A stretch of DNA of 64,000 bases from Antedon mediterranea (Eukaryota; Echinodermata; Crinoidea; Comatulida; Antedonidae), in NCBI RefSeq assembly GCF_964355755.1, contig NC_092675.1:4808312-4872311 (forward strand). Direction: 5' to 3'. Positions 1 to 64,000 of this stretch are shown piece after piece (position 1 is the first letter of the stretch; every line of letters begins with the position of its first letter). Made by a program: the position numbers and the translations under genes. Under the pieces are notes generated by a model that had not been told where the DNA came from, searched no databases, and saw only the letters and a program-made list of their open reading frames with translations.

Positions 1-2325
1 ATTGATTTTGGTGAAGGCTATCTCACCACTAATCAACCATCCTTCGATGCAGTCGTCCATGCGTGGTTGATAGGCGTTGTAAAGTTGTTCATAGGATGCA
101 AGTGAACCTAAGTTAATGGTACACGTACTGGATGCTACTTCGTAAGCAGCATTAGTTGAACTTGAATAAATACCATCTGAAAAGAAAAAGTCTAGGATTG
201 ATAGATAAACTGCACTTATAATTTGCATTCCGAAATATTGAATAGTATGACAGATCATTATAAGCAATATCTTTTGAAAAAAAATACTACTTAATTCACA
301 GTTTTTAGAAAAATAATATCAAATCTAAAGGTCAGAATACATGTGTAATGTCCAGTTTTATCCATAGTAGTTTGTTCGTAAGTACAAGGATGGGGGCTTA
401 AATATAGTGTATTTGTGTGCGATTCTCTTGAATAAATATTTGTTTCGATTTCTTAGTCGAACAGTTAAGATTATTTATTGCAATTATATACGATATTTGA
501 TAACGGCTAATGACAATCATTCGATACAGAGTTTCCTTAAAGCGAAACATACCATCCCAAAATAACGCTTATTTATTTTTACATATTGCTCTAAAATAAT
601 TTATGGGAACTTAGTGTAACCAGCAGATGACATCATAGGATGTTGTTATTTTGCTGTAGTTGGTGTTGTCTTTGTTGGAATCATGTTAACAATTAAAATT
701 GAAAACAAATAATAAAGTCTAGCTCTTTTTGTATATGGAAACTGGAACTATAAATAAAGTGACATGGATATTTTTGAAACAGAAACGCATACAACCTTAT
801 AATTCGAATCCAACATAATAGTTTTTTTTGTACCGATATTAGAAATAGCACAAAAAGTTTCGAAACTGTTCTAAGAGTTCTTGGTTTGATTTATAAACAG
901 TTTTCATTTCATTTCATTATATTCGGTCTATTTTAGTATATACATTTGTAATAAATTACCATTCCTAACACAGTATCATAGTGTCTACATGAACATTCTA
1001 GAATAAGATGTTTTGATTTAAGAAACCATGTATAATTAATAAGAACAATCAGGAACATTCCAGAAGTGCTATTAATAGAAACTGTAATCCCACAGAATAA
1101 GAAGTATAAAGAACGATCTAGAAGGATAGGAACGTCTTGTATATAAAGGGATGTAAAACTATATTGTAAGGTTGTTGGATATTTGATTGTAAAAGTTATT
1201 GTGAAGCTGTTGTTTAAAGTGCTTACTGGATTGTTGAAAGTTGAAGTTGATTGAAATTAAAGCTTTGTTTTTTTAGTAGTTATTTTACAACTTTGTGGAT
1301 TTTGTGTGTAGGCCCTATACTTTTATGTCACAAGGGAGTTCCTAAAGTATTTTCAACCGCTCGGAAACATACGTAAAGGGAGTTCGTGACAACATTAAAA
1401 AAAAACTGAAATTAGGGAGACCAGGGTCAACCTAAGTGAACTTCATCACTGTAGTTGAGCCGGTTGACTCAACCCCAAAGTCAGTTTACACATAAAAGAC
1501 ACAAAATACATCAAAATTGTTAATCAAATTAGATCTAAGCATTTGGCTTAATGTTTTCGTTATTTATTTACTGTTATATTCTTTGTTAACAAAATTTCAT
1601 TTCGGAGAAATATGTTGTATAAACGAAAAATGTATAAACGAAGATACGAATACATACAGATATTTGTATATTATATTTTTTTAATAACCATATTGATTTA
1701 TAAAAGTAAGTTTAGGTAAGCCAGTAAACCTTATTTGTGGAAATAATTATAGTTGTTGATAAAGTTAAGAACATTGAAAGCGCTATATATATTATTTACA
1801 AACACTTTACTATAATATCCCTGTAACCTTTTATGGAAAAACAATTATATACTTACGAGTCTTAAAGCTTTCATCCAATACCTATACACAAAAAATAATA
1901 ATGCCGCATTAAAATAGATCTTTATACTGTTGACTGTCTAAATTTCTAGCGGCTCATTAATTTTATATTTAATTTTGATCATGATATCTGGGTCAGGAAT
2001 AAGTAATAGACGTTTAAAAAATTAATACGATACCTTCTCTATATATTCAAACGGTTCTTGTTGAAAATCGTCTGTAGGCCTAGATGCTTCGTCTTTTACA
2101 TTTTTGTTGAGTTGACACAAACGATCCTGCTTACTGTAGTTAACAGACCAACAGTAAACTTTCCTTGAACAAGCCAACAAACATCCAGCACGATCGATGT
2201 TAATTAAGAAGCTGGTAACTCCAGCCCAGAAGAGAACGTTGTGAAATCACTGTATATAATTGAGAACTCGCAAAAGTAGATTCACCGCAGAGTAGAACCG
2301 AAAAAAAGAGCACGGTGAAATACAT
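1..2325 (-). pseudogene. PAN + Link-domain secreted protein gene, copy A (cut by window edge, frameshifted)
   Basis: Three exons can be placed by comparison with copies B-D. The first (2034-2325) starts at the ATG at 2323-2325 and codes a hydrophobic signal peptide and a PAN/apple-like domain. The micro-exon is 1857-1881 (25 nt, TAG acceptor, GTAAGT donor). The start of the Link exon is 1-176, with its acceptor at 177-178; it holds the first half of Link domain 1 including the CIEGWL motif, and the rest lies outside the window. The first exon carries a tandem TTAA duplication near 2201-2208 that the other copies lack. It shifts the frame and gives a stop immediately after the LLN codons, before the PAN cysteines. 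The same exon has a TAGGCC insertion at 2075-2082, which is in frame. The Link part is still open, so decay may be recent, or the 4-bp change could be a sequencing error. The call as a gene copy is firm; calling it a pseudogene rests on one small indel. Confidence 0.75.
177..1856. other. Intron 2 of copy A
   Basis: AT-rich sequence between the micro-exon and the Link exon of copy A. I see no gene or clear repeat here. It is longer than the matching intron in copies B-D, so it probably holds an unrecognised insertion. Confidence 0.5.
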
Positions 2326-3327
2326 GTTGATCTTCGACTCTCCCGTATACTCAAATGATTCCCAATACAGTACTTTAATAAATGTATACATTATATAGAG
2401 GTATATAGTAAACATTGATCTTCGTTATTGAGATATAAATGCTCAATGTACTTAACTAATTACTTATTTAATGATAGTATGATTAAACAACCATAAGATA
2501 GTATTACATTGTACATTTTCCATTTCTTTAATAAAACATTAATAAGTTTTATTAACAAATTGTTATTTTTATTTCATAAGTTAAATAGATATGTTAAATG
2601 TATTTATTTTATGATTATTTTTACACAACAAAAAGATAATAACAATACAAGTTTACATTATTTATTTCTTTATTACAACAAACCATCAAATATTGACGAA
2701 ATGTAGGCGTAATAACGTAGACCATTTAACTAATTACTAATACACTTAACATTATACGTTTTAGTTAACTTCAATAAAATTATGATAAATTACTGTCTTG
2801 AGAATGATCAATATATGTATAGATAAAAGCTTTTATTATATATAAGTAAAATTACTTTTTTTTTGTTTGTATATAATTAAAAACAATAATAATAGTTTAC
2901 ATTTCTAATTTCGTTATATCTTAAGTTAGTCTAACAAAACTAATGACAACTATAGTAAAGAAGAATGTTCAGCTTATACTAATATTACGGAGTTAAGTTA
3001 TGTCTGCTGAAAGTTTCCGCCCCCGATTACAGGTTTAAAAACCAATTTACTTCTGTTGCGTTACCATTATTGCTGATAAAAACATCACACTATGCCTTAC
3101 TAAATTGGAGGAGCAACACATGAATTCAAATACTTCATGATAGAGAAAATAACTATGGATATACACTCATATCTCTACAGCTAGTTGAATAATATAATAA
3201 TTAGCCTATTTGAACTATTTACGAAAATTAATGGAACAGATAAGACCTTTCATTTCAAGTTCCAATTTTCAGTTTCTGAAGAAAACAAAATCTCACACTA
3301 ACCGATAACCAGATGCTAACCTTGAAG
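2326..3327. other. AT-rich intergenic DNA upstream of copy A
   Basis: No coding signal. Short open frames here are low-complexity, rich in Phe, Ile, Asn and Tyr, as expected by chance in AT-rich DNA. The copy A promoter presumably lies in the first few hundred bases, but no motif could be assigned. Confidence 0.4.
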
Positions 3328-3571
3328 TGGAGTTGTGGCTTGGTGGTTATGATGCTTGGCTACCACTCCAAGGGTCCTGGGTTCAAGTCCCGTCACATGT
3401 CAGGATTTTTTCTAAGGACCAAATTCTCCACTCCCAAAGACTTGTAATAAGACTTTTTTTATGTAGAGCATCTTGTGTATATGTTTGTCTTGTGAACCTC
3501 TGAGGGTCCCTAATGATCAGCAATAGCTGGATGGATCACCCTCATTAAATATGGTTTAAAAAAAAAAAAAA
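3328..3571 (+). mobile_element. tRNA-derived SINE, family 1, copy 1
   Basis: Starts with a tRNA-like head: a box A-like TGGCTTGGTGG and a box B GGTTCAAGTCC (about 3379-3389). A tRNA-unrelated body of about 170 nt and an A-rich tail follow. A second copy, nearly identical, is at 51078-51352, which confirms a dispersed element. Non-autonomous, transcribed by RNA polymerase III. Confidence 0.85.
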
Positions 3572-4017
3572 TAACCTAATTTTGTCTTTATATGTTAATA
3601 ATGAATATCTACCAAAAGGTCTCACAACGCTTACAAAATCAAAAAGGGGATTCAAACTGTTTCAACGTAGACGAATTACGTATACAGTAAGTGCTCTACG
3701 TAATAATATGTATAACGTTGAATTATTTCTAAATAATGTAAAGATGAAATAAAAATGATACATATGACATGATGTCCACATTTGAAATCAATTGCAAGTG
3801 TATCAAAATAATCTATCATAATACTAAACATATTTCTGACAAATGTTGATTAATTATGATTAAACACACCAACATTTTAGCGAATTAACAACATAAATTA
3901 CTAATACCATGCATTCTTTGCTTTTCACTGTTTAAATCATTATCATTCAATTCACAAAATTTCGTTTCATCTCATTAATTAGGCCTACTAATGGATTTAA
4001 AATGCGTAATCTCATTT

Positions 4018-6994
4018 TTAAAGATTAGTGAGATCTTGAATGTAGCAAAAACCATCATATGTCGAATCAAAACTTTTAAATCCCCAACTAATAATTCCAA
4101 GACCATTTCCGCAATTACCTCTAGCATACGTTATAGGGTAAATAACCTCTCCACTTTCGACCCAGCCCGCGTTACAGCAATCAAAACCAGCTATTTGTGC
4201 CGCTTGTAGTTGCGCTCGTGTTGCTAGTGCTCCTCCAGTGTATGCAGAGCATCTATTCTTTGCATTATTGTACGTTAGCTGGTATCTTTCAGTTCCGCGT
4301 AAGGCCACCACACGATGAGAGGGAAATGGATCTGGAAACGTAATAGTTTGGTTTGGTAAAGGTATATAACACATGGCGAAATACCTTTTTGATTGGGCGT
4401 ATAACTTAATGTGACCACCTGTTGGATGAAGCCAAAATTCCGATGGAATATTGCCTGTGCAAGAGTTCCCTCCCAATCCCTTCAAATACCATCCCTTTGT
4501 ACAAAGATCAACACCTAGTGAGTATGATGCATTATACACCTCAAAAGGAGTCGCCAGTCGACCACCAAAGAGGGTACTGCATCTTGCCTCTGAATCATTG
4601 GCGTTCAGTTTATCTGAATTTAAACCGGTCAGCCTTATAATTCGCTGGGTTTTTGGAATATAATCAAATAAACCTAATCGTTGATTATATTCCCTGTAAC
4701 AATAATAGCCACTTTGATATGCCTTGTCTGGGAACACATTACTTCGTTGATCTGGTAAATTCAATGTGCATTTGTCTCCGCCGTTTTCGGTGAAGGCTAT
4801 CTCACCACTAATCAGCCATCCTTCGATGCAGTTTTCCATGCGTGGTTGATAGGCGTTGTAAAGTTGCTCATACGATGCAAGCGAACCTAAGTTATTGGTA
4901 CACCTACTGGAGGCTAGGTCGTAAGCCGTATTTGTGTTAGTTGGAATAAAATGTATACCATCTAAAAAAGAAGATCTTGGTTTGTATACATCATCACACA
5001 TTTGAAGATTATCTAAGATTATAGTAATATTCACGTTTGTTGTGCTAAAGTATATGTTTAAAATTATTGGTATGTAACTATAGGCCTAAAACATGATATT
5101 CAGTTATTATGACTGGAGTTGGCACGTTATATACACATTAATATTCCAGACACTTAATGAAATAAGTAAGTAAAATAAATATATTGGAAGATGAAGAAAA
5201 CTACGATGACCTGTAAGTGTCACTACAACTTTAAAAAATATCACGGCAATTTACAAAAAAGCGGCAATTAAAAAAAAAGCCACGGCAATAAAAAAAACAA
5301 ACCCCACGGAAATTTAACAAAAATACCACGGCAAATGGTAATTCACTTCTGCCGTGGCATTATGTAATTTGCTGTGGTGTTTTATTTTTAATTTGCCGTG
5401 ACGTTTTATTTCAAAATTGCCATGGGATTTTTTTTAATTGCTGTAGCTTTAAAAAAGAATTGTGGTGGTTTTTTTGCTGTAGTTTTCCGTTATATTTTTT
5501 AATAGTTGCTGTGACACTTACAGGCCACCGTAGAAAACAACCCAGGCCATAAGATTTTTCAATGGAAGAAAAATAAAAACGAATTATGTCTGTTATTAAG
5601 TTTTTAATTTCTCATTATTGGCAGAAATATTTGTTGCTAAATATATTGATTAATTCAAATATGTAGGCCTATCATACATTAATTATTCAGGGACTAGTTT
5701 GTTCTAAAATGTCTGTAGCCTGGTAATTAAGTTTATCAAACAGAAATTATTATACTCACGATTCTTAAAACTTTCGTCCAATATCTAAAATAAAGCATTA
5801 AAAACAACTTTATACACTGAATTAATGGCATAAAACATTTTTTAAAGTAAAGACTAATTTTATCCAATATAATGGAATTATTAGCTGCTTAAAAAAAACA
5901 CGTCAAATTTTAACTGAACATACTAGATGCGTTGAGGAGCCTTTTATTCCCTTTGCATTCAAAATAATTTTCTCTGAGAAGAGAGGTTGTAGAAATGTAT
6001 ATGATGCTCTGTTAACTTGACCAATGTTAATTTTAAATCAAGATCGATGTGGTGTTCAACATTAAATATTGACTGTTCGCTTGATTTCTGGAAAACTACA
6101 TCGTATGTCAACTTTAAATGTACCACTGATACAAGGTGGTTCCAATATAGGTTGGTAAATAGAACTCTGAGTACAAACACTTTTTTGTACATGATTGGTC
6201 GTTCAGACCATGGAACTATAATAGTGCCATGTTCAGACTATGAGGTTTGTGATTTCAGCCATAAAGAAAAAGAAACACCGATACACTTGTTTTGTGAATG
6301 TAACATTATTTGTACCTTTTGGGTGAATTTGAAAATATGGATTCATTTTTGGATTTCAGAACATTTTTATTTTATTTTAATTTTTATTAAATTTTATATA
6401 TACAAAGGAAACATGTGTAATAGGAACCCAAATGTAACTGAGTTGCAAAGGGAACTTAAAGCATATAATAAAGGAGCTTGGAACAATTTGCCATTTTTTT
6501 TGGGAAACCAAGAAGAATTTTATAGAAAGTGGTCTGGACTAAGTAATTTGTTTTAATATGTTTTCTCCTCAAGTATTTAATGGATGTTGTGTAATGTAAT
6601 TGTTAAAAATATGTATCAAAAGAAAACATTGAATAAAGTCTCTGAAAAGGAAAAAAAAAGAAGAAATAATAAAAGTAATACGAAAAGTTATTAACTGCGG
6701 TAGGCCTACCTTTTCAATATATTCAAACAGAACTTCTTGTTGAAAATCTTCTGTAGATGCTTCGCCTTGTACATTTTTATTGATTTGACACAAACGATCC
6801 TGCTTACTGTAGTTAACAGACCAACAGTAAACTTTCCTGGAACAAGCCAAGAGACATCCAGCACGATCGATATTAAGAATCTGGTAACTCCAGCCCAGAA
6901 GAGAGCGTTGTGAAACCACTGTATATAGATGAGAACTTGCCAAAGCAGCCTCAATACAGAGAAAAACGGGGGGAAATAGCACGATAAAATACAT
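4018..6994 (-). CDS. Secreted PAN + triple Link-domain protein, copy B
   Basis: Exons: 6710-6994 (ATG at 6992-6994, signal peptide and PAN), 5760-5784 (25-nt micro-exon), 4018-4961 (three Link domains and stop). Phases join correctly (0, then 1) and the product is about 417 residues. The N-terminus is a hydrophobic leader ending near ALASS. The PAN-like domain has the CLLAC...YC...LC cysteine pattern. The three Link modules each keep four cysteines; the clearest is the third, with GGALATRAQLQAA, CCNAGW, a YPI motif, CGN and DGFCY. Link domains bind hyaluronan or other glycosaminoglycans, and PAN domains bind proteins or carbohydrates, so an extracellular glycan-binding role is likely but inferred. 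The C-terminal tail (IQDLTNL) differs from copies C and D. The donor of exon 1 overlaps a TAGGCCTA octamer at 6701-6708. A LINE fragment sits in intron 1. The upstream in-frame ATG at 5034 is intronic and was not used, because the acceptor at 4962-4963 matches all other copies. Confidence 0.85.
5201..5533. mobile_element. Foldback MITE with repeated CCACGGCAA words
   Basis: The two ends are inverted repeats (CTACGATGACCTGTAAGTG at the left; CTACGGTGGCCTGTAAGTG in reverse complement at the right). The whole element folds on a centre near 5365. Each arm holds several CACGGCAA-like words spaced by A-rich runs, so the element is a long imperfect hairpin built of short tandem units. AAAA flanks both ends and may be a target duplication. 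It lies in intron 2 of copy B. Confidence 0.75.
5940..6658 (+). mobile_element. 5'-truncated Tx1/L1-like LINE 3' end
   Basis: An open frame at 6017-6556 matches the C-terminal region of Tx1/L1-type reverse transcriptases: a W-F-Q-Y-R-L motif, then a zinc-knuckle-like C...C...H-LFCEC stretch followed by FW, then an NPNVTELQRELKAYNKGAW-type tail near the end. A GAATAAA signal and an A-rich tail close the element at about 6658. It is antisense to copy B and lies in intron 1, about 50 bp from its first exon. No full-length open frame, so it is dead. Confidence 0.65.
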
Positions 6995-7601
6995 AATGTT
7001 TATTCTCCTTCTGAAATAAGGTTAATTTGGCGCAGTGTTTGGTTTAAAAAATGTGTATATTTGATATAATCAAAATGAATCTGCAGTAAAATCACCATTA
7101 TTGATAATAGTCTAAACTTTAATGATTCCACTAGCCAATATTTTTAATAACGATATAATGAATCCTATCAGGTATAGCGTGTTGCTGATTTCTTCCAGGT
7201 TTGTATTATTTACGCTAAAGTTGTTATTGTAATGTAAATTAAACTTAATAATATTTTGTTTGTTCATAATTTTCAGATATAATGACCTTTAAAAAATTAG
7301 AAAAGCTAGTCATCCATATTAAATTCACGGATTATAAAACAAACACAATAATAATATAATAATTAAAGAAATACTGTATAATTGGTTATTTTTCAGAAGG
7401 TTACGAATGAAACCCAAATACATCAATATTGTTGTTGCTACTTCAGAGCCTGCACTATTAGCACATGATGTTGCTTCAGGTAGATTGGATGGCCGCCGTC
7501 ATAGTAACTAAACATTAAACGTGCAGTTCGATCCACGCTTTTGTAATTAGATTGTTGTAGCAACCCACGGATCTAATAACCAATCACTCATGTGACTATT
7601 A
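6995..7601. other. 5' flank of copy B
   Basis: Non-coding. About 7470-7560 contains a block beginning near GATGTTGCTTCAGGTAGATT that recurs upstream of other copies (see findings). The promoter of copy B should be in this segment; no TATA box could be assigned with confidence. Confidence 0.4.
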
Positions 7602-7952
7602 AAGATGTATTGTCCCCCTGGAAAAATAATGTTTAACACAATTTTGGTTAAATATGCCAATTTAATGTAACATAATAGTTATCCACTTTGACCAAAAATT
7701 GGATCGAAGAAAAAATGCATTTACCTGAAATTAAAATGTAATTTAAAGCAAAAAATGGTAAAATTGGCTGCCAGCCAATGTGTTTTTGGTTGAATTTAAC
7801 CATTTATTTTGTCATTTTATAAGTGAAAACATTATTTTTTTACATTTTTTTTTCTACGGAAATGATTAACTTTATTAAAACTACAAAATAACATATTTAA
7901 AGTCTGATTTAATTAATCTTCATTTTTCATGTTTTTGGGGACAATACATCTT
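7602..7952. mobile_element. MITE family 1 (AAGATGTATTGTCCCC ends), copy 1
   Basis: 351-bp element with inverted ends AAGATGTATTGTCCCC / GGGGACAATACATCTT flanked by TA on both sides. The duplicated block has an empty site at about 22975-22993 with a single TA, which shows the insertion and its TA target duplication directly. No coding capacity. Confidence 0.88.
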
Positions 7953-8720
7953 TATTGTAAGACTAAACCAAATAAACCATTTCTTGCTTGCCAAAAAAAA
8001 AAAAAAAAAAATGATTGAGATAAGCTGTATTATTTTAACAAACCATATTGTATAATTCCTTTCAAACGTATTGTCATGTTTATATTAAAATAATGCTAAT
8101 AATAATTATAGACCTTCAATTTAACTATGGTAATCTTTTCCTATACAAAAAGTAATTAAAGAATAGAAAGAACAGTTTTCAAAAACATGCACAACAAATG
8201 TAGTAGAAATAGTACAGAATAATATGTATAATTACTGTATTTATATGAAATAATAAACAAATATTAGTCATCACCCAATTCTGCAACTAACATTTATAGA
8301 AATACCATAAATAGGCCTATTTGTATATCTAGATTTAGTCAGTTAAGATGTATCTATTTGACAATTGTAATATTCGGTTGGTAACATATACAAATAATGA
8401 ATGTTTATCAGTGCAACGGTACAAATATTTTCATGAGGTGAAAGATGGCCTGTACATGAATACTAATAATACTAAATATGTGTAATTTTATACATGATTG
8501 GTAAACTAAAGAATTAACTATATAAAATACATAAGAACAACCCTTTTATATAAGTATAGTAGGCTATGTTCGTACATTCACAAAGAGGGAATTTGTTCTG
8601 ACATGCCAAAATGTTAAGTGTGACGGGACTAATATAGAAAATGGCAATTGTTGTTACAAAACATTTTGCCACTAAACATCAGTAGAGCTTCGGCCTTGAT
8701 TTGTTCGAAGTTTCCACTTG
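7953..8720. other. Intergenic DNA between copies B and C
   Basis: AT-rich and non-coding. It aligns with 22990-23750, one clear difference being a TAGGCCTA at 8312-8319 where the partner has a single TA. A poly-A run is at about 7994-8011. This is the 3' flank of copy C. Confidence 0.5.
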
Positions 8721-10402
8721 CTACAATAATATGTAGCAATAACCATCGTATGTACTATCAAGACTCTTGAATCCCCAACTATTAATTCCATTATTCCCGC
8801 AACCTGGTCTAGCATGCGTTATAGGGTAAATAACCTCTCTACTTTCGACCCAGCCCGCGTTACAGCAATCATAACCAGCTATTTGTGCCGCTTGTAGTTG
8901 TGCTCGTGTTGCTAGTGCTCCTCCAGTGTAAGCAGAGCATCTATCCTTTGCATCCTGGTACGTAAGTTGGTATCTTTCAGTTCCACGCACATTCATCACT
9001 CGATGTGAGGGAAATGGATCTGGAAACGTGATGTTCTGGTTTGGTAAAGGAATATAACACATGGCGAAATATTCTATTGATGTGTCGTATAGCTTAATGT
9101 AGTTACCAGTTGGATAAAGCCAAAAATCCGATGGAATATTACCTGTGCAAGAATTTCCTCTCAATTCATTCAAATACCATCCATTTGTACAAAGATCAAC
9201 ACCTAGTGAGTATGATGCGCTATACACCTCAAAAGGAGTCGCCAGCCGACCACCAAAGAGGGTACTGCATCTAGTTTCAGCTTCATTAGCGTTCAGTTTA
9301 TCCAAATTTAAACCTGTTAGCCTTATAATTCGTTGAATTGTCGGAATATAATCAAACAAACCTAATGGTTGATTATATCCTCTGTAACAATAATAGCCAC
9401 TTTCATATGTTTTGTCTGGAAAAACATTACTTCGTTGATCTGGAGAATTCAATGTGCATTTGTCTCCGTTGATTTCGGTGAAGGCTATCTCACCACTAAT
9501 CAGCCATCCTTCGATGCAGTTGTCCATACGTGGTTGATATGCGTTGTAAAGTTGTTCATACGATGCGAGCGAACCTAAGTTAATGGTACATGTACTGGAT
9601 GCTACATCGTAAGTAGCATTAGTTGAACTAGAATAAATACCATCTGAAAAATACGAAAGAACCGCTCATCAACAAATATCTCATTGATGAGAGTTATGTA
9701 TTGTGTTTATTCTATAAAAATGATTTTGTGTCTTCTGTGTCGTAACACAGTTATATGGCTACCACAGTATTGCTTTTTAAAATACAAAAGTATTTAGAAA
9801 CAGCACATTATGGATGTAATTTTTTAAATTAGAGATTATTTTAAATATCTAGGCATTATTCTACAGAAATCATTAGGTCTATACTCACGATTCTTTAAAC
9901 TTTTATCCAATACCTATATAAGAGATAATACCACAATTAAAAGACATATTTTACACAATGACATTGAATATTATAATTGTAAAGTTATAATATTAACTAC
10001 CGTATGCCCGCATGTACCTACTTATACTTTGACGTAAAGAATGAAAAAATATATAATAGGCCCTATAGGGTCTTAGGGTTTAAAATGCAAAAGGAAAAGT
10101 CGAATAAGTACCTTCTCTATGTATACAAATGAAAGTTCTTGTTGAAAATCTTCTGTAGATGCTCTGTCTTGTACATTTTTGTTGAGTTGACACAAACGAT
10201 CCTGCTTACTGTAGTTAACAGACCAACAGTAAACTTTCCTGGAACAAGCCAACAAACATCCAGCACGATCGATGTTAAAAAGCTGGTAACTCCAGCCCAG
10301 AAGAAACCGTTGTGAAATAACTGTATATAGGCCTAATTGAGAACTTGTAAAAGCAGTCTCACTACAGAGTACGATTAAACAAAAGAATACGGGGAAATAC
10401 AT
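8721..10402 (-). CDS. Secreted PAN + triple Link-domain protein, copy C
   Basis: Exons: 10112-10402 (signal peptide and PAN), 9889-9913 (25-nt micro-exon), 8721-9643 (three Link domains). Phases are consistent and the product is about 412 residues. The first exon is six bases longer than expected because a TAGGCC unit at 10328-10335 adds Gly-Leu just after the mature N-terminal SSQL. Link 1 has CIEGWLISGEIAF, Link 2 has GGRLATPFEV and CTNGW, and Link 3 has GGALATRAQLQAAQIAGYD followed by CCNAGW, then YPI and CGN; each has the four expected cysteines. The protein ends CYILL. It is closest to copy D: introns and both flanks align. It lies 1.7 kb downstream of copy B in the same orientation. The 5' flank beyond 10403 is nearly the same as that of D, so the two probably share promoter sequence. 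Function is inferred from the domains only. Confidence 0.87.
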
Positions 10403-10526
10403 AATATTGACCTGTCCTTAATTATCCTATTTTGTCAAATAATGTACTTTTGCTTACTGCTTTAAAAAAGAAGAGTATGTCTGCGACAATCAAAATTAAA
10501 ATCGATTTCTACATTTAGTATGCATT

Positions 10527-11240
10527 GGTATGGTTAATCGTTATGTTTGTACAAAATCAATATTGTAAATTTTGGTAATAAAGATATACATTGATGATTG
10601 ATGTATAATTGGAACACCTGTTTGTATTTACATTGTACCGTTCTTTGTTGAAATCATTGTTGAACTGTAATTTAATATTTTAATTTGAAATAGACCTAAA
10701 TCGAATAAACCTTCAACAGTTTTTCTTTCTTTCTAAATCTAATACAGAAATTGTGGATTCGGATTGCCTATTCACACATTTCTACTAACTTCTGAGACTG
10801 CACTAATAAGTAAATGATGTTGCTTCAGGTAGATTGGATGGCCGCCGTCATAGTAACTATACAACACTAAACGTGCAGTTGGATCTGGTATAGTAAATCG
10901 GTATGTTTGTACAAAATCAATATTGTAAATTGTGGTAATAAAGATATACATTGATGATTGATGTATAATTGCAACACCTGTTTGTATTTACATTGTACCG
11001 TTCTTTGTTGAAATGATTGTTGAACTGTAATTTAATATTTTAATTTGAAAAAGACCTAAATCGAATAAACCTTCAACAGTTTTTCTTTCTTTCTAAATCT
11101 AATACAGAAATTGTGGATTCGGATTGCCTGTTCAAACATTTCTACTAACTTCTGAGGCTGCACTAATAATGATTTTGCTTCAGGTAGATTGGATATTCGC
11201 CGTCATAGTAACTAAACAACGCTAAACGTGCAGTTGGATC
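10527..11240. repeat. Two tandem copies of a 360-bp unit in the 5' flank of copy C
   Basis: Unit 1 is 10527-10886 and unit 2 starts at 10887. Offsets stay at exactly 360 for most of the length, and identity is high. Each ends with the conserved upstream block (GATGTTGCTTCAGG, or a shortened form, through to GTGCAGTTGGATC). The region upstream of copy D (about 25540-25790) has one unit only. Confidence 0.85.
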
Positions 11241-11473
11241 CACGCTTTTGTAATTAGATTGTTGTAGTAATCCACATATTGGTATCGCGTTTGTCAGTAC
11301 AAAAGATTATAGCGAAGTTATTTTCAATCTCAATGTTCAATTTATTTTTAGAAGTGGCAATGTTTAGTCCGTGTCCATGCTGCATTGAACCGCCTACTCA
11401 AACGATCCTGTTTTTAGGTAGTAATCGAAACACTGAATTAGTACACTTGTGACTAGCAATTATTGTACTGGTT

Positions 11474-11785
11474 TCCCCCAAAAACATGAAAAAAATGAAG
11501 ATTAATTAAATCAGACTTTGAATAGGTTTGTAGTTTTAATAAAGTTAATCACTTCCGTAGGAAAAAAGAAAAAAAATAATGTTTTCACTTATAAAATAAC
11601 ATAATAAATGGTTAAATTCAAAACCAAAAATCCATTGGTTGGCAGCCAATTTGACCATTGTTTGCTTAAAATTACAGTTTTTTTCCATCCAATTTTTTTG
11701 TCAAAGTGGATAACTATTATGTGAAATTAAAATGGCATATTAAAAAAAATGTTTTAAATTATTATTCATGGGGACAACACATCTT
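11474..11785. mobile_element. MITE family 1, copy 2 (left end deleted)
   Basis: Matches copies at 7602 and 26301 internally and at the right end (GGGGACAACACATCTT). The left terminal repeat has been lost: compare the sequence just upstream of the 26301 copy, which is missing here. Together with 26301-26587 it marks the same insertion in both blocks, older than the duplication. Confidence 0.75.
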
Positions 11786-12199
11786 TAACCATGAAACACG
11801 ATTTCTTTAATAATCCTCGCTGCAGGTGTAGTTTATTATTGTTTCTTTTGTTTTCAACACTAATCGATTTCACGTTCAATGTTATCGCATGAAAGTAACA
11901 CTATCATTAACTTAAATTATTTTCACGAAAACACATTTATATAGAAGCATACGCTATACTCTCTGAAATTATTATATTACTTGGCATAATGCCACGTTAT
12001 CATCCTGTTTTAATACCTATATACCAACAAATCATCTCTATTTATGAAAATTGATATATTGGTGACGTTACAAAAATATATTAAATCTCGAGTGATCTGT
12101 ATGTTCAATATTGGCCAAAATAGTTAAATACCGAATCACTGTCACAAAACTAGGGTTCATTATGACTAAAAAAATGTTGTGTTGCATCGCACATCGACT

Positions 12200-12234
12200 A
12201 TCAATTCAATTCAATTCAATTCAATTCAATTCAA
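12200..12234. repeat. (ATTCA)n microsatellite
   Basis: About seven tandem ATTCA units directly before the LINE fragment, possibly where the 5'-truncated element integrated. Confidence 0.9.
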
Positions 12235-12239
12235 CGTAA

Positions 12240-12892
12240 ACATTTATTTTCTTTCTTTCAACCAATAACAATAAAACAAATGAATAAGGTATTGAAAAAG
12301 AAAGTACGAGTTTTAAATAATACATTTAACCATTGTGCAACAGAGCAGATTATACATGCTTTTGTTACCATTCGGCTTGATATGGGAAATTCCCTGCTGT
12401 ATGGTCTGCCAAAGAAGCAGTTGCGGACTCTCCAGAAGGTGCAAAATTGGGCAGCTCGCTTGGTGATGTGTGCCAAGAAGTATGATCATGTCACAGCATT
12501 GTTCAAAGAGTTAAATTGGCTACCCATGGAGTCACGTGTTAAATTTAAGATCCTGCTGCTGGTGTTCCGATGCCTAAATAGTTGCGCTCCAAAATATCTC
12601 TCAGAATTGTTGACAGTCAAGAAGGGAAAGCGAGAACTAAGATCTAGTCATCAGGTGCTACTGGACATTCCAAGGAGCAAACATAGTTGGGGAGATCGGA
12701 CTTTCAGTGTTGCTGGACCTAGGCTCTGGAACCACCTACCCTTAAACATTAAACACACATCATTATTGAGTCACTTTAAGTCACTACTCAAAACTCACCT
12801 TTTCTGATTTTTTCTACAGCGCCATGAGCAATGAATGTGGGAATGGCCCTATATAAATCGAACGATTGATTGATTGATTGATTGATTGATTT

Positions 12893-12895
<3 letters not shown>
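12240..12895 (+). mobile_element. 5'-truncated CR1/L2-type non-LTR retrotransposon
   Basis: An open frame at 12280-12807 is the C-terminal end of a CR1/L2-type reverse transcriptase: GNSLLYGLPKKQL, LQKVQNWAARLV, LNWLPMESRVKFKILLLVF, GDRTFSVAGPRLWNHLPL and a final FKSLLKTHLF. The 3' UTR has the typical GCGCC...GAGC...TATATAAAT arrangement and ends in (GATT)n instead of poly-A, as in this clade. The upstream polymerase and endonuclease parts are missing. Confidence 0.88.

Positions 12896-12928
<33 letters not shown>
12896..12928. repeat. (AT)n microsatellite
   Basis: Pure AT run at the left edge of the inverted tRNA-unit array; a longer TA run bounds the right edge. Confidence 0.95.
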
Positions 12929-12932
<4 letters not shown>

Positions 12933-13040
12933 CATACTGTAAATTATAGAAACAGTGCTCATATTCGGAACATGATCTCATAATCGCATCGAGCATAGCT
13001 CATTGGCGAAAGTTCCGTATTTTTTAGTTGTATGAAAAAA

Positions 13041-13112
13041 TGTCTCTGGCTGGATTCGAACCTGCAACCTCTCGCTTACAGGGCGAGTATCATACCACTA
13101 GACCACAGAGCC
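13041..13112 (-). tRNA. tRNA-Thr(TGT)-like, unit 1
   Basis: 72 nt. The reverse complement has acceptor arms pairing 6 of 7, a perfect 5-bp anticodon stem (CTCGC/GCGAG) with loop CCTGTAA giving anticodon TGT, and a T-loop GTTCGAATC with one mismatch in its stem. Position 33 is C instead of T. Box A and box B are present. The mismatches and repeated context suggest a tRNA-derived repeat more than a working tRNA. Confidence 0.5.
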
Positions 13113-13406
13113 ATGTATGGTATTATCACAGATTTTCACCCACCAGATACATTCTCTCATACAACAAACGCCCTCACAATCAGTGGAGGCTTAACAAGTC
13201 AGAATAAATTCCAACTTTAATTCGCAACGGTTTTTAAATAATATTGTGTATATGTAAATCAATGATGTTGCGTAGCACTGTGTAAATTATATATAAATCA
13301 TACTGTAAATTATAGAAACAGTGCTCATATTCGGAACATGATCTCATAATCGCATCGAGCATAGCTCATTGGCGAAAGTTCCGTATTTTTTAGTTGTATG
13401 AAAAAA

Positions 13407-13478
13407 TGTCTCTGGCTGGATTCGAACCTGCAACCTCTCGCTTACAGGGCGAGTATCATACCACTAGACCACAGAGCC
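13407..13478 (-). tRNA. tRNA-Thr(TGT)-like, unit 2
   Basis: Same sequence as the copy at 13041-13112, 366 bp further on. Confidence 0.5.
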
Positions 13479-14066
13479 ATGTATGGTATTATCACAGATT
13501 TTCACCCACCAGATACATTCTCTCATACAACAAACGCCCTCACAATCAGTGGAGGCTTAACAAGTCAGAATAAATTCCAACTTTAATTCGCAACGGTTTT
13601 TAAATAATATTGTGTATATGTAAATCAATGATGTTGCGTAGCACTGTGTAAATTATATATAAATCATACTGTAAATTATAGAAACAGTGCTCATATTCGG
13701 AACATGATCTCATAATCGCATCGAGCATAGCTCATTGGCGAGAGGTTGCAGGTTCGAATCCAGCCAGAGACATTTTTTCATACAACTAAAAAATACGGAA
13801 CTTTCGCCAATGAGCTATGCTCGATGCGATTATGAGATCATGTTCCGAATATGAGCACTGTTTCTATAATTTACAGTATGATTTATATATAATTTACACA
13901 GTGCTACGCAACATCATTGATTTACATATACACAATATTATTTAAAAACCGTTGCGAATTAAAGTTGGAATTTATTCTGACTTGTTAAGCCTCCACTGAT
14001 TGTGAGGGCGTTTGTTGTATGAGAGAATGTATCTGGTGGGTGAAAATCTGTGATAATACCATACAT

Positions 14067-14138
14067 GGCTCTGTGGTCTAGTGGTATGATACTCGCCCTG
14101 TAAGCGAGAGGTTGCAGGTTCGAATCCAGCCAGAGACA
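14067..14138 (+). tRNA. tRNA-Thr(TGT)-like, inverted unit
   Basis: Same tRNA-like sequence in the inverted right arm, so on the + strand. A 3' part only is at about 13738-13772 in the partial unit next to the inversion point. Confidence 0.5.
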
Positions 14139-14285
14139 TTTTTTCATACAACTAAAAAATACGGAACTTTCGCCAATGAGCTATGCTCGATGCGATTATG
14201 AGATCATGTTCCGAATATGAGCACTGTTTCTATAATTTACAGTATGATTTATATATAATTTACACAGTGCTACGCAACATCATTG

Positions 14286-14287
<2 letters not shown>

Positions 14288-14346
<59 letters not shown>
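14288..14346. repeat. (TA)n microsatellite
   Basis: About 29 TA units between the inverted array and the next tRNA-like SINE. Confidence 0.95.
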
Positions 14347-14347
<1 letters not shown>

Positions 14348-14350
<3 letters not shown>

Positions 14351-14465
14351 AAACGATAAAGATGAGGAAATCTGTGAGAATGAGAAAAAGTCGCCCCAAC
14401 CGAGACTCGAACTCGGACCGTCTGCTTGATATGCAGATGTTCTAACCATTAGACCATTGGGGCTT
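14348..14465 (-). mobile_element. tRNA-derived SINE, family 3, copy 1
   Basis: tRNA-like head (14393-14463) followed on the minus strand by a body ending TTTATCGTTTCAAA and a TA-rich tail. A body fragment recurs at 14645-14745 and a headless-looking copy at 36590-36760. Confidence 0.65.
14393..14463 (-). tRNA. tRNA-like gene with anticodon ATC (head of a SINE)
   Basis: 71 nt. The reverse complement forms a full 7-bp acceptor stem (GCCCCAA/TTGGGGC), a 5-bp anticodon stem (TCTGC/GCAGA) and a 5-bp T stem (CCGAG/CTCGG). The D stem is weak. The loop ATATCAA gives anticodon ATC, which would read the Asp codon GAT; A34 is unusual for Asp. The downstream sequence to about 14348 recurs at 14710-14745 and 36660-36705, so this looks like a SINE head that still folds perfectly. 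Confidence 0.5.
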
Positions 14466-15596
14466 TCATGGTATTGTTCGAACTCGATTGGATAACGACT
14501 CTTTAACATTCTCGGCGTGGTACGGCGGAACAGCACTAGTCCTCAGTTGTACGCACGCGCAACAGAGATCAAATTGATACGCCCTCATCTTTCAGTATTT
14601 TTATTCACGAGAGGCGGGATCTCCGAAGAGATACTTTTATATATATAAACACAAGAGGCAAAGAACATTAATTCTAAACCGCCCGGTGATATACTGAAAT
14701 TTAATTAATTAATTTGAAACGATAAAGATGAGGAAATCTGTGAACATTGTTGATATTTCAAAATAGCTGGTTATATTACACCACCAGAGATCAATTGATA
14801 CGCCCTACATTTATGAACAATGTTGATATTTCAAAATAGCTGGTTATATTACATAGCCTATGTAAATACGTGAACGTGATTGGTTGAAACTGCATCACAT
14901 GACTACCGCTGCGAGGATCGTAAATCGTATATATATCCTCGAGAACTGAGTAATTTTCGCGTAATTATCGTGTCCTGTCATTAATCATATAAATTCTTGA
15001 GTACAAGATATTGACTTTGTAATTTTCGTGTGGCAACACTCGCGTTTGCCGATAAATAAACAAAAGTCATCTACTGGGTCTTGAACTCGCGATGAAATTG
15101 CGCTACATGCGCTGCGCCACGGAACTTGCTTGAAGAAATTACTCAACTAAACTATTTAAACTATGCATACATAGTGTCCTCATTTGTTATTAGTCCTCCC
15201 TAGATGTGATGAAAGACCGTTTGTGATTGGTTAATACTCACAGTAGTAACCGATACGCGCGCGACGTACTGAACATCCGGCCGGTGATTCGGCTCGATCG
15301 AAGAAGAAGAATTATTATTTATTCGGCCTACCTGATAATAATATTATTATTATTAATGTGGGCTTATGGATAGAAATTCTTCTGTTATTATTTAAACGAC
15401 CTAGGCTAGTGAATATTTTATTGCCATTAATTAGTAATTATTTGTATATTATTCTTCGAAAGGTAAGGTGTCTGGGCAGCTTGTTTACATACAATACAAA
15501 AAGGAGGCCTAAGCCTAGCCTAGCTACCCGACCCAGCAGACATTCTACTTGTTGTTGGCTATGTAATATAACAGATATCGCCTTTTATATCGGTAA
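14466..15596. other. Repeat-rich intergenic DNA
   Basis: Holds a SINE family 3 body fragment (14645-14745), a 33-bp direct repeat starting TGTTGATATTTCAAAATAGC (about 14748 and 14822), and a decayed tRNA-like stretch on the minus strand at about 15060-15125 with a GTTCAAGAC box-B-like word. No credible gene was seen. Confidence 0.5.
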
Positions 15597-15764
15597 AATA
15601 TAAGATTAGACATCCCCTCGGGAATGATATTAAGTTCTCGGGAATTATATATTTCCCTCACCTGCCGCTTCGGGAAATATATATTCCCTCGAACATAATA
15701 TTCGGCAAATATATATTCCCTCAAACATAATATCATTCCCTCGGGGATGTCAAATCTTATATTT
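15597..15764. mobile_element. Foldback MITE (AAATATAAGATT ends)
   Basis: The left arm 15597-15633 and the right arm 15728-15764 are inverted repeats of about 37 bp (AAATATAAGATT.GACATCCC... in both directions). The middle carries further short inverted CGGGAA / TTCCC(G) words. No coding capacity. Confidence 0.75.
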
Positions 15765-15960
15765 AACCTCTAAGCAGTCAATATCTGTATAATATTTTAA
15801 TGCACAAATATAATCGTAAACTTAAATTGTATTCTATTGCACAGATATTAATTCTTAATTCGTGTGTATAACAATACACTATTCGATATAAGCACATTTT
15901 TTATATTCTTTCACAAAGATAATTATTAGGTAATGAATCTAGAATGCTTACAATAATAAT

Positions 15961-16170
15961 GACCTTTTCGATGTATTCGAACAAACTGTTTTTCGGCCTG
16001 TAATTGTTCTTGTATTTTCTCATTGATTTTTGCTTATATTAATTTATAGATCAACAGTAATCTTTCAACAACAAACATCCAGGACGATTGATGTTAAGAA
16101 GCAAGTAACTCCAGCCCAGAAGAGAACGTTGTGAAATTACTTTATATAGATGAGAACTTGTAAAAGAAAC
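15961..16170 (-). pseudogene. Remnant E: degenerate PAN/apple exon
   Basis: The reverse complement of about 16065-16160 closely matches the first-exon region coding SQRSLLGWSYQLLNID in copies A-D. The part toward 15961 matches the C-terminal half of the PAN exon only loosely, with many indels. No open frame spans it and no micro-exon or Link exon was seen nearby. Flanking sequence (15.78-15.96 and 16.17-16.4 kb) matches that around remnant F, so E and F are duplicates of one ancient decayed copy. Confidence 0.7.
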
Positions 16171-16899
16171 ATTATTAAAAACATAATTGAAAAGATGATT
16201 TTGAAAAATGTATTCTATCGGTAAACATTTAACAAAAATTGTATTAATTTGGTAATAAAATACACTCTATTCTGTAATTTAACAGTTCTTACACTGCACG
16301 AAGAATCAGTACCGTAGATAATAACGCATGCACACCAAATAAATACTATACTTTTCTTAATTTGTCTTTAATATCTTTGTTTTTTCTTCAATTAAGGCCA
16401 ATTTGTATCATCAAGGACGACATTGTGTTATTATTATATGAATGCATTTGTTCTACAACAATATAAAAACGTTTCTCATTACTGTAATCTATCGGTTGTA
16501 GTCATAACTATACAAAATAATACAAATGTTCCTTATTAAGTTTTAACAGACTATGCTTAGCATAAAATGTTGCCAAGTATAGTATTTACTTTGTTTGTAT
16601 TTATGTAACATGGCAATAAATACAATTTTGCCAAGTATAGGCCTACTATTTATTTTGTTGTAAAATGTTGACAAGCATAGTATTTACTTTGTTTGTATAT
16701 GTATGTTTGTTTGTTAGCACGATAGCGCCTACAGTTTTCAAGTTATCATTCTGAATGAAAAAGTACATGATGTTGCTTCATGGATAATCGCAATAGCAAC
16801 TAAACAACACTAAACGTGTAGATTATCAAACTTTATCTGACAAAAATTGCAATGTGCCCATATATGGGAATGATGATGTCATATTACTACCATATGTAT
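16171..16899. other. Intergenic DNA after remnant E
   Basis: Partly matches 29340-29440. Contains three similar stretches around GCCAAGTATAG (about 16570-16700), a fragment of the conserved upstream block (about 16770-16820) and a partial MITE family 2 copy (about 16822-16895). No gene seen. Confidence 0.45.
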
Positions 16900-17560
16900 G
16901 GCCAAGACTCGAGATAAGGAAACCGTTGAGCAAAAACCAAAGAGACTAGTCAAAGTAAATACGAATGTGAAAATATCTTGAAGTAAAGAAACAACGGCAA
17001 AAAAGAGAGACTGGCCAAAGTAAAAACGAATGTTACAAGATCCTGCAGTAAGGAAACAACGGAAGAAAAAAAAGAGAGACTGGCCAAAGTAAAAACGAAT
17101 GTTACAAGATCCCGAAATAAGGAAACAACGGAAGAAAAAAAAGAGAGACTGGCCAAAGTAAACCAAAATATAAAAAGAACTCGAAGTGTGGAAACTGCTG
17201 TTGACACTTCAGCATTACGATTAGTATAGAAGTAATTGCTAATTTTCATAAACATGTGAAAGAAGATGCTGCTGATTATATTTGTTGTTCGTGTCTCAGA
17301 TTATTATATCGGTGTTCAGTAGTATAATTTAAACCACTGAATTATCAAAAGCTGAAAACAGAGATTTGTAATGCTATTTGTGGTTACAGAAGAACATCAA
17401 TGGATAACAAAGAATGGATTTGTCACACATGAAGGGGAAAATGCCATGTCAATCCAAAGCCAACAACTTACAACTTGCAGATCAACCTCCATAGTTGAAA
17501 CACTTAAATTAAAGCCACTTGAACTACGACTTATTTCTCAAAGAATACCTAAATCAAAAA
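16900..17560 (+). pseudogene. Helitron-like N-terminal fragment
   Basis: In the + strand reading, a 69-bp tandem repeat (16905-17165) codes a charged 23-residue unit (KETTEEKKERLAKVKTNV, then TRSRN). A segment follows with FHKHVKEDAADYICCSCLRL, LLYRCSV, KEWICHTC and LKPLELRLISQRIP. That order (charged repeats, then C-x-x-C pairs, then LELRLISxRIP) resembles the N-terminal part of Helitron rep-helicase polyproteins in invertebrates. Stops and frameshifts interrupt it and no Rep or helicase domain follows. The identification is from pattern memory only. Confidence 0.5.
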
Positions 17561-17719
17561 AATATCTTTCAACATGCTCCCAATCAGTGGATATATTTTG
17601 TAAAGTACTTCATTCATTTTCTGAGTGCTTTCATTACTTGGCTAAGTATAGTCATTTACTTTGCCTATTGAAAATCAACAAAATTGGTTTATTAATAAAT
17701 AATAAAAATGATATTATTT

Positions 17720-17900
17720 TTATACCGGCTAGTATTAAAAAATAGGAGACAATTTTTAAAAACCGGCGAGCAGTTTTAAAGTAACAAGTGTACTGAAATT
17801 CCATTTTCTCGAGAACTACTTGTCCAAAAAACTTCATTTTTGTACAAGAGGCAAGGATTATAATTTGTGATTTGTAATTTCAAAACATAATTTGATTTAA
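17720..17900 (+). repeat. Dispersed repeat (TTCTCGAGAACTACTTGTCC family), copy 1
   Basis: Shares a long stretch around CTCGAGAACTACTTGTCC with 18390-18900 and 29455-29890. Unclassified interspersed repeat. The 17545-17660 part also matches 18290-18390. Confidence 0.75.
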
Positions 17901-18389
17901 TTTCCTTATTTCATTCTGTACATAGGTATATACTTACGGTACAGAACATGACTATTGATTTTCAGGAAAATTGATATATTGGTCATGTCAAAAAAGCTTA
18001 TCTTCCGTACGATAAATTAAATGGCACGCACTCTGTCTTCTTTTAACATGAACATTACATATTCTTTGATATAGACCAAAATATTAGTTGACTGGTCGAG
18101 CGGTTAAGCTTACTCCATGGGTTAAGGCAGGGGCCCCGCAAGCGGCATAGCTTCAAGACACTCCTCAACTCCTGGTCAATCTTGCAGATTTTAGAAAGGT
18201 CATTGTTGCAATGACGGAGTTTGTTTGCATTAAAAATTATTTAAACAAATTATATAAACCCCAGCAGGATTTGAACCATATAAAGCTAATGCCTAAAGCA
18301 AAAAATTGTATCATTTAACATGCTCCCTATCAGTGGATATATTTTGCCAAGTACTTCACTCAGTTTCTGAGTGCTTTCATTTGTATGTT

Positions 18390-18900
18390 TGTTTGTTACT
18401 TGGCCAAATTAAAAATTGTCCAAGTATGTTTGATGTTGGTTTATGTGTTTGTTTGTCTGTTTGTTTGTCATCACTCTAGCGCTCACAATTTTGATTCGAA
18501 TGACTCCAAATTACTATCATACATGTCGTCTGGTGCAAGGACGACACTGCCCAATTGGTGAAAATCCGGACCACGGTCCCAATTCTGGATCACTTTTTAG
18601 AACTAATTTTAGACCTGCTAGTGTTAAAAGATAAAAGCCGGTGAGCAGTCTTAAATTAACAAGTAAACTAAAATTGCATTTTCTCGAGAACTACTTGTCC
18701 AAACTTCATTTTTGTACAAGAAGCAAGAGTTATAATTTGTAATTTTAAAACTTAATTTAAATACAGGTTTTTTGATGCGAGTAGTTTATAAACCCTATTT
18801 CATTTCAAATTCACCCCTGTGTTTTTTGCGTTGCTGTTCTATTGTTAGTTGACTGAAGCTATTGTTAGTTGAAAGGCTGGTTACATACCTTTACACCAAA
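18390..18900 (+). repeat. Dispersed repeat (TTCTCGAGAACTACTTGTCC family), copy 2
   Basis: Fullest copy with 29455-29890. Begins in GTTTGTTTG-rich sequence, contains a CGGACCACGGTCCCAATTCT block and ends near TTAGTTGAAAGGCTG. A tRNA-Leu-like fragment (GGTCGAGCGGTTAAG, about 18095-18110) lies just before it. Confidence 0.75.
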
Positions 18901-21560
18901 CTTACTGGCATCCCTAAATTAAATCTAAAAAGGGCCAATTTGGGAAAAAATTAGAAACAAGTGTTTCTCAACTGATTTGTGTCATCTGGGGTCTATATAT
19001 CCACAAAAAAAGTTCCAGCTCATCTGACCTGGAGAAAGTCGCCACTTTGGATTTTTAAAATGGCCGCCATAAATTACAGATTTTTGTTCATAACTCAGCT
19101 TATACATCATGTATGGACATGATTTTCGTGGTAAAGTATATGTTTTTAGGGTCAAGGAATCCAAATACAGCATTTTGAAGTTCACTCAATGGCCGCCATT
19201 TTGTTTTTCAAATGGCCGCCATATACAGATTTTCTCATATCTCAGCTTCTACAAAATAAATGGATGTGGCAAAATGTATGTTTTGAGGGTCAATGAATGC
19301 AAATAAATTATTTTAAGTTCACTCTATGGTCGCCATTTTGTTTTTCAAAATGGCTGCTATCATCATATATAATTATGCTTTTTGTGACAAAAGAGATCCC
19401 ATTTAAAGCAGCGTCCTATGTGGTGTACCAGCACTGGTCATCCTAACTGGTCTGGATTTATGCACAAGTACTGGATCAGTGGAGAAGTCGACAATAGAGT
19501 TTCTGGCGATCATTCTAAATGACCCAAATGATAATTCGACAGTTTATACTACACTCTGTAAATGTATATCTTATAGCTCTTCACATAATCAACCACTGTG
19601 GGTTAAAACAATAAAGATAATCAGGAAAAGGCACATGCCAGTTGTTGGATGATTCAATCTTCTCAAGAGCATCTTGGGTTGTATTGTACATATAATGGCT
19701 GGTTCGGGTTTGGACGATGTGCTTAGCTTACTTTATGGACCAAATACTGTCACTTACATTTTAAAGGGAGCTGCATATTCAAAAGCTCTCAGAGCCTATT
19801 TTTAGCAGATTCAGCTGTTTATCATACAATGCCTATTTTTAGCAGATTCAGCTGTTTATCATACAATGATGACACAGGATGAAGATCTTTTGACTCCAGA
19901 TATAGACACAGTAAATAGAACAATCGGGAAGATCAAACAGGTATCAAGAACATCTAAGCTGTGGGCTTTATATCACGAGATGGTACCACTTGTTAGGCAA
20001 TACTGTTCCTAGCCGCAGAACGCTTACACGATTGGGAGCTCCATCTTCAGACAGTATCATCTATGCTTTACATATTTGCAGCAGCTAATCATGGACAATA
20101 TGCCAAGAGTGTTATTTTTCTACAGGAAATGCTTGAGCTGAAACACAAACTTCCACATACATATGAGATGTTCCATAAGAATGGATATCACACAACGCGT
20201 TTATATAGTGATGTTCAGTTTTCAGACATGACAATAGAGGAAACCCTAATGCGAAAAGCCAAATGAAGTGGTGGTCTCACATGTGGCAGACTTCGTCATA
20301 CGAATTCAGTAAAAGTGTGGGTTTCTAGCTTATTGCACTTAAAGCATCTGGAAATGATGATGAATGAAAGGGTCGGTTCAAAAAGAGACAAACGAAGCAA
20401 CAAAGATTTCGGGAAAGTACGTCTACAGAAAGACCATTTATAGTGGTAAGCGATCCTCTTGTGATAGCTTCACTCTCAACTGGATTGACTATAACCAACA
20501 CAAACTCAGTTAATTGTGAATATGCTTGGAACATTGGCCAAGACATCGAAGAAAGCTTGGACGATGCCACTCACCTATGAAAGTAAAACTACTAAGTTCT
20601 CTTGAAAAGCATGTAAAAGTTAGAACAAAGAAGATTTCTGTCGAAAAAACGGTTCTCTTCAACATACTTATTGTTCTCGCTGAAAGAGATGGAGACATCG
20701 AAACGGCATTTGGATATGAACTGACACCTGTTTCAACAGCTTTGTTTAAGATGGAAAAATTTATGAGAAAGCCAGAAAAATCAAAATTTGGTAATAGAAA
20801 CCTTTACACTTTCAATAGTGAATGTAATATTAATCGACTTAAGAATTACAAGCACATTCACCTCAACCAATCAACTCAAACCAATTTGCATTACGTCATA
20901 CCTATTTAAAAATACTTCCATTAAATTCTACGGGCTTGAAAACCCCTTAGATCATTTAAAAATTAACGTAATCAGTATTTATTCATGCGTATAGATTTTT
21001 GGTACACTTTGAACCAATTCTGGCCCACTGTGCGGCGTTTTGCTTTGCCAAAATACGTAAAATCGTGCCAAAATACACAAATCTGCTTTGCCAAAATACG
21101 CAAATCATGCCAAAATACGAAAATTGAGGGCGCTATGCTTTACCAAAATACGCAAATCATGTTGTCAAATTTTTAAAATTCATCATTGACCTCTGACTTC
21201 AATTTGAATATTTTGACCCATTGAAAATAAAATGGTCATATCTTTGTAACGCTTAGACTAAATGAAATAATTTTAGTGTCAAACTTTTTGGAAGATGCAT
21301 ATTAATATTCGTTCTAATGGAAAAGTTTGTCCAAAAATGGCCGGAAGTATGAATTTTGCCATTTTTGACATTTGACCTACATATCATATAACTGTTGGAC
21401 AAACTTTAAATAGGGCTCAAATTAATCTGAAGGTATATGTTTCTATTCAGTCTAATAAGAACTTTTTCAAGAAATTGACCTAAAATCTTGTTATTGACCT
21501 TTGACCTATACTGTAAAAGGTTTTATTTTGTAAAATTGTTCGAAAATTTACATTTATATG
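18900..21560 (+). mobile_element. Degenerate transposon with a decayed protein gene
   Basis: 18900-19375 has tandem-like units around AATGGCCGCCATTTTG. From about 19390 to 20820 the + strand shows broken coding sequence: LGCIVHIMAGSGLDDVL, then GPNTVTYILKGAAYSKAL; LYIFAAANHGQYAKSVIFLQ; TIEETLMRKAK followed by SGGLTCGR; SVEKTVLFNILIVLAERDGD, then IETAFGYEL...ALFKMEKF. These match in order a repetitive protein family I recall from invertebrate genomes (GSGLxxLL, FAAxxHxNYAKS, IEQxLMRxxKxxGGLTRGRG, FxYEL-x-P-x-ALF). It has stops, frameshifts and a 37-bp internal tandem duplication at about 19793-19866. The region after 20980 has TGCCAAAATACG tandem words and TTGACCTTTGACCT words, probably the 3' non-coding part. 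The class of element is unknown. Confidence 0.55.
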
Positions 21561-21885
21561 TTGTAGGCTATTAACAATATTTTATAACAATGTAAAGGAA
21601 TTCTATTTATAATCACTAACTTTGTAATTTATTAACATCACTAGCATTTGTTATAGTATTGAAATGTTACATTGAAATATATCCTTTAGTTTAGCCATTG
21701 TAGCGTTCAACTGCTTACGACTATCGAACATTTTTAGTAACACGCCTCAAAACGCGTTTAAACATAATGAAAAATCAAAATAATGTTCACTGTACTTATC
21801 TGAGCTGTTAGTTAAGTATAATATCTACTGAACTACTGCCAGCTTCATGGCTAGAGTATCAAATACTCACACAATGTGTTCAGTA

Positions 21886-22059
21886 AAGCTTGGTTCCCAC
21901 TAGAACGTAACGCAAGGACGTAAACGCAACGCAAGCGTGTTGACCAATGACGTTATAGACAGTTAGCAATCACAAGCGAATAAGCCATCGCTTGTGATTG
22001 GTCATTTCACTTGCGTTGCGTTACGTCCTTGTGTTGCGTCGCTAGTGGGAACCACGCTT
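21886..22059. mobile_element. MITE family 3 (TGGTTCCCACTAG ends)
   Basis: Inverted ends AAGCTTGGTTCCCACTAG and (reverse complement) AAGCGTGGTTCCCACTAG, flanked by TA on both sides. Internal arms repeat ACGCAAC words in opposite orientation, so the 174-bp element folds back. One copy seen. Confidence 0.8.
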
Positions 22060-22212
22060 TAGAGAGCGAAAAAAAAACGACACGTCCGTTCAGTTCACTG
22101 TCTGTGTCTGTCAACACCAAACTTTAACATGTTGATCATCATCATTATCATTCAATTCACAAAACTTCTTTTCATCTCATTACTAAAGGATTTAAAATGC
22201 GTAATCTCATGT

Positions 22213-22550
22213 TTAAAGATTAATGAGATCTTGAATATAGCAAAAACCGTCATATGTCGAATCAAAACTTTTAAACCCCCAACTAATAATTCCATGACCA
22301 TTTCCGCAATTATCTCTAGCATACGTTATGGTAAACAACCTCTCCACTTTCGACCCAGCCCGAGTTACAGCAATCATAACCAGCTATTTGTGACGCTTGC
22401 TAGTGTTCCTCCAGTGTAAGCAGAGCATCTATTCTTTGCATTATTGTACGTTAGCTGGTATCTTTCAGTTCCGCGTAAGGCCACCACACGATGAGAGGGA
22501 AATGTATCTGGAAACGTAATAGTTTGGTTTGGTAAAGGAATATAACACAT
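22213..22550 (-). pseudogene. Remnant G: Link domain 3 fragment of a copy-B-like gene
   Basis: This segment aligns with the end of the Link exon of copy B (4018-4375), including the same stop context and the CCNAGW and ALA regions in reverse complement. It has small deletions (about 16 bp in the TRAQLQAAQ region and a few bases near the YPI motif) that break the frame. At 22550 the match stops inside the exon. The next bases match the region upstream of the copy B start codon (about 7155 onward). So Link domains 1-2, the micro-exon and the PAN exon, roughly 2.8 kb, are missing by a single internal deletion. It lies just downstream of copy D on the minus strand, the position B holds relative to C. 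Confidence 0.85.
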
Positions 22551-23760
22551 CGAGAATGAATCCTATCAGGCGTGTTGCTGATTACATTTAGGTTTGTATT
22601 ATTTACGCTAAAGTTGTTATTGTAATGTACATTAAACTTAATAATATTTTGTTTGTTCATAATATTCAGATATAACGACCTTTAAAATATTTAAAAAACT
22701 AGTCATCCATATTAAATTCACGGATGATAAAACAAACACAATAATAATATAATAATTAAAGAAATAGTGTATAATTGGTTATTTTTCAGAAGGTTACGGA
22801 CGAAATCCAAATACATCATTATTGTTGTTGCTACATCCGATAGCCTGCACTAATAATGATGTTGCGTCAGGTAGACTAGATGGTCGTCATAGCAACTAAA
22901 CAACACTAAACGTGTAGTTGGAGCCCCGCTTTTGTAATTAGATTATCTTGATCTAATAATAACCAATCACTTATGTGACTATTAATGTAAGACTAAACCA
23001 AATTAATCATTTCTTGCTTGCCATAAAAAAATAAGATAAGTTGTATTATTTTAACAAGCTATGTTGTATAATTCCTGTTGACGTTGTCATGTTTATATTA
23101 AAATAATGCTAATAATAATTATAGACCTTCAATTTAACTATGGTAATTTTTTCCGATACAAAAAGTAATTAAAGAATAGAAAGAACAGTTTTCAAAAACA
23201 TGTACAACAATTATAGTAAAAATAGTACAGTATAATATGTATATTTGCCGTATTGTTATATGAAATAATAAATATAAATATTAGTCATCACCCAATTTTG
23301 CAACTTACATTTATAGAAATACCATAAATATTTGTATCTAGATTTAGTCAGTTAAGATGTATCTTATTGACGATTGCATATATTTGGTTGGTAACATATA
23401 CAAATAATGAATGTTTATAGTGCAACGGTACAAATATTAATAATACTGTATTAAAATATGTGTAATTTTATACATGATTGGTACACTAAAGAATTAACTA
23501 TACATGATATAAATAGGAACAACCTTTTTATATCAGTTAGTATGTTCGTACATTCACAAAGTGGACGGGAATAAATATAGAAAATGGCAATTGTTAAAAC
23601 TTTTATGACAAAAATCAGCAGAGCCTCGGCCTTGGTGCAATCTACAACACTGTGCACTTAAGAGATAAATATATGCCGCATCCTGCATCAATCATGACAG
23701 TTTATATAGTTACGGTTTTATTGGAACAAGGATTTGTATGAAGCTTCCACTTGTTAGGGC
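22551..23760. other. Intergenic DNA between remnant G and copy D
   Basis: Aligns with 7155-8720. Contains the conserved upstream block (about 22858-22945) and the empty MITE site (22975-22993). No gene seen. Confidence 0.5.
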
Positions 23761-25412
23761 CTATAATATGTAGCAATAACCATCACGTTTAACCTCAAGA
23801 TTCTCGAATCCCCAACTATTAATTCCATAATTCCCGCAACCTGTTCTAGCATGCGTTGTAGGGAAAATGACCTCTTCACTTTCGACCCAGCCGGCGTTAC
23901 AGCAATCATAACCAGCTATTTGTGACGCTTGTAGTTGCGCTCGTGTTGCTAGTGCTCCTCCAGTGTAAGCAGAGCATCTATCTTTTGCATCCTGGTACGT
24001 AAGTTGGTATCTTTCAGTTCCACGCACATTCATCACTCGATGTGAGGGAAATGGATCTGGAAACGTGATGTTCTGGTTTGTTAAAGGAATATAACACATG
24101 GCGAAATATTCCATTGATGGGTCGTGTAGCTTAATGTAGTCACCAAATGGATAAAGCCAAAAATCCGACGGAATATTACCTGTGCAAGAATTTCCTCCCA
24201 ATCCCTTCAAATACCATCCATTAGTACAAAGATCAACATCTAGTGAGTGTGATGCATTATACACCTCAAAAGGAGTCGCCAGCCGACCACCAAAGAGGGT
24301 ACTGCATCTAGTTTCAGCTTCATTAGCGTTCAGTTTATCTGAATTTAAACCTGTTAGCCTTATAATTCGTTGGATTGTCGGAATATAATCAAACAAACCT
24401 AATGGTTGATTATATCCTCTGTAACAATAATAGCCACTTTGATATGTCTTGTCTGGAAAAACATTACTTCGTTGATCTGGTGAATTCAATGTGCATTTGT
24501 CTCCGTTGATTTCGGTGAAGGCTATCTCACCACTAATCAGCCATCCTTCGATGCAGTTGTCCATACGTGGTTGATATGTGTTGTAAAGTTGTTCATACGA
24601 TGCAAGCGAACCTAAGTTATTGGTACACGTACTGGATGCTACTTCGTAAGTAGCATTAATTGAACTAGAATAAATACCATCTGAAAAAGACGAAAGAACC
24701 GCTCATCAACAAATATCTCATTGATGAGAGTTATATGTATTGTGTTTATTCTATAAAAATGATTTTGTGTCTTCTGTGTCGTAACACAGTTATATGGCTA
24801 CCACAGTATTGCTTTTTAAAATACAAAAGTATTTAGAAACAGCACATTATGGATATAATTTTTTAAATTAGAGATTATTTTAAATATCTAGGCATTATTC
24901 TACAGAAATCATTAGGTCTATACTCACGATTCTTTAAACTTTTATCCAATACCTATATAAGAGATAATACCACAATTAAAAGACATATTTTACACAATGA
25001 CATTAAATATTATAATTGTAAAGTTATAATATTATATTTTCCATGTACTTTTGTTTTCACGTAAAGAATGAGCAAAATATATAATATAGCCTATAGGGTT
25101 TAAAATACAAAAAGAAAAGTCGAATAACTATACCTTCTCTATATATTCAAATGAAAGTTCTTGTTGAAAATCTTCTGTATATGCTTCGTCTTGTACATTT
25201 TTGTTGAGTTGACACAAACGATCCTGCTTACTGTAGTTAACAGACCAACAGTAAACTTTCCTGGAACAAGCCAACAAACATCCAGCACGGTCGATGTTAA
25301 GAAGCTGGTAACTCCAGCCCAGAAGAGAACGTTGTGAAATCACTCTATATAATTGAGAACTTGTAGGTTCACTACAGAGTACGATTAAACAAAAGAGTAC
25401 GGGGAAATACAT
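23761..25412 (-). CDS. Secreted PAN + triple Link-domain protein, copy D
   Basis: Exons: 25134-25412 (ATG at 25410-25412), 24928-24952 (25-nt micro-exon), 23761-24680. The product is about 407 residues. Residues 1 to about 19 form a hydrophobic signal peptide. The PAN-like domain follows, with Cys at 45, 49, 55 and 67. The micro-exon codes VLDKSLKN plus the first base of a His codon. Three Link domains follow, each with four cysteines and the C-x-x-GW core. It is a near copy of C, including intron sequence. The stop codon differs: in C the end is CYILL, while here a TAGGCCC-type insertion at 23746-23753 supplies a TAG that ends the protein one residue earlier (CYIL). Intact reading frame, splice sites and signal peptide indicate a working gene. 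Upstream DNA to about 26.97 kb matches the region upstream of copy C. Confidence 0.87.
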
Positions 25413-26300
25413 AATGTTGACCTGTCCTCAATTATCCTATTTTGTCAAATAATGTACTTTTGCTTACTGCTTTAAATAAGAAGAGTTTGTCTGTGATAAT
25501 CAAAATTAAAATCGATTATTACATTTAGTATGCATTGGTATAGTAAATCGTTATGTTTGTACAAAATCAATATTGTATATTGTGGTAATAAAGATATACA
25601 TTGATGATTGATGTATCATTGCAATACCTGTTTGTATTTACATTGTACCGTTCTTCGTTGAAATCATTGTTGAACTGTAATTTAATATTTTAATTTGAAA
25701 AAGATCTAAATCTAATAATCAGTTCAACAGTTTTTTTCTTTCTTTCTAAATCTAATACTGTACAGAAATTGTGGATTCAGATCGCCTGTTCAAACATTTC
25801 TACTAACCTCTCAGATTCTGTATTGACGTACAAACACCATATTCGTGTCGCGTTTGTCAGTACAAAAGATTATAGCGAAGTTATTTTCAATTTATTTAAA
25901 AAAACGCAATGTTTAGTCCGTGTCATTCGGTATAGCTTAATTCACGAATTGTGCAAGTCCGTAGACAGAGCTTTTTCATAAAGTGCCTTTTTCAAACTAG
26001 AAAATATCAGCAGAAATGATAGTTAGACCTAAAGCCTTAATAACCTTTCCTATGACGATTTACGCCATTTCTAGAAAAAACGCTGTAATAAAACCCTGTA
26101 AAAATTCCTGCCTAGAGATTGTAAATTTTGGTAGAGTGAGTAACGATAACAATCTTTGTTGGTTACTATTGTTAAATTGATATTGGTAGCTAGTAATCGA
26201 AACACTAAATTGGTAGTCTTATGACTAGCAATTATTGTTCTGGTTTACATTCATTAAGGCCTTTTCAATAGCACAGCTGTGAGAGATCTGTAATAATTTA
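25413..26300. other. 5' flank of copy D
   Basis: Aligns with 10403-11470 but has one copy of the 360-bp unit. The first 30 bases upstream of the ATG are nearly the same as in copy C (GGATAATT...GGACAGGTCAA on the minus strand), so promoter elements may lie here. Nothing more specific can be assigned. Confidence 0.45.
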
Positions 26301-26587
26301 AAGATGTATTGTCCCCCAAAACATGAAAAATGAAGATTAATTAAATCGGACTTTGAATAAGTTATTTTGTAGTTTAAAAAAAGTTAATCACTTTCGTAGA
26401 AATTTTTTTATATAAAATGACCAAATAAATGGTTAAATTCAACCCAAAACCCATTGAAATTACAGTTTTTCAGGTAAATACATGTTTTTTCGATCCAATT
26501 TTTCGTCAAAGTGAATAACTATTATGTTACATTAAATGGCATACACAAATTTTGTTAAGAACTATTTTTTAGGGGACAATACATCTT
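26301..26587. mobile_element. MITE family 1, copy 3
   Basis: Inverted ends AAGATGTATTGTCCCC and GGGGACAATACATCTT with TA on both sides (26299-26300, 26588-26589). Shorter inside than copy 1. It sits in the 5' flank of copy D. Confidence 0.85.
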
Positions 26588-27004
26588 TAAAGTTTTTAAA
26601 ACCGGAGATAATAATAAACAATACAGTAGCGAGAAATTACAATGTTTAACCATAAAACATGATTTCTTTAATAACCTGCAGAAGTAGTTTATTATTGCTT
26701 CTTTTGTTTTCAACACTAATCGATTTTACGTTCAATGTTATCACATCAAAGTAACACGTATCACAAACTTAAATTGTTTTCACGAAAACACAAATGTAAT
26801 CTGAAGCCTACGCTATAGTCTCCGAAATTATATTACTTGGCATAATCCCAAGTTATCATTCTGTTGTAATACCTGTATACCAACAAATCATGTATATTTA
26901 TGAAAAATGATATATTGGTGACGTTACAAAAACTGATTAAAATCTCGCCGCTTAATGTGACCAAAATAGCACAATATCTGCTTTTTAATGATTGATTGAA
27001 ATAT

Positions 27005-27287
27005 ATATTTATACTGGGTAACCTCTTCAGTCAAAGACTGGTCTCCCAGAGGGCCCAGTTGGTGATCAGTGGCTGTGATGTACTAATACACCGGGGTAAT
27101 CCCCTACTCGTCTCGAAAGATGTACTAGGTTCTTTAAAGTGCACACGAGCAAGTTGTGTACACTGGACCTGCGGTTTATAGTCCTTATCCGAGAAGACTT
27201 GTTCTACAACCAGAACCATGGAGTGAGTGAGCCTTGGACCCCTGCCGATGTTATGGCCACTGTCTTAACCGCTCGGCCACTCACCCA
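27005..27287 (-). mobile_element. tRNA-Leu/Ser-derived SINE, family 2, copy 1
   Basis: The minus-strand head GAGTGGCCGAGCGGTTAAGA is typical of a class II (Leu/Ser) tRNA box A. The body matches 36013-36395 (GGTTCTGGT.GTAGAACAAG, CTTCTCGGATAAGGACTATA, TACCCCGGTGTA). The 3' tail is shorter here. Confidence 0.8.
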
Positions 27288-27295
27288 CACACAAG

Positions 27296-28194
27296 CTTAA
27301 CACTGCATCATTTGGTACTCTATCCAGTACCTGTTAAAATAATAATAAGAAATATTCAATTTATATTTATATAAATATAATTGTAACACTACCGAGAAGT
27401 AAATACAAAACTTTTATATTCCGTATATTGTCATGACTTTCCAAAACAATAAACAATCTTTAAATTTCAGTTCTTCTTTTTTAAAGTGTTATGGCATCTG
27501 TTATTTACTAAATGTTTCCTTATTGATAAAATCACTTGATTTCATAAATGTGTTTTACATATTTTAAGCGTTTTGTCTTAAAAGTGCGTTCAAACTTATT
27601 TTAGTCTCCGTCCACACACTTATATTGCTTATTTTACTTTTAGCATTTGTATTTAAAGCTCTGTCTACACTATCAAACTTTATGTGACAAAAAATGTGCC
27701 CATATATGGAAATGATAATGTCATATCACTACCATATTAGGGTATATGACACTTTTTTTGTCAAACTAGTTTGATGATAGTGTTAGACAGAGCTTTAAGC
27801 TCACTGATATTTTGTGTGCAGTGGAAAATAAAAAATAAAAATAAAAATTAAATTAAAAAAATATCTGTATTGCTGCATAAGTTTCCTTCCTCCAGTCGCA
27901 TCAAAGAGGCAGTCTTCTCTAGCATCCAAATATATGCTGGGTCCGACTGTACAGTGTTTCCGACGGTAAAATAATTAACTCGATAATCAATAACAATAAC
28001 ATTATTATATTTTATATTTTAATGCAGCACAAATATAATCGTAAACTTTATTGTATTTCTATGCAGAGACATTAATTCTTAATTCGTGTGTATAACAATA
28101 CAATATTATAGGCTCATAAGGTTTGTCATTTTTTATATTCTTTCACAAAGATAATTATTAGGTAATGAATCTAGAATGCTTACAATAATAATGA
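27296..28194. other. Intergenic DNA before remnant F
   Basis: AT-rich. Contains MITE family 2 copy 1. From about 27990 it matches 15780-15960, part of the E/F duplication. No gene seen. Confidence 0.45.
27656..27795. mobile_element. MITE family 2 (AGCTCTGTCTACACTATC ends), copy 1
   Basis: Inverted ends AAGCTCTGTCTACACTATCA and near-complement at the right (one extra GA and T), flanked by TA. Middle contains TGTGCCCATATATGG. A second copy is at 31429-31576 and a partial one near 16822-16895. Confidence 0.85.
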
Positions 28195-29340
28195 CCTTTT
28201 CGATGTATGTGAACGAACTTTTTTTGGCCTGTATCCAGTTAATTGTTATCTTCTTATTGATTTTTTCTTACTGTAATTAACAGACTAACGCCCGTATTCT
28301 TAAACCGGACTTTAGTCGTAGTTCGAGCTAAAACTAAAAAAATGACGTCATTTTAATTCATAAACCGAACTTCAACTAAATCACCGACTAAATCAGGCCA
28401 ACCTCGACTAAATCGAGACGGATTTTGATCGATTTTTTTAGTCCTGGAGGGGGAAGACTAAATGGTCGACTAAATGGTTTTTAAACGATGTTTATAAAAA
28501 ACGTAACAGTCATTAAGTTGTTATATTGGCCAGATATTGAAGAATGAAATATCTATATTTATATTAGCTTAATTAAATATACATTGGTATAGATTATAAT
28601 AATGAAAATCATCTTTATTTACAACTGTATACAAATTACATTATTTTCTTCGCGCAAGTCCGACTTGAGCTACGTCACGCCATAGCGACAATGGGAGATG
28701 CGGCAATTCACCACGCGATGGAATGTTTAGGGGGCCTAGCGCTTTCTTGTCACGCTATGAAGTGCGTGGTTCGTGGCGATCATAGTTTGTTGGGGGCCTA
28801 GAAAATATAAAAGTTACCGTACCGCCATGGTTCCTAAATATATTTTTAAGATTTTATTTGTTGTTAATCAAATATACTTCACTGTTAAATTAATACTGAT
28901 ATTGTTCTAATAATTAACGATTAAAATTATTTTTCATGTATATAGTCCTGATGCGTAAAAAGTGTTGTAAGAAATGGAAAGGGATATCAATGCGCAAAAT
29001 TTCGTCTGCTCCTCAAATACTCTCTTGTCATTGGCCAATGTATAGCCTTTGTTACCCAGACGTGTGCAACTCGACTAAAAGTTCGACTTCATTAAGTCGA
29101 ACTGCAAACTTCGACTACTTCGTTTTTGAATCGAATTTGAAGTAATAGCTCGAACTACGACTTTTCCAAGTCGAACTTCGAACTACGACTAAAGTCCGGT
29201 TTAAGAATACGGGCGTAACAGTAAACTTTCCTGGAACAAACCACCGAACATCCAGCACGGCTGATGTTAAGAAGCTGGTAACTCCAGACCAGAAGAGAAA
29301 GGTGTGATACCACTGTATATAATGAGAACTCGCATAAGAA
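28195..29340 (-). pseudogene. Remnant F: degenerate PAN/apple exon split by an inserted element
   Basis: The two halves of a PAN pseudo-exon lie at about 28195-28288 and 29216-29340. Joined across the insert they give the same order as remnant E and the first exon of copies A-D, with the SLLGWSYQLLNI region recognisable near 29270-29310. A 927-bp inverted-repeat element sits between them. Sequence drift and missing downstream exons mark it as non-coding. Confidence 0.72.
28289..29215. mobile_element. 927-bp inverted-repeat transposon, Harbinger-like, in PAN remnant F
   Basis: Ends are perfect inverted repeats for more than 30 bp (CGCCCGTATTCTTAAACCGG and beyond). TAA flanks both sides (28286-28288 and 29216-29218), and removing the element plus one TAA restores the PAN exon match. 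A TWA target is typical of PIF/Harbinger elements. Sub-terminal regions are filled with CGACTAAAT / AGTCGAACT-type words in opposing orientation. A short open frame at about 28691-28801 (MGDAAIHHAMECLGG...) has no recognised function. Confidence 0.82.
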
Positions 29341-29454
29341 ACATAATTAAAAAATGTTATTATGAAAAGATGATCCGAATTTGTCAAAACTATCTCTTCC
29401 TTTTTCCTTTCTTTCAATTAAGGCCAATTTATTATTACATTATATTATGTTATT

Positions 29455-29890
29455 ATTTACCTCCGCCAAGGAGGTATATGTAGTCGATCGCGTTTGTGGC
29501 TGTTTGTTTGTTTTACCAAAATGAAAATAGAGATAGATATGTGGTCGAGGACCATTCCATTAAATTTTGGGACCACGGTTCCAATTCTGGACCAATTTTT
29601 AGTATAATTATCAGACCTGATAGTGTTAAAAAATAGGACGATTGCAGTCTTAAAGTAACAAGTAAACTGAAATTGCATTTTCTCGAGAACTACTTGTCCA
29701 AAAAACTTCATTTTTGTACAAGAGGCAAGGGTTATAATTTGTGATTTGTAATTTTAAAACATAATTTGATTTAATTTACAGGTTTTTGTATACGAGTAGT
29801 TTTAAAAAACCTATTTCTTTTAAAATTCACCCGTTTGTTTTTGGCATTGTTCTATTGTTAGTTGAAAGGCTGCTTATACATACCATTACA
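29455..29890 (+). repeat. Dispersed repeat (TTCTCGAGAACTACTTGTCC family), copy 3
   Basis: Starts with ACCTCCGCCAAGGAGG, a small palindrome, then GATCGCGTTTG and GTTTGTTTG, and continues as in copy 2. This gives the likely 5' end of the family. Confidence 0.75.
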
Positions 29891-30092
29891 CCAAATTCGC
29901 ATATTTATTATATATAATAAACAATTAACATCAAATTACAGTGTGTGTGTGGCTTTACTATAATTCAATTTTGACGCGTATTGATGCTAGTTGACCTTTG
30001 TGTTTTGAAACCATTCTTTACACAAACAACCATCTGAAATTGTTTTCACTGGAGGAAAGACTACATATATTACAACGAACAAACAAATCGGT

Positions 30093-30099
30093 CTTTTTC
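30093..30099 (+). promoter_or_regulatory. Possible 5'-TOP transcription start of RACK1
   Basis: A C followed by a pyrimidine run (CTTTTTC) lies about 90 nt before the RACK1 ATG. RACK1 is a 5'-terminal oligopyrimidine mRNA in vertebrates, so this is a reasonable start-site candidate. Other C/T-rich words downstream (near 30106-30118) are alternatives. No TATA box was assigned. Confidence 0.3.
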
Positions 30100-30188
30100 A
30101 GCTCACCTATTTTCTGTCTGTACAGAATCGTGGCAAAGGGCCACAAAAATCCGCTTAAATCAAGAAAACAACAAAACAACATTTAAAG

Positions 30189-35652
<5,464 letters not shown>

Positions 35653-35833
35653 TTCATCGAGCTTGATAAAAAAAATGGTCAATTTTAACGAATGAATCAT
35701 TATAAGAAATCATTATTTTAAATATAAGTTTCCAACTTACTTAAAAAACAATGTAACAACATTAAAAGTCTTTTTAAAAAAAAAAGATAACAAATAGATG
35801 TGTTAAATAATGTAAAATGCAAATCACATCATA

Positions 35834-35839
35834 AATAAA
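35834..35839 (+). terminator. Candidate polyadenylation signal of RACK1
   Basis: AATAAA lies about 180 nt after the RACK1 stop codon, a normal 3' UTR distance. It is the best match in the first 250 nt, but the region is AT-rich, so chance occurrence is possible. Confidence 0.4.
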
Positions 35840-36012
35840 TCTTCTGAATATACAGAAGAACAAAGAAAATGTGTGTTTTACTTTTCATTTTTTAGTGTTT
35901 CGTTACATAAAATGCAGAAGTGTGTTTATTTGAAATGCATATGTCGCTATTATAGTATCAGTACAATTGGGTGATTGAGAGCTGGACAGGAGGAATAGTT
36001 GTGTTGCATTTG
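35840..36012. other. RACK1 3' flank
   Basis: Short non-coding gap between the RACK1 polyadenylation candidate and SINE family 2 copy 2. Nothing else seen. Confidence 0.4.
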
Positions 36013-36395
36013 CGAGTGAGTGGCCGAGCGGTTAAGACAGTGGAACCGTAATCCATAGCCATAACATTGGCAAGGGTTCGAGGCTCACTCGCTCCATGGT
36101 TCTGGTGGTAGAACAAGTCTTCTCGGATAAGGACTATAAACCGTAGGTCCAGTGTATGCATATTGCGTGTGTGCACTTTCTAGTACATCTTTGGAGATGA
36201 GTAGGGGTTACCCCGGTGTACTTGTTCACACACACACTTTCGTGGACAGACGTAATGACGCTGTAGTTGGCTGCCGATGACACGATGTGACCCTTAGTGG
36301 AGAAGAATGAATGAAAAGGTGTAACATCTAAGTCTACAGCGCTCTGATCTTCATGAAATAGCACTATATAAATGTCGCATTATATTACATTTTGC
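36013..36395 (+). mobile_element. tRNA-Leu/Ser-derived SINE, family 2, copy 2 (LINE-type tail)
   Basis: tRNA head with GAGTGGCCGAGCGGTTAAGA, then GGTTCGAGGC as box B and a long body. The end, CAGCGCTCTGATCTTC followed by AGCACTATATAAATGTCG, resembles the 3' end of CR1/L2 LINEs such as the one at 12830-12860. That suggests the SINE uses the LINE's reverse transcriptase. Confidence 0.8.
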
Positions 36396-36589
36396 TCTCT
36401 GGCTGCTGAGTATAAAAAATGGTGTGTAGGGTTCAATTTGGTGCCATGTTTCTAGCGGTAATCAAGTGGAAATAATTGGCAGTGTTGGAAAACTCAACTC
36501 TTTTAGTAGTATACAGTGCAAAATCAATATGGAACATAATGTAACATATTTGATTATTCTGTTTATTATTGAGTATATACTGTATATAT

Positions 36590-36760
36590 ACATTATATAT
36601 AAACACAGTCACAGAACATTAATTCTAAATCACCTTATGATATACTGATTAAATTGTATTAATTTAATATGATAAAGATAAGGAAATCTGAGAATGAGAA
36701 AAAGGTCCCCGCAACTGAGATTCGAACCAGGAACCTTCTGCTTGATATCAAACCAGATGA
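36590..36760 (-). mobile_element. tRNA-derived SINE, family 3, copy 2
   Basis: Minus-strand reading has a partial head with GTTCGAATCTC (box B) and the body ending in TTATCTTTATCAT, as in 14348-14465. Flanking ACATTAATTCTAAA also recurs at about 14667-14681. Confidence 0.6.
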
Positions 36761-38570
36761 CTGGTATAGACCAACATTTGTTTTAATATACTCATATATG
36801 TGGTTTACATAATCATTAATTATCTTAAAGGACTTGGAATTAGGAAAAGGCGTCTCCACACACTAATCATCTACATTAAATAAATTAAAACATCAATTTC
36901 CTGTTTAGTTTACTATTCATCTATAAAGGAAAGGAGTCCATTTATAGGAACATTGTACAATTCATGTGGGAATTGAATGGACTATTGCAAACATGAAGAA
37001 ATCTAATGTGCCAGAATTTCTTGATATATGCCTTGTGGTCAGCAATGGTTATTGCCCTGTTAGTAGGAGCGTGGATAAATTTAATCCAGAAGAGACTATT
37101 ACTTGGAAATGGGTATGATGTCTCTGTATGGCATTGATTAGAGGCCTAAGAATTTCATTGTACAACTTGATTAACAGAAGTGGAGAAAGTATAGACAGTG
37201 CATATTAAAGTGTATGATTTCTATACAGTAATACATTAATCCAAATACTTAGTAGTAGAGGAATCAAATTAGAATTTACAATTCTCGGAATTTAATATGT
37301 TATTAGATGAACTCATAAGGGTTTTGATTAAAAATTTATCACAGAGAAGGTCTTATATACTAATAATAATATCATAAAAGGGCCTTTGTTTGGACAGAAC
37401 ATCGAAAATTGAACTTGATTATTTGGCATCATCACCGAATTCTTGAACTTCCTTGGCCGTTCTTTGTTGCCAAAAAAACATTTAAATTGACATTTCTTTC
37501 CTGTCGGGGGAGAGGGGACATTCCTGCGTTTTTGCCTATAAATATTTACACTTTATTTTGACATTTCTTGAACTTACAAGAATGAATCATCATCATCGTA
37601 TTACCCAAGACGAGGTGTGATAAAAAAGACCCTTTGTAGCACCGTGTAAAAAGTAATATCACTCCTTGTTGGTTCCCTCTGACCGCGACTGCGTCTGACC
37701 TCCCGACGTCCTGCGGTTAATTTATTTAAAGGTGGAGTCATTGAACAACTTTAAAGTTATAATGAATACATATTATACATATTATTATTATTGATTAATT
37801 TCAAATCAAATACTTTATACTTAAATAGTGTTTGATTGAACGAAAATGTGTTTTTTGTTAATGTTAATTTATTTTTAAATTGCGTACATTATTACGTTTA
37901 CCTATGGGACATAATGGACGGTTCCAAGGTAATTGACAGTTCTTACGTTTCAATTGACGGAAACTTATAAATTCAGCACGTACTCATTGATGCACTGTCG
38001 TCTTGTAAGCACTTGTGTTACATTTACGAGACTTAATTTCCAGTCAAGAGGTACCTAAACGCGACAAGTGCATATTTTTCGTTGCAGCGTATATGTCTAC
38101 AATAACTCATATGGAATAATTTACTCAATGGAAACTGTAGGCCTACAGACAACAATGATAATTGAGTTCAGTGCTGCGAACTCTAGGAGGACTTTCTGTA
38201 CTGGGTTGATAACTGACCAGCGACTGAGATGCTATTAAGATAAGAATGGTCGATCATCTGAATTTGTTTGCAGTTTTTGTTCCCAGGTGTCTTTTAGGAA
38301 ATATTTACCAAAAGAACTGAACATACACTATACAAATCTTTGTTGTATTGGAGTAAAGTAAAGTGATCAAGTTTGATCATTAATGTAGACAGATGATTCG
38401 ACACGAACTGTCACAACATTTAGTAATCATCATTGTCTATTCACTTCTGACTATAATGGTATGTACTGATGCCATTAGGTTACATTTGGAACAGTATAGG
38501 TTAGGTTGAGGCTATTGGCACAGTCAACCGTGCATTTCATTCTAAGTTTCTATAGATACTCACGGTTAGG
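36761..38570. other. Intergenic DNA between RACK1 and the ADAMTS gene
   Basis: No long open frame or recognised repeat. The promoter and first exon of the ADAMTS gene may lie here or in 38864-39287, but no signal-peptide exon with a fitting phase-0 donor could be supported. Confidence 0.4.
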
Positions 38571-38863
38571 CCTACTGGCCAGACATCAGTTTTTTCTATA
38601 GACACTGGTTACTGGCCATACATCAGTTTTTTCTATAGGCACTGGTTACTGGCCAGACATCAGTTTTTTCTATAGACACTGGTTACTGGCCAGACATCAG
38701 TTTTTTCTATAGGCACTGGTTACTGGCCAGACATCAGTTTTTTCTATAGACACTGGTTACTGGCCATACATCAGTTTTTTCTATAGACACTGGTTACTGG
38801 CCAGACATCAGTTTTTTCTATAGACACTGATTACTGGCTATCACATCAGTTTTTTCTATCGGC
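38571..38863. repeat. 37-bp minisatellite, about 8 copies
   Basis: Unit close to ACTGGTTACTGGCCAGACAT followed by CAGTTTTTTCTATAGAC. Copies alternate in two positions (CAGAC/CATAC and TAGAC/TAGGC). Non-coding; about 1 kb upstream of the first recognised ADAMTS exon. Confidence 0.93.
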
Positions 38864-39287
38864 ACGGTCAACAATGCGTACAAAAATCTTTATTAAAATC
38901 GACGTGGTGAATCATGTTCCATTGTCTAATGACTTGTTTCCAAGATCGACCATGCTGATCGAAAACTTTATACTAGATGAGCAGTCAGCCATGCCGCAAA
39001 GTGAGTTCTGTTTTGTCGAAGGATTTCCATTCTTCAACAAAGCAAACTTTAGCATGGCAAAGGGTGGTGGAAGGAGAGGGAGGAATAATTGGGGATGTAG
39101 GGGACGTAGTTCTGTAGAATTCCAAATTCCAGCATACTTTTTCTAAAAGTAAAGTTGAGTACTTTAAAAGTATTTTCAAAGTAATTAATAATTTAAATTT
39201 AAATTAAGTGCACTAATTTATAAAATAGACTTAGTACAGTACACTTTGAAATTTAAATTAAATGGTTTTTATGTTTGTACACTGTTA

Positions 39288-39819
39288 AAGATGTATTGTC
39301 CCTTGAAACACAAAAAATTTAAATTGGATATATCAAAGTAATATTAAAGTTATTCACTTTAAGTCGAAATTTAAAGCCAAAAACAACAAGTTTTCCTAAT
39401 TAACAGGTAAATTAATTTGATTACATTTCTTCTGGAAAATTGCCGCGAGCGAAAGTAAACAAAGATTTCAAACCAGGAGTATGCATTATGCATGATGCTA
39501 ATAAAGATTGTTTACGACTCGTCACGGTTGAGATGGTGTTTTTACACAGATCGCGAGGAAGTTTTATGATTATGCATACAGAGTAGCCAAACAAGCCCGT
39601 TGCATTATGAGATATGTTTTGATCGAAAACTTTGACTGGAAGTCAAAGTAGTTATTTTTAGAACTAAGAAACGTCTGTATTTCAGTTTAATGATTTTTTT
39701 TTGGACTAATTTTTGGTGAAAGTTAATAACTATTATGATACTTCAAAATGACCCACTTTTTTTCAAAATATTGCGAAAAAAAATTTGTTTGGGAATTAGT
39801 CAAAGGGACAATACATCTT
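39288..39819. mobile_element. MITE family 1, copy 4 (long form)
   Basis: Ends AAGATGTATTGTCCC / GGGACAATACATCTT with TA flanks. At about 530 bp it is longer than the other copies, with extra GC-richer internal sequence around 39440-39600. It lies 25 bp before the first recognised ADAMTS exon. Confidence 0.8.
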
Positions 39820-39845
39820 TAACTGAATGATGATTGTTTTTACAG

Positions 39846-42800
39846 GTTGTTAATTGTGCAAATCAGGATTTTTCAAAGACTGAACACTTTGATGGTAAGT
39901 TTGCATTGTACTGTAGGCCTACTCTTTTCAGGTGTTAATGGCAGAATGTTCTCACCAGAGTAAAGGTGGATAACTTCATAAGTACACAAAAATAATGGCC
40001 TTGTTCTTGACAATATTATATTGGGTTGTAATTGTAAGTATCTGCAGACTGACACTGACCCAATCCAATTAAATACTCTTACAGGATGTTAAAACAATTC
40101 AAATCATTCATAATGGAAATTGATGCATTTTATTTTTAATTAACAAAAAGAAAATGTAAAAAAATTCCTTAAACTCATACAGTAGTATGTAGAATAATAT
40201 ATAATTAATTGATATGGTTATTAATTTACTCAATTTTATTTTCAATACTTTCAGATTCCCCTTGTGAACATTATGAACACATTACACCTTATCGTTCCTC
40301 GTCAAATGGCGATTATATTTCCTACAATTTGTCAACTGAGAAAGAAGAGAAATACAGGGAATATTTGATGTTCGCAAACAATCATCCGGACTATGACATT
40401 CCAACAAATTTTCCAAAGAATAGTTCTTCATCAATATTTTATACATTTTCGGCTTTTGGTGAACAATTTGTATTAAACGTAAGCTTAAGTTCGCATCTGG
40501 TGGCGCCAAACACCTCGATTGAAAAACACCTTGATAATGGAACGATCTCTACAAACTCTGTGCAAAAGAAATGCTTCTACCAAGGAATAGTGAACAATTC
40601 ATATAATTCTATTGTGTCTATAAATAATTGTAATATAGGTTTGGTAAGTAACATTTTTTTCTTATTTGCATCTGATGTGTTTTGGAAAAAATTGCCACTG
40701 GTTCTGTTGGCAGCAAATAACTGATTAATAAAACTGTGTGAATAAAATTACACCATTTTTTTAGCAGCTGGAACAGGACAAATTTGAAAATAAAATCAGG
40801 TTTAGAATGATATTCTCAACATAGTTTAAACACCCTAAAGGTTTAGCAGGTTTATCGCTGTGCAACTTTTAGCCACTGTGCAAAATAACGGTTATTTGAT
40901 TGTCTGCTGTTTTGTCGACTAGTCTATATTGTACTTACAATATTGTTTGAAAATTCGATCACCCAAGTGCATTGAATTTGAGTATTTTTTTGGGGGTTTT
41001 AAACAGTTTTTTAGCAGATATATGTTTGATTAAATTTTTTCCATCTATTTTCAATAAATGGCTTTTCAGTGTTATGCAGCATGGGATTAGGGGAGGCTAA
41101 TATGATGTGATTAACTTTCTGTTGATTAGTTGCTTTCAAAAGTTATCTTGACGTTATGAACCCTACAAATTATTATAGCCTTTTGAAACAAGATCCAAAG
41201 TCCTATAAATTATTCTAACAAAAGAAACCCTATTCTACTCACCTGTGGGTAATTCTGATTTATGCTATGTAATTATATACCTTACATTTATTAGCACATA
41301 ACTTTTGAATTAAAAAAACACATTTTAAGAACATAATTGCATTGTGTGTTTATCTGAGGTAGGTAGACTTTGCAATTAAGGATTAAATTCACTTAATTAG
41401 TGAAAGATTTAATGTTGCTAGAGTATCATCTCCCAGATAACATAAATTATGTCCTTGCAACCATGACATTAAAAGAAATAGGAGGAAATGGATACAAGTG
41501 TAAATGAAATTTAATACTGTATATGATGAAATATTTCTTACCATGTAAAATGTCACCTGATTAATGCTGTATGTAGTTTGACAGTAGCCTTTAAAAATAT
41601 ATAGTACCATTTGGCAACAGACAGATTGTAGGATGGAAGAATTTTAATTGCAACTTGGAAAATAATTTAAAATTTAAATAATAAAAAAAAATTGGCATAT
41701 CTTATTTATTTATTAAACAACCAAAACATTCAGACCATTTAAGCATTACATATAAACAAAAACAGTATATTCATATATGAAGAAATATAAATATATTAAA
41801 CCAAACAATTATTTAGAAAAATACATTATACAGTATAATAATTTAAATATTCAATACCTTGATCATACTATAGGCATAACAAATGCTTTACAGAGATAAA
41901 CAAAATACCTGGTAAATGCATTAAATTTGTTCTGTATGTTGGTACCAAGAAGTCAGCAATCATATCTTTTAATATTTTTTCCATACAAGCATGTGGGAGG
42001 ATTGTCCTGTGACCTTTACCTGAAATGGTATTTCTGATTGTGATTTCTTTTTTATATGAAGACTAGACACGTTCAATGGTATACAAATAATGCATGTTTA
42101 TGAATTGAATAGCGAGAATATCTCATGAGTTAAAACATTTACCATTATATTTAAGTCAGAGCAGTGATTAATATTTTTATTTAAATTACAGTAGTAAGTA
42201 CTTAGCAAGCCACTGCAAAGTATACAATTATTAATGACATTTCTGATATTTGCTCATAATCGTTTTTTTTTATTCAGAATGGTTGGATTCAATGGAAGAA
42301 TGAAGATTTTTTAATAACGTTTTCAGAATCTCATGTTCATAGTAATGGAAGCAATGGTTTAGTTCATGTTATTTGTAAAACTAATAAGCTTGGTAAGTGT
42401 GGTTCAATGTTTATAGCTGAACATGTTGTCAGTTTACAATAGGGTCCTGTTTCTGCTGGAAAAAAATAACCAGTTAATAACCATGTGAATTTCTGTATTT
42501 TCTGTATTTCTTGGGAGCAGAACAGGACCAATTTTCAATAACTGGTTTAATGGCAGCCTGATAGTAACGTTTAAATTTGATTGACAGCCGTTGATTGACC
42601 TTGTGTCAACTACACTGCATTAACGTTTGAATTGACCGCCAATGCCCATTGAATTTTGGGTACTGCTAACAATTTCTGTCGACGACCACCCACTGATTTA
42701 AACAGATTATTTAGGAGCAAAAATTGAGCAGAAATGCAGTCTATAAAAATTATATTTTAAATCAATTTTTAATAAATAAACGGTTTATTTGGTGCTATGC

Positions 42801-45800
42801 AGCAGAAACAGACCTTATGTGAAACTGACTTTTCCAAATAATAATAACTAAAAAACGTTCGAGTAAGTACTCCGTTAACTTGTGCTTTTACAAAAACAAG
42901 ATTTGTCATTTATACAAAATCGAAGCCAAATGAAATTCTTTCAAGAATAATAACTAAATAAATTAAAACATACTTTATCGAAATGTTTAATGTTGTTTGT
43001 AGTCGATCTGTATTACTCAATAAAATCAAGGTTAGAGGAAATAAGTTAATTGTTTGGATTTAAGATTCAAGGTTCTCATTTTTTTCTGTAAAAATATTAT
43101 ATTAACTTAACTTGTTATATAATTCTTTGAAATTTTCTAGGTAAATTTAGCCAAAATATCGATCACCTCTCCCTTCTGTTTAATTTATGTTTTGTAATTT
43201 GAAACTGTAAGCCACCAACATACGAACAAGATGTTGGAACCAAAAATTTATAAATTTGTTCCCCTTTTGTTTGACAGATTCAAAAGTTAACCTTGTACAA
43301 GACAATCTGTATTCAAAAGAACCTTATAAGATATTGGAAGAGTTTAGATCGAAAAGGTCAACACACTTTGAAAGGCCGTATTTCGTGGAAACTCTTGTAG
43401 CAGTGGACAGCAGTATGTATGCTTTCCATAGAGCAATCGACGTGGAAACTTATGTTATACAACTTATAAATATGGTAAGAAGATTTTATTTAATTGGTAA
43501 AATGTTTTGCCTTACTCTAACACAATTGTAACTGTACTATGAACCCTTTTTTGCAACGTGTTTTCAATATACAGTACAGTGTATACATCGGAGTAGGAAA
43601 CAATGTTTGACCGATTAACTAATAGTTCACTGACACAAAGCTACTTTGTAGTTATCATCAGGATTTTATTTATGGATCAACATTTAACATACCCATTCAT
43701 TTCCTTTCAAAACTTAAATCTGTTTATATAATAACAATTATAAACTTCAATTTAATATAGCACAAAATGCAGGTCACCTCTAAGCACTTAAGAATCAACA
43801 AAAAAAAACCCTATACCTTCTTGCAAATGAAGTTGTTGAAATTTGTTTGGGTAGATATTTTTCCTGAAAATTAGGCCAATCCATACACAGTGGTTTTCAC
43901 TGGGAAATTATGGTTCTAAATTTAAACCTTCTTTCACACTCGCCCCGGCAAGTTTCCAATTTGGCTCTGACAAATCGAACGTCAATGTTTCATGTTCACA
44001 CGGCTATGCCCATATCGATTGGTGCATATCCGCATGGAGCGTCATGAAACCGTAAAAACATTGACATTCGATTTGATTTGTCGCCACCGGACCAGAACCG
44101 TGCCGGAACAGGTGTGAAAGACCCTTTAGGTAGATATTGTTGTTGTAATTATCTGATTAAGGCAATAATCATTTTAAAAATGTATTAATTTGATTTGATG
44201 ATGTAGACACAGTGATCAATTCCCAGGAGATAATACACACATTGTCTGTTCAAAATGAAATAATCTTTCTTTTCCTATTATAACTCAATAAACAACAGGA
44301 TGAACCATGGAAATGATACTAACATTTATTGTGTTTAACATACATTCTATAACTATTATTTATATCATTTTAATTCTAGGTTAATCAATTATTTAATCAT
44401 CCGAGTCTTAACAGTAAAGTTACTTTGGTGGTTATAAAAATTATTTATTTGAATGAACGACAGGTAAGAGCAATATATAGTAACTTTAACAAATTAATTT
44501 TCTAGAATGTTATCCTATGTTTTAGTAATTCATCCAAAAACACAAAAGAAACCTTCTTTTTCATTTTTTCTGGTTCAGTCTTTGGTATATTTATTTTATC
44601 AAGGTCGTCATTTAGCATATACAGTAGTTCTATACCATCTAATAAAGTATAAACATATGAATGTTCATATCAAGACCAACCCAATTTTACTACTACCTAA
44701 GACTACCTTCGCCCCTCATAAACTTGATATAATTCTTAAAGGAGATGTCATTCCAAACCAAGGCTCAGTAAACATTATTTTGTACATTTGTAAAACATTG
44801 GCATTAACCATCATATGGCCTTGATTATGATGGACACATCACTACAATGTTAAATTTTCTTTTTTATCCAATCCAATTTTTCTTTGAAAATTCAATATAA
44901 CATAAATGATAACATAATACCCCAGGAAGTAGGCCGCTGGATTGAGTTTAAATTGAATGTTTGGCCCACAGCATTTGAAGTTGATAGATAACTACAGAAG
45001 ACCCATAGGGTACTGCAAACAATAAACCTCCTTCTGTGGTGTTATGTCTTTTGGAGATAATACATGAAGAATGTTTATTTATGTCAATTACACAATAGTC
45101 GAAAAATGTGCCAAACAGGATTAAATGCTCAATATTTTATATTTACGCATTTCAATAGTATTGTTCTGTAATTGTAATTCAAGATTAATTGTTCATAATT
45201 TATATTATAATATTAAATATTTATATTAACTAACTATTATTATTTTTATTTATTTAAAAATCAATACCTGTAATTTACAATATTAAGAGTTTGTTCTCTC
45301 TCCTGATTTGTTGCATAGTTTTACATCTATATTCGTCTTCTTTTTGCTCAGTCCAGAAACTACAGTGAGAAATATAAAGTAGATTTGCGTAAACGTCTTA
45401 AAATCCCTTGTAGATGGATATGGATGCGTTCAAACCATAATGATGCTACTGCAGGCAACCATGATTTTGCTGTCTTCCTCTTCAGAAATCTGTCACCCCC
45501 TGCAGGTAGTCCTTCAATGCAAGTTTGTTTCAATTTATGATAGCTTGCCTTTTGCATAAAGGAACCCTGCATAGCTAAAAAGCCTTTTGCAGTGACTTCT
45601 TCACTACTGTTTACTACTCAATGGCTTTAACATTCTTTGCTGCTTATTTTGTTATTGTTCTACTAGGGAGGTAGTTTGTATTAACCAGAAAATTTAATAA
45701 CACACAGTTACTGTAGCATGCCTAAGCTTTCCCTTTACTAAAAAAATGTTATACTCACGTTTATAGCTTTTTGTCATTGAATCCTATTTGTTAATCCATC

Positions 45801-48800
45801 CTCCTTTCCTACCACCCCAACCCCAAACTCCAAACTAAAAAATGTCTCGCTTCAGACTAGTCTATTCTTCAACATTACATAATAAACCATGCAATTTTTT
45901 TTAGCAAGACCATTTTCTTACTGCAGTAAATGCACTTCTTGTAAATCTTGTAATTGCTAAAAGTATGTGAAATGTTGTATTTGTACCTGTCTTTTAGCTT
46001 TTTTTTTTCTGTGTGGATAGTTAATGCAACACACTAATACCATACCTCTTTAAAACTTTCGATCATGAGGCCAATAGTTTCAGGAATAGAAGACTGATTA
46101 AAATATATGGATTTAGAGGGTCATTAAATGAAAAAAAAAACTGCACAATTCTTAAATTTATATGAAGAATTAAGGTCAAGGTATAAGGATTCATTTAACA
46201 ATTTTTGGAACTTAAATTCTTATTTAAAAAACTAAAATAGTCTTTCAATATCTTTAGTAGGCTGTGTGAATAAGAAGTCTAGTCTGTTTTTAATTTTAGA
46301 TCTATCAGTATTCTAATCTTGTCTGTCAAAGTTGTTTTTGTAATAGTGAAAAAGCGTATATTCTAGAACATTGATTTCTTGATTGGAATAGTACAAAAAA
46401 CAATTTTGAAATCCAGTGTAATTGGGTATTAAACTAAGAGGAAATGATATGATAGTTTACCCTGAAGCTGAAGTGTTAGACTAGCCAAATTCTACAACTT
46501 TTACTGCACTTTAATCTGACTGTTTTCCAAGAAGTTCTTTTGATTAAATGTTTGAAATTTTTAGTGGAAGATAATGAAACCATGGCCAGCCTTAATCACT
46601 TATTTATCCTTTTTTTTTATTTGTGATTTTGAATAATTAGATGTTCTTTTTCTTGTCATTCTAAACAAATTTGTGTTGTTAATGTTATGAGCCGATTCTT
46701 AGTATTGTATCTGTAAGTTTTCCAGTATCATAGACCTATTCAGTGATACAGCATAACATGTGTATCCCATATTTAACCTACTGTAACATTATTCCAGCCT
46801 TTTTCCAGATTTATTATGTTAAAAAAAATTATTTTGATAAGCATATTTTCTCATTTTTTCCCCTAAAATAATTTATCAGTTATATTTGAACCATACTTTG
46901 TATATCAAGAAACTAAACCTAATGGACACTGTCGTCCAGGGAATGTTAGCAAAACATTTGGAATGGAAATAAAAACTGTCAAGGGGGTTCCCAGACGAAA
47001 TCCATTAAATCAATTCATTCATCACATTTATGCGGTGAGATCAAATCCTTTGACATGCAGGAATAAACATGTGGTACATAAAGATATAAAAATGTATTTA
47101 TGTTAAATTTATGGGAGTGATTACATCGCTGTCTGTAATTTTGAAGGATTTTGCTACAGGACAGTTTAATATTGGGAGGAATCCTCATCATACATCAGAA
47201 TATGTTTAGAGAAATATTAGGGACACCTTAAAAAAAAAATAAATTAGACTATAGCTTGAGATCCGAAATATAACTTTTAATCCCACCAATTTCTATACAA
47301 TTTTATTCAATAAATTTGGTAATTTCTTTTTTTTCAATGAAATAAAAAAAAACTTTGATGGTAAAAAAAGTTTGGTAAAAAAGAAATTGTTTCACTACAA
47401 ACCATTTTCAATCATAATTGATTTCATCAACAATGGTCTAGAATTGATGAGAAAAAATTGCCTTTTACAATTGGACACTTTAAGCACCCCACCCCCTCTA
47501 TTTTTTCCCCTGACTCTGCCTATAATCTCAACTTTATATTTATTAGCTTTATTTTTGAAATTACAAATTTTTTTTTCTCTCCAAAATCCTAGTTTTAATG
47601 CTGTAATTGCTTAAAAAAAAAATATAGTCTTCTGGATGTTGTTTAAATTTTTCAATATATATTTATTTACCTGGTAATATCAAATTTACCTCCTTTTTAT
47701 CATCAATTATACTTTTGTTCTCGGTAGTCTACTGAAATTGAAACTAGTGGTTCTCGTGATTCGAGTTTCCAGAGTGTGGCTTTATTAGCTCAAAATGTTT
47801 CCAAATCCAGCACTCGTAATCCAGATTTGACAGCCTTTATAATTCGAAAGACATTACTAGTCGCAGGTAGGCCTATACCACTTCTTGCATGTGCTCTTCT
47901 TCATTTCTTGCTTTTATTTAGTAGTTGTAGTGTTTGGAATCAATTTATATCTAATTCTGGAGTGTTTAAATTGCAAAAGAAGTCTGTTATTTTAGTATTA
48001 CCATGCCTAAGTCCTGTCTTATGTATACTTTATTGGCCATCTTCCTTCTATAAGTTTTATTTCTTTATTTTTTACCAGTCACAATAAAGCTCTCCCTTAT
48101 CTCCGTAAGGGCGTGTGGCACAGTGTGTTGGATGTTGGACTACTGATAGTAGATTGTGAGATAGTGGGTTCAAATCCACCATTCGTCACATTGCCCGTGT
48201 CCTTAGACAAGACACTTTACTTATGTTTGCCTTTCTCCAACTCTGGTGTACAAATGGGTACCTGCTAAGGTTAAGACACAACTTTTACTAGTTGCATTTA
48301 TAGGAGTATGTTTCAGAATCCATATTTTTATAATATAGAGTCAAAGTATGAATTTTTGTAAATGTTAATTGAAAGAATTTTCTTAAATGTTGTTAAAATA
48401 TTACAATAAATAATAATAATTGATATAGATAGTAAATTATAATTAAAGACAAATTACTGAATAAATAACAATGCTATAGGCATCAGTGGCTGAATCTCAA
48501 ATCAAATCAAATCAAATCAAATCTTTATTCGTTCCATATAAAATAAATTGTACATTGAAAAATTGTTTTCCTCAACAGAAAAATATGGTAAAACATTCAT
48601 AATTACATCATACATAGAACAAATTTACAATTTAAAAACATTAATTAAAACATCCATCAACAGTAAAACTTTAAAATATATATTGCATGTGCGCTATTAT
48701 AATCTAACAATCATTGAGAAATAAAATATGGAAAATGATTAACTAAAAGTGGCAGAAAGAAAATGCCAAGCTTTCAATAACATCAATCTTTCGTCAAGTA

Positions 48801-51800
48801 CCTATACAACTATCAAAATAATATATTTATGATTTTAATATCGATTTACAGTATGTTTATTGTAATTCATATATTTTTTTCAGGATTTTGTTTTATTCAT
48901 TTAAAATTTAAGCTGTATATAAATCAAAATAAAGAGTACATTATGTTATTTGTACGACAGCAAGAATCTATTTTAATGGATTTGATGTCAGTTATAGGGA
49001 TATTTTCAACATGTTCTTGAACGCTCTCCATGATTAATATCCTATTTTCAACAGGAATTATTAATGCATCATTAATCATCTTGACAGGTTTTAGTTTAAT
49101 GTGATTTTACTGGCAGCCACCCAATGTTAAGCTACACAGTATTACAATGTTATTCCTTATAAATCCAGTATATTATAGTAAATTACCAATTAATGTACTA
49201 TTACAGTCCATCGGTTATACTGTATGTTGTTTGCTTGTTTGTAAACCAACTATTTTTAATACGGGTACAGTAATAATAAAAATGTATTTATTGTTGTTCA
49301 CACACTTTAGTTTTTATTTAGTTTAGTATTTATTATCAGTAAAGTGTTGAGACGAAGAAGTATTTGTTTGTTAATTGCAAATGTTTGCATACACTTTTCT
49401 AAAAATGAAAATCTATCATCCCAGCATTGTAAACTACCATCCAATGGAAAACACTAAAACAAAATATTCCCATCATCTTTTTTATCTTATAACGAAGACA
49501 CATGCATGATTCTGTTTTACTGTATTATTAATTTATGATTAAAAATATTAATGCATTTTAGCATGGAATAAAGGCATGGCATTTTGTTAGTCAATCTTTA
49601 GCAATACAGACTTACTTTAGCTTTTGTTAGGCCTCAAGTCACAAAGTGAAGAGGTGTGATTTGAGTGTTTAAATAAACAATACTTTTATACACTTAGTGA
49701 TTTTGTTGTAAAAAAAATAGTTTCCCACCCACCACTGAGTGACAAGCGAGTAAATACAGATCCATGCTAAAAACCTTTTCAAGAAATTTTAAAATTTAGT
49801 GAAAGCAACTGTTAAAGTACAAACTACTCTAGTTTCAAGCTTCTGTGATTAGATAACTGTTCTAAAATCCTTATCATTTAGAGCTTGCTATTATAAAGAG
49901 CAAATTAAGTTGACATTTTTCTGCACTCGATCAGTAACTTGGAGCCAGAGCAAATTTGTCTTCCGTAGTTCAACACAACTATCCCATCCATCCAATCTAA
50001 ATCCTTAATATCAGTGACAGAAATTGCCTCTACAAAATTCATTGCATCCTCTATTATGAACTTTAACCTGTATGACATCTCTTATCATGCAATAGGCCTA
50101 ATGTTTTATTTTATTTTTAGGATTATATATGTGTTTTTGTTTTGTAAATTACTTCTAGTCGTAATTCATGTTTTCGCCATTGTTAATTATCATCCTATTT
50201 TTAGTAAATTTATTAATTATGAAAAACTATTTTGAAAACAAGCTAAATGTCATTGAAAAAATATATATTGATCCAGGCAGGAAGCATTTAGAGAACTTTT
50301 ATCTGTATTTGTATCTTCTTTAATCCTTTTACACTAGGTCAGATGTGAAGTTCATAAAGTTCATTATGAAAAAGTTCATTTTCTTGACTTACATTTATTC
50401 TTTAGAATTTATTAATTTTTGTTCATAATCCATGTTGTGATGATGAATATTAAGTATTGGGCCGAGTGACAAATTGATAAAATCAACTGTTGAAACATAT
50501 GGGTTGTTTTTGCCATTACCAAAAATATTACCTATTTACTGGTAGCAATCCCACATATATAATATAATTAGGTTTGATCTCACTACACCATACTTGGGTT
50601 TATTATGGTCAACTCTTATTCTTCCCCAGTAGGTCTGGTTTTTTTTCCACTCTATTTTGAGTCACTTTTTTTTTGCCATTTTCCAAAAATATTACCTATT
50701 TAACTAGTAGCAATCCCACATTTATAATATAAGTAGGTTTGATCTCACTACACCATACTTGGGTTTATTATGTCAACTCTTATTCTTCCCCAGTAGGTCT
50801 GTTTTTTTCACTCTATTTTGAGTCATCTTGTTTTACATTATTATTTATTTCAGCATGATATCCCTGGTAACTAAGTAGTATTTCATATATTTATTTTGAT
50901 GATCTCCACATTGCAGGTCTTAGCATGACGAATAGTATGTGTAAGAGTGGAATAAGCTGTGCTGTGGTAAGGGATGATGGATTGTTGCAGACTGCCTTTG
51001 TAATAGCACATGAAGTAGGCCATATGTGAGTAAGCTATGAATCTACAGTAGGCCTATAGTAGAACCCTTCAAACCCAGGAGTGGAGTTGTGGCTTGGTGG
51101 TTATGATGCTTGGCTACCACTCTAAGGGTCCTGGGTTCAAGTCCCGTCACATGTCAGGATTTTTATAAGGATCAAATCACTCCACTCCCAAAGACTTGTA
51201 ATAAAACTTTGTTTATGTAGAGCATCTTGTGTATATGTTTGTCTTGTGAACCTCTGAGGGTCCCTAATGATCAGCAATAGCTGGATGGATCACCCTCATT
51301 AAATATGGATAAAAAAAACAACAACAAAAAACAAAAAAACAAACAAACAACAGTGTTCCTGAAGAGGGGTGTTCCTGAACAGGGGTGTTCCTGAATAGAG
51401 GTGTCCCCTAAATAGGGGCATCTCAAGGGAGGGGTTCCTGAATAGGGGTATCCCTTGAATAGGGGTGTTCCTGAATAGGGGTGTCCCCTGAATAGGGGCA
51501 TCTCAAGGGAGGGGTTCCTGAATAGGGGTGTCCCTTGAATAGGGGTGTTCCTGAATAGGGGTGTCCCCTGAATAGGGGTGTCCCTTGAATAGGGGTGTTC
51601 CTGAATAGGGGCATCCCAAAAAGAGGCTTCTACTATACTTCAGTTATATACAGATATTAATATGGATTCAATTTAGCAATGAGTTGGCTAACCTGAAATT
51701 AATAGTAGTTATGCTTGGTAGATGTATAAAAACTTTTTTTTATAGCAGATTGAGATTTGTTTTTTGTCTAAACCCACTTTTCTCCATAATTAGAGCTGTA

Positions 51801-54800
51801 CCTGAGTGTTACTTATTTATATACAAAATATTTAATACATTTTGATGTCAAATTGGTCAAAATACATATTGTTATCTGATACAAAAGTCCAACATGTAAA
51901 ATAATATTCAACAAACTACAGTACCATATATATATAAAATAAATGATATTTTCTTTTAGGTTAGGAATGATACATGATAATGATATAGAAGATTGTAAGA
52001 AGGATGCTGAAAAATCAAGTGTGATGTCATCACTTGTGAAAGCCCACAGTGGATACTATTGGTCGGAATGTAGCCTGAGAGCATTTAAAGATAACATAGA
52101 GTGAGTAATCTGTAATTGTAATGTTCTATTTTAGCCAAATTACTTATAGATAATGTTCTTCAATAAGATATCGAATTAGAAAACATTTAAACTATTAAGA
52201 GAATTAAAAATTTAAAAAAGTGAAGGTCTTCTTTTGATAAATGAATAACATGACAGTTTAACAAAGCTGTAGTTTAACCTGGAAAGTTTTTGAAGCAACC
52301 TTCAAGACAGTGGTATAAAGAAAGTAATTCAAAGTCAAAAGTTGGACACTAGTGTAATCATATGGAAGAGGCCACATTGTTTAATTTTCTAGTCCCGTTT
52401 CTAGTACATTGTTCATACGTATAGTAAGTATTCTAATAGCATTTAAAGTATGTGTTTCAATGTTTAGCAATTTACCCACAGTGGCATAACACGGAGGCCT
52501 GAGGCCCCTGGTTTAGGAACCCCAAGTGGCCCTCCAATGCTGGAGGCCATGTGTTTTTAGACTTTTCCTACATATTTTAATGCCTGTTTTTTTCTCCTCT
52601 GGGTCCTGCTCAGAGGCCCCTATTAGCTCCGGTGCCCCTGGGTTTAGCCAGTGAGCGCTCATATCCATTACGACACTGTTTACCCATAAATAAGACAGAC
52701 CATAACTGCAAAAAAAAAAAAAATTCTGTGAAAATTAGTATAAAATTTGAGACATTTTCTTTTAATTCTTTTGAGGTTGAAACGTTAATATCAATCAACA
52801 TTCAAATGGCAAAGAATAATATTACTATACATTTTCTGATTAAATTAATTTGTATCCTGGGGAAGACCTTTATTGACAGATTGATTAGGATGTTTTTGAC
52901 TAAAGTTGCTATTAAGCAGAAATGTTTTAGTATGTTTAGTATTAATGAAGGACTAGAAGGATATATGTTTTATATGCAATTTATTTATTTTATTTCAATA
53001 AAGATAGAATAATACAGTAATCAATAAAGAATAGAAATAAGAAAGTGTATTGAAATTTAATTTTAATCATAGTTAAATAACTTTAATTTTAATGACTAAA
53101 TGGCAATGGCAAAATCAATGATACCACTTATAGACATACTAAATTGATATGAAAGATTTGCACTATTGGTTTTTAAAAAACTATAAACAAAAATCGCAGC
53201 ATAATTTGAAATTAGTAATTGTGTTTCTCCAACTAACTCAATCAACAACACCGAGGTCGAATTAACATTTTATATTTAGGCTAGGAATGTTTGTAACAAT
53301 TGAATTAATTCTGCAATTTTGAAATACTAATAAAGAAACAACAATTTTGTGCTTTTACTTTCAATTATGGCACAATGAAGACAATTTAATTTCCTTCCAT
53401 TTCCGATTGATGTGAAGATCAAAGTTTTGTCTGCTAGACAGTCCGTTTGAAGTACTAGACAAAAAGGCATCACAGATGCTACCGGGGGAATTGTATAGTC
53501 GTGATCAGCAATGCTATTTCAACCATGGTGAAGACTATAGACATTGTGTTGTAGTAAGTATATTTTAAATTGTACTACTGGTATCTTCAACTATACTACT
53601 TTTTTTTCTATACAGGGCCGTAGCCACCAGTACAGTTGGTATAAGGTTTCAACCTGACCACTTTTTCACAGAGGCCTTGACAACTCAGTTGCTTGAACAG
53701 AAATTGTTCCCTTTTCTAGGACCACTTTATTTCTTGTGGCTACATCACTGCTATACACAATTTTTAAGTTTAAAAAAACCCTGCCTGGTGATAACATTAA
53801 GTTCTTTTTACCTTCAGGAAAATAAGGAGATTGATTGTCGTTATCTACGATGTGGTGCTGACTTTATGTATCCTACTTGTCTCTCACAACGACGAGCCAA
53901 ACCACCCCTTCCTGGAACTTTTTGTAAAACAGATCATGTAAGTGAATATTAAGGATGATAATTTACCTAGTAAGGCATCGCTTTGCATCGGGCATAGCTG
54001 ACTCATTTTATATACTGCAATGCACTTTGCTTAAACTGCTTCTGTCCCACATTTTTTTAATTTTTATATGTTGTACTATTGTTTTTCAGTTGGCCAAATA
54101 AATAGTGAGGGAGCTAAATTAATTATTCAGATGTTTTGCCCTACTCTCATATACTTGTACTGCATACTCAGTACATTAAACACTTTTATGTGACTATTGT
54201 TTCTTATTAAACTGTTTAGTAGAAAATTTAATGCGCATCAAACCTAAAATTGTCCAATTGATGGCATCTGTGAAATGAAGATTAATTCAGTAAACCCCAT
54301 ACATAATCAACGAATGGTATTCAAAATGGGTATATAAATTATGTTCTAGGCCTGCACATTAATATCCATAAACTTTTTGTACTGTAGTCTGGAATCTGAA
54401 CACATATCTCAGATGTTTGAATAAGATTCCATTACCCAAATGACACCGAAAATAAGAACATTTTGTACTGGTTACAGCATGCTACGCTTTAAGGTGCTGG
54501 TGACCCACATATACATAGCAGTAGTATGGCTGATCTAGATTAATACAAAATATTTGAACTTGTGATATATATGAACAAATCCATGTCTTAGCCAAACTGA
54601 TCTTATCTACATCATTGCAAACTTTGATGTGACATGACGTAAGGTCTATAATGTTTCCCAAGTTTGCCCACACCCAAACAAATTCCATACACAATTTTCC
54701 TTCTGGAATTCCATCCTCAGGGTGGATTAATAACTGGTCAATTTGCTAATCTGTTCTTCGTATCCTGTTGTTTTGTGCATATTATAGATCGTTGAAGTTA

Positions 54801-57800
54801 TTTTCCTAAATGACATTAATAATATTAGGATGCATATGTTTCCTTTAGTTTCTAGCACATACTTTTTTTTTATTCTTTCCTCTAAATGTTTCTATCTCTT
54901 TCTCCATCTGTCGGTCTAATTCAAGATTTAGTAAGATGTCCTTATAAGCAAATGTTTACCAAGGATGTTTACTTTTCAAAAATAATTCACTATTTAAAGT
55001 TTTATTAATTGTCTAATAAAATCAAATACACATTTTCTAAATCGTTCATAATATTTATCATAAATAAATTACACTTATTATAGAAGGAAGTGTAGATAAA
55101 CTGGTTTAATGTAATGTATATAAAACCTTGTATTTAAGTTCAAGTTCATGTTTTCTCTATGGTTTAACCACTGATCATAGAGAAGGCCTCTTCCCATGAT
55201 ACATCCATTTAATGCCTCATTATTGGATAATGTGATATACATGTTTTTTACTACTTATTACAGGACTATTAGGTTCAGATTATTGCAAGGACATATCAAT
55301 TATATAAATTTAAAACCATATTCAACTATTTTCAGGGAAGAGTTAAATTATAATTTGTAATTTAACTCTTTCCTGAAAAGACAAACAAGTTTTATTAATT
55401 GTCTAATAAAATCAAATACACATTTTCTAAGTAGTTTTAGGAATCATTTAGGAATCATTAACAATTCACCGAACATTATTAATAAAACAATACATAGAAA
55501 CATGAAAATCACATTGAAAAAAAAGTTGAAAAAAAGAACGACGAATCCCAACACCAGTTTTGACCTATGACACATACAAATCTTGCTTGGATTAAATCTC
55601 TGGATATATAAGATGATTCAGCGGATTATTAGTTGAACCTGGCAACCATCAATTTTATCCCATCCCTTAGGGTATAGTAATTGCACAGTAGTCAGACTTT
55701 TGATTGAATTATTAGTCTTCATTTCTGATATTGTTTTACCTTTGCCATACAATATTAAGTTTACATGCATTGATACAATTAAAATAACATTATATAGTGA
55801 CACAACTTCCAAAATAAATATAAAAGTACTGTATTTCCAACATAAATCCTGTATTTCCTTTTGTTTACTTTGTAATTTAAATTGATTTATTTATAGTAAT
55901 TCTTCTAGAAAAGACAAAATTCTGCTAGAAGACCAAATCAGTTTTCTTTTAATATAACAAACTGTAAAATACTGTTTTTAATTATATATTTATTGACAAA
56001 ATTACTATATTTCATGCTTAAAATATTATTTTCAGTTTATTATACAATTAAGAAGTGTTTATATACTTTTTAAAACGTATTTACTTCCTCAGCTTCCTTC
56101 CATAGTTATTAATTATACTAAAAAACTTAAATGTAAATTCATATTTTCTATTTTCTAGTGGTGTATAAATGGATCATGCATTCATATAAATTATCAGGAT
56201 GGTGGATGGAGTAAGTGGACTGCATGGACAGTGTGCTCTAGAGTTTGTGGTATTGGTGTCAGCAAGCGACGCAGATATTGTGATAAGCCCAGGTAAGTGT
56301 AATTGTACGGAATAAAAGAGTTGTATCCAGTAAGATAGAGGAGTTAAACATGTGGATAGGAAGAAAATACAAAAAAACATGAATCAAGCTATTAGCAGCG
56401 GTGCCTGCCATAAGCCTTGCTTTTTTGCAGGCTAGGCCTAGTTGTATTCACCCAAAAAGGTGTAAGTGAAAATAGTTCATAGACCCATGTTATAAAACAA
56501 ATAATGCACAAGTCTAAATTTTGTGCATTAGTGGAGTGGAGATGCGCACTCTCGGGTATTCAGAATGTCGTGCATGTCGCACCCTTGTATACTTATTTGT
56601 ATACTATGAAAAATTAGCATGATAATCATCTCACTTGTATGATTTTGTAACTTTTCAGAGCTCAGTTTGGTGGCAAAAAATGTGAAGGAAAATCATTTGA
56701 ATATAAATTGTGCAATACACAGGTAAGATGATTAAGCCTCTGAAATTCTCAAATGAAATTGTTAATGTCATAGTCATGTAAAATAATCCTTCAACTATGC
56801 AGATGCATTTTAATGACTTCTGTTTCTCTGTCGTGTTTTGTGTATGATTTATAACAGATTGCCATGACCGTAATATACACACATACTACTGTTCAGGAGG
56901 CTACAGTATATGCTTTCTACATTTATTGACCTAATATTGGCAATTCATGGTATTATTGCGCAGTATGAAACGATCACGCAGTCTCTTTTTAAGGTCTACA
57001 AGAAAAATTCTTCTTGCTCACTTATAAATGACACATCATCAAACTAATGGAGACTCCTCCCAAAGCGTCATAATGACACAGTCCTCACCCATGATGAAGA
57101 GCAGCATGTCTATAATTCATTATTTCCATCCAGTAATTCAATTGAGTCAAATGTCTGGAATAAACTATACACCATATAAATAGTATAATAATAAAGTATA
57201 GAACATTTTTACTAAAATTATTAAAACCCAGTCGCACAATAGATTTTAAAGCTATGTATTTTTCCTACCACAACTGCATAGTATGGTGCCATTAATGGGA
57301 CTTGGATTATTGCAAGTCCTTGTGTCTATGATAATAACTCTTTCCAAGGAAGCAATTATTTAATTTATTTGCCTCAGACATCATTCAATAAACTGATGTC
57401 TTTTTCTGGCAGACAAAAATCCGTTTTAATTGGGAAACAAGCTTGTTTTGGAGTATGACGTTAGCAAGTTTGTGCTTTTACATTCATTTTGTATTATGTT
57501 GAAATACAATATAATTTAATATGCTCTATAATAAATACCAACCATATACACACTGTAGGATTCCTTTGTACAGAACAAATGCAAACATATATCGTATTTC
57601 TATCCAGTATTTGATCATAATTGGTCATTTTCGGTCAAGCCACACAAACCACTCATGGCTATTGATCAGTGTGTCTTTATTATAATATAATCAACAATTA
57701 CTATTAATAAATGCAGAAAAAAAGAAGAAATTGAGGGTGAAATGAAAATGGGAATATCTGAGAAGGAAGTGAGTGGACTATATGGATTAAAATGGGAAAG

Positions 57801-60800
57801 ATTTAAGGAAAAGTGGATGATAATAGTGAAATACCATGGGATATATGTAGAATTAGATAATCCTACTAGGGCTACTTTCATATTATAACATAAATAACAA
57901 AGATGTTATTTATACAGTATGGAAGACTACATTATAAAAGAGCTAGAAATCGTTGTTTTAGCTCTACTATTAAAATAAAAAATATTTGGTCACAAAAATA
58001 AAAATAAAACAATTAGACAGAAAATATTAAAGCAAAACAGAAAAATGAAACAGAAAAGACAGAAAACATAAGATAGAAAATGTGGAAACAAAAACTCAGA
58101 AAATGTTAAAACAAGACTCCGAAACCCCCCCCCTCCCAAAAAAAAAACAAAATGTGAAAACAAAAAGTCAATGTTAAAAGTGTAAATTTCAATATATTGC
58201 ACTTTATATACACAGAAAACATGCTTTAATATAGTATGATACAGACTATTTACTCACCAGCACCTCATTGTTAAAACTTCAGTGATATGATAATTTAATT
58301 AAATAATATTACACTTTATTTCTCATGCTTTTAATCTAATTATGAATGTTTCTTTCTCAATTCAGATCATTTAACGCCGGAATGACTTTGTACTTTTATT
58401 CTTTGTTCTACAGGATTGTGGAAATCCAATTCAAGACCCCAGAGCTGACAAATGTAAGGACAACTTGTCCAACTGGCTACATGAAGGGGAACCACACTCT
58501 TGGGTTCCTTCAGAACTTCTTAATAGTAGGTACTCTCCACGTTTATGGTTTGGAATGTTGAGAGGTTTCATTCTTGGGTGTTGTTTTTAGAATGGTACTG
58601 TAGTAGCAATATAGCTTGGTGATTAAATTACATGCTTGCTAATTCCAGGGTGCAAAGTTCAAATCCTGTCTGGCACATTATCAGGATTTGTTTTCATGAC
58701 CAAAACTGTGCCACTACCTAAGAAACATGGGGTGGGGAAGAAGTAATTTAAAATGGATTATGTCATACATGACATGTGTTTGATATAAATTTGTTTATAC
58801 TGGTTTCACCTGATATGTGTCATATGTAGTCTGGACAGGTGTGTATCACCAGCACATGTCCCTTATGTCATTAATTTATGATGGGTTACAAACAAAGGTG
58901 TCATAACTAGGGCAACATGTGATTCTGAAATTCATTTTCTGAGGTTTTTTTTAGAAAATTCAATCTTGACATTTATAACACAACAGTCAATCATGTTAAT
59001 CATGTTGTTACATTTCATATGTATATGAAAAGTTTAGTTTAGGCATTAGTTTCACAAGTTATTTTTTATGTATAGATTGCCTGATAAAGTAATTAATTAA
59101 TTAATTATTAATAATAATAATTAATATTTTCATTCATAGACATATTAAAGGGACCATGTCAAAATTATTCTACTGCAGTTACTGCAGTAACTACATCTAT
59201 ATATATTTTGTTTACGATTTACCCTGTTTGCAAAGTTTTTTTGGGTATACACACTGCAGTAACTGAGGACGATCGAAGTATTTTGATCGAAACGCCGAAA
59301 AACAGTTCTTTTCATAACTAAATATACGTAGTGACCGCAAACTTAAAATCAAAATTCAGTAGAATCATTTTGAAATGATCCCTAATATATAAACACATAG
59401 TTAAAAGTTTCTCATATACACACATTATTCAAAGAAGACTGTAGCAGTTGATTTAATCATACTAGTCAATAATAAAGAAAGCATTAATAAGCTAGCTCGT
59501 AAGGTTACTGTACTATTTTGTTCAGTGTAATGATGATTTTGCTATCTCGCTTTTAGTACATGTATTCTTATTATGATATCTGACACTGATTAACATAGCT
59601 GTCTTGCATTTAGGAAGTCTTTCGTGTAAGTTATCCTGTGTGTCACTCAACACAAAATCAGTGGTGGTCACTGATCAGAACGTCATTGATGGTGTTGCAT
59701 GCTCGTATGAAAACCCACATGGTATTTGCATTGAAGGGAGATGTGTGGTGAGTAAACAATTTTAACTGCTGTTTGAATTTAAAGGAATATTATTAAATTA
59801 TCATCTCTCTATTGCCGAGTGGGATTGCTACAAAAAAATGTTCACACACTAAGATTGAGTCATGGATTGCATCCGACAAATACATGCAATTGCTGAAAAA
59901 AAAAACCAAAATGCTGTAGGTAATAATGGCAGGATATCAATTGAGATAGGACTACGTCCAAAACAATTAAACAAAATTCTAAATCAAGACTTAATAACAT
60001 AAACAGCCAGGGGATGACAAGAGAAATGACAAGCTTTCTTAACTTAAAAAATAGATGTTGTTTAGATTTGAAAATAGGCCTACATATATCTATCTATATT
60101 TTACGTTCATCAATAGTCAAATTTTGTTTTAAGCATTGTAATATTTCAAATTGTTATTTTATACACAATCTGAAAATTCATAAACAGTGAAACATCTTTT
60201 GAAACCGTAATGAAATTAAGGATAGAGATTTTTCAGAGTGTTCATGGTTTTGAAAGAATCAACTGAAAATACTTTTCCATGAGTTGAAACAACAGTCACT
60301 GTACTTTGGTAGATATCATGTAGTCCATCACATGGAAATTACATTTCTCATAGTTAACATGCCTCAAATAATTTTGGAAGTGTAATTCAATACCTATGGG
60401 AATGGCCAATTTATATCAAATATGTTTTGTGATTTGAGGCATGTCTTGAAATTCTAGATGGGGTTAGGTTATGTATGTTATGTAGACATGTTAAATGTCA
60501 ATAAATATTTCTGGATTACTTTTACAGTATTGATTAATGTAAAAGTTGTACAAAGATAGTGTTTCTACCTGATACTTTATTAACTGTTTTATAATTGTTG
60601 AAAAAGAGATGTTTTATTTGTAGTTAGTATAAATAAAAAAAAAATGAAAACATAATAACTCAATCAATATAAGACAGGATTTTATTGTATTTTTGATTAA
60701 GAGAATTGGCTGTGACAAGGTTTTAGGATCGAAAGTCGAGATTGACAGATGTGGTGTATGTGGAGGGAATAATTCAACATGCAGAGAAATCGATTCTTCA

Positions 60801-63272
60801 AAAAGAAGACGTTTAAAGAGAAGTAAGTGTATTAACAAATTGTTTTGTGCACTCATAGAGATCACTATAATATCTCTATGGTGCACTCCATGTGCCAACA
60901 ATGTTGATTTGTCATGATGTGGCCATGACGATCGTCATCCTATGAGCAGGTTATGTCATGTAATTCACAAGTTACGCATGCTAGCAAGTTTAGACGTGTT
61001 TCTTAACTTTATTGCATCAACAACAAAACGTTGACAGACAATAAACAATGACGCATCAATGTGAATGTCCTAAATCACAAATCGAAAGCAAGATTTTATT
61101 TTTTGTAAAGAATAAAATTAACATTTAATAAAGAATCACATAAAATAGGTTTAAAATTATTCACAGATTGTTTTGTAGGCCTATGTACAATAACAATGAA
61201 AACTGTTTCACTTGTTGACACCCACAATAATGCAATGCACAATATCTGCTTTTGGTTATAATAAATAAGAATACAAGACTTGAGATGTAAAGTTATTCTT
61301 GATGTTTTAGTTTCAGCCTCTTGCCCAAATTAGGTCAAACTTGACATGTGTTCATATGTACATGTCTAGACCATATATAGGAAATGATAGTAAATGTTAA
61401 ATCTCCTATGGGTATCGTTTTGCATCTAATCATGTTGTAAAATGTTTTTTTACTTATAAAATGGCATCAAAGTTTCTTATTTTTGTGTTATTGCACACTA
61501 GCATCATGAAAGTACTTTTTAATGGTGTCTATTATTATATTTATTGCCTCGGAATGATACCTAAAAAACTGAATGCTCATTAATGCAATGTATTAATAGA
61601 AACAAATTATTTTCTGTTCCATGATCCCTGATCTTTTCTTTAATTTATTTTGTGAAAATGTGCATTTAATATAATAGTTCAGTTCCTTAACATTATGCAA
61701 TATCACATATTTATTATGGAGTCATGGCGAAGAGCCCTGGTTTAGCACTTCTAAGAGACCCTCCAATACTGGGTAGTTGCATTAAACTGCTCATGCGCTG
61801 GGGTCCCTTAAGCTCTGGGCCCCTGGTTTAGCACTCCTAAGAGACCCTCCAATACTGGGTAGTTGCATTAAACTGCTCATGCGCTGGGGTCCCTTAAGCT
61901 CTGTGCCCCTGGTTTAGCACTCCTAAGAGACCCTCCAACACTGGGTAGTTGCATTAAACTGCTCATGCGCTGGGGTCCCTTAAGCTCTGGGCCCCTGGTT
62001 TAGCACTCCTAAGAGACCCTCCAATACTGGGTAGTTGCATTAAACTGCTCATGCTCTGGGGTCCCTTAAGCTCTGGTCCCCCTTAAGCTCTGTGCCCCTG
62101 GTTTAGCACTCCTAAGAGACCCTCCAACACTGGTTAGTTGCATTGAACTGCTCATGCTCTGGGCCCCCTTAAGCTCTGGGCCCCTAGTTTAGCACTTCTA
62201 AGGGGCCCTCCAACACTGGTTAGTTGCATTGAACTGCTCTGGGGTTCCTTCTTAAGCTCTGGGCCCCTGAGTTTAGCCAGTGAGCAATCATAGTTGTTAC
62301 ACCACTGTCTGGAGTTGAATCATAACACATGAATGATGCATCAGTGTAATATGAAGCTAGGCATAATATAGCCTACAGTTCACCAAAGATCTTCATAGCA
62401 CCATATAATAAAAAAAAAAATAGTAGATACGAGGCACCCCATTTATTGTTAAAGCTTGTTATAAATAATAAACATGATATACAATTTGTCTAGTAACAGA
62501 AGTGGATTCTTGATTTTATTACAGCATATCAAGTGGCACTTAAAATACCAATAGGAGCATATGACATTAGAGTACAAGAGGTCACTAAAAGCAATCATTT
62601 TTTAGGTAAATTAAGTTTTTTTACTCTCTATCTCTTAACATAATTGTTTGCTACTGCATTAAAAATAAATCATTACCGAAACAGTATACAGTAATTAAAA
62701 ATAAGATAAATGGTTTTGTCATAACATATTATTAGAATGTTATTGTATTAAGTCTTTATCTTGATATTATCTTAACCGTAGATTAGAGGGAGCTATTCAT
62801 TTTCCAATACTAAATCATGATGATGATACCTCCTTGATCTTAAATGTATAAAGAAAGTCATTGAAAGTTTTATAAAGTGATGTAACCAAATTTGTCAGTA
62901 GTTTCTCAAAATGTTTTTGCTATGTTTCTATGTTTATATCTCTGAGTGCATGCTCAGGGGGGGGGGGGGGAAATATGGTGTGGGAATTATACTCAGATTG
63001 CATTTACAATATATTTACAAAATTCTAGATTTAGCTTTAATTATAGTGTGAGATTATACTTGAGCTATACAGTATTAAATATCAATCATATAGTTTTCTT
63101 TATTTTAGCCCTAAAAGATGATTTACATAGACGGTATATATTAAACAGTAAGAGCACACAGGGGCCATCATGTGAATTTGTCTATCATAGAGTTAGCTTT
63201 GTGTACATTAATGAAGATGGGCTTGAGATACTTAAAGCACGAGGTCCAATGCGGTCCAACCTAACAGTATTG
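39846..63272 (+). CDS. ADAMTS-family secreted zinc metalloprotease (5' exon and 3' end unresolved)
   Basis: Seventeen phase-consistent exons: 39846-39894, 40255-40643, 42278-42392, 43278-43474, 44380-44463, 47728-47866, 50917-51025, 51960-52100, 53442-53553, 53818-53937, 56159-56292, 56659-56722, 58414-58525, 59614-59747, 60702-60822, 62525-62605, 63109-63272 (755 codons). In order: prodomain (CEHYEHITPYR, a FGEQF motif, a CFYQG cysteine-switch-like stretch); proprotein convertase site RSKR in exon 4, followed by the catalytic start ERPYFVETLVAVD; zinc site HEVGHMLGMIHD, split by an intron after HEVGHM; Met-turn VMSS; disintegrin-like LPGELYSRDQQC; central thrombospondin-1 repeat GGWSKWTAWTVCSRVCGIGV; Cys-rich region with CKLSCVSLN, CIEGRCV and DRCGVCGG; spacer with IPIGAYDI and RGPMRSNLTVL. 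The signal-peptide exon upstream was not found. After 63272 a GTAAGA donor suggests more exons; read-through would instead stop at 63341. The subfamily is not assigned, and the catalytic domain is divergent. Confidence 0.93.
40708..41093. mobile_element. MITE family 5, diverged copy
   Basis: Resembles 42441-42815 at both ends (GTTCTGTTGGCAGC...AATAACTGATTAATAA at the left; AATGGCTTTTCAGTGTTATGCAGC at the right) and in middle words. Old and diverged; in an ADAMTS intron. Confidence 0.45.
42441..42815. mobile_element. MITE family 5
   Basis: Left end GGGTCCTGTTTCTGCTG and right end (reverse complement) AGGTCTGTTTCTGCTGC are imperfect inverted repeats, with TA next to each end. About 375 bp, no coding capacity, in an ADAMTS intron. 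Confidence 0.65.
43925..44126. mobile_element. MITE family 4 (TCTTTCACAC ends)
   Basis: Inverted ends AACCTTCTTTCACAC and (reverse complement) AAGGGTCTTTCACAC with CCGGCA in both arms, flanked by TA. Internal CAAATCGAA / TTCGATTTG words also face each other, so it folds back. In the intron before ADAMTS exon 44380-44463. Confidence 0.75.
44464..47727. other. Large ADAMTS intron
   Basis: 3.3 kb between catalytic-domain exons. Short open frames (for example about 44507-44824) have no recognised similarity and low coding character. No repeat could be classified. Confidence 0.4.
48108..48422 (+). mobile_element. tRNA-derived SINE, family 4
   Basis: Head with GTGGCACAGTGTGTTGG and box B GGGTTCAAATCC, then a body with GTGTCCTTAGACAAGACACT, a core found in many animal SINEs, and a tail of (AAT)n. 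In the intron after ADAMTS exon 47728-47866. Confidence 0.7.
50500..50840. repeat. Two tandem copies of a unit of about 170 bp
   Basis: The stretch CCAAAAATATTACCTATTTA ... TTTTGAGTCA occurs twice in a row (about 50518-50673 and 50684-50832) with small differences. In the intron before the zinc-site exon. Confidence 0.88.
51078..51352 (+). mobile_element. tRNA-derived SINE, family 1, copy 2
   Basis: Same head, body and A-rich tail as 3328-3571, nearly identical apart from a few substitutions and an indel near TTTTATAAGGATC. It splits the intron between the two halves of the zinc-binding motif of the ADAMTS gene. Confidence 0.88.
51353..51620. repeat. 16-bp minisatellite, about 16 copies
   Basis: Unit GGGGTGTTCCTGAATA with variants GGGGTGTCCCTTGAATA and GGGGTGTCCCCTGAATA. 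Directly follows the SINE tail. Minus-strand open frames here (PLFRGHPYSGT repeats) are by-products. Confidence 0.92.
52478..52665. repeat. Dispersed repeat related to the 86-bp minisatellite
   Basis: Begins ACAGTGGCATAACACGGAGG and ends GGGTTTAGCCAGTGAGC. The same start and end words and inner GGCCCCTGGTTTAG / CCCTCCAA words occur at 61720-62310, where the inner part is amplified. Confidence 0.65.
52700..53015 (+). mobile_element. Possible Tx1/L1-like LINE C-terminal fragment
   Basis: An open frame at 52632-53012 ends with NNITIHFLIKLICILGKTFI...EGYMFYMQF and a TTCAATAAAGA signal. Its layout (hydrophobic LGK-type segment, then end of frame, then AATAAA) is like the fragment at 5940-6658. 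Weak similarity; could be chance. Confidence 0.35.
54997..55430. repeat. 44-bp direct repeat flanking a hairpin
   Basis: A 44-bp word starting AAGTTTTATTAATTGTCTAA is at 54997-55040 and, identical, at 55387-55430. Just before the second copy, 55329-55350 and 55358-55379 form a 22-bp stem with one G-U pair and a 7-nt loop. Could be a duplicated segment or a remnant element. Confidence 0.7.
58610..58880 (+). mobile_element. Diverged tRNA-derived SINE
   Basis: Head with TATAGCTTGGTGATTAAATT and box B AGTTCAAATCC, then TGGCACATTATCAGGATTTG, similar to the CACATGTCAGGATTTTT of family 1. Body differs; an older relative. Confidence 0.5.
61727..62290. repeat. 86-bp minisatellite, about 6.5 copies
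   Basis: Unit starts TTTAGCACTCCTAAGAGACC at 61741, 61827, 61913, 61999, 62102 and 62188. The spacing is 86 except one unit with a small internal duplication of CCTTAAGCTCTG. GC-richer than its surroundings. In the intron before ADAMTS exon 62525-62605. Confidence 0.92.
62957..62970. repeat. Poly-G run (14 G)
   Basis: Uninterrupted G tract in the last recognised ADAMTS intron, 140 bp before the acceptor. Confidence 0.95.
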
Positions 63273-63669
63273 GTAAGAAAATGTGACATGAATTTAGAAG
63301 ACACATTCTTCTACACAGCAAACAAACAATGGAACCTATAGTACCACACATTTTAAAAACAAGACAGATTTTAAATTTAAAGTAAAGGAATATTTAGCAA
63401 CGTCTCATGAATAAATACATTTTAACTTACTGTAAGACTTTAATATATTTTTTACTTATTATGTTTTATGTCGTATTGTTGAGGGCCCCTTAAAATCAAC
63501 TTCCGCTGGCTGGGTCACTCTCGTGAAATATGGTTGAATAAATAAATAAATAAATAAAGAATGACATGAAATATTATTTTAATAATCAATTTTATACAGT
63601 ATGCTTTTATATGCTATGTTTTATTGTTTTACTGGTTTAATATTTTATTGTTTGTATGTATGTATGTAT
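63273..63669. other. ADAMTS intron or 3' end
   Basis: After the GTAAGA donor the frame stays open to a stop at 63339-63341. An AATAAA lies near 63412. A SINE-like 3' end (CTGGGTCACTCTCGTGAAAT, then (AATA)n) is at about 63510-63560. Whether the gene ends here or splices on cannot be decided from this window. Confidence 0.45.
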
Positions 63670-63816
63670 ATAATGGACCCCAATGGAAATAAGCTGGAAT
63701 GATATTTACTGGCTTTTTGGGTTATCCATGGAAGACTACCGTATATACATTACAATTGTTCTTGTTTACCAATTGTAATGTATATTTGTGTACTTCCGAA
63801 TAAATTCAAATCAAAT
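63670..63816 (+). mobile_element. LINE 3' tail (GGACCCCAATGGAAATAAG family), copy 2
   Basis: GGACCCCAATGGAAATAAG, TTTTTGGGTTATCCATGG, CCGAATAAA, then (AAATC)n. Same family as 34871-35045. A similar CGAATAAA plus (ATTTG)n tail lies on the minus strand at about 48497-48545. Confidence 0.65.
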
Positions 63817-64000
63817 CAAATCAAGAAGAGTCCAGCGCTCTCTTATGCTTTTGTCACATAGCCTGTCACAGTCATGAACAATAACAGCGTGCTAACATTA
63901 CATTAGATAATAAGCATTTAAATTAAATTAAATTAATTTTTGGAAGTGGAGCTTATTGTTACTGGTTCCCTACTGACTCCATTGTTATCCCCCATACACT

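What the first reader, a model, noticed from the sequence alone, without database searches (positions are those of the whole stretch)
2034..61183. TAGGCCTA octamer about 40-fold over-represented and seen as clean GGCC+TA insertions
I count about 25 exact TAGGCCTA in 64 kb, against less than one expected at this base composition by a rough estimate. In three places a paralog shows the same sequence with only TA: 2075-2082 versus copies B and C; 10328-10335 versus copies A and D; 8312-8319 versus 23329-23330. So the event is TA to TA-GGCC-TA, which looks like a 4-bp insert with a TA target duplication. It could be the excision footprint of a TA-targeting DNA transposon with GG...CC ends, or another micro-insertion process. 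I know of no described mechanism for this.
Basis: partly seen in the sequence, partly recalled or inferred. Interest (0 to 1): 0.82.

Follow-up and report, generated by a model that had tools for sequence, protein, structure and literature searches.

The report
TA-GGCC-TA insertion scars across a genome
In this animal-like genome one eight-letter word, TAGGCCTA, is about fifty times too common because the letters GGCC plus a copied TA keep being inserted at TA sites, most likely scars left by a jumping gene that has not yet been found.

Summary
TAGGCCTA occurs 26 times in the window (0.49 expected) and 128,596 times in the 354 Mb assembly. Six of 26 window sites align to paralogs in the window; all six paralogs have plain TA, and three sites have three or more cleanly aligned empty copies, so the octamer is derived there.

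Decisive test: TA sites in the ends of two MITE families. At one (AAGATG-TA-TTGTCCCC; 2,926 intact sites), a search open to any insert of 1-30 bases that repeats the TA gave 72 rows: CAG 14, CTG 14, GGCC 14, others 30. CAG/CTG is the textbook Sleeping Beauty footprint TAC(A/T)GTA (PMC3432063). GGCC is a second class at the same TA: TA-specific (100 seen, 1.8 expected; other dinucleotides 14 seen, 16.6 expected), with its own flank preference.

Best reading: excision scars of a TA-specific cut-and-paste transposon with GG...CC ends. No such element was recognised in 241 kb or at the junctions read, so the source is inferred. Five literature searches found no description of the octamer.

The parts
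2075..2082 (.). TAGGCCTA; derived insertion
   Evidence: three paralogs carry TA
3980..3987 (.). TAGGCCTA
   Evidence: one paralog (22.1 kb) carries TA
5081..5088 (.). TAGGCCTA
5664..5671 (.). TAGGCCTA
6701..6708 (.). TAGGCCTA
   Evidence: three paralogs carry TA, left flank poorly aligned
8312..8319 (.). TAGGCCTA
   Evidence: paralog at 23.3 kb carries TA
10328..10335 (.). TAGGCCTA; derived insertion
   Evidence: five paralogs carry TA
16638..16645 (.). TAGGCCTA
30322..30329 (.). TAGGCCTA, edge of cluster
30472..30672 (.). cluster: TAGGCCTA at 30472, 30483, 30506, 30543, 30665
30909..30916 (.). TAGGCCTA
32582..32589 (.). TAGGCCTA
32738..32745 (.). TAGGCCTA
38138..38145 (.). TAGGCCTA
38567..38574 (.). 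TAGGCCTA at the edge of a 37-bp tandem array; derived insertion
   Evidence: six other units carry TA
39914..39921 (.). TAGGCCTA
47868..47875 (.). TAGGCCTA
50093..50100 (.). TAGGCCTA
51049..51056 (.). TAGGCCTA
56433..56440 (.). TAGGCCTA
60075..60082 (.). TAGGCCTA
61176..61183 (.). TAGGCCTA
7600..7954 (+). MITE family 2 copy, intact TA in both ends (test bed for insertions, not itself inserted)
31427..31587 (+). MITE family 1 copy, intact TA in its right end (test bed for insertions)

Best explanation
TAGGCCTA is an excision scar. A TA-specific cut-and-paste transposase (working like Tc1/mariner) inserts an element with 5'-GG...CC-3' ends at TA and duplicates the TA. When the element leaves, two bases of each end stay behind (TA-GG + CC-TA) and the break is joined as TAGGCCTA. 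Either 2-base GG tails are filled in and joined, or self-complementary 4-base GGCC tails anneal; the palindrome would make the scar uniform. Shown: a 6-bp insertion, TA-specific, recurrent and mostly independent, at the same TAs as classical CAG/CTG footprints. Inferred: the element, its ends, its transposase and the overhang. Scars can outnumber elements because each move leaves one scar and makes no extra element.
For: Derived state: window sites 2075, 10328 and 38567 against 3, 5 and 6 empty copies. Independence: of 19 octamers within 30 bp of the family-1 end (reversed control 0), 7 sit directly before GACAGAGCTT, at one TA: 6 clean and 1 stacked on TAGGCA, in copies with different bodies and flanks (18 of the 19 places were fetched). 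At family 2 I fetched 16 octamer-bearing ends (14 exact, 2 stacked); 14 of 16 align to the window copy, all but one short match (L043) at 70-84% identity, with the octamer in either end. Spectrum at the family-2 TA, all 72 rows: CAG 14, CTG 14, GGCC 14, others 30, including GCC 1, GGCCC 1, GGCCTA 1, CAGCTG 1. TAC(A/T)GTA is the typical Sleeping Beauty footprint (PMC3432063, passages). TA specificity: 100 against 1.8 expected; the 15 other dinucleotides 14 against 16.6. Few GC cores occur: GGCC 100/1.8, GGC+GCC 70/19.7, GGCCC+GGGCC 10/0.7; GG+CC and GC are at expectation. Flank preference: G before TA in 39% of half-sites at 58 unclustered octamers, background 18%, against 14% and 21% at TACAGTA and TACTGTA, so probably a second transposase. 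Stacked scars occur: GGCC-GGCC (L053) and GGCC-CTG-GGCC (L054). A family-2 end with one TA lost beside GGCC (L076) fits break repair.
Against: No element with TA-GG...CC-TA ends was recognised: none in the window; in 241 kb the GG-start hits printed (14 of 32) lie in tandem or palindromic stretches of L059 and L001. At MITE junctions ending in CC, the 11 family-1 rows are all MITE-1 ends without an inserted element (the one odd row, L073, is a diverged MITE-1 copy), and the 48 family-2 rows show no recurrent element; two singletons (L065, L067) have MITE-2 to the right and unrelated, mutually different DNA to the left. Both searches lose sites with G in the lead position (2 of 7 and 1 of 14 known scars). 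The CTG control junction search was read only in part (2 of 48 rows fetched, neither MITE-2), so the power of this test is not known. Only 8 DDE_3 matches were found from 17 scored candidates, none with GG...CC ends in the 8 loci fetched. Octamers cluster (14 of 83 gaps under 100 bp, simulated mean 5.4, maximum 12 of 500 runs), and the 42 clustered octamers have C, not G, before TA in 50% of half-sites; scattered excision alone does not explain this.
Confidence: 0.7

Rival explanations
1. A TA-specific micro-insertion process without a transposon: a nuclease or topoisomerase makes a staggered break at TA, ends are filled in, each 3' end gets about two untemplated G, and the ends are joined.
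For: No source element was recognised. Cores are of the form G(m)C(n), with (2,2) dominant and (2,1), (1,2), (2,3), (3,2) in excess, as two independent G tails would give. Octamers cluster and stack.
Against: Tail addition should give a broader length spread, including one-sided tails; GG and CC alone are at expectation (131 seen, 131.4 expected), and at the family-2 TA 14 of 16 four-base inserts are exactly GGCC. Classical transposon footprint words sit at the same TA.
Confidence: 0.15
2. The same Tc1-like transposase that leaves CAG/CTG also leaves GGCC, through ends or repair of another kind.
For: Equal numbers at the same TA; both are strongly enriched between TAs (CAG 94/24.2, CTG 93/24.4; smaller excesses of CAG/CTG also between CG, 13 and 8 against 1.2 each).
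Against: Different flank preference at unclustered sites (G against A before TA) and no spatial association: 13 CAG/CTG words within 100 bp of an octamer, random TA mean 15.1.
Confidence: 0.08
3. A functional motif (for example a binding site) kept or spread by selection.
For: Exact palindrome; fewer one-substitution neighbours than simple neutral decay would give (115 seen, 52.5 expected, beside an excess of 98 intact copies).
Against: It arises as a clean insertion inside unrelated MITE copies and tandem repeats; 128,596 copies; little shared flanking sequence: 5 pairs among 100 sites match at 32 or more of 50 flanking bases.
Confidence: 0.03
4. Ordinary substitution, slippage or gene conversion, or an ancestral octamer that is lost.
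For: A few octamers are shared by recent repeat copies (L004/L006, L003/L056).
Against: Empty TA is the majority state in the 3 polarised window sites, and the family-2 site is intact 2,926 times against 14 with the octamer; insertions are exactly 6 bp in unrelated contexts.
Confidence: 0.02

Closest known systems
Sleeping Beauty / Tc1-type excision footprint TAC(A/T)GTA
   Same: Short core between two TAs left by a TA-specific cut-and-paste element; both classes sit at the same TA in MITE ends here. PMC3432063 (passages) gives TAC(A/T)GTA as the typical SB footprint; PMC7913693 (passages) gives 2-4 bp footprints for Tc1/mariner.
   Different: Core is GGCC (4 bp, self-complementary), not C(A/T)G; flank preference differs; source element unknown.
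ISL2EU group of PHIS transposons
   Same: First two bases of the inverted repeats are usually GG (PMC4482050, passages).
   Different: Its target duplication is AT within A|AT|T; here the duplication is TA, and AT-GGCC-AT is at expectation (3 seen, 3.7 expected).
PIF/Harbinger
   Same: Cut-and-paste; first base of the inverted repeats is usually A or G (PMC4482050, passages).
   Different: Target duplication TWA (3 bp); clean events here repeat the 2-bp TA.

Membership tests
Tc1/mariner (IS630-like) excision footprint | TA target, duplicated around the scar | tested here: met
Tc1/mariner (IS630-like) excision footprint | scar of 2-4 bp between the TAs | tested here: met
   GGCC, 4 bp; the 2-4 bp range is from PMC7913693 (passage)
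Tc1/mariner (IS630-like) excision footprint | scar equals the ends of an identifiable element with inverted repeats | tested here: inconclusive
   no element recognised in 241 kb or at the junctions read; the power of the junction test is not known, because the CTG control was read only in part
Tc1/mariner (IS630-like) excision footprint | linked DDE transposase | tested here: inconclusive
   8 DDE_3 matches, no GG...CC ends recognised in the 8 loci fetched; other transposase families not searched
Sleeping Beauty footprint | TAC(A/T)GTA | tested here: not met
   core is GGCC; the CAG/CTG class exists separately
ISL2EU | AT target duplication | tested here: not met
   AT-GGCC-AT 3 seen, 3.7 expected; TA-GGCC-TA 100 seen, 1.8 expected
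PIF/Harbinger | TWA target duplication | tested here: not met
   clean events repeat TA only; AA-GGCC-AA 4 seen, 3.3 expected, TT-GGCC-TT 3 seen, 3.4 expected

The most novel reading that the evidence does not exclude
An undescribed, TA-specific agent (a transposase lineage with GG...CC ends, or an element-free insertion process that builds a palindromic GGCC at TA) has written about 130,000 identical scars into one animal-like genome, making its scar a top octamer and seeding clusters by re-using the TAs it creates.
Probability: 0.3. Interest if true: 0.82.

Novelty: new variant of a known kind. Interest (0 to 1): 0.6.

Why it matters
If right, a plain word count reads out a genome-wide, countable record of DNA-transposon excision, in two separable classes, that may outlast the elements. 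Excision history, target preference and relative timing could then be measured from one assembly. The GGCC class points to an unidentified TA-targeting element with GG...CC ends. If no element exists, the genome has a TA-specific insertion process of unknown cause, as frequent at the family-2 TA as either form of the Sleeping Beauty-type footprint.

Tried and rejected
Source element by TIR search: arms of 16 (at least 13 matching) after any TA in the window and in L001-L008, and arms of 14 (at least 12 matching) starting GG, CA, CC, AG or AC in all 241 kb. Of 32 GG hits, 14 were printed; they lie in tandem repeats of L059 and the palindrome of L001, not in element-like units. Repeated words after TAGG are mostly local tandem arrays.

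Filled sites by junction. CC-TAGACAGAGCTT, 11 rows: 5 octamers, 1 TAGCCTA at the same TA, 4 MITE-1 ends with other CC junctions (not fetched, judged from the printed letters), and L073, a diverged MITE-1 copy. CC-TATTGTCCCC, 48 rows: 13 octamers after AAGATG, 10 other MITE-2-like ends (stacked or altered scars, among them one CCCC core at C1:791500), 16 rows of another repeat ending in GAAAAAATTCC or AAATCC (4 of them read, L035-L038), and 9 others, all 9 fetched: L065 and L067 have MITE-2 to the right and unrelated left flanks; L074 is a tandem repeat; L066 and L068-L072 have no match to MITE-2. L075 and L076, also fetched, are MITE-2 ends with altered scars. Control CTG-TATTGTCCCC, 48 rows: about a dozen read TTAAAGCTG, a one-base variant of the family end; two rows with a shared foreign left flank were fetched and are not family-2 ends (L077, L078); other rows with foreign left flanks were not examined.

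Family by transposase: DDE_3 in the genome, 8 matches, no GG ends. ISL2EU and Harbinger rejected on target duplication. Species by COX1: no match in the assembly.

Clusters as one repeat family: only low-complexity similarity between clusters, apart from the inverted repeat of L001. Preferential re-targeting of existing octamers: 10 six-base gaps among the first 100 sites of C1 (listed, counted), but 1 exact tandem in 241 kb against 0.84 expected; left open.

Literature: TAGGCCTA in any word (182 papers, 40 listed), AGGCCTA with palindrom/overrepresented/genome (3 papers), six longer forms (17 papers), footprint combinations (0 papers; 7 papers). Listed titles and abstract beginnings show nothing on this phenomenon. 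These are open-licence papers only. My recollection that TAGGCCTA-rich tracts occur in other marine animals is untested.

Controls that failed or are weak: the reversed pattern itself gave 74 matches, perhaps another repeat, so that control says nothing; the reversed octamer contains CpG. One search listed 100 of 269 rows, many of them tandem arrays, so its counts (CAG 8, CTG 6, GGCC 4, GTG 3, GCC 1, GGG 1, CAT 1, among others) are partial. L011 and L021 share a variant base pattern beside the octamer and may be one event copied with the MITE. The script labels shared octamers (L004/L006, L003/L056) as empty; they were reclassified by reading the alignments.

Full report
WHAT WAS CHECKED. The window is G000:C6:4808312-4872311 of a 354 Mb assembly in 18 contigs; Xlink, PAN and reprolysin-propeptide domains in its reading frames indicate an animal (the last step is inference). 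TAGGCCTA occurs 26 times against 0.49 expected and 128,596 times in the assembly. In 241,400 non-N bases (window plus 18 stretches of 10 kb) it occurs 100 times against 1.8 expected, at 23,803 TA dinucleotides. Scaled up, that is about 35 million TAs and 0.37% of them carrying the octamer.

IT IS AN INSERTION, AND WHERE IT CAN BE POLARISED THE DERIVED STATE. Empty-site queries found alignable window paralogs for 6 of 26 window sites (2075, 3980, 6701, 8312, 10328, 38567); all have TA in the paralog. Sites 2075, 10328 and 38567 have 3, 5 and 6 empty copies, so insertion is the simplest history; 3980 and 8312 have one each and are not polarised; the left flank of 6701 aligns poorly. Against this, octamers at L004/L006 and L003/L056 are shared between repeat copies, as expected for insertions older than the duplication. 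Among 100 sites only 5 pairs match at 32 or more of 50 flanking bases, so most are probably separate events.

A SITE-BY-SITE TEST IN MITE ENDS. Two repeat families with inverted ends were used. Family 1 (window 31427-31587): the octamer lies within 30 bp before GACAGAGCTT in 19 places, reversed control 0. Seven sit directly before it, at one TA; reading 18 of the 19 places showed, among these seven, 6 clean TA to TAGGCCTA changes and 1 (L019) in TAGGCATAGGCCTA, in copies that differ in body and flanks. The open search at this TA listed only 100 of 269 rows, many of them tandem arrays; among them are CAG 8, CTG 6, GGCC 4, GTG 3, GCC 1, GGG 1, CAT 1. Family 2 (window 7600-7954): a search for any insert of 1-30 bases between AAGATGTA and TATTGTCCCC returned 72 rows, all listed: CAG 14, CTG 14, GGCC 14; GCC, GGCCC, GGCCTA, CAGCTG 1 each; the remaining 26 are other short words or partial repeat copies (counted by hand; the reversed control of this pattern gave 74 matches, so it says nothing). 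The intact site is present 2,926 times, so each of the three words sits at about 0.5% of sites. Sixteen octamer-bearing ends were fetched; 14 align to the window copy, the octamer lying in the left end in some and the right end in others. L053 has two scars in a row; L054 has GGCC, CTG and GGCC stacked.

WHY THIS POINTS TO FOOTPRINTS. TAC(A/T)GTA is the typical Sleeping Beauty footprint (PMC3432063, passages), and Tc1/mariner elements leave 2-4 bp (PMC7913693, passages). Finding this class at the same TA gives a built-in yardstick: the site seems to record transposon excisions, and GGCC is as common as either form of the yardstick. In 241 kb, CAG/CTG between TAs is 187 against 48.6 expected. 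GGCC is TA-specific: 100 against 1.8, and 14 against 16.6 summed over the other 15 dinucleotides. Flanks differ: at 58 unclustered octamers G precedes the TA in 39% of half-sites (background 18%), while TACAGTA and TACTGTA have 14% and 21% G. At the 42 clustered octamers the preceding base is C in 50%, which may reflect insertion next to older GC cores (inference). CAG/CTG words are not enriched near octamers (13 against 15.1). So two agents are likely (inference).

THE SHAPE OF THE SCAR. Cores G(m)C(n) in 241 kb, seen/expected: (2,2) 100/1.8; (2,1) 33/9.8; (1,2) 37/9.9; (2,3) 5/0.3; (3,2) 5/0.3; (2,4) 3/0.1; (1,1) 53/54.1; (2,0) 61/66.0; (0,2) 70/65.4. Three joining models fit in part: 2-base GG tails filled and joined; 4-base GGCC tails annealed; 3-base GGC tails annealed through GC, which would predict more GGC/GCC than the single GCC beside 14 GGCC at the family-2 TA. 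I prefer the first two. Part of the GGC/GCC excess sits in clusters (34 of 70 sites within 200 bp of an octamer).

AGE AND RATE. One-substitution neighbours number 115 against 52.5 expected, an excess of 63 for an excess of 98 intact. Simple neutral steady state would give about 8/7 (my estimate), so accumulation leans to recent times, or the expectation is crude. If family-2 copies have about 10% substitutions per lineage (rough, from 70-92% pairwise identities), the insertion rate per TA is about 5% of the substitution rate. With an assumed 1e-8 substitutions per site per generation that is about 0.02 scars per haploid genome per generation; at an assumed 1e-3 to 1e-4 excisions per copy and generation, tens to hundreds of copies would supply it. 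Few elements and very many scars are therefore compatible.

WHAT DOES NOT FIT YET. No element with GG...CC ends was recognised. How much this weighs is uncertain: the matching control for CTG ends was read only in part (2 of 48 rows fetched, neither a filled family-2 site), and 241 kb is under 0.1% of the genome. Octamers cluster: 14 of 83 gaps under 100 bp, simulated mean 5.4, maximum 12 in 500 runs, and 32 of the 99 gaps between the first 100 sites of C1. Clusters share no common sequence beyond low-complexity similarity, apart from the two arms of the L001 inverted repeat. Local re-insertion or re-use of scar TAs could explain this; exact tandems are 1 in 241 kb against 0.84 expected, but 10 among the first 100 C1 sites, so regions differ.

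VERDICT. It is filed as a new variant of a known kind (a DNA-transposon-type excision footprint), with the element unidentified. It is not filed as ISL2EU or PIF/Harbinger (PMC4482050, passages), because the target duplication differs. No description was found in the searches, which cover open-licence papers only.

Noticed in passing
window and 18 ten-kb stretches of G000: TACAGTA/TACTGTA are 3.8-fold over-represented (187 against 48.6), and CAG/CTG arise by insertion at the MITE-2 TA: a Sleeping Beauty-like footprint class, although only 8 DDE_3 matches were found in the assembly.
   Followed up: partly
window 4018-5085, 8721-9665, 23761-24702: Duplicated genes; the first reading frame has Xlink domains, the other two align to it at about 86% DNA identity. 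The surrounding duplicated blocks give the paralogs used here.
   Followed up: no
window 12922-14312: Near-perfect palindromic and tandem array of 366-bp units with three tRNA-like genes of identical score on both strands; a fourth tRNA-like gene lies just outside at 14392-14463.
   Followed up: no
L001 about 6450-8170 (G000:C1): Long inverted repeat near the contig end holding 9 octamers in 1.1 kb.
   Followed up: partly
L019 (G000:C5:24342624-24342941): TAGGCATAGGCCTA at the MITE-1 TA: a GGCA core beside a GGCC core, either a decayed or a variant scar.
   Followed up: no
G000:C1:791500-791534: A MITE-2-like end reading AAAGATTTA-CCCC-TATTGTCCCC: a CCCC core between TAs instead of GGCC.
   Followed up: no
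window 12166-12807: Open frame that looks like a reverse-transcriptase tail of a non-LTR element (from recall; Pfam gave no match).
   Followed up: no
window 6701-6708: The octamer seems to lie at a splice-donor-like GT of the PAN-domain frame: a scar that may leave a donor usable (my reading of the splice site is inference).
   Followed up: no
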